Source: Promicromonospora citrea
GTDB lineage: Bacteria > Actinomycetota > Actinomycetes > Actinomycetales > Cellulomonadaceae
Reading direction: 5' to 3'
NCBI RefSeq assembly: GCF_013004695.1
Contig: NZ_JABEMG010000034.1
Location: 1 to 37,201, forward strand
DNA: 37,201 nucleotides
Shown: piece after piece, positions 1 to 37,201 of the stretch
How the letters are laid out: every line of letters begins with the position of its first letter
Numbering within the stretch: position 1 is the first letter of the stretch
Program-made: the position numbers and the translations under genes
Notes under the pieces: generated by a model
Seen by the model: the letters and a program-made list of their open reading frames with translations, nothing else
Database searches by the model: none
Told to the model about the DNA's origin: nothing

Positions 1-1
1 C

Positions 2-112
2 GCGCCGTTCTGGCTCGCGTTCCTCGTCTCGGCCGGCGCGGGCGCACTGCTGGCGCTCCTGCTCGGCATCCCGACGCTGAAGCTGCGCGGTGACTACCTC
101 GCCATCGTGACC
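2..112 (+). pseudogene. LivM-type branched-chain amino acid permease fragment, fused in frame to SMC
   Basis: The first 37 codons read as a hydrophobic segment followed by GIPTLKLRGDYLAIVT. This matches the conserved transmembrane segment and cytoplasmic loop of the inner-membrane permease LivM of the high-affinity branched-chain amino acid ABC transporter. In that family the motif normally continues into a Gly/Phe-rich loop. Here the same frame passes straight into SMC coiled-coil sequence at about position 113. Both parts are internal fragments, so this is not a functional fusion of two complete genes. The join lies near the window edge, which makes an assembly chimera likely; a real rearrangement cannot be excluded. 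Confidence 0.6.
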
Positions 113-1492
113 ATCTCCGCGGCGGAGCAGGAGCGCGCGGCCAGGGCGCGCGCCGCCGAGCGCGAGGAGGCCCGACGCCGGGACGCCGCGCGGGCCGTCG
201 AGGTCCAGCAGGGCGTCGCCGTGGCGCTCGAGGCAATCGCGCGGTCGCTCGACCGCGCGACGGCGGAGAAGGCCGCCGCCGAGGAGGCCCGTGCGGCGGG
301 TTCCGAGCAGCTCCTGGCGGTGCGTGGCACCGTCGAGTCCCTCACCGCCCAGCTCCGCGAGCTGACCGACGTCGCGCACCGCGACGAGGTGGCCCGCGCC
401 CAGCAGATGCTCCGCCTCGAGCAGCTCCAGACGCGGGCGACCGAGGAGCTCGGCATGGACCCCGAGGTCCTGGTCGAGGAGTTCGGTCCGCACCAGCTGG
501 TCCCGGTCTACGAGGGCGACGTCGTGGTGCGGGGACGCAAGCGACGGGCCGTCGTCGAGCGCGACGAGGAGGGCAACCCGATCCGGTACGAGGGCGACCC
601 GCCCCTCCCGCGCGGTGCGGCGGCGCGCGAGGACGCGCTCATCGCCCGCACGCGCGCCCTGCACGAGGCGGGCCTGCGCCCCGACGACCCGAAGGCGACG
701 GCGGTGATCGTGGCGGCGGCCGGTGCGGAGCCGCCGCCGGAGCCCGAGGCCGACGCGGCCGACGCGACCGAGGACACCGACCCGGGCGAGCCGAGGCCCG
801 ACCGGATGGTGCCGTACGTGCGGGAGGAGCAGGAGGCCCGGCTGGCCAAGGCGGAGCGCGCGCTGTCGCGTATCGGTGCCGTCAACCCGCTGGCGCTGGA
901 GGAGTTCGCGGCGCTGGAGGAGCGGCACCAGTTCCTCACCGACCAGCTCGCCGACCTGAAGAAGTCGCGCGAGGACCTGCTGCAGATCGTCGACGACATC
1001 GACGAGCGGGTGCAGCAGGTGTTCGCCGAGGCGTTCCAGGACACGGCGGCGAAGTTCCTGGAGATCTTCCCGCGCCTGTTCCCGGGCGGCGAGGGCAGGC
1101 TCACGCTGACCGACCCGCAGAACCTGCTCACCACCGGCATCGAGGTCGAGGCGCGGCCGGCCGGCAAGAAGGTCAAGCGGCTGTCGCTGCTGTCCGGCGG
1201 TGAGCGGTCGCTCGCCGCCGTGGCGTTCCTCGTCTCGATCTTCAAGGCCCGGCCCAGCCCGTTCTACATCATGGACGAGGTCGAGGCCGCCCTCGACGAC
1301 GTCAACCTCGGGCGCCTCATCGAGATCTTCAAGGAGCTGCAGAAGGACAGCCAGCTCATCGTGATCACCCACCAGAAGCGCACGATGGAGGTCGCGGACG
1401 CGCTCTACGGCGTCACGATGCGCGGCGACGGCGTCACGACGGTGATCAGCCAGCGCATGGGGGACCGGGAGACGGTGCCCAGCACCGCCTGA
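113..1492 (+). CDS. smc: Chromosome segregation protein SMC, C-terminal part
   Basis: This is the C-terminal half of the SMC ATPase that, with ScpA and ScpB, compacts and segregates chromosomes. Visible parts are an Ala/Arg/Glu-rich coiled coil, an acidic low-complexity insert (PEPEADAADATEDTDPGE), more coiled coil, then the C-terminal ATPase head. The head holds the ABC signature LSGGERSLAAVAFL, the Walker B stretch FYIMDEVEAALDD and the switch histidine in VITHQKR. The N-terminal head (Walker A), the first coiled coil and the hinge are missing, because the reading frame enters from the LivM fragment. About 460 codons remain, against roughly 1150-1200 in full-length SMC. A GTG at 107 gives an apparent start but is not credible for this family. 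ftsY follows after one small gene, as in many actinobacteria. Confidence 0.93.
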   Translation: MSAAEQERAARARAAEREEARRRDAARAVEVQQGVAVALEAIARSLDRATAEKAAAEEARAAGSEQLLAVRGTVESLTAQLRELTDVAHRDEVARAQQMLRLEQLQTRATEELGMDPEVLVEEFGPHQLVPVYEGDVVVRGRKRRAVVERDEEGNPIRYEGDPPLPRGAAAREDALIARTRALHEAGLRPDDPKATAVIVAAAGAEPPPEPEADAADATEDTDPGEPRPDRMVPYVREEQEARLAKAERALSRIGAVNPLALEEFAALEERHQFLTDQLADLKKSREDLLQIVDDIDERVQQVFAEAFQDTAAKFLEIFPRLFPGGEGRLTLTDPQNLLTTGIEVEARPAGKKVKRLSLLSGGERSLAAVAFLVSIFKARPSPFYIMDEVEAALDDVNLGRLIEIFKELQKDSQLIVITHQKRTMEVADALYGVTMRGDGVTTVISQRMGDRETVPSTA

Positions 1493-1639
1493 CAGGGCGT
1501 GTCCGGCGGGTGAATTTCGTCTGGCGAAGCCGCGGATCGCCGGGTGTGAGCGAATTCTCCTGGTGCACCCGCGCGTGTCGCCCGGCGTGTCGCGACGGCT
1601 TACGCGGCACGACCGCACAAGAGGCGACACAATAGGACC

Positions 1640-2167
1640 ATGTGGTGGTCGGTCATCCTCCTGGTGGTGTGCCTGGTCCTGGCGGTGGGTGTCTTCGTCG
1701 TGGCCAGCCAGATGGACGCGCCCGCGACGAAGGACGACTTCTCGTTCCTGCAGTGGGTCCGCTCCGGCCTCTCGCACCTGCGCGGTGACTCCGAGCGGCG
1801 CAGGCAGGGCCGGCGCTACGGCGCCTCCGCCGTCGCGACCCACGCCGTGGGCGCGCCGTCGGTCTGGGTGGGCAAGCCGCGGCAGCCCAGGCCCGACACG
1901 TCCCCCGTCGACATGGGGATGTCCGAGTTCTTCGCCGCGACGGTCGAGTCCAAGCCCGGCTACGTCGACGCCGAGGAGCTCACCGACGTGCTGAACCGCG
2001 CGCGCGACCAGGCGCAGAAGACGCTGCACGTGCCGCTCGGCACGGTGCCCATCAAGCCGTCCAACCTCCTGCCCGGCCAGCTCCGCCCCGTCCGCCCGGT
2101 GCGCAGCGTGCAGAAGGTCGCCCAGGAGCCGCCGGCCGAGCAGGGCCCGGCCCAGGCGGCGAGCTGA
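1640..2167 (+). CDS. Small single-pass membrane protein between smc and ftsY, function unknown
   Basis: A 175-residue protein starting at an ATG. Residues 1-24 form one hydrophobic segment (MWWSVILLVVCLVLAVGVFVVAS) with no lipobox or clear signal-peptidase site, so it probably stays as an N-terminal membrane anchor. The remainder is hydrophilic and Arg/Pro-rich; a Pro-rich tail (PGQLRPVRPVRSV) ends it. I recognise no enzymatic motif. The 147 bp between smc and this ATG hold no gene. Its position between smc and ftsY suggests a membrane-associated housekeeping role, which is only inference. Confidence 0.7.
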   Translation: MWWSVILLVVCLVLAVGVFVVASQMDAPATKDDFSFLQWVRSGLSHLRGDSERRRQGRRYGASAVATHAVGAPSVWVGKPRQPRPDTSPVDMGMSEFFAATVESKPGYVDAEELTDVLNRARDQAQKTLHVPLGTVPIKPSNLLPGQLRPVRPVRSVQKVAQEPPAEQGPAQAAS

Positions 2168-2230
2168 GCGCGGCACCACTGAGGGTGCCCGCGGCCACGG
2201 CGGTCGCCGCAAGATGAAAGAATCTGGGGC

Positions 2231-3424
2231 GTGAACGAGCTTCCCTGGATCGAGATCATCTCCGCCCTGGCCGTCCTCGCGGGAGGCGGCGGCGTCGCCG
2301 GGCTCCTCGTCGCGCGGCGTCGCCGGCGCGACCAGGGGCAGGACGGCGGCACGACGCCGCCCGGCTCCACGCAGGCCGGCACCGGCACCGCGACGGCGCC
2401 CCGACCGGCCGCCCCCGAGGAGGTCGGCCCCGCCGAGGTCGCCCCCGAGGAAGCCGGACCCGCAGCGCCCGCGCTCGACACGCCCGCGCCCACCGCAGGC
2501 CGCCTCGTGCGACTGCGCGACCGGCTCGCGCGCTCGGGCTCGCCGCTCGGCGCCCGACTGCTCTCCGTCCTGTCGCGCGACGCGCTGACCGAGGACGACT
2601 GGGACGAGATCGAGGAGGAGCTGCTCCTCGCCGACGTCGGTGCGGGCCCGACCACGGAGCTGCTGGACGCCCTGCGCACCCGGGTGCGCGTGCTCGGCGT
2701 GCGCGAGCCCGCCGCGGTGCGCGACCTGCTGCGCTCCGAGCTCGTCACGCTGCTCGACCCGGCCATGGACCGCACCCTCCGCACGGAGCCCACCACGGCG
2801 GAGGACGGTACCCACCTGCCCGCCGTGACCCTCGTCGTCGGTGTCAACGGCACCGGCAAGACGACGACGGTGGGCAAGCTCGCCCGCGTGCTCGTCGCCG
2901 ACGGGCGCACCGTCGTGCTGGGCGCCGCCGACACGTTCCGCGCCGCGGCGGCCGACCAGCTCACCACGTGGGGCAACCGCGTGGGCGTGCCGACCGTGCG
3001 CTCGGACCGCGAGGGCGCCGACCCGGCGTCGGTCGCGTTCGAGGCGGTGACCCGCGGCCGCGACGAGAAGGTCGACGTCGTGCTCGTGGACACCGCGGGC
3101 CGCCTGCAGAACAAGGCGGGCCTCATGGACGAGCTCGGCAAGATCGTGCGCGTCTCGAGCAAGGTCGTGGCGCCGAGCGAGGTGCTGCTGGTCCTCGACG
3201 CGACCACGGGCCAGAACGGCCTCACGCAGGCACGCGTGTTCGCCGAGGTGGCCGGCGTCACCGGCATCGTGCTCACCAAGCTCGACGGCACCGCCAAGGG
3301 CGGCATCGTCGTGCAGGTGCAGCGCGAGCTCGGCGTGCCGGTCAAGCTCATCGGCCTGGGGGAGGGGCCGGACGACCTCGCGCCGTTCGACGTCGAGGAG
3401 TTCGTCGACGGGATCCTGGGCTGA
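2231..3424 (+). CDS. ftsY: Signal recognition particle receptor FtsY
   Basis: FtsY is the membrane-docking GTPase that pairs with the Ffh-RNA particle to deliver nascent membrane proteins to SecYEG. The 397-residue product begins at a GTG. A hydrophobic helix (IISALAVLAGGGGVAGLLVA) near the N-terminus is followed by basic residues and a Pro/Ala/Glu-rich linker to about residue 90, the usual actinobacterial membrane-targeting arrangement. The NG domain follows: P-loop GVNGTGKTTT near residue 205, DTFRAAAADQL, DTAGRLQ, and TKLDGTAKGG near the C-terminus. All GTPase motifs are intact. Its partner ffh lies about 3.8 kb downstream in the same window, separated by the nitrogen genes. Confidence 0.97.
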   Translation: MNELPWIEIISALAVLAGGGGVAGLLVARRRRRDQGQDGGTTPPGSTQAGTGTATAPRPAAPEEVGPAEVAPEEAGPAAPALDTPAPTAGRLVRLRDRLARSGSPLGARLLSVLSRDALTEDDWDEIEEELLLADVGAGPTTELLDALRTRVRVLGVREPAAVRDLLRSELVTLLDPAMDRTLRTEPTTAEDGTHLPAVTLVVGVNGTGKTTTVGKLARVLVADGRTVVLGAADTFRAAAADQLTTWGNRVGVPTVRSDREGADPASVAFEAVTRGRDEKVDVVLVDTAGRLQNKAGLMDELGKIVRVSSKVVAPSEVLLVLDATTGQNGLTQARVFAEVAGVTGIVLTKLDGTAKGGIVVQVQRELGVPVKLIGLGEGPDDLAPFDVEEFVDGILG

Positions 3425-3744
3425 GCTCGCGAGCGTGAGACCGAGGCTCGTCCGGCGAGGAAAACACGCCGCCCAATTCGCGCCTCGCCCGCATGATTGA
3501 TGCGCCGGATGCGTCCACATCGTGGAATGCATACGGCGCATCTTCATGTCGCGCATATTGCGCAGCAATCACGATCGAGTCACATTTGCCGACGGTATTT
3601 CGCCCATTCGGAGCGTGAAACGAGACGTTTACACCGTCGACCGCTGCGTCACGCCCCCGTAACGCCGAGGTGCGCCCGGTGAAACGGTCCTTCGCGACTG
3701 TGTTGCGAGCCCAGCACCAGAGCTGGCCAAGAGAGGATCGTCTT
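3425..3744 (+). promoter_or_regulatory. amtB upstream region with GlnR-like sites
   Basis: This 320-bp stretch between ftsY and amtB has no gene and is visibly more AT-rich than its surroundings. It holds GTCAC-N6-GTAAC at 3648-3663, which fits the GTNAC-N6-GNAAC layout of actinobacterial GlnR boxes. Just upstream is an imperfect inverted pair, GTGAAAC (3615-3621) and GTTTACAC (3627-3634). GlnR control of amtB-glnK-glnD is well known in actinobacteria. Whether this organism uses GlnR is inferred from the motif only. A GAGAGGA ribosome-binding site at 3731-3737 fixes the amtB start. Confidence 0.4.
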
Positions 3745-5007
3745 ATGGAACTGGACACCGGAGCCACAGCGTGGATGCTGACCTCGGCATCGCTCGTGCT
3801 CCTGATGACTCCCGGTCTCGCCCTCTTCTACGGTGGGATGGTCCGCGGGAAGTCCGTGCTGAACATGATGATGATGTCGTTCGGCGCCATCGCCGTCACC
3901 GGTGTCATCTATGTGCTGTGGGGATGGTCGATGTCCTACGGCGCGGACGTCGGCGGCATCTTCGGTAACCCCTTCGACCAGTTCGGTCTCGCCGGCGCGA
4001 TCTATGACGACGCCGGTAACTTCTTGATCGACGACTTCGGTGTCCCCGGCATCGTGGGCGTCGGCTTCCAGGCCACGTTCGCGATCATCACGGTCGCCCT
4101 GATCTCCGGCGCCATCGCCGACCGCGTCAAGTTCGGCGCCTGGCTCGGGTTCGTCGCCGTGTGGGTCACTCTCGCGTACTTCCCGATGGCCCACATGGTC
4201 TGGGGCGGTGGCCTCCTGTCGGGCGACGGCCCGTTCGCGTCGATCGCCGCGCCGATCGACTTCGCCGGTGGCACGGTCGTCCACATCAACGCCGGCGCCG
4301 CCGCGCTCGTGCTCGCCCTCGTGATCGGCAAGCGCAAGGGCTTCGGCTCCGAGCCGATGCGCCCGCACAACCTGCCGCTCGTCATGCTCGGTGCGGCTCT
4401 CCTGTGGTTCGGCTGGTTCGGCTTCAACGGTGGTTCCGCCTTCACGGCTGACGGCTTCGCCGGCCTCGCCTGGGTCAACACCACCGCCGCCACCGCCGCG
4501 GCGATCCTGGGCTGGCTGGTCGTCGAGAAGATCCGCGACGGCGCCGCCACGTCGCTGGGTGCCGCCTCGGGCGTCGTCGCAGGCCTCGTCGCGATCACCC
4601 CCGCCGCCGGCGCGTTGAGCCCGGTCGGCTCGATCATCCTCGGCGTGATCGCCGGTGCGCTCTGCGCCTTCGCTGTCGGCCTCAAGTACAAGTTCGGGTA
4701 CGACGACTCGCTCGACGTCGTGGGCGTCCACCTGGTCGCCGGCCTCTGGGGCACGATCGGCATCGGCTTCCTCGCCACCGAGACCGGCCTCTTCTACGGC
4801 GGTGGCTTCAGCCAGCTCGCCGTGCAGGCGATCATCGCGATCATCGCCGTCATCTTCTCCGCCGTCGTCACGCTCGTGATCGCCCTGGTGATCCGGCCCT
4901 TCGGCTGGCGCGTCTCCGAGGAGGCCGAGGTCAGCGGCATCGACCTCGCCGTCCACGGCGAGACCGCGTACGAGAACTCCGGATCCACCATCACCGAGGC
5001 CCGCTGA
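3745..5007 (+). CDS. amtB: Ammonium transporter AmtB
   Basis: AmtB is the trimeric inner-membrane ammonium channel induced under nitrogen limitation and blocked by GlnK. The ATG at 3745 is preferred over an in-frame upstream start at 3670, because it has a GAGAGGA ribosome-binding site at 3731-3737 and yields the typical N-terminus (WMLTSASLVLLMTPGLALFYGGMVR). The 420-residue product shows about eleven hydrophobic segments and the family stretches MAHMVWGGG, the histidine-bearing VHINAGAAALV, WFGWFGFNGGSA and the second pore histidine in DVVGVHLVAGLWGT. The product ends in a hydrophilic tail. glnK starts 42 bp downstream with its own ribosome-binding site, forming the standard amtB-glnK-glnD operon. 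Confidence 0.97.
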   Translation: MELDTGATAWMLTSASLVLLMTPGLALFYGGMVRGKSVLNMMMMSFGAIAVTGVIYVLWGWSMSYGADVGGIFGNPFDQFGLAGAIYDDAGNFLIDDFGVPGIVGVGFQATFAIITVALISGAIADRVKFGAWLGFVAVWVTLAYFPMAHMVWGGGLLSGDGPFASIAAPIDFAGGTVVHINAGAAALVLALVIGKRKGFGSEPMRPHNLPLVMLGAALLWFGWFGFNGGSAFTADGFAGLAWVNTTAATAAAILGWLVVEKIRDGAATSLGAASGVVAGLVAITPAAGALSPVGSIILGVIAGALCAFAVGLKYKFGYDDSLDVVGVHLVAGLWGTIGIGFLATETGLFYGGGFSQLAVQAIIAIIAVIFSAVVTLVIALVIRPFGWRVSEEAEVSGIDLAVHGETAYENSGSTITEAR

Positions 5008-5388
<381 letters not shown>

Positions 5389-5409
5389 CCGGGGCGTCCG
5401 ACGTCTCGT

Positions 5410-7239
5410 ATGACCAGTGACCCGGCGTCCGACGACGCCTGGGAGCAGGCAGAGGCCCCGCACCCCGCGGCAGGGGTGCGGGGCCTCCGCGACGAGCTCC
5501 TCCGCATCGCGACCGAGCTGACCGGCCCCGGCCGGTCCGGACTGGCCCGGCGGTCCGCCGTCGGCCAGCGCGTCACCGAGCGGCTCGGCGAGCTGTTCGA
5601 GCACGCGACCGAGGGCGTCGAGCCGTCGGGCATCGCGCTCGCGGCCGTCGGCAGCCTGGGCCGCGGCGAGCTCGGGCCGCTCAGCGACCTCGACCTCGTG
5701 CTCGTCCACGACGGCCGCACGCACGGCGCGGACGAGCTGCGTCAGGTCGCGGAGCGCCTGTGGTACCCGCTGTGGGACTCCGGCATCGACCTCGACCACG
5801 CCGTGCGGTCCCTCAGCCAGTCCCGGCAGGTGGCGGCCAGCGACCTGCCCGCCGTCATCGGCTGGCTCAGCGTGCGGCCGGTCGCCGGCGACGCCGTCGT
5901 CGTGCACCGGGCGGCCTCCGCCGTCCTCACGGACTGGCGCGCCGCCTCCCGGCGGCGCCTGCCCGAGCTCATCTCCTCCACGCGCGACCGCGCGCAGCGC
6001 GCGGGAGAGCTCGCGTACCTCATCGAGCCCGACCTCAAGGAGGCCCGCGGCGGCATGCGGGACGCGGTGCTGCTGTCCGCGCTCGCGGCGACCTGGCTCA
6101 CCGACCGCCCGCACGGCGCGGTCGACGCCGCCTACACGCACCTGCTCGACGTGCGCGACACACTCCAGGTCGTCACCCGGCGGCGCACCAGCCGTCTGCT
6201 GCTGGCCGACCTGGAGGAGGTCGCCGAGCGCACCGGCCATGACGACGGCGACGAGCTGCTCGCCGCGCTCGCCGAGTCCGGTCGGGTCATCTCCTACGCG
6301 CTCGACATGACCATCCGGCGGGCCCGGCAGGCGCTGGCGCGGCCCGTCGGCGTCGGCAGGCCGCTCATGGTCCGCGGACGGCGGACCCCGCCCCGCCTGC
6401 GGTCCGTGGGGGACGGGCTGGTCGAGCACGACGGCGAGCTGGTCCTCGGCGTGGGCATCCGTCCGGCGTCCGACCCGCTGCTGCCGCTGCGGGCGGCCGC
6501 GACCGCCGCGCGGACGGGTCTGGTGCTGTCCCCGGTGACGATCCGCAGCCTCGAGGAGTGCCCGCCCCTGCCGGAGCCGTGGCCGCACGCCGCGCGCGAG
6601 AGCCTGCTCGCCCTCCTGGGCGCCGGGCCCGCCCAGGTGCCGGTGTGGGAGGCGCTGGACCTCGCCGGGGTGGTGACGTCGTGGTTCCCCGAGTGGGCCG
6701 ACGTCCGCAACCGTCCGCAGCGTGCCGCGATCCACCGCCACACCGTCGACCGGCACCTCGTCGAGACGGCGTCGGTCGCGGCCCGGCTGCGCCGCAGGCT
6801 TCCGGAGCTCGCGGGGCCGCACACCGGGCCGCACACCGGGACGTCGCCGGGCGACCTGCTGCTGCTCGCCGCCCTGCTGCACGACATCGGCAAGGTCCGC
6901 GGCGCCGCGGACCACTCCGTGGAGGGCGCCCGCCGGGTGCCGGCCCTGCTGAACCGCGCAGGCTTCCCGTCCGCCGTGGTCGACGACGTCACCCGCCTCG
7001 TGCGGCACCACCTCACGCTCGCCGACCTGGCCACCCGCGCCGACCCCGACGACCCGGCGACGGTGACGACGCTGCTGGAGGCCGTGGACCACCGTCGGGA
7101 CCTGCTGGACGTGCTGCGGGCGCTGACCGAGGCGGACACGACGTCGCTCGGCCCGAAGGCCTGGACCGACTGGCGTGCGCAGCTCGTGGACGGGCTGACC
7201 GAGCGGGCGCGGGCGCGACTGGCGGACGAGGTCCATTAG
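5410..7239 (+). CDS. glnD: PII nucleotidyltransferase GlnD, short form without ACT domains
   Basis: GlnD adds and removes a nucleotide on PII Tyr51. The 609-residue product has an N-terminal nucleotidyltransferase domain with [21 protein letters not shown] near residue 80, a PII-nucleotidyltransferase helical region ([15 protein letters not shown]), and an HD domain ([12 protein letters not shown] and [10 protein letters not shown]) near residues 440-500. The protein ends soon after the HD domain. Most GlnD proteins are about 750-900 residues, with two C-terminal ACT domains that sense glutamine; both are absent here. A 12-bp tandem repeat in the HD domain codes for GPHTGPHTG. The stop is at 7237-7239, ten bases before the ffh start, and no ACT-like reading frame follows. 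Confidence 0.93.
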
Positions 7240-7241
7240 GC
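7236..7241 (+). promoter_or_regulatory. Candidate -10 element for leaderless ffh transcript
   Basis: TAGGCT overlaps the glnD stop region and lies 7 bases before the ffh GTG. That spacing matches leaderless transcription, common in actinobacteria. No convincing -35 hexamer is seen, so the call rests on the hexamer and its distance. Confidence 0.3.
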
Positions 7242-7248
7242 TGTGCCC

Positions 7249-8886
7249 GTGTTCAACTCCCTGTCCGACCGGCTCACCTCGACGTTCAAGAACCTGCGCA
7301 CGCGGGGCCGTCTCTCCGAGGCGGACATCGACGCGACCGTGCGGGAGATCCGCCGCGCCCTGCTCGATGCGGACGTCGCAGTCCCCGTCGTGCGGGAGTT
7401 CACCGCGACGGTGCGCGAGCGCGCGCTGTCGGCGGAGGTCTCCGGTGCGCTGAACCCGGCGCAGCAGGTCGTCAAGATCGTCAACGAGGAGCTCGTCGAG
7501 GTCCTCGGCGGCGCGACGCGGCCGCTGACGCTCGCCAAGACGCCGCCGACCGTCATCATGCTGGCCGGCCTTCAGGGCGCGGGCAAGACGACGCTCGCGG
7601 GCAAGCTCGCGCACGCGCTCAAGGGGCAGGGCCACACACCGGTGCTGGTCGCCGCCGACCTGCAGCGCCCCAACGCGGTGACGCAGCTGTCCGTCGTGGC
7701 CGAGCGCGCGGGCGTGCCCGTGTTCGCGCCGCACCCGGGCAACACCTCCGACGCGGACGACCCGGCCGCCGACGCGCCGCTGATCGGCGACCCGGTCGGC
7801 GTCGCGCGCGACGGCGTCGCGTACGCGAAGGAGCGCCAGCACGACGTCGTCATCGTCGACACCGCGGGCCGCCTCGGCATCGACGAGGTGCTGATGCAGC
7901 AGGCCGCGGACATCCGCGCGGCCGTGAACCCGGACGAGGTCCTGTTCGTCATCGACGCGATGATCGGTCAGGACGCGGTGAACACCGCCAAGGCGTTCGC
8001 CGACGGCGTCGACTTCACCGGCGTCGTGCTGTCGAAGCTCGACGGCGACGCGCGCGGTGGTGCCGCCCTCTCGGTCGCGAAGGTGACCGGGCGGCCCATC
8101 ATGTTCGCGTCCACGGGCGAGAAGCTCACCGACTTCGAGGTCTTCCACCCCGACCGGATGGCGAGCCGCATCCTCGACATGGGTGACGTGCTCACCCTCA
8201 TCGAGCAGGCCGAGAAGGCGTTCGACGCCGAGCAGGCCGAGAAGATGGCGAAGAAGCTGGCCACGGGCCAGGACTTCACGCTGGCCGACTTCCTCGTGCA
8301 GATGCAGCAGCTCAAGAACATGGGCTCGATGAAGAAGATGCTCTCGATGATGCCCGGCATGGGGCAGATGCGGGAGCAGCTCGAGCAGTTCGACGAGCGC
8401 GAGGTGAACCGCATCGAGGCGATCATCCAGTCGATGACGCCCGCCGAGCGCGAGAACCCGAAGATCATCAACGGCTCGCGCCGCGCCCGCATCGCGCGCG
8501 GTGCCGGCACCACGACCACGGCGATCAACCAGCTTCTCGAGCGGTTCGACAACGCCCAGAAGATGATGCGCCAGATGTCCAAGGGCGGCGGCCTGGGCCC
8601 GGGCGGCATGCCCGCGATGCCTGGCGCTCCCGGCATGGGGATGGGCAAGAAGTCGCGCGGCAGGACCCAGCCGCCGAAGAAGGGCAAGAAGGGCAAGTCG
8701 GGGAACCCGGCGAAGCGGGCCCAGCAGGAGCGCGAGGCGATGCAGCGCGCGCTCGGCGGCGGCGCGGCGAGCACCCCGTCCGCTCCGGCCGGCTCGGCGT
8801 TCGGCGTCGGCCCGAAGAAGGACGAGGCGCCCGACCTGAGCAACCTCGAGCTGCCGCCGGGCCTGGAGAAGTTCCTGGGTCGGTGA
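7249..8886 (+). CDS. ffh: Signal recognition particle protein Ffh
   Basis: Ffh binds the signal sequence of nascent proteins together with 4.5S/SRP RNA and docks on FtsY. I chose GTG 7249, giving MFNSLSDRLTSTFKNLRTRGRLS, over GTG 7243 because it matches the usual Ffh N-terminus. The 545-residue product has an N domain, then the G domain with GLQGAGKTT near residue 107, the DTAGRL motif and TKLDGDARGG. The Met-rich M domain follows, with MPGMGQMREQL and an SRRARIARGAGTT-type RNA-binding segment. The tail is low-complexity, Gly/Met/Lys-rich and acidic at the end. A 14-bp tandem repeat begins at the stop codon. Confidence 0.97.
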   Translation: MFNSLSDRLTSTFKNLRTRGRLSEADIDATVREIRRALLDADVAVPVVREFTATVRERALSAEVSGALNPAQQVVKIVNEELVEVLGGATRPLTLAKTPPTVIMLAGLQGAGKTTLAGKLAHALKGQGHTPVLVAADLQRPNAVTQLSVVAERAGVPVFAPHPGNTSDADDPAADAPLIGDPVGVARDGVAYAKERQHDVVIVDTAGRLGIDEVLMQQAADIRAAVNPDEVLFVIDAMIGQDAVNTAKAFADGVDFTGVVLSKLDGDARGGAALSVAKVTGRPIMFASTGEKLTDFEVFHPDRMASRILDMGDVLTLIEQAEKAFDAEQAEKMAKKLATGQDFTLADFLVQMQQLKNMGSMKKMLSMMPGMGQMREQLEQFDEREVNRIEAIIQSMTPAERENPKIINGSRRARIARGAGTTTTAINQLLERFDNAQKMMRQMSKGGGLGPGGMPAMPGAPGMGMGKKSRGRTQPPKKGKKGKSGNPAKRAQQEREAMQRALGGGAASTPSAPAGSAFGVGPKKDEAPDLSNLELPPGLEKFLGR

Positions 8887-8909
8887 CGTCCGGCCGGTGA
8901 CGTCCGGCC
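8882..8909 (+). repeat. Tandem 14-bp duplication at the ffh stop codon
   Basis: GGTGACGTCCGGCC occurs twice head-to-tail at 8882-8895 and 8896-8909. The first copy contains the ffh TGA at 8884-8886. It looks like a small slippage or duplication in the intergenic region; no function is implied. Confidence 0.8.
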
Positions 8910-8994
8910 GGCGGCAGGGTCCGGGCGGCCCGGGTGGTGGGGTCGGTGGTGCGTGGCGTGTCCGCCGTGGGAGCGAGCAGAACGAAGGAGCCGC

Positions 8995-10116
8995 ATGTCT
9001 GCGCTGGAAGGTCCGACCGCGGCGTTGCGCGGACGCATCCTGCTGGGTGACGACCGCGTGGCCGAGGAGGTCTGGGTCCGTTCGGGCCGCGTCAGCCTGA
9101 CCCGGCCGTCCGCGCAGGGCACCAACATGCGGGTGCTGGAGGGCTGGGCCGTGCCCGGCCTGGTGGACGTGCACTGCCACATCGGCCTCGCGGCCGACGG
9201 CGCCGTGCCGGACGAGGAGGCGGAGAAGCAGGCCGTCGCCGACCGCGACTCGGGCGTGCTCCTGGTGCGCGACGCCGGTTCCCCGCTCGACACCGCCTGG
9301 GTGCACGACCGGCCCGACCTGCCCCACCTGCTCCGCGCGGGCACCCACCTGGCGCTGCCGAAGCGGTACCTGCGCAACTACGGCCTGGAGCTCGAGTCGC
9401 CGGCGCTCCTGCCCGAGGCCGTGCGCACCCAGGCACGACGCGGCGACGGCTGGGTCAAGCTCGTGGGCGACTGGATCGACCGCACGCTCGGCCCCGAGGG
9501 CGACCTGCGGCCCCTGTGGCCCGACGACGTGCTCGCCGAGGCCGTCGCCGTCGCGCACGCGGAGGCGGCGCGCGTGACCGTGCACGCGTTCGCGACGGAG
9601 ACGATCGACGGGCTGCTGGCCGCGGGCGTCGACTGCATCGAGCACGGCACGGGCATGACCGCCGAGCACATGGCCGTCGCCGCGGAGCGCGGCGTGGCGG
9701 TCACGCCCACGCTGCTGCAGGTCGGGCAGTTCGAGAGCATCGCGGCACAGGCCGACGGCAAGTACCCGGTCTACGCCCGGCGGATGCGTGCCATGCACGC
9801 CCGTCGGTACGAGCACGTGCGGGCGCTCTGGGAGGCGGGCGTGCCGCTGCTGGTCGGCACCGACGCGGGCGGGACGATCTCCCACGGGCGGATCGCCGAC
9901 GAGTGCGCCGAGCTCGTCGCGGCGGGGATCCCGCCGGCCGAGGTCGTGGCGATGGCCTCGTGGCGCGCCCGCGAGTACCTCGGGTTCGGGGCCGTGGTCG
10001 AGGGGTCCAGCGCGGACTTCGTCGTCTACCCGGCCGACCCGCGCGAGGACATCGAGGTGCTCCGCCACCCGACGGCGGTCGTGCTGCGCGGTGTGGTCTA
10101 CCCGGCGGCGCGCTGA
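8995..10116 (+). CDS. Amidohydrolase-family metal-dependent hydrolase
   Basis: A 373-residue amidohydrolase-superfamily protein. The ATG at 8995 has a GAAGGAG ribosome-binding site at 8984-8990 and is preferred to the upstream in-frame start at 8953. The metal-site motif DVHCHIGL appears near residue 58. A lysine in [10 protein letters not shown], histidines in VTVHAFA and CIEHGTGM, and the aspartate in [14 protein letters not shown] complete the superfamily pattern. The C-terminal strand [24 protein letters not shown] is the usual small beta-sandwich end. This imidazolonepropionase-like type is often found between ffh and rpsP in Micrococcales; the substrate cannot be read from sequence. Confidence 0.88.
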
Positions 10117-10153
10117 GGCCGTCCCGGAGGGTGCCGGTGTGAGGCACGTCTGG

Positions 10154-10183
10154 TTGGTGGGGCCCCGAGCGGTCTGGCACAAT
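10154..10183 (+). promoter_or_regulatory. Candidate promoter of the rpsP operon
   Basis: TTGGTG at 10154-10159 and CACAAT at 10178-10183 are separated by 18 bases, with TGG ahead of the -10 hexamer. It would give a leader of roughly 115 bases before rpsP. This is motif evidence only. Confidence 0.35.
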
Positions 10184-10306
10184 GTGCACGTACTCGGCGT
10201 GCCCGGACCCCTCTCACCCGGTCAGGTCGTGTCCCGGCCCACCCACTGCGTCACCCCACGTCGCGGTGCTCGGGCCATCCCGTTCAGAACCAGGAGTGAC
10301 CACTTC

Positions 10307-10729
10307 GTGGCCGTCAAGATTCGTCTCAAGCGCCTCGGCAAGATCCGGGCCCCGTACTACCGTGTCGTCGTCGCCGACTCGCGCACCAAGCGCGACGGTC
10401 GCGTGATCGAGGAGATCGGCAAGTACCACCCGACCGAGGAGCCGTCGCTCATCGACATCAAGTCGGAGCGCGCCCAGTACTGGCTCGGTGTCGGCGCGCA
10501 GCCGACCGAGCAGGTCGCTGCTCTGCTCAAGGTGACCGGTGACTGGCAGAAGTTCAAGGGCCTGCCGGGTGCCGAGGGCACCCTGAAGGTCAAGGGCGAG
10601 AAGTCCGACGCGGCTGCCGCGATCGAGGCCGTGAACGCCGACGCCGAGAAGGCCAAGGCCAAGGCCGCCGAGAAGGCCGCTGCCGCCGCCGAGGCTCCGG
10701 CCGAGTCGGCCGAGGGCGACGAGGCCTGA
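10307..10729 (+). CDS. rpsP: 30S ribosomal protein S16
   Basis: S16 is a small-subunit protein needed for 30S assembly. The GTG at 10307, with CAGGAG at 10291-10296 upstream, gives the canonical N-terminus [20 protein letters not shown]. The core continues with [20 protein letters not shown] and ends at about residue 85. The product is 140 residues long, because actinobacterial S16 has an Ala/Glu/Lys-rich C-terminal extension, also seen here. The stop overlaps the start of the KH-domain gene (TGATG), indicating translational coupling. Confidence 0.97.
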
Positions 10730-10968
10730 TGCTCTCGGAGGCCCTCGAGCACCTGGTGCGCGGCATCGTGGACAACCCGGACGACGTCCGCGTCTCCGCG
10801 AGGACGCTGCGCCGTGGTGACCTGCTCGAGGTCCGCGTGCACCCCGACGACCTCGGCCGGGTCATCGGCCGGGGTGGTCGCACGGCCCGCGCGCTGCGCA
10901 CCGTGATCGGTGCGCTCGCCACCGAGGGCCCCGTGCGGGTCGACGTCGTGGACGTCGACCGGCGCTGA
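10729..10968 (+). CDS. khpA: KH-domain RNA-binding protein KhpA
   Basis: A 79-residue single KH-domain protein, formerly annotated as UPF0109 or YlqC. The RNA-binding loop is VIGRGGRTARALRTVI, with the expected GXXG (GRGG). Its ATG overlaps the rpsP TGA by one base. The order rpsP-khpA-rimM-trmD-rplS is conserved in Gram-positive bacteria. KhpA binds RNA, often together with KhpB; here it is likely co-translated with S16. Confidence 0.94.
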   Translation: MLSEALEHLVRGIVDNPDDVRVSARTLRRGDLLEVRVHPDDLGRVIGRGGRTARALRTVIGALATEGPVRVDVVDVDRR

Positions 10969-10991
10969 GAGGTACTCACCAGCACGACGAC

Positions 10992-11021
10992 GAGGCCCGG
11001 TCCGTACGCGGACCGGGCCTC
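10992..11021 (+). terminator. Strong hairpin between khpA and rimM
   Basis: A perfect 12-bp stem (GAGGCCCGGTCC at 10992-11003, complement at 11010-11021) encloses the loop GTACGC. There is no T-tract after it, as is usual for high-GC actinobacterial terminators. It may attenuate rather than end transcription, since rimM-trmD normally share the operon. Confidence 0.6.
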
Positions 11022-11071
11022 GGCCGTTGCCGGACGCGTCCGCCCCCGCGGACACCTGAACGAGGAGAGAC

Positions 11072-11647
11072 ATGCAGCTCACCGTGGCCCGCGTGACGAA
11101 GGCGCACGGGCTCAGGGGCGAGGTCGCCCTGGACCTGCGCACGGACGACCCGGAGACCCGGCTCGCGGTCGGCGAGCGGCTCGACACCGTGCCCGCCGAC
11201 GCCGGCCCGCTGACGGTGACCCAGGTGCGGCAGCACCAGGGCCGGTGGCTCGTCGCGTTCGCCGAGGTGGCCGACCGGACGGCGGCGGAGGGCCTGCGGG
11301 GCGTCGAGCTCGTCGTCGAGGTGGAGGGCTCCGACGAGGAGGACGCCTGGTACCCCCACGAGCTGGCCGGGCTGCGGGCCGAGCTCGAGGACGGCACCGT
11401 GGTCGGCACCGTCGTGACGCTGGAGTACCTGCCCGCGCACGAGGCGCTGCTCATCGAGGAGAGCCTGCCCGACGGCGGCACGGCGCGCACGCTCGTCCCG
11501 TTCGTCCTGGCGATCGTGCCCGTGGTCGACGTCGCGGGTGGCCGCGTCGTGCTGACCCCGCCCGGTGGTCTGCTGGCGCGGGACGCGGACGCCGCGATCG
11601 TCGACCGGGCCGACGGCGCGGACGACGCCGGCAGCGAGGACGCCTGA
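11072..11647 (+). CDS. rimM: Ribosome maturation factor RimM
   Basis: RimM binds S19 in the 30S head and helps mature 16S rRNA. The 191-residue product starts at an ATG preceded by GAGGAGA. The N-terminal domain shows [23 protein letters not shown], and the PRC-barrel C-terminal domain shows [17 protein letters not shown] and [29 protein letters not shown] short acidic tail follows. The stop is one base before the trmD GTG, so the two genes are probably translationally coupled. Confidence 0.96.
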
Positions 11648-11648
11648 G

Positions 11649-12425
11649 GTGCGCGTCGACGTCGTCTCGATCTTCCCCGACTACCTGTCCGTGCTGGACC
11701 TGTCGCTGGTCGGCAAGGCGCGGCAGCGCGGCCTGCTTGACCTGCGGGTGCACGACCTGCGCGACTGGACCGCCGACCGGCACCGCACCGTGGACGACAC
11801 GCCGTTCGGCGGGGGCGCCGGCATGGTCATGCGGCCCGACGTCTGGGGCCTGGCCATCGACGAGGTGCTGGAGCCGGGCGGGCAGCTCGTCGTGCCGACG
11901 CCGTCGGGCGAGGTGTTCACGCAGCGGCACGCCGAGGAGCTGGCATCGGCCGGTCAGCTCGTGTTCGCCTGCGGGCGGTACGAGGGCATCGACGCGCGCG
12001 TGGCCGAGCACTACCGGGCGGCCGGCGTCACCGTGCGCGAGCTGTCCATCGGGGACTACGTGCTCAACGGGGGAGAGGTGGCCTCGCTCGTCATGATCGA
12101 GGCCGTGGCCCGCCTCGTCCCGGGCATGGTCGGCAACCCGGAGTCGCTCGTCGAGGAGTCGCACGGCGCGGCGGGCCTGCTGGAGTACCCCGTGTACACG
12201 AAGCCGCCGTCGTGGGCGGGCCTCGACATCCCCGACGTGCTGCTCTCCGGCCACCACGCACGGATCGCGCGCTGGCGCAGGGACCGCGCGCTCGAGCGGA
12301 CGGCGCGCCGCCGGCCGGACATGATCGCGGCGCTGGACCCCGCGGACCTGGACAAGCACGACGTCGCGCTGCTCGCCGAGCTGGGCTGGGTGCCCGGCGA
12401 CGACGGCGGCCTCGTGCGGGCCTGA
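11649..12425 (+). CDS. trmD: tRNA (guanine-37-N1)-methyltransferase TrmD
   Basis: TrmD uses S-adenosylmethionine to form m1G37 in tRNA and so prevents +1 frameshifting. The GTG at 11649 gives [13 protein letters not shown], the family N-terminus. An in-frame GTG further upstream at 11565 would overlap rimM by 83 bp and is rejected. The 258-residue SPOUT protein shows [16 protein letters not shown], the knot region [13 protein letters not shown] and [13 protein letters not shown], and the C-terminal catalytic helix region [18 protein letters not shown]. The length and motifs are complete. Confidence 0.96.
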
Positions 12426-12441
12426 CGTCACACCCGCTCGT

Positions 12442-12471
12442 CGTCGCGCGAGCGCCCAGGTATGGCAGAAT
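12442..12471 (+). promoter_or_regulatory. Candidate promoter ahead of rplS
   Basis: An extended -10-like sequence, TATGGCAGAAT, ends at 12471, just downstream of trmD. The -35 region is weak. The 222-bp gap to rplS would then be a roughly 170-base leader. It contains GC-rich inverted repeats (for example ACGGCCGTGCGGCCG near 12583), but I recognise no known ribosomal-protein leader. Confidence 0.3.
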
Positions 12472-12648
12472 GGACCGTCGGTGCGTCGCCGGTCAGGTCT
12501 CTGCCACAGGGGACGACCGGGGCGGGCAACCGTCCCTGACCGGGCCAAGCCGCACCACCATCCTCACCCTTCCGGGACCCTGACGGCCGTGCGGCCGGGG
12601 CAGGGCCCACGATTTCGCGCCTGACCTGTGGCAGGCCCGGAGAGAACG

Positions 12649-12996
12649 ATGCAGAAGCTCGACATGATCGACACCGCCTCGCTGCGGTCCGACATCCCGG
12701 AGTTCCGCGCCGGCGACACCGTCAAGGTCAACGTCAAGGTCGTCGAGGGCAACCGCTCTCGTGTCCAGGCGTTCCAGGGCGTCGTCATCTCCCGCCACGG
12801 CGGCGGGATCGGCGAGACGTTCGCCGTGCGCAAGGTCAGCTTCGGTGTGGGCGTGGAGCGCAAGTTCCCGCTGCACGCGCCGACCATCGAGTCGATCGAG
12901 GTCGTCACCCGCGGTGACGTGCGTCGGGCGAAGCTGTACTACCTGCGCGAGCTGCGTGGCAAGAAGGCGAAGATCCGCGAGAAGCGCGAGGTCTGA
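12649..12996 (+). CDS. rplS: 50S ribosomal protein L19
   Basis: L19 lies at the 30S-50S interface. The ATG at 12649, with GGAGAGA at 12639-12645, gives [19 protein letters not shown]; the upstream in-frame start at 12628 lies before the ribosome-binding site and is rejected. The 115-residue product contains [41 protein letters not shown] and the C-terminal [19 protein letters not shown]. It is full length. A strong hairpin follows. Confidence 0.97.
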
Positions 12997-13019
12997 CCGC
13001 GTCCGAGGACGTGTACCCG

Positions 13020-13054
13020 TCGGCCGCCCTCCTCACCGCGAGGAGGGCGGCCGA
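13020..13054 (+). terminator. Rho-independent-type hairpin after rplS
   Basis: A perfect 15-bp inverted repeat (13020-13034 with 13040-13054, loop ACCGC) lies 23 bases after the rplS stop. It has no T-tract, but stem length and GC content make it a good terminator for the ribosomal operon. Confidence 0.75.
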
Positions 13055-13151
13055 CGTCGCACCTGCCCTGGTCTGTGGGGATTCCAGCCAGGGACCGTGT
13101 GCACCCGCGGGGCGGTTCGCCGCGTGCACCGAGAGGTGACAGAGTTACCCC

Positions 13152-14033
13152 GTGACGAGTTACGACCGGGTGGCGCCGCCCACCCCAACCGATGGGACGC
13201 CGTTGACCGCAGCAGATCCGTGGGACAGCAGCAGCGGTGGCACACACCGTCGGGGAGCAGCGGCGCACGGTCGTGAGCCCCGCAGGGAGCAGTCCGGCTT
13301 TCTCGCGATGCTGCGCGAGGTCGGCATCATCGTCGTCAGCGCGCTGGTCCTGTCGTGGCTGATCAAGACGTTCCTCGTGCAGCCGTTCTACATCCCGAGC
13401 GCGTCCATGGAGGACACGCTGACCCAGGGCGACCGCGTCATGGCCTCGCGGCTGACGCCGGGCCCGTTCGACCTGCAGCGCGGGGACATCGTCGTCTTCG
13501 TGGACCCGGGTGACTGGCTCCCGCCCTACGTGCCGCCGGAGCGCGGCCCGGTCGGTGACGCGGCGGTGTCGTTCCTCACCACCGTGGGACTGCTCCCGCA
13601 GGACACCGGCGACCACCTCATCAAGCGCCTCATCGGCCTGCCGGGCGACAACGTGGCGTGCTGCGACTCCGAGGGCCGTGTGTCGGTCAACGGCACCCCG
13701 ATCGACGAGACGTACATCAAGCCGGGCTCGATCCCGAGCGAGGACTCGTTCGACGTGACCGTGCCCGACGGGATGCTCTGGGTGATGGGCGACAACCGCC
13801 AGAACTCCCAGGACTCGCGCAAGAACACGAGCAAGCCCGGCGGTGGCTTCGTGCCCGTCGACAACGTGGTGGGCACGGCGTTCGCCACGGTGTGGCCCCT
13901 CGACCGCCTGCGGTGGCACGGGCACCCGTCCGACGTCTTCGACGGTGTGCCCGACGCGCCGCCCGCGGGGTCCGGCTCGGGTTCCGACGGCGAGTCGGAC
14001 GCAGGGTCCGAGACGGCGCCGGCGGGGCAGTAG
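13152..14033 (+). CDS. lepB: Signal peptidase I
   Basis: The membrane-bound serine protease that removes signal peptides from secreted proteins. The 293-residue product starts at GTG 13152, with GAGAGGTGA at 13131-13139 upstream; the spacing is long, so the start is slightly uncertain. A cytoplasmic tail of about 50 residues precedes one transmembrane helix ([21 protein letters not shown]). The catalytic serine is Ser85 in PSASMEDT, and the general-base lysine is Lys158 in [11 protein letters not shown]. The box [12 protein letters not shown] is intact. A Ser/Gly/Asp-rich tail ends the protein. rnhB follows after two bases. Confidence 0.95.
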
Positions 14034-14035
14034 CC

Positions 14036-14848
14036 GTGCGCGCGGTGCCGACGCTGCGCCAGGAGCGGGCGCTCCTGTCCTCCGGGGCGCGGCTCGTGGC
14101 AGGGATGGACGAGGTGGGCCGCGGCGCCCTGGCGGGCCCGGTGAGCGTGGGCGTCGTCGTGGTCGACGCCGCGACGCGCACGGGGCCCAAGGGTGTCGCC
14201 GACTCGAAGCTGCTCACCCCCGCCGCCCGTGAGGCCATCGCGCCCGCGGTGCGCCGGTGGGCCGTCGCCTGGGGGGTCGGTCACGCCGGCCCCGCCGAGA
14301 TCGACGAGGTGGGCATCATCGCGGCGCTCCGGCTGGCCGGGCGGCGCGCGCTGGCCCAGGTGCGGCAGGTGTGCGGCGACGTCGACGTCGTCGTGCTGGA
14401 CGGGAAGCACGACTGGCTGTCCCGGCCCGCGCTCGACCTGTTCGCCGCGGCGGACGCGCCCGAGGACGACGTGCCGGACCCGGCGGTGCGCACGCTCGTC
14501 AAGGCCGACATGACGTGCACCTCCGTGGCCGCCGCGAGCGTGCTGGCCAAGGTGGAGCGGGACGGCCTGCTCGTGGAGCTGGCGCAGCGCCATCCCGAGT
14601 ACGCGTGGGACCAGAACAAGGGCTACAGCGCCAAGGCGCACCTGGACGCCCTCGCCCTGCACGGGCCGACGCCGTACCACCGCAGGTCGTGGAAGCTGCC
14701 CGGCACGGTGCCGGAGGGTGTGCCGGAGGGTGCCGCGGTCGAGGTGGCTGCCGAGGTGGCCCCTGACGGCGCGCCCGTCGAGCTCGTGGACGAGCTGCAG
14801 GGTGACCTGCCCGGGAACCTGCCCGGAACCACCGCGTCGGTGGGATGA
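14036..14848 (+). CDS. rnhB: Ribonuclease HII
   Basis: RNase HII cleaves RNA in RNA-DNA hybrids and starts removal of single ribonucleotides. The GTG at 14036, two bases after lepB, gives a 270-residue product. The catalytic motif [14 protein letters not shown] comes early. DGKHDW and [22 protein letters not shown] supply the other acidic residues, and [12 protein letters not shown] is conserved. The last 45 or so residues ([15 protein letters not shown] onward) are a low-complexity extension beyond the usual end. The lepB-rnhB-DUF2469-yraN-comM order is typical of actinobacteria. Confidence 0.95.
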
Positions 14849-14855
14849 TGGCCTG

Positions 14856-15155
14856 GTGAGCGCCGAAGACCTCGAGAACTACGAGACCGAGATGGAGCTC
14901 GCGCTCTATCGCGAGTACCGCGACGTGGTGGGCCTGTTCTCCTACGTGGTGGAGACGGAACGCCGGTTCTACCTGGCCAACCAGGTGGACCTGCAGGTGC
15001 GGTCGGCGGCGGGCGAGGTGTACTTCGAGCTGCGGCTGGGCGACGCGTGGGTGTGGGACGTCTACCGGTCGGCCCGGTTCGTGAAGTCCGTCCGCGTGGT
15101 CACCTTCAAGGACGTGAACGTCGAGGAGCTGGCCAAGGCCGAGCTCGCGCTCTGA
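14856..15155 (+). CDS. DUF2469 family protein
   Basis: A 99-residue protein starting at GTG 14856, giving MSAEDLENYETEMELALYREYRDVVGLFSYVVETERRFYLAN when read in pieces. This is the highly conserved actinobacterial DUF2469 family, found next to rnhB and yraN throughout the phylum. It is acidic and has no transmembrane segment. Its function is not established. It begins seven bases after the rnhB stop and is probably in the same operon. Confidence 0.93.
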   Translation: MSAEDLENYETEMELALYREYRDVVGLFSYVVETERRFYLANQVDLQVRSAAGEVYFELRLGDAWVWDVYRSARFVKSVRVVTFKDVNVEELAKAELAL

Positions 15156-15307
15156 GTCCGTCACGACCCGCCGCGACACCTCGCGGTGGGCTTCCGCCGT
15201 CCGAGCGTGACGCCGGGCCTGTGGATCGCCGGTTCGTGCACAGCTGACCCTTCCCGCGCCCCGCGCGCCGCCGCCGTGACCGCAGGCTGGTCACGGAGGT
15301 GGACGCG

Positions 15308-15712
15308 ATGGCGAAGAAGGACGGCGTGGGCCGGTACGGGGAGCAGGTGGCGCGACGTCACCTGGAGGAGCGCGGCTGGACGGTGCTCGACACCAACTGG
15401 CGTGGCGCGGACGGCGAGCTCGACATCGTCGCGGTCGACGGCGACGTGCTGGTGGTGGTCGAGGTCAAGACCCGCAGCGGCCACGGCTACGGCCATCCCG
15501 CCGAGGCGGTCACGGCGCGCAAGCTCGCCCGGGTCAAGCGGCTGACCGGGCAGTGGCTCACGGCGTTCCGTGAACGGGTCGCCGCCGCGCGGCTCCTGGG
15601 CGAGGGCGCCGACGTGCGGACGGCGTTCGGCGCGATCCGCATCGACGTGGTGGCCGTGACGCTGCCGCGCCGCGGAGCCGCGGTCGTCGAGCACCTCGAG
15701 GCGGTGGCCTGA
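15308..15712 (+). CDS. yraN: YraN/UPF0102 family nuclease-like protein
   Basis: A 134-residue protein of the UPF0102 family, which has a restriction-endonuclease-like fold. I chose ATG 15308 (MAKKDGVGRYGEQVARRHLEERGW) over GTG 15299. The conserved core GADGELDIVAVDGDVLVVVEVKTRS contains the PD-(D/E)XK-like D and E-V-K residues. Its TGA overlaps the comM ATG (TGATG), so it is coupled to comM. A role linked to competence or DNA processing is inferred from its conserved position next to comM and dprA. Confidence 0.92.
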   Translation: MAKKDGVGRYGEQVARRHLEERGWTVLDTNWRGADGELDIVAVDGDVLVVVEVKTRSGHGYGHPAEAVTARKLARVKRLTGQWLTAFRERVAAARLLGEGADVRTAFGAIRIDVVAVTLPRRGAAVVEHLEAVA

Positions 15713-16403
15713 TGGGCGTCGCCACGACCCGCGCGGTGTCGCTCGTCGGGATGCAAGGGCACGTGGTGGAGGTGCAGGCGCACCTCGCCGCCTCGGTGCC
15801 CGGCTTCACGCTCGTCGGGCTGCCGGACACAGCGCTGAGCGAGTCACGTGACCGGGTCCGGGCAGCCGTCGCGTCGACGGGCCTGCCGTGGCCGGTCAAG
15901 AAGATCACGGTCAACCTGACGCCGGCGGCGCTGCGCAAGCAGGGCAGCGCCTACGACCTGGCGATCGCGGTGGCGGTGCTCGCCGGCGCCGACGGGCCGA
16001 CCGGCCCGGGGCTGCGCCGTGAGGGCCTGGGCCGCGTCGTGCACCTCGGGGAGCTCGGCCTGGACGGCCGGGTGCGTCCCGTGCGCGGGGTGCTGCCGTC
16101 GGTCGCCGCGGCCGTCGCGGCGGGCTTTCCGGACGTCGTCGTGGCTGCGGGCGACCTCGAGGAGGCACGGCTCGTCCCGGGTGCCCGCGTCGTCGGCGTG
16201 GCGAGTCTCGCCGAGGTGGTCGCCCTGCACGGAGGCCCGCCCGAGCTCGTGCGCGAGGTGGTCGCCGTCCGGCCGGAGCGGTCGGTGCCCCACGGCCGGA
16301 CGCCGGGCGACCTGGCCGACGTGCTGGGCCAGGACCGGCCGCGGTTCGCGCTCGAGGTAGCGGCGGCAGGCGGCCACCACCTGCTCCTCGTCGGGCCGCC
16401 GGG
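15712..16403 (+). pseudogene. comM: ComM (YifB/Mg-chelatase-like AAA+) fragment 1, N-terminal
   Basis: ComM is a hexameric helicase that extends D-loops during natural transformation. This first fragment encodes the N-terminal Lon-protease-like fold (VGLPDTALSESRDRVRAAV, ITVNLTPAALRKQGSAYDLAIAVAVL) and the linker up to the P-loop. It breaks off at GPPG, halfway through Walker A. Foreign sequence begins at 16404 and gives stop codon TAG at 16414-16416 after four extra residues. The rest of the gene is found at 23363-23627 and 36367-36972. The start overlaps yraN. Joined at the repeats, the three fragments make one 515-residue reading frame. The gene as it stands cannot make active ComM. Confidence 0.93.
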
Positions 16404-16431
16404 TCCCCACCCTTAGAGGAGCAGGTGGTGG
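16374..16431 (+). repeat. Perfect 16-bp inverted repeat across the left junction of island 1
   Basis: CCACCACCTGCTCCTC (16374-16389, within comM) is exactly complementary to 16416-16431 (within the island). The 26-base loop contains the comM/island boundary at 16403/16404 and the stop codon that ends comM fragment 1. A 16-bp match of this kind is not expected by chance. Confidence 0.85.
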
Positions 16432-16444
16432 GGCGCGCTCGCCT

Positions 16445-16450
16445 AGGCTG
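16445..16450 (+). promoter_or_regulatory. Candidate -10 for a leaderless OLD nuclease transcript
   Basis: TAGGCT lies six bases before the GTG start of the OLD-family gene, the spacing expected for leaderless actinobacterial transcripts. No -35 was identified. Confidence 0.3.
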
Positions 16451-16456
16451 GCGATC

Positions 16457-18277
16457 GTGCACATATCCCGTATCGATGTAGAGCGGTTGCTGGGCTTCGA
16501 AGATCTGAGTATCGAGGTCGATCCCCATCTGCAGTTGATCGCAGGCCCGAACAACGCGGGCAAGTCCTCGCTGCTGAGAGTGCTCGAGACCTTCTTCGCG
16601 AATCCAACGGGTGAGGACCTACAGCGGCTCAAGCCCCTTCACGAGTACTACGTGCACGGAGGGCCGCGGATGATGTCCAACATCATCGTGCACTTCGATG
16701 CGTTGACCGAACCCGAGAAGGAGGTCTTCGGCGATGCTGTACTCAAGAACGGGACGTTTTGGATCAAGTTGGCGTGCAGCCGGGCGGGGAAGATCACCTA
16801 CGAAGCGAGTCGGAAGTCGACGCACGCCCGCGAACTCTACGAGCAGGTTCTCCAGTCGTTCAGCTTCGTGAAGATCCCGTCCGTTCGCGTGAGCGAGTCC
16901 GTGCAGGGGGAGAGCGACCAATCTCTGGTGCGGCTATACGAGACGTTGGAGGGCGTCCTGGTCCGCTCGGGTGGGTCACGCAGGACTCAGCTCCAGAAGG
17001 ACTTCGAGGAGGCGATCAAGCCGGTCGAAGCGCTCGTTCACAAGGTGTTGAGTGATTCGGTAGCAGCTGTTGCTACGGAGCTGCCGTTCCGCGAGCGCGA
17101 ACTCGGCATCAACCTGCCCGATTCCAAGCACGCCCTGCGCGGCATGCTCCAGGAGGCGGTCATCACGAGCCGAGACGACGTCGTCGTTTCGATCGCTGAC
17201 CGGGGCACTGGCTTCCAGTCCGCCATGGTGCTGGGAATCCTTCGCTACGTAGCGTCGCGGAGCCAGCAATCCGGCGGGAACGTGGTGTTCGCGATCGAGG
17301 AGCCCGAGGCGTTCTTGCATCCGCAGACGCAGCGCGCGATGGCCAAGATCCTGCGCGAGATCTCCAAGGGGGCGCAGCTGCTCGTGACCACACACAGTCC
17401 GGTACTGGTGGATTCCTTCTCGGTGCGGCGCATCGTTCGACTGCCGCTGTGCACCGGCGGCACGAACTACACCGCACGTAGGCAAGACATGTCCGACGCC
17501 GAAGAGGGAAGGCTCACGCGATACTGCGACGCGACCAACAGCGAGCTGGTCTTCGCGAACTCCGTCGTTCTGGTCGAGGGCTACGGCGACAAACTTCTGA
17601 TCGACTATCTCCTCGGTCGCGCCACCGGGGGCGCGGGCGGCCACTACGCGATGGGAATCGCGGTGATCGAAGCTTCCGGCGTCACTACGATCAAGCACCT
17701 TGTCGGGCTCGCGCAGTACTTCGGAGTGCGTGCATACGTGATCACTGACAAGGACGGTGTGCACAAGGGCGGGGCAAAGGGGCCGCGTCCTCTGGTGGAG
17801 ATCCTGAAGGCCCGGAACCCGCCGCCATCACAGTCGGATATGCAGGCACTGGGCTCCTTGGCGGACACCGAGGTCTCCAGCCTGAAGAGCGCGATCGACC
17901 AGCAAGCAGCTCTGAATCAGAGTCTTGAGCCCTGGGACGCGTTCGTCCTCGCATCCGACCTCGAGGGGCTTCTTCTCGACACGATCGGCCAGAAGAAGCT
18001 TGCACAGATGCTCGGCCCGGCAGGGGAGAGCGAGATCGATCAGGCGACCGCTGACCGATTCGCCACTGGTTCGAGCGGCCGAGAGGAGCTGGCGTCGTGG
18101 CTCGGCTCGAAAGGATGGAACTCGACAGGGAAGAAGACCGGTAAGGCGAAGCCGCACTTGCCGTCCGCGCTGCTGAGGGCTCATCTCGCGAATCGTAAGT
18201 CCGTCCCTCAGGCGGTCAAGCCGTTGGATAACTGGCTTCGCGCGATCGTTGAGGATCACGAGCGTTCCCCGCTCTGA
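16457..18277 (+). CDS. Stand-alone OLD-family ATP-dependent endonuclease (AAA + TOPRIM)
   Basis: A 606-residue OLD-family (overcoming lysogenization defect) nuclease. The N-terminal ABC-type ATPase has Walker A GPNNAGKSSLLR at residues 30-41, a signature-like DRGTGFQSAM, Walker B VVFAIEEPEAFLHP near residue 280, and a switch histidine in VTTHSPVLVD. The C-terminal TOPRIM nuclease has VVLVEGYGDKLLIDYL near residue 370 and ITDKDG near residue 430. The start is GTG 16457, close to the island edge. No UvrD-like partner lies beside it, so it resembles class 1 (stand-alone) OLD proteins; a partner could have been lost when ISs inserted right after it. A phage-defence role is inferred from the family and island location. 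Codon use is less GC-rich than in the backbone. Confidence 0.9.
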   Translation: MHISRIDVERLLGFEDLSIEVDPHLQLIAGPNNAGKSSLLRVLETFFANPTGEDLQRLKPLHEYYVHGGPRMMSNIIVHFDALTEPEKEVFGDAVLKNGTFWIKLACSRAGKITYEASRKSTHARELYEQVLQSFSFVKIPSVRVSESVQGESDQSLVRLYETLEGVLVRSGGSRRTQLQKDFEEAIKPVEALVHKVLSDSVAAVATELPFRERELGINLPDSKHALRGMLQEAVITSRDDVVVSIADRGTGFQSAMVLGILRYVASRSQQSGGNVVFAIEEPEAFLHPQTQRAMAKILREISKGAQLLVTTHSPVLVDSFSVRRIVRLPLCTGGTNYTARRQDMSDAEEGRLTRYCDATNSELVFANSVVLVEGYGDKLLIDYLLGRATGGAGGHYAMGIAVIEASGVTTIKHLVGLAQYFGVRAYVITDKDGVHKGGAKGPRPLVEILKARNPPPSQSDMQALGSLADTEVSSLKSAIDQQAALNQSLEPWDAFVLASDLEGLLLDTIGQKKLAQMLGPAGESEIDQATADRFATGSSGREELASWLGSKGWNSTGKKTGKAKPHLPSALLRAHLANRKSVPQAVKPLDNWLRAIVEDHERSPL

Positions 18278-18290
18278 ACCGATTGGCTTA

Positions 18291-18304
18291 GGCCGTGTTG
18301 CTAG
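18291..18304 (+). repeat. IS-end-like sequence abutting the IS5-like element
   Basis: GGCCGTGTTGCTAG at 18291-18304 matches the left end of the adjacent IS (GGCTGTGTTGCTAA, 18304-18317) at 12 of 14 positions, in the same orientation. The IS therefore sits immediately next to, or in, a sequence like its own terminus. The last four bases are the CTAG target duplication. Confidence 0.7.
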
Positions 18305-18338
18305 GCTGTGTTGCTAAACCCGTTTCGGTGTCGCGCGG

Positions 18339-19233
18339 GTGAGTCTGAATGTCGTGTCGCGTGATGTGATCTCGGATGAGGCGTGGGCTGTGATCGGGCC
18401 GTTGTTCCCGAGGGTGAAGGCCACGGGCAGGCCGCCTATTGACCGTCGCACGGTGGTCGAGGCGACGGCATGGCGGTTCCGCACGGGCGCGCCGTGGAGG
18501 GACGTACCCGAACGGTTTGGGAACTGGAACACGATCTACAAGAACTTCAACCGGTGGTCGAATGCTGGGGTTTGGGCGCGGGTGCTGGAGAAGACGCAGT
18601 CACTCGCGCAAGAGACCGGTGATCTGGACTGGGTCGCGTCGATCGACTCCGCGATCGTGCGGGTGCATCAGCACGGTGCGACTCTGCCGCGCACCACGGG
18701 GGGCCCTGTCGAATTACAGGAAGTTCGGGCCGGAACCGCCTGACCACGCGATCGGCCGATCGAGAGGCGGCCTGACAACCAAGAGCCATCTCGTCTGCGA
18801 CGGGAAGGGCCGTGTGCTCGCGTTCATCCTCACCCCTGGTCAAGCTGCGGACACGACCATGATGGCCACGACGCTGGAGCAGATCCGGGTGCCCGGCGGC
18901 CGAGGTCGTCCACGGGTTCGGCCGGAGCGGGTGATGGCTGACAAGGGCTACCCATCAAAAGCGAACCGGGCGTGGTTGCGTGAGCGCGGAATCGCGGCGA
19001 CCATTCCCGAACGAAACGACCAGATCGCGCATCGCCTCAAGCGCCAGGGCCGGCCGATCGACTTCGGCGACGTGCAGCGTCTCCGCTACCGCGGCCGCAA
19101 CGTCGTCGAGCGGTGCTTCAACATGCTCAAGCAGTGGCGCGGGATCGCGATGCGCTCAGACAAGACCGCCCGCAACTACCACGCCGGGCTCTGCCTCGCC
19201 GCCACCCTCCACTGGGTCAGCACCACACGCTAA
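18339..19233 (+). CDS. IS5-family transposase, two overlapping frames
   Basis: Frame 1 (18339-18743) encodes the N-terminal part, ISDEAWAVIGPLFP and the DUF4096-like region TGRPPIDRRTVVEATAWRFRTGAPWRDVPERFGNW, up to the first catalytic Asp in SIDSAIVRVHQHG. Frame 2, ending at 19233, supplies DHAIGRSRGGLTTK, the second Asp in MADKGYPS and the Glu in VERCFNMLKQWRGIAMR. The frames change near a run of six G at 18698-18703, the type of slippery site used in several IS5 subgroups; the coordinates require a net +1 (or -2) shift. It could equally be a simple frameshift mutation. With the shift made, the DDE triad is complete. Confidence 0.85.
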
Positions 19234-19339
19234 AGCTCGTGGGCCATACTCGCGGCTCTCTACGCCCCTCGGGTAGGGGGGCGTGGAGGCCGACCTGTTG
19301 TCGCGTGATGCGGGGTTCGCTCAGCCTTAGGATCGGATC

Positions 19340-20200
19340 ATGCCGTCCGTCTTCTCCGTGGGCCGCCCGTCAGGCCGGTCGTTGACTGGTCTCGTCCATG
19401 GTCCGGCGGACGGGACACCGATCCTGTTCATCGCCGGGGCGGGAACCGGCAAGTCCATGGTATTCGGTGAGCATTTGCTTGATACCCGCGGGATCCGGCT
19501 GATCACGATGGATCGTCCCGGCATGGGTGGCTCGGACCCCGATCCCACCCGCACCCCCGCGTCCACAGCAGACGACTATCGCGCGTTCGTCGCCGCCGTG
19601 CTGGGCGTGACCAACCCCAACGTTCCCGTTGTTGCGAACTCGCAGGGCGCAGTGTTCGGTCTAGCCGTGGCCGCCCAGGGGTGGGCCCAGACTCTTGTTC
19701 TGGTCTCACCAGCAGATGAAGTAGCCGACCCGTCAGTGCGCGCGCTGCTTCCCGAGACTGCGCGCGCTCTCCCCGATCTCGCGCAGAGCGCACCGGACGC
19801 CGCTCGGGACCTCCTGCGGTCCTTCACACCGCGTGCCATGCGCGACATGGTCCTGGATGGCTCCGACGCGCAGGACCGTGCCGTCTACACCGCACCTGCC
19901 TTCGACGCCCTCTACCAAACCGCTCTCGCGGAGGGCTTCGCGGGAGACGGCAGCGGGTACGTCGCCGACACAATGATGGCAAGCACACGCTGGCCCATCA
20001 ATTTCGCCACGATCACAACCCCTGTCACCGTGCTCTTCGGAGCCCACGACCAAGTGCACTCCCCTGATCACGGCGCGATCCTCACAACCCGCCTCCCAAA
20101 CGCTCAACGAACCGTTGTAAGCAACGCCGGCGGTGCACTCCTCTGGACCCACTCCGACCTCGTGTTCAACGCAGCACTCCAGCACCCAGAAATGCTTTAG
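19340..20200 (+). CDS. Alpha/beta-hydrolase passenger gene of the IS
   Basis: A 286-residue alpha/beta-hydrolase-fold protein. The oxyanion region FIAGAGTGKSM is followed by DRPGMGGSDP, the nucleophile elbow VVANSQGAVFG (Ser near residue 100), an acidic residue in LFGAHDQVHSPDH and a histidine in LLWTHSDLVF. The substrate is unknown; the fold covers esterases, epoxide hydrolases and dehalogenases. It lies between the transposase and the right inverted repeat of the same IS, 106 bp after the transposase, and reads in the same direction. Its TAG stop was preserved by the later TTA insertion, because both the old and new downstream sequences begin with G. Confidence 0.8.
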   Translation: MPSVFSVGRPSGRSLTGLVHGPADGTPILFIAGAGTGKSMVFGEHLLDTRGIRLITMDRPGMGGSDPDPTRTPASTADDYRAFVAAVLGVTNPNVPVVANSQGAVFGLAVAAQGWAQTLVLVSPADEVADPSVRALLPETARALPDLAQSAPDAARDLLRSFTPRAMRDMVLDGSDAQDRAVYTAPAFDALYQTALAEGFAGDGSGYVADTMMASTRWPINFATITTPVTVLFGAHDQVHSPDHGAILTTRLPNAQRTVVSNAGGALLWTHSDLVFNAALQHPEML

Positions 20201-20228
20201 AGCTCGCGCGGATAGGACGGCGTATGGA

Positions 20229-21067
20229 TCAGGGGCACCGGGCAGGACGAGAGTCCCACCGGTAGCGCTTCCAGGACTGCCGGACCAGGCGGCGGATGAT
20301 GATGATCGCGCTGGCCAGCGCCACCCAGGCGTTCTGCACGCACCCTTGCCGGTCGGTCACCCTCGCCAGCGCCGAGAACCCTCTGTTGTGCCATGAGTTG
20401 GTCCGCTCGACGACCCATCGACGAGTGTGGTTGATAGGCAGGAATACCCCCTTGGGAGTGATGTTCGGGGTGCAGCCCAGCTCGGAGAGAAGATCCCGGG
20501 TCCGAGCCGAGTCATAGCCCGCATCCAGGTGAACCGTGATGACCTCAGGAAGCCTGAATCCGACCACGGCGAGGGTCTCTAGCGTCGGACGCAGGAGCGG
20601 AGAGTCGTTCCTGTTGGCCCCGGCCAGCACCCATCCGATCGGTATCCCGCCGCCGTCCACGAGCACCGATCTCTTGAGACCCAATTTGCCGCGGTCGACA
20701 GGGCTGCGGCCGGTGTTCTCTCCTCCGCACGGTGCCTTGACGATGCATCCGTCGACCACGAGGTTGTCCAGGTCGAGGCCGACAGCCTGGTCGTAGGCTT
20801 CCAGCGCCAGGTGGTGGAGCCGCTCGACACGCCGGCACGGATCCACTCGTCCCGGCGGGCTCGCATCGTGGTCGCCGAGCAGGTCTCATCGGCGTGCTGC
20901 TGGTAGGTACCTCCCAGGACGAGGCGGGCCAGAAGCTTGTCAAAGACGACCCGGTCTGGGATGCGCGGGCGGTGACACCCCAAAGGGTGGTTGATGTTGC
21001 GTTCGGGCAGCAGGGCTCGGAACTGTTCCCACAGAGGGTCGGCGATGAAGCCGGGCAGGACGGGCAC
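20229..21067 (-). pseudogene. IS5-type transposase, frameshifted
   Basis: The N-terminal frame (21067 down to about 20830) starts at a GTG and reads MPVLPGFIADPLWEQFRALLPE to RRDEWIRAGV. The C-terminal frame continues with ERLHHLALEAYDQAVGLDLDNLVVDGCIVKAPCGG, then HLDAGYDSARTRDLL and WVVERTNSWHNRGF, which hold the DDE residues. The shift lies in a GTGT dinucleotide repeat (ACAC on the + strand, 20827-20830). Losing one GT would give an uninterrupted frame, so a recent dinucleotide duplication is the simplest explanation; programmed frameshifting is the alternative. The C-terminus ends 30 bp inside the left inverted repeat. Confidence 0.82.
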
Positions 21068-21153
21068 GTGGTCTTGTGATCGTCGTCGTCGAGAAGAAGG
21101 GCGGGGCCGCCGCGCCGTACCCGTCCGGGCGCGGTGCGGCGGCCCCGGTCCTG

Positions 21154-22575
21154 CTACCCGACCTGCGGCTGCCCCGCCGCGGTGGACGGCGAGCGGGAGA
21201 TGACCACGGCACCGACGACCAGCCCGATAACGGCGAGCACCGCAGCGACCACGAACGGGTCCCCGGAGTGCAGGGCCGGTGCGAACCCGAGGCCGACGTA
21301 GACGGCCACCCCGGCTGCTCCGCCGAGCTGGTCAGATGCTCGCTGGACGCCGGAGGCGATCCCGGCGTCCTCCTCGGTGGTGCCGCTGACTGCGATGTAC
21401 TGCAGACCCACGAGCCCGAAGCCCATGCCCGCTGCGATCAGTAGCATCGCCGGGAGCAGCCACACCGCTCCACCATCCAGGACGGCCACGAGCGCGACCA
21501 CGCCCATCGCGCCGGCAGCCGCTGCCAGGCCGACCAGCACGCAGGCGCGTGCGCCCCAGTGTCCCAGCAGCCGAGGCACGAGCACCGAGGCCACGATCAG
21601 CGCCACGGCCAGGGGCAGCATCGTCAGGCCTGCCCCCAGAGGCCCGATACCGAGCCTGTCCTGCAGGTAGAACGTGAACAGCAGGAACGAGGTCGACAAC
21701 GCACCGCTGAGCAGCATCGTCGTCAGGTTCGCCCGCAGCCGGGCCCGATCGGCGAAGAAGGTCAGCGGGACCAGCGGGTTCGGCGACCTCGACTCGACCC
21801 GCACGAACCCGGCAGCAGCCAGCACCGCGCACACCAGCGCGACCCCGCTGACCCACAGGCCGGTGGCAGGCTCGCCCGCCTCGACCGCGGCGTAGACGAA
21901 CAGCAGCGGGCACGCGGTCAGCAGGAGCGAACCGGGAAGGTCCAAGCGGCACCGTCCCCCGGACGCGGGCCGGTCGGCCGGTACCAGGAGCAGCGCGGCC
22001 ACGATCACGACCAGGATGAAGGGCACCGAGACCAGGAAGACCCAGCGCCAGCCCAGGTGGGCGGTGATGATCCCTGACAGGGCGAACCCGAGAACCAGGC
22101 CGCAGCTGGCCACGGCCGCCCACACGCTCAGGGCCCGTGAGCGGCGCGGCCCCTCGGGGAAGAGCAGCACGATGGTCGCCATCGCCGCGGGCAGCGCGAC
22201 AGCCTCGCCCGCGCCCTGGAGCAGGCGGGCCGCGACCAGGACCGGAAAGGACGGGGCCAGGCCAGCCAGCAGGGAGGCCGCGCCGAAGACGCTCGTGCCG
22301 ACCAGGAGGGTGCGGCGGCGGCCGAGAAGGTCACCGAGCCGACCGCCGAGCATCAGCAGCCCTCCGCCGGTGATGGTGTAGCCGACCACGACCCAGGTCA
22401 GGGAGTGTCCCCCGACGCCGAGGTCCGCGCCGATCGAGGGCAGCGCGATGTTGACCACGGTCACGTCGACCGCGATGAAGAACTGCAGCATCGACATCGC
22501 GCACAGCACGAGCCATGCGCGCACAGGGGCGGGACCGATCCCGCATGAAGTGGTGGAAGTGCCTGAAAGCATCAA
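21154..22575 (-). CDS. MFS drug-efflux transporter, DHA2-like (IS passenger)
   Basis: A 473-residue integral membrane protein with about fourteen hydrophobic segments, as in the DHA2 (14-TM) drug:H+ antiporters. Family landmarks are the N-terminal VDVTVVNIALPSIGADLG, the motif A loop GRLGDLLGRRRTLL, and the motif C-like GLVLGFALSGIITAHLGWRWVFLV. It is complete, and the C-terminus TAAGQPQVG is short. Substrate cannot be predicted. It follows the regulatory palindrome at 22675-22701 and ends 87 bp before the transposase start on the same strand. It lies within the IS inverted repeats, so it can move with the element. Confidence 0.9.
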   Translation of the reverse strand: MMLSGTSTTSCGIGPAPVRAWLVLCAMSMLQFFIAVDVTVVNIALPSIGADLGVGGHSLTWVVVGYTITGGGLLMLGGRLGDLLGRRRTLLVGTSVFGAASLLAGLAPSFPVLVAARLLQGAGEAVALPAAMATIVLLFPEGPRRSRALSVWAAVASCGLVLGFALSGIITAHLGWRWVFLVSVPFILVVIVAALLLVPADRPASGGRCRLDLPGSLLLTACPLLFVYAAVEAGEPATGLWVSGVALVCAVLAAAGFVRVESRSPNPLVPLTFFADRARLRANLTTMLLSGALSTSFLLFTFYLQDRLGIGPLGAGLTMLPLAVALIVASVLVPRLLGHWGARACVLVGLAAAAGAMGVVALVAVLDGGAVWLLPAMLLIAAGMGFGLVGLQYIAVSGTTEEDAGIASGVQRASDQLGGAAGVAVYVGLGFAPALHSGDPFVVAAVLAVIGLVVGAVVISRSPSTAAGQPQVG

Positions 22576-22674
22576 TTGCTCCGTCGCTCTGAAGAGTTTC
22601 CGAGCAGCACGAAGGGCCGCTCCGGTCTGATCACGAAGCGGCTGGACGTTCCAGGTGAGGTGTTGCTGTGTGCC

Positions 22675-22701
22675 GGACGTCCCGCCGCTAGCGGGACGTC
22701 C
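22675..22701. promoter_or_regulatory. Perfect 11-bp inverted repeat upstream of the MFS gene
   Basis: GGACGTCCCGC (22675-22685) and its complement (22691-22701) flank the loop CGCTA. It lies 100 bp upstream of the MFS start. It could be an operator for an unlinked regulator or a leader hairpin or attenuator. No regulator gene lies within the element. Confidence 0.6.
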
Positions 22702-22808
22702 TGGTCACTGCCGCGCAAGCGGCCGAGCTCGAAGCGCCTGACATGGTACAGATGCTAGCAGCGGGGAATATTCGCCCCCGGACCTGTCCCTCCTATCCGC
22801 GCGAGCTC

Positions 22809-23081
22809 TTAGCAACACGCCCTAGTCGCACGATCTTCAGGAGGCTCGCCGCGATGCTGATCGAGTACACGCCGGGCTTCTTCTTGCATCCCGCCCTGTG
22901 AGAGTGCCAGCGCTGCTGCGGCAGCTGCGCCGGCATCACGCGCTACGTTCGGGATCGGGCGTACGGCAACGGCCCTTTGTGCGGCGGCTCTGATGCCGCA
23001 GATGCAATCCGCCTCGCCCCAGCCCCCGGTGTGCGTCGGGTCGTGTGCGGCGCATCGGATCTTCCTCGTATATGAGGACAT
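22809..23081 (-). CDS. Small hypothetical protein, last codons replaced by IS insertion
   Basis: A 90-codon ORF starting at ATG 23081. It has a Cys/His-containing N-terminal part (IRCAAHDPTHTGGWGEADCICG) that could bind a metal, then an Ala-rich helix and LSQGGMQEEARRVLDQHRG. I recognise no family. Its last four codons and stop lie in the IS terminus. Without the IS, the frame would have ended SNTA at a TAA at 18288-18290, also 90 codons, leaving it convergent with the OLD gene. So it is probably still nearly intact. There is no clear ribosome-binding site. The remaining 281 bp to comM fragment 2 show no convincing gene. Confidence 0.45.
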   Translation of the reverse strand: MSSYTRKIRCAAHDPTHTGGWGEADCICGIRAAAQRAVAVRPIPNVARDAGAAAAAALALSQGGMQEEARRVLDQHRGEPPEDRATRACC

Positions 23082-23321
23082 GCGCGCAACGTTACCGGAA
23101 GCGATGACTACCGATAATGCGAGGTTTCCGGTCTCCGCCCTTGGCTGGAGGCGGAGCCGCCTCAGATCAGTTCTGCGCGCACGTGGGTGTGAGGTTCACG
23201 GGCAGCGTCAAGCCTGACGACGAGCGGGACCCCGCGGTCTCTTTAACGATCGGCCGCGCGGCGCGGTTGCTTGTTTACGAGTCGATTATGCTGTTCTGAC
23301 ACGACCTATTGACGAGCGTGC

Positions 23322-23327
23322 TAAAAT
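23322..23327 (+). promoter_or_regulatory. Outward -10-like element at the right end of island 1
   Basis: TAAAAT at 23322-23327, preceded by TGC, resembles an extended -10 box. It points into comM fragment 2, which begins 36 bp downstream. No matching -35 was found. Confidence 0.25.
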
Positions 23328-23362
23328 CGCATGGGGACCTGTGTAGCAAACGCGTATGCATT

Positions 23363-23627
23363 CCGCCGGGCGCGGGCAAGACGATGCTCGCGTCACGCAT
23401 GCCCGGCATCCTGCCCGACCTCACCGACCGGGAAGCGGTCGAGGTCACCGCCGTGCACTCCGTCGCCGGGATGTTCGACCCGGGCGGCGGGCTCATCCGC
23501 CGTCCGCCGTTCGAGGACCCGCACCACACCGCGACCGCGGCTGCCGTGGTGGGCGGTGGGTCGGGTGTGCCGCGGCCCGGTGCGGTGTCCCGCGCGCACC
23601 GCGGCATCCTGTTCATGGACGAGGCGC
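23363..23627 (+). pseudogene. comM: ComM fragment 2, Walker A to Walker B
   Basis: These 265 bases encode [20 protein letters not shown] through [10 protein letters not shown], which is exactly the AAA+ core of ComM between the Walker A and Walker B motifs. The left edge repeats CCGCCGGG of fragment 1; the right edge repeats GAGGCGC of fragment 3. High-GC codon use matches the backbone and differs from the islands on both sides. In the ancestral gene this piece joined 16403 on the left and 36374 on the right, without loss or gain of a codon. Confidence 0.93.
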
Positions 23628-23639
23628 GAGAAATCGCAA

Positions 23640-23963
23640 TCACACGAGTTCGCCTAGGCATTCGGCGCAGTCAGCCTCGTGCAGTTCGTCCTCGCGAAAG
23701 TGGGACGTCAGGATCCCCGTGAGCTCCCTATCGCGCAGCTCGCCTGGGCGGTCCCCGATTTTCTCGCCGAGCCGCACGAGAGCTACGCCCAGCGCGACGG
23801 TGAGCAGGCGGTCGGCGCTGCCCCAGCCGATTGCCTGGGCCGTCTACTTCGCGAACCGGGCACCCCTGAGCCGCTCCTGCTCCGGGCGGAACTCCCACGG
23901 GTCGATCTCGTGGGAGTCCTGAAAGATCGACGAGTACGCGACAACGGAAGAATGCCCGGTCAT
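23640..23963 (-). pseudogene. Small gene with an internal TAG, function unknown
   Basis: On the - strand an ATG at 23963 opens MTGHSSVVAYSSIFQDSHE and reaches a TAG at 23844-23846. The same frame then continues for 67 codons (TAQAIGWGSADRLLTVALG, later RLGEKIGDRPGELRDREL and [13 protein letters not shown]) to a TGA at 23640-23642. Codon use is gene-like on both sides of the TAG, so this is probably a 107-codon gene with a nonsense mutation. Two short genes, or a + strand frame over the same stretch, are alternatives. The gene ends 13 bases from the comM fragment. No family was recognised. Confidence 0.35.
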
Positions 23964-24056
23964 AGCGCTACTGCAAGGCTGAGCCAGCGACAGTGCTCCG
24001 CGCGAAACGCCATTCGTTTGACCTGCTCATGGTTGCGGTTTGAGAACAGGCCGGCC

Positions 24057-25529
24057 TCACAGGCCTGCCCGGGCAAGGAGCCAGTGCATGTATGCGGGTG
24101 GCAGGTTGGGATTACTAGCTGCCGCGGTCGCAACTGTTTCCGACGGATCGGCCACCAATTGTTTTAGGTCATGGGTCGGGAGCCGGGGATGGGTCGCGAT
24201 CACACGGCGCACCGTGTAATCGGGATCGGAGGCCAGGCGGCGGACGAGTTCGACCGGCAGGTCGGGGTCGCGTGGGGCGAGCTGGCGCATTCTTGGTTCG
24301 GGATCGGTGGCTAGACGCTGAAGAACGTGAGCCGGGAGGGGGAAGTCATCGGCTGGGCGCCACCGGGTCTTCTTTTCTGGGCGGTAGCTGCGGTCGATGC
24401 GTTCGGCGGTGACGGGATCGATTCTGTGACGGGCGTGCAGGGCCATCGTCGTGCGGACGCTGCTCTCTTCATCGTCAAGTAGTCGGGCCACGGCCGGCGC
24501 CGGGAGGCAGTCGGACATCGCGGCGGAGGCGCGGAAACAGGCGTAGGGCGAGTCGATGTACGGCAAGGGGTCAGCAGTCACCCACGGCAGACGCAGTGTC
24601 CGAAGCTCCAGACGTGCTATTTCGCTCATGACCTGCCCTTCAAGCGCCTCGTCGTCCAGGACCTGGTGGTCGAGAGGCCAGCCCTTCGGGGGCACGTCGG
24701 ACAAGATCCGGGAGTGGATGGCTGCGCGGGTTGACTCGGCGGTGTCCTGACGGGCGAAGATGTGAAGCGCGACCAGTGGGCTGGGATCGTCGGCAAGAGT
24801 GTCGCGCAGTGGGGGTGGCAGGTCGGGGTGCTTTGCGAGTTCCTCGCGCACACCTTCGTCCGGGTCGCCAGCAAGCCAACGGGCCGTGTCGGCAACCAGT
24901 GTGCAGTGGCGCACCGCGCCGGCGCGGGTGACCGGGTCGGTCAGTAGCGCCGGGAGCAGATCGGGAGGCGGGACCGGGTGGGGAAGCTGTCGATAGTAGG
25001 TCGCGCAGGCTGCCGCGCGCACCGCGTCATCGGGATCCGTCAGCAGGAGCCGACGCATCGTTTCCGGGGCCTGCGTCCACCATTGGGCAAGCGACGCCCG
25101 GACCTTCGGGTCGGGGTCAGCAGCCAGCCGGGCGCGCAGATCCGCCGGAACGTGATCGTTTTCGGCCAGCCATTGGCGCACCCGCGGGTCAGCGTCGCCG
25201 AGTAGCCGTTCGAACAACTCTCGCGGTGCGTCGTGCGCGCCGACCACTATGGCCGCGCGTATCGCCGGATCCGGGTGCTCGGTGAGCGTTATTCGGAAGG
25301 CATGGGGGAGGCTGTGGTTGAGTGCGAGCGAGTGCATGAGCCAGTGGTCGTCGGCGGCGATGATGTCGGCGACCATGTCGTCGGTCAGGTCCGGGCGCTT
25401 GGCAACGTTGCCGAAGCCTTTGCGGTAAGCGAAGAAGCGGCGGACGAGGGCGGGCGGTAGCGCGGGATTCTCGGAGAGTCCCGACATCACCTTGTCGAGG
25501 TGGATCGGCGGCGGTTCGGCGTCCGACAC
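24057..25529 (-). CDS. Leucine-rich-repeat-variant (LRV/HEAT-like) repeat protein
   Basis: A 490-residue protein built of about 23-25-residue repeats of the form L-x-D-P-D-x-x-V/I-R-x-x-x-A, such as LTEHPDPAIRAAIV, LAADPDPKVRASLA, LATDPEPRMRQLAP and LASDPDYTVRRVIATHP. This is the leucine-rich repeat variant (LRV) pattern, an alpha-solenoid likely to serve protein or nucleic-acid binding. There is no catalytic motif, signal peptide or membrane segment. GTG 25529 has AGAAGGG at 25539-25545 with 9-base spacing. It is the main cargo of the proximal unit of island 2; its role there is unknown. Confidence 0.82.
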   Translation of the reverse strand: MSDAEPPPIHLDKVMSGLSENPALPPALVRRFFAYRKGFGNVAKRPDLTDDMVADIIAADDHWLMHSLALNHSLPHAFRITLTEHPDPAIRAAIVVGAHDAPRELFERLLGDADPRVRQWLAENDHVPADLRARLAADPDPKVRASLAQWWTQAPETMRRLLLTDPDDAVRAAACATYYRQLPHPVPPPDLLPALLTDPVTRAGAVRHCTLVADTARWLAGDPDEGVREELAKHPDLPPPLRDTLADDPSPLVALHIFARQDTAESTRAAIHSRILSDVPPKGWPLDHQVLDDEALEGQVMSEIARLELRTLRLPWVTADPLPYIDSPYACFRASAAMSDCLPAPAVARLLDDEESSVRTTMALHARHRIDPVTAERIDRSYRPEKKTRWRPADDFPLPAHVLQRLATDPEPRMRQLAPRDPDLPVELVRRLASDPDYTVRRVIATHPRLPTHDLKQLVADPSETVATAAASNPNLPPAYMHWLLARAGL

Positions 25530-25780
25530 GACAAGCGACCCTTCTGGCGCGGCAAGCTGAACGCCGAGTCTCTCATGCGTGCTCGTCCGCGGTGGATGTT
25601 GTCGAGCGAGGGTTGGACGGCGCCATTAGGTTCGGCGCGTGACGACTCCCTGCAGGTGCTGAGCCCGTACAGCCACCGCCCGTCGGCCCAGAGGGTGTGT
25701 TGGTTATTCGCCCTCCACTCCGCGTCATACCCGGCGACTTCGTCCCTCCACACTGATGAGCAATAGAGAGGCACGAGACC

Positions 25781-26185
25781 ATGCGCACCGCCGCTTCCCT
25801 TCTCGCTCTCGGCGTGGCTCTCGGCCTGGCGGCGTGCTCTGCACCCGACGACAGGCCGGAGGCACTGCCCGACGAGAGCGTCCCCGCCGCAACCTCTACA
25901 CCGACGCCGGCTTTCGAAGATCCGGCTGCCGAAGCGGAAGCGTTGTATGCCGAGCACGGCGGAACCTACCTCGGTGAGGCCATCGTCGAAGAGGTCAGTC
26001 TCGGAGTGTGCGAGCAGATCGAGAGCGACTCGGTCGGCGTTGCCTTCCGTGACCTCGTCACCGTCGGCGGCTACTCGTCCGACGACGCCGCGATGGCCCT
26101 CCTCGTCGCGGCCTATGTGTACTGTCCCGAACACCTGCCCGCCGTCGAGAAGTGGGCAGAGCCGTTGCCAGAGTTCGGCGAGTAG
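25781..26185 (+). CDS. DUF732-like lipoprotein
   Basis: A 134-residue secreted lipoprotein. The signal peptide MRTAASLLALGVALGLAAC ends in the lipobox LAAC with Cys19, followed by a Pro/Thr/Glu-rich linker. The domain after residue 50 (EALYAEHGGTYLGEAIVEE, CEQIESDSVGVAFRDLV, ALLVAAYVYCPEHLP) has the two-cysteine, C-terminal YCP pattern of actinobacterial DUF732 proteins. The ATG is preceded by GAGAGGCACGAGA. It is oriented away from the LRV gene. The 251 bp between them hold no accepted gene. Confidence 0.8.
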   Translation: MRTAASLLALGVALGLAACSAPDDRPEALPDESVPAATSTPTPAFEDPAAEAEALYAEHGGTYLGEAIVEEVSLGVCEQIESDSVGVAFRDLVTVGGYSSDDAAMALLVAAYVYCPEHLPAVEKWAEPLPEFGE

Positions 26186-26243
26186 GGGGCTGACCGTCCA
26201 GCTGGTGGGCGCACCGTTCTAGTCTCACCTAGCCGCGGGACCC

Positions 26244-26307
26244 CTCTGGCCTGCCGCTCTGCGTGCACGCCGCTAGAATCGGTGCTGATTCAGCAGGGTG
26301 TGCTTTC
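26244..26307 (+). repeat. Island end repeat, internal copy (B)
   Basis: This 64-bp sequence matches 36292-36355 at 53 positions without gaps. It contains a -10-like TAGAAT (26274-26279) and the inverted pair GAATC/GATTC around a 6-base spacer (26276-26291). It is followed at 26325-26336 by GAGGAGCCCGAG, one mismatch from the comM core GAGGCGCCCGAG. It therefore looks like the right end of an element that once abutted comM. Confidence 0.8.
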
Positions 26308-27119
26308 TCAGAGCGCAGCGGGTTGAGGAGCCCGAGCGAGGCAGTGACCTAGCGATCGACGACGAGATTTTCCCGCACATGGCAGTAAGCCAGCATGCGC
26401 GGACGTCACTCGTCCTTGCTGGCGAACACCTCCGCCTCGCGCTCGACGCCATCAAGGCCCGGCAGATCTATCCTTCTTCGCACTTCACTGTGCTGCGAGG
26501 AGCGCTCGTTGGCGAATCCCAAGCGGTGTGGGTACTGGCACCCGAAGACCGCGGTCAGCGTTGTGAGCGTGCGCTCACCGTCCTCGCGGAGATGTACGCC
26601 CAGATGGACAAGTACTACGGATTCCTCGCCACCACCCCACTCGACGCCACCGATCGCGCGGGTCTCGAAGATCAGCGGTCTTGGTTGAGTGAGCGCCAGT
26701 CTGGCGTCGCCGCGATACGAACTGGCAAGGCGGGCCTCATCCTCACTGACGTCATTGGCGCTGCGTCCGATCACGCCTTTGCGAACCGTGCGAGTCGTGA
26801 AGCCGTCCGACGGCTGTGGCGCGAGATGAGCGCTGATGCACATGTTCTGGGCTGGTCACTCTTCCAACGGTCGTCCTTCGGGCCACCTGACCGGCGTACC
26901 GGTATCGGCGAGGGGCACGCGTCAGGAAGTCTTGAGCATGTCGCCGAGCCTTTCTTAGCCTCGTACCGGCTGCTCAGGTGTGGGTGGTCGTTATTCGACC
27001 GCCGCTGCGAGGCGCCGACCATGCCACGAGCATCGATGGCTGCACCAACACTGTTCGATAGTCACCATGGCGAGGGGCCGGTTCCAGTAGGATTGCCCGA
27101 GACGACGAGGTTTGAGTAG
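26298..27119 (+). CDS. Unknown protein, first gene of the Gabija-like operon
   Basis: A 273-codon frame from GTG 26298; ATG 26379 (MAVSQHARTSLVLAGEHLRLAL) is the other plausible start, giving 246 residues. The first codons lie in the island end repeat, so the long form may be an artefact. The protein is soluble and helical, with conserved-looking stretches SQHARTSLVLAGEHL, AEMYAQMDKYYGFLATTP and SREAVRRLWREMSADAHVLGWS. I recognise no domain. It ends at 27119, 13 bases before the GajA-like start at 27133, so the two genes are almost certainly co-transcribed. The -10-like TAGAAT at 26274-26279 may drive the operon. Confidence 0.72.
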   Translation: MCFLRAQRVEEPERGSDLAIDDEIFPHMAVSQHARTSLVLAGEHLRLALDAIKARQIYPSSHFTVLRGALVGESQAVWVLAPEDRGQRCERALTVLAEMYAQMDKYYGFLATTPLDATDRAGLEDQRSWLSERQSGVAAIRTGKAGLILTDVIGAASDHAFANRASREAVRRLWREMSADAHVLGWSLFQRSSFGPPDRRTGIGEGHASGSLEHVAEPFLASYRLLRCGWSLFDRRCEAPTMPRASMAAPTLFDSHHGEGPVPVGLPETTRFE

Positions 27120-27132
27120 AAGGTTGAAGTGG

Positions 27133-29118
27133 ATGTACCTCGAACGGGTCACGCTCACCAACTTCCAGTGCTTCGGGCCCGACCCGCACACGATCACCTT
27201 CGACGAGCAACTGACTGCCTTGTTGGGAGTGAACGCTTCGGGCAAGACGGCGGCGCTCCAAGCGGTGCTCAGACTGTTCAGCGTGGTAGCCGACCAGCGA
27301 GAGATACGCGTAGAGGACTTCCATGTTCCCCACGACGAAACCGAACCGGCGGCGGTCCGAACCCTAAGAGTGGACGCGGTCTTCGCGTTTCCTGAACTCG
27401 ACGCCGACACAACGGTAGACGCCGGAGATGGCAACGCCGGAGAAGATCAAGCCGATGCCGCCGCCACCGTGCCGGAGTTCTTTGCGCAGATGGCGGCGGA
27501 TTCTGAGGGACAACTCAAACTGAGGATCGTCCTGGACGCGACCTGGACTGCGGATGGGTCGGCCAGTGGTCTGATCGAGGAGCAGCGTCGGATCGCCTAC
27601 ACCTTCGACGATGACTTTGAGGACCAGTGTGTTGACCTGAGGGCGTCGGACCGCAGTCGCATTCAGGCCGTGTACGTTCCGGCCACAAGAGACGGTGGTC
27701 GGCAGGTCAACTCGTTCCTCCGAGGGCGCTTGTGGCGGGCGAGCATGTGGTCGGAAGGCTTTCGTGACCACATCGCTGACGCTGCTGATGAACTATCCGT
27801 CAACTTCAAGACCGAGGCTGTCGTCGCCACTGTGACGGATGCGATCGCGTCACGCTGGCACGAGCTCCACCATCTGTCCACCGAGCAGAACCCGACCTTC
27901 GAGCCGATCACCCGGGACATGACCGTCCTGGTCAGCAATGCAGAGATGCTCTTCGAGCCGACTGCTACCGGCCGAACGCGTCGGGCCCAGGAACTCAGCG
28001 ACGGTCAGCAGTCACTCCTGCACATCGCTCTGACCGCGGCCACGCTCGACCTTGAGTCAGAGATCGCCTCAGGCAAGCACGACGACAAGTTCGACATCAC
28101 GGCAACCACCCTGCCGACACTGACACTCCTGGCGATCGAAGAGCCGGAGAACAACTTGTCGCCGTACTTTCTGTCCAGAGTCGTCGAGCAGCTCGTCGAC
28201 GTCACCGGCTCGGGGCGGGCTCAGGCCCTGATCTCCAGTCACTCGGCCAGTGTGGTGTCTCGTATCCCACCGGACCGGGTTAGGCACTTCCGTATCGACG
28301 GTACGTCGAAATCGACCGCTGTCAGCCGGATCGTTTTGCCTGACGACGCAACCGACGCCGGCAAGTACATGCGTGAAGCGGTCCAAGCCCACCCCGAGCT
28401 GTACTTCGCACGCTTTGTCGTCCTGGGCGAGGGTGCATCTGAGGAACTGGTCATTCCCAAGCTCGCAGCGGCACGCGACCTGCACATTGACCAGTCCTTC
28501 GTCGCTGTCGTACCGCTCGGCGGACGTCACACAAACCACTTCTGGCGCCTGCTCAACCAGCTCGGCATCCCGCACGCGACGCTGCTGGACCTTGATTACG
28601 GCAGGGCCGGTGGCGGAGAAGGCCGCATCCGCGATGTGTGCAACCGGCTCCTCGAACTGGGAAATTCACCGTTCGACGGCACCGAAGGCGTCAGCGACTT
28701 CACCGGTGTCGACGACATCGAAGCGCTCAGTAGGGGCCAACTTGAGGCATGGCTTAACCACCTCGAGAAGTGGGACGTCTACTTCTCGACGCCGCTGGAC
28801 CTAGACCTGCTATTGCTCTACCGCTACGAAGACGCTTACACCAGCCACCTCGAAGACGGCAAGACCGGGCCACGCAGCACGGGCGACCCGCGTGATTCGG
28901 TCCTCGGTGACCCCCAGGACCGACCTGAAGTCGACTTCTACGACAATGCGACCTGGACCAACTTTCTCCGCTGGTACCGCTATTTGTTCTTGTCTAACTC
29001 CAAACCGGGCACACATCTACGAGCGATGTCACATGTGTCAAAAGAGGAACTCGCCAAACTACCACCGCGACTCAGCCGCCTCATGGACCGCATCGAGAAG
29101 GCAGTGGCACCGTCATGA
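27133..29118 (+). CDS. GajA-like OLD-family nuclease (AAA + TOPRIM)
   Basis: In the Gabija system GajA is an ATP-regulated, sequence-specific DNA nicking enzyme. ATG 27133 has AGAAGG at 27118-27123 with 9-base spacing, and is preferred over TTG 27112. The 661-residue product starts MYLERVTLTNFQCFG. It has Walker A GVNASGKT at residues 32-39, a signature-like ELSDGQQSLLHIAL, Walker B TLLAIEEPENNLSP near residue 332 and the histidine in ISSHSASVVSRIP. The TOPRIM part is VVLGEGASEELVIP near residue 428 and LLDLDYGRAGG near 485. It is about 80 residues longer than the original GajA. The ATGA overlap with the next gene shows tight coupling. Confidence 0.88.
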   Translation: MYLERVTLTNFQCFGPDPHTITFDEQLTALLGVNASGKTAALQAVLRLFSVVADQREIRVEDFHVPHDETEPAAVRTLRVDAVFAFPELDADTTVDAGDGNAGEDQADAAATVPEFFAQMAADSEGQLKLRIVLDATWTADGSASGLIEEQRRIAYTFDDDFEDQCVDLRASDRSRIQAVYVPATRDGGRQVNSFLRGRLWRASMWSEGFRDHIADAADELSVNFKTEAVVATVTDAIASRWHELHHLSTEQNPTFEPITRDMTVLVSNAEMLFEPTATGRTRRAQELSDGQQSLLHIALTAATLDLESEIASGKHDDKFDITATTLPTLTLLAIEEPENNLSPYFLSRVVEQLVDVTGSGRAQALISSHSASVVSRIPPDRVRHFRIDGTSKSTAVSRIVLPDDATDAGKYMREAVQAHPELYFARFVVLGEGASEELVIPKLAAARDLHIDQSFVAVVPLGGRHTNHFWRLLNQLGIPHATLLDLDYGRAGGGEGRIRDVCNRLLELGNSPFDGTEGVSDFTGVDDIEALSRGQLEAWLNHLEKWDVYFSTPLDLDLLLLYRYEDAYTSHLEDGKTGPRSTGDPRDSVLGDPQDRPEVDFYDNATWTNFLRWYRYLFLSNSKPGTHLRAMSHVSKEELAKLPPRLSRLMDRIEKAVAPS

Positions 29119-31025
29119 TCCCGTCCCCTCAGGAGTGGCGACCGAACGGCATTCAGGACCTCGAACCGGCCGCGTGGGAGGCCCTGCGAGCCGGAACGGC
29201 CTCAGTAACGGCGGGCCCCGGTGCTGGGAAGTCAGAGTTCTTGGCGCAGCGGGCCGGCTACCTTCTCGAGACGGGTATCTGCCGCCCGCCGCAGCAGATC
29301 CTGGCTATCTCCTTTAAGCGTGCCGCTGCCACGAACTTGCGAGACCGTGTCAAACAACGCCTTCCCGAATACGCTCACCGGTTCACCTCGATGACCTTCG
29401 ACGCCTTCACCAAGTCTATCGTGGACCGGTTCCGCGGACTGCTGCCGAGTGAATGGACACTGGGAGCCGGCTACAAGATCGCATTCTCGACTAAGAGAGA
29501 AGTCGAGGGCTTCCTTGCAGACGTCGCCGGTGGACTGGACCAGGAATCGGCGCAAGCCGTATACGCTCTCTCGGCGGACACGTTTCTCCCCAATGTCCTG
29601 GGCGCAACTGAACTCTCGGCGGTCCCCTCCGAACAGCCGGCTCCGACCTCAGCGAGCGAGTTCGCCGTTCAGGAGTGGTGGAACCGCAATTACCTGCACG
29701 CTGAAGCACCAGTGGTCGACTTCGTGATGTTGAACCGGCTTGCCGATCTGATCATTCGGACCAGCCCTCAACTACAACGAGCCCTGCGCGCCACCTATCC
29801 ATTCGTCTTCGTCGATGAGTTCCAGGACACCACCTACGCCCAGTACTCGTTTCTCAAGACTGTCTTTGCTCACGAAGGAACGACCGTGACCGCCGTCGGC
29901 GACCGCAAGCAACGGATCATGGGCTGGGCCGGGGCGCTGGGCGACGCGTTCGCTCAGTTCGAGGCCGATTTCGCAGCCGAACCGTTTGCCTTTACCTCGA
30001 ATTTCCGCTCCACCCAACAGCTGGTCGACCTCCAGCATCGCTTCGCGATCCGGCTCGACCCAGACTCCCCACCGCAACGCTCGCGAGTCGAGCCACCGGT
30101 TGGCGAGACCCCTGTTGCGGTCTGGTCGTTCCCTACTGCCGAGCGCGAAGCTGATGCCATCGCGGCATGGATCGCCACCGACATGGAGGGGACGGGCCGG
30201 CAGCCATCCGATTACGCATTGATCGCCAGGCAGAAGGTGGTCGAGCTGGAACCTGACCTGACCAGGGCACTGTCCGCTGCCGGCTTGCGGCTGCGCAATG
30301 ATGATGCGCAGGTTGGCGACATCAGACTGCAGGACCTGCTTACCGATGACCTGGTGCGGCTTCTGCTGGGCATCCTCGCTCTAGCAGTCAACAGGGGCGG
30401 GCAGCCTCAGATCTGGCGTGAGGTCACCTCACTCTTGTCGCGCGTGTCCCCAGGAGCGAGCGTTAGGGAAGTGGGGACACAGGTCGAAGACGATCTCACC
30501 GACTACCTCCAGGACCTTCGCAGGTGGCTGGCCGCGACGCCCCTCGACGACAACTCGGGTATCGACCTCAGCGAGGAGATTGCGGCATCCCTGACCAACC
30601 AACTGACGGACTTCGTTCGTGTAGAGGCGGCGGGACACAAACGCCTGTTCGGGGACAGGCCCGAGGACCTCACGGTGACCCTTGAGGCGTTCCGGACTCG
30701 GCTTGCCCAGACACTTCTACGCGTTGATTCGTGGAGTGAGGTGGCCGGTGTCTTCTTCGATGAGGACGCGGTTCCTCTCTTAACCGTCCATCGGAGCAAG
30801 GGGCTGGAGTACCACACGGTGTTCTTCATTGGGCTCGACAGCGACCAATGGTGGGCACACGCACGGAACACCCTCGAGTCCACGATGACATTCTTCGTCG
30901 GAGTCTCCCGAGCAGCTGAACGCTTGATCTTCACCCAATGCGACCAACGAGGCGCACCGGCGCCGCTCGGAGAGCTCTATCAAGACCTACGGGACGCAGG
31001 AGTACCGCTAGTCCGTTTCGACTAG
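29115..31025 (+). CDS. GajB-like UvrD/PcrA-type helicase
   Basis: A 636-residue superfamily 1A helicase. Motif I is AGPGAGKS (residues 33-40), motif Ia LAISFKRAAATNLRDRV, motif II VDEFQDT near residue 234, motif III AVGDRKQRIMGWAGA, motif IV SNFRSTQQLVDL, motif V LTVHRSKGLEYHTVFFIG near residue 556 and motif VI FVGVSRAAERLIFTQC near residue 595. The start overlaps the GajA-like stop by four bases (ATGA). In Gabija, GajB activates or partners GajA, so this pair is classed as Gabija-like. It is longer than the original GajB (about 494 residues). Confidence 0.9.
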   Translation: MIPSPQEWRPNGIQDLEPAAWEALRAGTASVTAGPGAGKSEFLAQRAGYLLETGICRPPQQILAISFKRAAATNLRDRVKQRLPEYAHRFTSMTFDAFTKSIVDRFRGLLPSEWTLGAGYKIAFSTKREVEGFLADVAGGLDQESAQAVYALSADTFLPNVLGATELSAVPSEQPAPTSASEFAVQEWWNRNYLHAEAPVVDFVMLNRLADLIIRTSPQLQRALRATYPFVFVDEFQDTTYAQYSFLKTVFAHEGTTVTAVGDRKQRIMGWAGALGDAFAQFEADFAAEPFAFTSNFRSTQQLVDLQHRFAIRLDPDSPPQRSRVEPPVGETPVAVWSFPTAEREADAIAAWIATDMEGTGRQPSDYALIARQKVVELEPDLTRALSAAGLRLRNDDAQVGDIRLQDLLTDDLVRLLLGILALAVNRGGQPQIWREVTSLLSRVSPGASVREVGTQVEDDLTDYLQDLRRWLAATPLDDNSGIDLSEEIAASLTNQLTDFVRVEAAGHKRLFGDRPEDLTVTLEAFRTRLAQTLLRVDSWSEVAGVFFDEDAVPLLTVHRSKGLEYHTVFFIGLDSDQWWAHARNTLESTMTFFVGVSRAAERLIFTQCDQRGAPAPLGELYQDLRDAGVPLVRFD

Positions 31026-31386
31026 CCCAAAAGGGGCGCTGATGCGCGGAAAATCACAGCCGCACCACCCGGCATTGCCGGATCGGCTGTCTGGGCCAAG
31101 GAGGTACGGGCTTGGGCGTCAGCGCGGTAGTCCGTGCCGTGCCCGATGAGCGATGTTCACCCGGCCACCTCTCCCAGATTGGTAGCACGGCTGCGGCTGC
31201 GGTGAAACCGTTGCGCGATGACGCCTGAACGAGGGCTGGTCTCTGACAGAACTGAGCTGATCAGCGTCATCACGACCACAGTCGCTGTGCGGCCCCGATC
31301 CCAGCGGCCACTGTGGTCATGCAGACCACAGCTGTGTGGGTACCGCGAAGCCGCCGAAGACTCCGTGCCCCGTCTAAGGAGGGACG
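31026..31386 (+). promoter_or_regulatory. Intergenic region with repeated GACCACAG sites
   Basis: These 361 bp hold no convincing gene. GACCACAG occurs at 31274-31281 and 31324-31331, and its complement CTGTGGTC at 31311-31318. Three 8-bp sites in alternating orientation within 58 bp, 56 bp before the next ATG, look like operator or repressor sites for the following gene. AAGGAGGG just before the ATG (31378-31384) is a strong ribosome-binding site. Confidence 0.4.
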
Positions 31387-34300
31387 ATGTCGTTTCTGGT
31401 TGACCGGCAGGACATCCTTGACTGGTCCGGAGAGGTGCGCGCTGGCTACGACCTCCCACGCCTCCTACGAAGTCTGATCTCGAACGACAACGGGTCGATC
31501 AGCCGGCTCGATATGCCGGCGAGCGAGGGCGCTCGCCTCCCGGGCTTCGACGGCGAAGTCGAAGCGTCGGAGCCGTCAACCCTAGTTCCCGCTGGACACT
31601 CGGTATGGGAACTAGGGGTGGAGGCTAGGCCGGCGTCCAAAGCGACGCGGGACTACAAGAAGCGGACCAAGGATCCCGGTTCAGTCGTGCCGGCCGAGAC
31701 GACGTTCATCGTGGTGACATCCCGGTCATGGCCGCGGCGGGCCAGGTGGGCTGCTGAGAAGCGAGCGGAGGGCGTCTGGCAGGACGTCAGGGCGTATGAC
31801 GTCGAGGATCTGTCAGCGGCGCTGGACCGCGACACTCCGTCTGCGATCCTGTTCCGCGATCTTGCCAACCGGCGCGGAAGCGGGGCGACGACTCTGGGGC
31901 ACTGGTGGGGCAGCTACCGCAACATGTTCACCGTTCCGCTCGCGCCCGAGCTTGTGCTTGTTGGACGGACCAGCCAGAAGTCGCAACTTGAGGGTTGGTT
32001 GGCCGGCGACGACCGGACGATCGACGTGCGAGCTCAGAGCTTCGAAGATGGACAGGCATTCATCGCGTCTGTGCTTGACGACGCAACCGATCCAACGCCC
32101 AACATGGTTGTATGCGACGAGGTAGGGACTGCGCGCGACCTTCTTGCGCGGTCTCGTCAACCGCTCGTGCTTGTCACGACGATCGATCTGGCGGAACTGC
32201 CTCCCCTCGGGGTCCACCGTGCGATCAAGATCAACGCTTCCGGTCGGAGCGCTGTCGAGCTGCCGCGTCAGAGCACGCGTGAGCTCACGGAGCTGCTCAG
32301 GGCCGGAGGCGTCGAGCATCACGACGCTGATCGTTACGGCGCAGCAGCCCGCAGGAGCCTGTATCGCTACCGGCTCGTCTGCAACCGGGCGACGCATCCC
32401 CTGTGGGGTGAAGAGTTCCGAGACCGCCGGTTCAGGCAGCTTTGGCTGCTTGGTGGCTGGAAACGGGGCGACACTGAGCTTGAGGCCTTGCTGCATTCCG
32501 CTTTCGGGATGAGTGTCGATGACGCAGTAGAGCGGGTGAGTCGCGACGTGAATTCGGCTGACCCGATCTTCTCGCACGTGGGAGACGTGTGGCGTGCTAC
32601 CGCACCGCTTGACTCCGCGCGCTACTTCGTCGAGCGCTCGGACCTCGTGCCCGGTGATCTCGATGCATTCCGCCCCTTGGCGCTATCGGTGCTTGGCGAA
32701 CTCGACCCGGCGCTGGAACTCCCGGCGGGGGAGCGGTGGCTCGCGCAGATCAAGAGGAAGACACGCCGCTATGGCGGCCGGATTCGCAGGAGCGTGGCGA
32801 CGACGCTCACCGTCCTAGCGTCCGAGTGCGGAGCGGCGCCGTTGCGTGACGGCCTCACCATCCAGACCTGGACCGACCAGCTGGTTCGAGAGCTGCTCGA
32901 GGGCTGGGACGACGTGCCGTCCAGGTGGGCATCGCTTCACGACGTGCTGACGCTCCTCGTCGAGGCCGCCCCGGGCATCGTCCTCGACCGCATACGTCGG
33001 GACTTGCTCGGAAGCCGCGAGAACCTTCAATCCCTGTCCACGCCGGAGCAGTCACCGTTCAACTTCGGCGGATCATCCCACCTGACAGCGATCCTGTGGT
33101 CACTTCAATCGCTCATGTGGTCGCCCGAGCATTGCGAGCGCGCGCTGGACACAGCACGCGATCTGGCACGGGGAAGCGACGAGGGCAGGAACAGCCCGAC
33201 TGCGATCGGGATCTTCCGGGATGCGCTGTTGCCGGCCATACCGCAGTGCGTGCTTGGCACGTCCGGGCGAGTCGCCGTGATCGAGCGATGCGTCCGCGAC
33301 GCGCCTGACGTGGCTGAGCGGATCATTGCGAAGACCATTACCGAGACGCACACCTTCGCCACCATCCATCAAACGCACTTCCGCCCCTGGACCGAGGACA
33401 AGCAGCGAGTAACGTGGGCGGACATCTTCGAGGTCTACACGGCGATGATCAGTGGAGCGATCACGCTGGCGGACCAGTATCCGGACCTTTGGGTCACGCT
33501 GGTCGATGCCGCCGACAACGTCGGCGCCCGCGGGTTCGACCAGATCATCGCGGCGCTGGCGGCATTGCCTGTGGGCCACGCCAAAGGAACGCCGGTCTGG
33601 CAGGCGGTGCAGAACCAACTTCGGAGGCACCGGAAGTTCCGGGACGCAGACTGGGCACTGCCCGACGCCTACCTTGAGCGGCTGGAGGCAGCTGTTGAGC
33701 ACTTGAGGCCGGCACTTGCGCGAGAGCGCGAGGAGTGGCTCTTCGGTGACAACAGATTCGATCTTGGCCTCGCCTCGGACGACATCCGCGGGGAAGACTC
33801 GCTGCTCGTGCGGATGCAGTCTTCGGCCGTGCATGAGATTCACGCGGAGGAAGGGTTTGAAGGGCTCTTTGAGCTGGCACGAGCTCACCCGCACGGTGCA
33901 TGGGGGATCGGCGCCGCCCTCGCACGAGGCGACCAGGTGCTCGATCCGGCCATGATTGCGGAGTTGCTGAAGTCGGAGGAACCGGGATTTGGCAACCTCG
34001 CCCGCGGCTACCTCGTCAACTCCGCCCTGGAGGGCAAGACAGATGTTCTCGAGCTGGCTGAGTCATCGTCCGATGACCCCCGAGTGCAGGCGCGGTTGCT
34101 CTTAACGCACCCCGACCCGGCGCAGGCATGGGACTGCGCCGAACGTCTGGGGAAGCCGGTGGCGGAGGCGTTCTGGGCCGAGTACGGGGTCTTTGGCCAC
34201 GGAGCGGACTCTCCTCACGCCGCAACGGCAATCCGGAAGCTGTTGGACCATGGGCGGGTCGCGACGGCGCTCGACGCGATTACGCTCTACCGCGAGGCGA

Positions 34301-35106
34301 TTCCGGCCGACCGCCGCACAGCGTTCATTCTTGAGGGTCTACTGCAACTCGTCAGACAGCCGCCCTCGGAGAGGGCTGGTCTGCCGTCGATGCATGAGAC
34401 AAGGGAGTTCATTGCAATCGTTCGGAGGGACCCGTCCGTCGATCGTGCAATTGTCTGTCAACTGGAGTGGGCGTTCTTTCCCTTGCTTGAGTTTGACGGC
34501 AACGAACCCCTGGCAATCGAGGTTGCGGCCTCGACGTCGGCCGAAGACTTCGTGCACCTAGTCAACCTTGCTTACAGGCCAAAGTCGGTCGCGAAGGAAG
34601 ACCACGTCTTCGACAAGGAACAGGCAGACGTTGCGTTCCGCATCCTTCACCGAATGCGTTATGCACCTGGACTCGATGGAGAGGCGGTCGACACCGCGGC
34701 ACTCGCGACCTGGATCGCGGATGTGGGGTCGTTGGCGACGGCGTCGGATCGCTTCGAGACCGCCATGCATGCAGTTGGTGCCGTCCTAGGTCGGTATAGG
34801 ACGGGCGAAGGCGAGCCCTACCCACATCCGGCCATCGCTACTGCACTGGAGGAGTCCGTCGGCGAGGAGATGCTCATCGGGTTCAGCACCTCTGTCTTCA
34901 ACGGGCGCGGTGTGACCTGGCGCGGACACGGTGGACAGCAGGAATATGACCTAGCCGAGAAGTACGAGGCGATCAGTCGCGAACTGCGCGATGTGGCGCC
35001 CCGCACGAGTGAGACGTTCGGCCAGCTTGCGCGCGGATACCGCAGGGACGGTGCCCGTGAGGACGAGCGCGAGCGGAGAATCGAGGATGGCGTCGACCCC
35101 TGGTAG
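31387..35106 (+). CDS. Large 1239-residue protein, possible nuclease-like N-terminus, putative defence effector
   Basis: The N-terminal 130 residues contain LPGFDGEVEASEPS, VPAGHSVWELGVEARPASKATRDYKKRT and ETTFIVVTSRSWPRR. This arrangement (Asp55, Glu75, Lys85) resembles the PD-(D/E)XK nuclease core in a family of large uncharacterised proteins, recalled from memory; the usual E-x-K spacing is not kept. The segment near residues 190-300 (LVLVGRTSQKSQLEGWLAG, later QPLVLVTTIDLAELP) looks like a P-loop-type fold, but no Walker A Gly-Lys-Ser/Thr is visible. The remaining 900 residues are helical and repeat-like (for example PHGAWGIGAALARGD, DDPRVQARLLLTHPDPAQAW), suggesting an alpha-solenoid sensor. 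The strong AAGGAGGG site fixes the start. It sits downstream of the Gabija-like pair with its own upstream region. Confidence 0.8.
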   Translation: MSFLVDRQDILDWSGEVRAGYDLPRLLRSLISNDNGSISRLDMPASEGARLPGFDGEVEASEPSTLVPAGHSVWELGVEARPASKATRDYKKRTKDPGSVVPAETTFIVVTSRSWPRRARWAAEKRAEGVWQDVRAYDVEDLSAALDRDTPSAILFRDLANRRGSGATTLGHWWGSYRNMFTVPLAPELVLVGRTSQKSQLEGWLAGDDRTIDVRAQSFEDGQAFIASVLDDATDPTPNMVVCDEVGTARDLLARSRQPLVLVTTIDLAELPPLGVHRAIKINASGRSAVELPRQSTRELTELLRAGGVEHHDADRYGAAARRSLYRYRLVCNRATHPLWGEEFRDRRFRQLWLLGGWKRGDTELEALLHSAFGMSVDDAVERVSRDVNSADPIFSHVGDVWRATAPLDSARYFVERSDLVPGDLDAFRPLALSVLGELDPALELPAGERWLAQIKRKTRRYGGRIRRSVATTLTVLASECGAAPLRDGLTIQTWTDQLVRELLEGWDDVPSRWASLHDVLTLLVEAAPGIVLDRIRRDLLGSRENLQSLSTPEQSPFNFGGSSHLTAILWSLQSLMWSPEHCERALDTARDLARGSDEGRNSPTAIGIFRDALLPAIPQCVLGTSGRVAVIERCVRDAPDVAERIIAKTITETHTFATIHQTHFRPWTEDKQRVTWADIFEVYTAMISGAITLADQYPDLWVTLVDAADNVGARGFDQIIAALAALPVGHAKGTPVWQAVQNQLRRHRKFRDADWALPDAYLERLEAAVEHLRPALAREREEWLFGDNRFDLGLASDDIRGEDSLLVRMQSSAVHEIHAEEGFEGLFELARAHPHGAWGIGAALARGDQVLDPAMIAELLKSEEPGFGNLARGYLVNSALEGKTDVLELAESSSDDPRVQARLLLTHPDPAQAWDCAERLGKPVAEAFWAEYGVFGHGADSPHAATAIRKLLDHGRVATALDAITLYREAIPADRRTAFILEGLLQLVRQPPSERAGLPSMHETREFIAIVRRDPSVDRAIVCQLEWAFFPLLEFDGNEPLAIEVAASTSAEDFVHLVNLAYRPKSVAKEDHVFDKEQADVAFRILHRMRYAPGLDGEAVDTAALATWIADVGSLATASDRFETAMHAVGAVLGRYRTGEGEPYPHPAIATALEESVGEEMLIGFSTSVFNGRGVTWRGHGGQQEYDLAEKYEAISRELRDVAPRTSETFGQLARGYRRDGAREDERERRIEDGVDPW

Positions 35107-35371
35107 CAGGGTCGACGACGGCCGAAAGTGGGATGCGCCGGTTCTCGGAGGAGTCGGATGAAGTAGCAGATTTGATCTCGTGCCGTCTTGCCGCTAGACC
35201 GCAGAGCGGTGACCAGGAGGGCGCCAACAGGCCCAGCCTGTCCGTCGCTGCGGTACTCGAGTGGCAGCGGCCTCCAGCACGAGGCCCGCCAACTGGGACT
35301 GCTGTACGGATAGGTGACGGCGGACGCGTGGGGCCGATTGTCGTCCCTGGTGTCCCACTGGCTGGGGCAGG

Positions 35372-36052
35372 TCAGTCGGTGGAAACCTCCCCCTCGATGA
35401 GGTCCATCTGCGTCTGCGTCACGAACGGCACCGTGGACTCGGTGGGCGTCGTGACGCTCAAATACACGTCGTCGGGGTCTTCGACCGCGAAGGTCTCGAT
35501 CCAAGTCGCGCTGCGGCCTGCAGGAACGAACGCCGGGGACTCCTGGTCGCCCTCGGAATTGGACAGGTACTCGCCCTCGGACTCGCCGGAGAAGGCGGTG
35601 TAGCCCATCGAGCCGGTCGCTGCCTCGGTATTCAGAGTGTTTTCCACGGTGACCTCCACCGTGATGCCCTTCAGGTCGGGATCGACGGTGCCCTCCCACT
35701 CGGGGAATAGGTTCTTGGGCTCTGGCTCATCCACCGTGACGATGATGCCGTAGGTGTCCACGCTCTGGCCGAACAGCGCCGCTAGGGACGGGTCCTTCGC
35801 GAAGTTGAGTGGCTTGTCCGAGTCTGTCTCGGCGGTCTCCTTGGACTCGGCCGCCGGGACGTCCTCGGCCGGTGCCTCCGAGTCGACCTCGGCTGGCTCT
35901 GACGCTCCGGCCGACGCGGATGTTTCGGATGCTGCGCTCTTGGCGTCATCCCCTGTGGACCTGCTGCAAGCCCCGAGGGCACCGACCAGAACCAGGGACG
36001 CGACCGCGAGCGCGACGCGTCGATTCCGTTGCCCGTGCTTCAGCCGCTTCAT
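35372..36052 (-). CDS. Secreted lipoprotein, possibly DUF4352-like
   Basis: A 226-residue protein. The signal peptide MKRLKHGQRNRRVALAVAS then LVLVGALGAC ends in the lipobox LGAC (Cys near residue 29). A Ser/Ala/Glu/Asp-rich linker spans about residues 30-85. The folded domain (TYGIIVTVDEPEPKNLFPEWEG, GITVEVTVENTLNTEAATGS, FVPAGRSATWIETFAVEDP) has the pattern of immunoglobulin-like DUF4352 domains; this assignment is tentative. It is convergent with the 1239-residue gene, and the 265 bp between them show no gene. Confidence 0.78.
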   Translation of the reverse strand: MKRLKHGQRNRRVALAVASLVLVGALGACSRSTGDDAKSAASETSASAGASEPAEVDSEAPAEDVPAAESKETAETDSDKPLNFAKDPSLAALFGQSVDTYGIIVTVDEPEPKNLFPEWEGTVDPDLKGITVEVTVENTLNTEAATGSMGYTAFSGESEGEYLSNSEGDQESPAFVPAGRSATWIETFAVEDPDDVYLSVTTPTESTVPFVTQTQMDLIEGEVSTD

Positions 36053-36291
36053 GAACCCATCGTGAACCGGGCTGTGGCACGGCGCGAACGGGGGCGGAGC
36101 AGGCGGCCGACGAGGTCGATCCGGAGGTCTGAGGGCACCTCAGATGGGGCTGATGCACCGACAGGTGGCACCGGATGTGTGGATCGGCGTGTCGTCGATG
36201 CGGTGGTGGGGGACAGACGACTCGGTTGGGTAGACCCGAGCGTTGTCGGTGTACCGCGTGCTTCGGTCCCGGTCGCTGGCGACGTGGCGGG
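36053..36291. other. Gene-free island right-end region
   Basis: Between the lipoprotein start and the end repeat I see no supported gene. Both-strand reading frames here are Arg/Pro-rich shadows. The stretch probably holds the lipoprotein promoter (- strand), though no clear hexamers were found. Confidence 0.5.
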
Positions 36292-36355
36292 CTCTGGCCT
36301 GCGGTTCCGCGTGTGCGACGCTAGGATCAGTGACGATCCAGCAGGGTGTGCTTTC
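36292..36355 (+). repeat. Island end repeat, comM-proximal copy (A)
   Basis: The counterpart of 26244-26307 (53/64 identical). It includes TAGGAT at 36322-36327, a -10-like box directed toward comM fragment 3, and the inverted pair GGATC/GATCC (36324-36339). Against GAATC/GATTC in the other copy, one base pair has changed with its partner. GTG at 36346 gives a short open frame into comM fragment 3. The comM core GAGGCGC begins 12 bp after the repeat. Confidence 0.8.
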
Positions 36356-36366
36356 CATTGGGCGCT

Positions 36367-36972
36367 GAGGCGCCCGAGTTCCGGTCGGACGTGCTCGAGA
36401 CGCTGCGCCAGCCGCTGGAGCTCGGCGAGCTCGTGCTGCACCGCACCGGCGGCGCGGCGCGCTACCCCGCGCGGTTCCAGCTCGTCCTCGCCGCCAACCC
36501 CTGCCCGTGCGGCATGGCGGTCGGGAAGGGGCTGGAGTGCAGCTGCTCGCCGACCGTCCGCCGCCGGTACCTCGCGCGGTTGTCCGGACCGCTCCTCGAC
36601 CGGGTCGACGTGCAGGTCGAGGTCGAGCGCGTCGAGCGGGTCGATCGCTTCGAGGGCACCTCCGAGTCGACGGCCGACGTGGCGGCCCGGGTGCTGGCAG
36701 CACGCGAGGCCGCGCGCGGTCGGCTGACCGACACGCCCTGGTCGACGAACGCCGAGATGCCCGGTCGCTTCCTGCGTGAGCTGCTGCGGCCCCGCCGGTC
36801 GCTGTTCGGGCCCATCGAGAGGGCGATGACGGCGGGCACGCTCAGCCTGCGCGGCGTCGACCGCGTGCTGCGCATGGCCTGGACCGTCGCGGACCTCGCG
36901 GGCCGTGACGCGCCGACCAAGGGCGACGTGGGCAACGCCCTCCTCCTGCGCACGCGAGGCGACCATGGGTGA
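36367..36972 (+). pseudogene. comM: ComM fragment 3, Walker B to C-terminus
   Basis: This fragment starts EAPEFRSDVLETLRQPLELGEL, continuing the DEAPEF Walker B region, and runs through FQLVLAANPCPCGM, the Cys-rich CSCSPTVRRRYLARLSGPLLDR, and the C-terminal helical domain with LSLRGVDRVLRMAWTVADLAG. It is in frame with fragments 1 and 2. The codon count after removing both islands is 516 including the stop, the usual ComM length. The frame extends upstream to GTG 36346, in the island end repeat, so a truncated protein could in principle be made. Its TGA overlaps dprA. Confidence 0.93.
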
Positions 36973-37201
36973 GCCGCTCGTCGACCTGCCGCCGTCGGGC
37001 CTCGGGTTCGACGCCGCGGACCCGCTGCTCGCGCGCGCCGCCTGGAGCCGGCTCACCGAGCCCGGTGACCCCGTGGCCGGCGCCCTCGTGGGCAGCCTCG
37101 GGGCGGTGGACGCCCTGCGCTGGCTGCTCGACGCGGCCCGCGCCCCGCGCCAGGCGGAGACGACGCTGCACCGGATCGCGGGCGGGCGGCCGCTGGCGGT
37201 C
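36965..37201 (+). CDS. dprA: DNA-processing protein DprA, N-terminal part
   Basis: The frame opens at ATG 36965, eight bases inside the comM end, and runs off the window edge after 79 codons. The segment DPLLARAAWSRLTEPGDPVAGALVG matches the N-terminal SAM-like region of actinobacterial DprA, which loads RecA on incoming single-stranded DNA during transformation. The Rossmann core lies outside the window. Overlap with comM means its translation would normally be coupled to comM; the island end promoter may now drive it. Confidence 0.85.
   Translation, partial: MGEPLVDLPPSGLGFDAADPLLARAAWSRLTEPGDPVAGALVGSLGAVDALRWLLDAARAPRQAETTLHRIAGGRPLAV

Follow-up and report, generated by a model that had tools for sequence, protein, structure and literature searches.

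In other bacteria, ComM helps to integrate DNA that has been taken up. Islands of the AbaR type in Acinetobacter spread by Tn7-like transposition, with no large serine recombinase (LSR). Integrons and integrase-less attC clusters are rows of small units that each carry one type of recombination site, often with no recombinase nearby. For LSRs, the target analysis of Durrant et al. (2022, PMC10083194) gives magnesium chelatase/ComM homologues as targets of 12.4% of the predicted site-specific enzymes, reports an enrichment of competence genes among the targets, and finds no such enrichment of targets within or near anti-phage genes. In this study, we examined a window of 37,201 nucleotides (the whole stretch of DNA analyzed) from Promicromonospora citrea in which comM is interrupted twice. 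We consider it likely, at roughly three in four, that this comM has two LSR target sites, that the insertion at Walker B (insert 2) consists of recombinase-less cassettes, and that the one at Walker A (insert 1) is a kindred element.

The original prediction described the gene as cut at both nucleotide-binding motifs with its frame preserved, and joining the three pieces of 692, 257, and 599 nt (Table 1) indeed gave 1548 nt, i.e., 515 codons plus stop, without damage. The restored ComM aligned free of gaps to all 12 other genomes of the genus with 85 to 92% identity (closest, L017, 92.2%). The alignment spanned all 515 residues in 10 of these genomes and 514 in one, and residues 198 to 514 in L013, which has masked bases. 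A comparison with close relatives had been proposed as a search for empty sites, and comM is unsplit in all 12. PF01078 gave five matches in the P. citrea genome (99.97% complete), namely the three pieces and two weak matches elsewhere. While split, comM is presumably inactive. Cuts within nucleotide-binding motifs raised the possibility of inteins or introns, which was dropped, as the inserts are multigene stretches of 7 and 12.7 kb. The predicted edge repeats of 8 and 7 bp are real (CCGCCGGG at 16396 and 23363, GAGGCGC at 23621 and 36367); each word has 15 occurrences in the window, both strands counted, so the repeats alone prove little. Misassembly is unlikely given the exact restoration of comM and matching junctions in other genomes.

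Table 1. Features of the comM locus in the window
Feature	Position	Strand	Basis
comM piece 1, ChlI domain to Walker A GPPG	15712..16403	+	Sequence, restored-gene alignment
Left 8-bp repeat CCGCCGGG of insert 1	16396..16403	+	
Insert 1, at Walker A	16404..23362	.	Exact comM restoration; codons also used by LSR element in G253/L066
OLD-family nuclease (AAA_15 + OLD TOPRIM), GajA/Old-like	16457..18277	+	Pfam 2.4e-30, 3.8e-12; PADLOC GajA 9e-36, Old 2e-30
IS4/5-family transposase pieces, two overlapping frames	18339..19233	+	Pfam DUF4096 1.2e-27, DDE_Tnp_1 4.9e-19
Alpha/beta hydrolase	19340..20200	+	Pfam 8e-12
Second IS4/5-family transposase, two frames	20229..21067	-	Pfam 2.1e-13, 3.7e-9
MFS efflux-type transporter, LmrA-like	21154..22575	-	Pfam MFS_1 8.8e-50; NCBIfam 458.8 bits, below cut-off 850
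Insert 1 right end: outward -10-like TAAAAT and GTGTAGCAAAC arm, function putative	23322..23362	+	Sequence
Right 8-bp repeat CCGCCGGG of insert 1	23363..23370	+	
comM piece 2, Walker A GKT to Walker B DEA	23371..23627	+	
Insert 2 left junction: core GA and cassette right half-site GGCGCGAGAAATCGCAATCACACG	23621..23646	+	Matrices
Insert 2 (Walker B), a probable row of three cassettes in which no recombinase was found	23628..36366	.	
HEAT/LRV-repeat protein, cassette 1	24057..25529	-	Pfam LRV 4e-11
134-aa ORF, cassette 1	25781..26185	+	No family match over cut-off
Cassette boundary, partial and decayed, with -10 TAGAAT at 26274, arm GGTGTGCTTTC at 26297	26244..26320	+	
273-aa ORF	26298..27119	+	53% identical to L054 ORF 1861-2646; no family match
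Gabija GajA (OLD nuclease)	27112..29118	+	PADLOC 9.2e-219
Gabija GajB (UvrD-like helicase)	29115..31025	+	PADLOC 2.9e-186
Internal cassette site, decayed, with its core GA at 31041; separates GajB from the 1239-aa gene	31019..31066	+	
1239-aa protein	31387..35106	+	No family match; PDB matches chance-level only
226-aa ORF, lipoprotein-like by eye	35372..36052	-	No family match
Insert 2 right junction: -10-like TAGGAT at 36322, left half-site GGTGTGCTTTCCATTGGGCGCT at 36345, core GA at 36367	36322..36368	+	
comM piece 3, from Walker B through the C-terminal domain, with the shared GAGGCGC at 36367	36374..36972	+	

The search for other elements at the same codons was extended to 493 relatives (220 plus 273 new). 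At least nine of them carry a split at Walker B (G113, G156, G159, G158, G170, G350, G370, G275, and G476) and at least one a split at Walker A (G253, locus L066). These counts are lower bounds, as splits were identified by the best E value per genome; in groups where comM as a whole already gives about 1e-75, a Walker A split would escape detection. G167 was left out of the insertion count because its halves are adjacent, and G214, G215, G235, G306, G377, and G422 because their halves overlap or the contig ends there. Also left out were 12 genomes (4 of 221 and 8 of 297) that gave no match at 1e-8. An LSR adjoins a junction in 8 of the 10 split relatives, and the seven in which both Walker B junctions could be read share the entry point of insert 2, the GA of the GAG codon. 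Both comM codons thus serve as entry sites of LSR elements, which supports the predicted site-specific integration. The word GGTGTRCTTTCCATN8GARGCNCCNGA occurs in 14 named genomes, 12 of which have their comM split at Walker B. In ten of the 14, an LSR with 71% or more identity to that of L068 overlaps the left half of comM or lies within 50 nt of it. G370 and G496 have contigs of equal length, as do G275 and G505, and each pair is probably one genome, so that the survey and the set of 14 overlap. The site pattern is rare in a sample of the class (2 of 394 genomes, one of them P. citrea itself).

These LSRs at the same codons also speak against Tn7-like or Tni transposons that target comM in the manner of the AbaR islands. 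Such transposons are known to use this gene, but scans of window ORFs (20 by Pfam, 9 in a further scan) named no gene of the Tni/Tns type, and no terminal inverted repeats were seen by eye at the insert termini; we regard this explanation as very improbable.

The ends of insert 2 were examined with matrices built without window sequence, their centers being read from the loci; for the right-half matrix, three internal sites whose right halves differ (L090, L093 8863, and L094) were omitted. The left junction ranked first in the window with the right-half matrix (21.5; best of 20 shuffles, 17.2) and with the center-plus-right matrix (21.2; best of 40 shuffles, 14.6), against a score of -10.4 for comM's own continuation. 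The right junction ranked first with the left-half matrix (35.9; best of 20 shuffles, 14.3); its pattern was found once in the window versus 0.02 expected, and its word is the one present in the 14 genomes. The two ends are the halves of an ~48-bp site that also separates tandem cassettes in other actinobacteria, and the att half-sites at both match an LSR family. The left end is of the cassette type, as opposed to the leader type GTCGTGCAATGGAAAGTGCACC that precedes the LSR gene in L068, L070, and L072.

Within insert 2, the site with its core at 31041 scored second in the window with the center-plus-right matrix (14.0; third, -0.5), a value reached by 1 of 40 shuffles. Both this score and the 21.2 of the left half-site lie below those of real sites (30 to 55, leave-one-out). 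The boundary near 26297 includes a 64-nt copy (83%) of insert 2's right end. The matrices miss it (rank 647 for the left half, 61219 for center plus right); only one arm and its -10 are recognizable, and the distance to a comM-like GAGGAGCCCGAG exceeds the expected spacing by 6 nt. Together, the decayed site and the partial one suggest three cassettes, one of them with Gabija, whose GajA and GajB genes are adjacent, as in that system, and overlap. The 273-aa ORF upstream lacks the first ~20 residues of its L054 counterpart (residues 4 to 238 versus 24 to 259; 9.5e-84). Mini-ORFs at the two right ends (36333 and 26282) were considered as leader peptides and dropped, as by eye they did not seem conserved at other sites.

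Could the inserts instead be DNA fragments captured illegitimately during break repair, with the frame kept by chance? The abundance of the repeat words would fit, as would a 16-bp inverted copy of comM at the left edge of insert 1, but for insert 2 the half-site ranks and the 14 genomes sharing its junction word argue against it; for insert 1 it may apply, but overall we regard this as improbable.

Eight LSRs from comM elements, used as tblastn queries, revealed no LSR or recognizable remnant in the window. The best values were 0.37 inside insert 1 and 0.54 inside insert 2, and a search against selected loci at 1e-3 gave none there; a value of 0.004 at 23400 was comM itself, read in the overlong frame of LSR056. 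Excision or movement would thus need an enzyme in trans. Judged by sequence, the inserts may be mobile, but reversibility in the manner of comK prophages, as originally proposed, is not supported as stated. What stood of that proposal is site-specific entry; the cassette structure and the defense cargo had not been part of it. The P. citrea genome has no LSR of the insert 2 family. Its one PF07508 match over the cut-off (C140) was set aside, as it lies beside a tRNA 3' end, as read by eye, on a contig of only 4.4 kb. The site pattern had no match in viral contigs, plasmids gave neither a site match at 0.1 nor an LSR match at 1e-50, and a single phage matched by LSR (25.9%; limit 1e-20), so that no source was identified.

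The inserts might also be two ordinary self-integrating LSR islands that later lost their recombinase genes, the tandem sites elsewhere reflecting repeated insertions. The recurrence of LSR elements at these codons agrees with this, as do the standing of comM as an LSR target (PMC10083194, in its target analysis) and the insertion-sequence damage in insert 1. It is nevertheless unlikely, given the cassette-type rather than leader-type half-site at the left of insert 2, the internal site that splits this insert, and the lack of an LSR remnant in the window with the eight queries.

Insert 1 carries the OLD-family nuclease and insertion-sequence debris. It shares CCGCC at the junction with L066, the only Walker A LSR element found, whose arms differ from its own; nor did its arms match any other element examined. 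Insert 1 is probably a related element with a different LSR specificity, i.e., a defense element of the general kind of insert 2 that insertion sequences would have entered later.

Tandem ~48-bp sites were found in Nesterenkonia muleiensis (six sites in 10.3 kb, one shifted by 1 nt), Tessaracoccus antarcticus, Arthrobacter sp. 260, and a metagenome-assembled genome (MAG) of the Microbacteriaceae. Cassette genes lie in either orientation relative to the site, and several cassettes hold defense genes (HamB, type I restriction-modification, LmuB, IetS, and E1/E2-JAB). Two MAGs share a 333-bp cassette end (99.1% identical), which adjoins comM in the first and a further cassette in the other; identity ends ~4 nt beyond the core, and the far end is not at a site. 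A shared cassette with a type I restriction-modification operon shows 6.5 kb of homology that reaches no site at either end. Because these homologies mostly end off the sites, they do not demonstrate an exchange of whole units.

From the observed anatomy and half-sites, and from the matching sites and LSRs elsewhere, we infer circles, action in trans, and an order of events. In this model, comM would offer LSRs two target sites, at the codons of Walker A and at those of Walker B. The entry point of insert 2 would have been the GA of the GAG codon at Walker B, used by one circular cassette or several. Each cassette would have had just one site of ~48 bp, made up of the arm GGTGTRCTTTCCAT, an 8-bp spacer, the core GA, and an arm ending in CACC. 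The cassettes would have lacked a recombinase, and an LSR acting in trans would have joined their site to comM. Alternatively, an LSR-bearing leader element may have entered first and been excised later, leaving the same junction. At present, insert 2 would be probably three cassettes in a row, carrying the HEAT protein, Gabija, and the 1239-aa protein, with the two inner sites decayed.

A broader reading, tentative and at slightly less than even odds, is that actinobacteria possess a serine-recombinase counterpart of integrons: rows of small, recombinase-less anti-phage cassettes, each with one ~48-bp site and a promoter-like element, located at Walker B of comM as well as at other places and shuffled between genera by the LSRs of separate leader elements, the window representing a row after leader loss. 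If true, this would be a route by which actinobacteria gather and exchange defense systems as single units, with defense gain tied to comM loss. The route is directly testable, as site, target, and candidate recombinases are all named, and new site-specific LSRs with defined sites would be of practical use.

In comparison with known systems, integrons rely on a tyrosine recombinase, a domain that was absent from the Pfam scans of 20 window ORFs, whereas rows of the type seen here would use a serine recombinase and carry genes in either orientation to the site. AbaR islands interrupt comM as the inserts do, but by a Tn7-like mechanism rather than at LSR-type sites. As an integration target, comM is thus not new, neither for AbaR in Acinetobacter nor for LSRs (Durrant et al. 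2022, PMC10083194). Like LSR elements at the magnesium chelatase/ComM gene in that study, insert 2 uses this target and entered precisely at a core dinucleotide, but no LSR of its own was found in the window with the eight queries. It goes beyond published comM targeting in that its ends are halves of a tandem-cassette site; the target analysis of that study mentions neither recombinase-less tandem defense cassettes nor two occupied sites in one comM. Staphylococcal and enterococcal cassette chromosomes (SCC and ECC), as characterized in PMC6222049, resemble the locus in their LSRs, in having one chromosomal gene as a fixed target, in att sites of ~50 bp with inverted repeats, and in an att-flanked remnant. 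They insert in the 3' part of rlmH and carry ccr-type LSR genes, whereas here the target is comM, the site sequence is another, a promoter-like -10 stands beside the site, and small defense cassettes form rows without a recombinase.

The three pieces of comM, split at Walker A by insert 1 and at Walker B by insert 2, lie where the original prediction had placed them, and joined they amount to 1548 nt (515 codons plus stop) with the frame unchanged. The rejoined protein aligned without gaps to ComM from all 12 other genomes of the genus (85-92% identity), over the full length in ten, over 514 residues in one and over residues 198-514 in one with masked bases. The Mg_chelatase domain was unsplit in all 12, revealing the empty sites that had been sought in close relatives, and a search of the window's genome found no further comM. 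The 8- and 7-bp edge repeats claimed earlier are present but are weak evidence, because either word appears 15 times within the window.

Among 493 genomes (220 family members and 273 others of the order), comM was split in at least nine at Walker B and in at least one at Walker A; these counts are lower bounds, since the best E-values served to pick candidates and groups with low scores can conceal a Walker A split. Other elements thus occupy the same two codons. A large serine recombinase (LSR) lies beside a junction in 8 of 10 split-comM relatives, identified by Pfam in genomes G113, G156 and G159 and by tblastn or reading frame in G253, G275, G350, G370 and G476; none was found within the stretch examined in G158 and G170. 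The GA of the Walker B GAG codon is common to left and right copies in the seven relatives with both Walker B junctions read, and at Walker A CCGCC is common to insert 1 and the element of locus L066. Both cuts in the window's comM therefore fall on LSR entry points. Apart from insert 1, the Walker A site was seen occupied only in G253, by the LSR element L066. According to the excerpted text of Durrant 2022 (PMC10083194), comM homologues are favoured LSR targets, accounting for 12.4% of predicted site-specific LSRs.

Insert 2 ends on the right in GGTGTGCTTTCCATTGGGCGCT-GA, and the same arm, identically spaced, closes the LSR elements L069, L071 and L073. The word GGTGTRCTTTCCATN8GARGCNCCNGA is present in 14 named genomes, including Leucobacter, Brevibacterium, Actinotalea, Arthrobacter, Humibacter and Tessaracoccus, 12 of which have comM split at Walker B. 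Ten of the 14 encode an LSR sharing 71% identity or more with the L068 enzyme (one truncated), in every case within 50 nt of, or overlapping, the left half of comM. G500 carries a 52% relative, and no L068-type LSR was detected at 1e-10 in G499, G503 and G504.

In Nesterenkonia muleiensis (G503) and Tessaracoccus antarcticus (G504), comM is intact and the site is located elsewhere; the former has six sites in 10.3 kb, all in one orientation and one with a one-base shift. Internal sites also occur in Arthrobacter sp. 260, G507, G502, G170 and G604. After the core GA, leaders (elements with their own LSR) continue with GTCGTGCAATGGAAAGTGCACC or a close variant, and most cassettes (units without a recombinase bounded by one site) with roughly GGCWCGCGAGATCRCAANNRCACC. 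L097 has a third type, TGCGAAACAAAGCGCTACA, at its left junction with comM; L094 has it internally and L093 a similar one, and all three loci have a second LSR type. This LSR, 50-52% identical to the first, lies near the right ends of the comM islands L097, L094, L093, L099 and L100. Two cassette-like sites in L103, apparently outside comM, come from a genome of another family of the class. Of the 28 different sites collected from the window and 20 chosen loci, 26 have a TANNNT beginning 17-27 nt upstream of the arm, compared with 2.4% of random positions. The element is promoter-like in sequence, and cassette genes face either direction relative to it.

Half-site matrices built from the sites of other genomes were then applied to the window. 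The left-half matrix ranked 36345 first, at 35.9 against 9.7 for the runner-up and a maximum of 14.3 in 20 local shuffles. The right-half matrix put 23621 first, at 21.5 against 15.5 for the runner-up and a maximum of 17.2 in 20 shuffles. These two positions are the borders of insert 2. With a centre-plus-right matrix, cores 23621 and 31041, the latter between GajB and the gene for a 1239-aa protein, scored 21.2 and 14.0, third place being -0.5; the best of 40 shuffles gave 14.6, and one reached 14.0. As a control, the uninterrupted continuation of comM at the right junction scored -10.4, and the rank of the left border is therefore not owed to comM bases. Except for 36345, the sites of the window are degenerate, real sites scoring 30-55 in leave-one-out. 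At 26297, missed by the half-site and centre-plus-right matrices, 64 nt including the -10 and arm repeat the right end of insert 2 at 83%, suggesting a further cassette boundary.

Coordinates of features in the window and in two other loci
Feature	Sequence	Position	Content
Insert 1	window	16404-23362	OLD-family nuclease, two IS4/5-family transposases, alpha/beta hydrolase, MFS transporter
Inverted comM copy, insert 1 left edge	window	16374-16389 and 16416-16431	perfect, 16 bp
Insertion-sequence part of insert 1	window	18294-22832	hydrolase and LmrA-like MFS transporter, surrounded by two IS4/5-family transposases and inverted repeats
Insert 2	window	23628-36366	HEAT/LRV-repeat protein, 134-aa ORF, 273-aa ORF, GajA, GajB, 1239-aa protein, 226-aa ORF (lipoprotein-like)
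1239-aa protein	window	31387-35106	third cassette
Cassette	L089, T. antarcticus, reverse strand	4824-9191	JAB and E1/E2-like genes
Cassette-like sites	L103 (G604)	2393 and 4248	separated by 1.85 kb; three mismatches in one of them

The cargo of insert 2 includes a Gabija pair (GajA, 9.2e-219; GajB, 2.9e-186). The 1239-aa protein, without a match in Pfam, NCBIfam or PADLOC, is a candidate new defence protein. The 273-aa ORF shares 53% identity with an ORF close to the left end of the G113 element; since the match opens only at residue 24 of the G113 protein, the 273-aa ORF seems to have lost its original start.

The left border of insert 2 carries a half-site of the cassette type, which points to one of two routes. 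An LSR would recombine a cassette site with comM at GA; either the cassette entered directly with the LSR acting in trans, or a leader entered and was later excised when its left end recombined with the first inner site. A comparable left junction lacking a leader, together with an inner site, is seen in G170, a member of the same family. Cassette circles and action in trans are inferred for insert 2. In the window, tblastn with eight LSR queries detected no recombinase or remnant. The sole LSR over the cut-off in this genome lies on a 4.4-kb contig (L064, G000 C140) and adjoins what looks by eye like the end of a tRNA gene.

At its right end insert 1 is arranged in the same way, TAAAAT being followed by GTGTAGCAAAC and this by the target; minus its insertion-sequence part the insert would be about a one-gene cassette. 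Its arms match none of the other elements seen, and the single comparable case, L066, differs. The inverted comM copy at its left edge could form a hairpin across the junction. An LSR origin of insert 1 is reasonably probable.

G506 (L101) and G507 (L093) share a 333-bp cassette end at 99.1% identity, next to comM in the former and next to a further cassette in the latter; identity ends at the site, about 4 nt past the core, and at the opposite end away from any site. Arthrobacter sp. 260 and G507 share a type I R-M operon (6.5 kb, 83.9%), whose homology reaches no site at either end. Both homologies are compatible with cassette exchange but are not proof of it. Ten cassette proteins were chosen from L088, L089, L091, L092 and L093, and seven of them matched PADLOC at 1e-5 or better (NsnA, JAB, E1-E2, IetS, HamB, LmuB and a weak PDC-S65, 2.9e-6); a DUF6119 protein, a DUF4062 protein and a 220-aa protein did not. 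Pfam adds HsdM/HsdR, GmrSD_N and SIR2, and an ABC-three-component protein in G170. The ten were matched one by one and are no census, because mainly larger ORFs were chosen; some cassettes outside this sample carry reductase-like or unnamed ORFs. The JAB and E1/E2-like cassette of L089 resembles CBASS or ubiquitin-like defence operons. In the excerpt of Durrant 2022 (PMC10083194), LSR targets show no enrichment within or near anti-phage genes, a result that does not speak for a general defence link.

Among the titles and abstract openings listed from the open-licence literature on cassette arrays of serine recombinases, on defence cassettes, on islands in comM and on cassette chromosomes in these genera, none described such an arrangement. 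Judged from the excerpt of PMC6222049, SCC and ECC are the nearest known systems in their working, but the window differs from them in target gene and recombinase genes.
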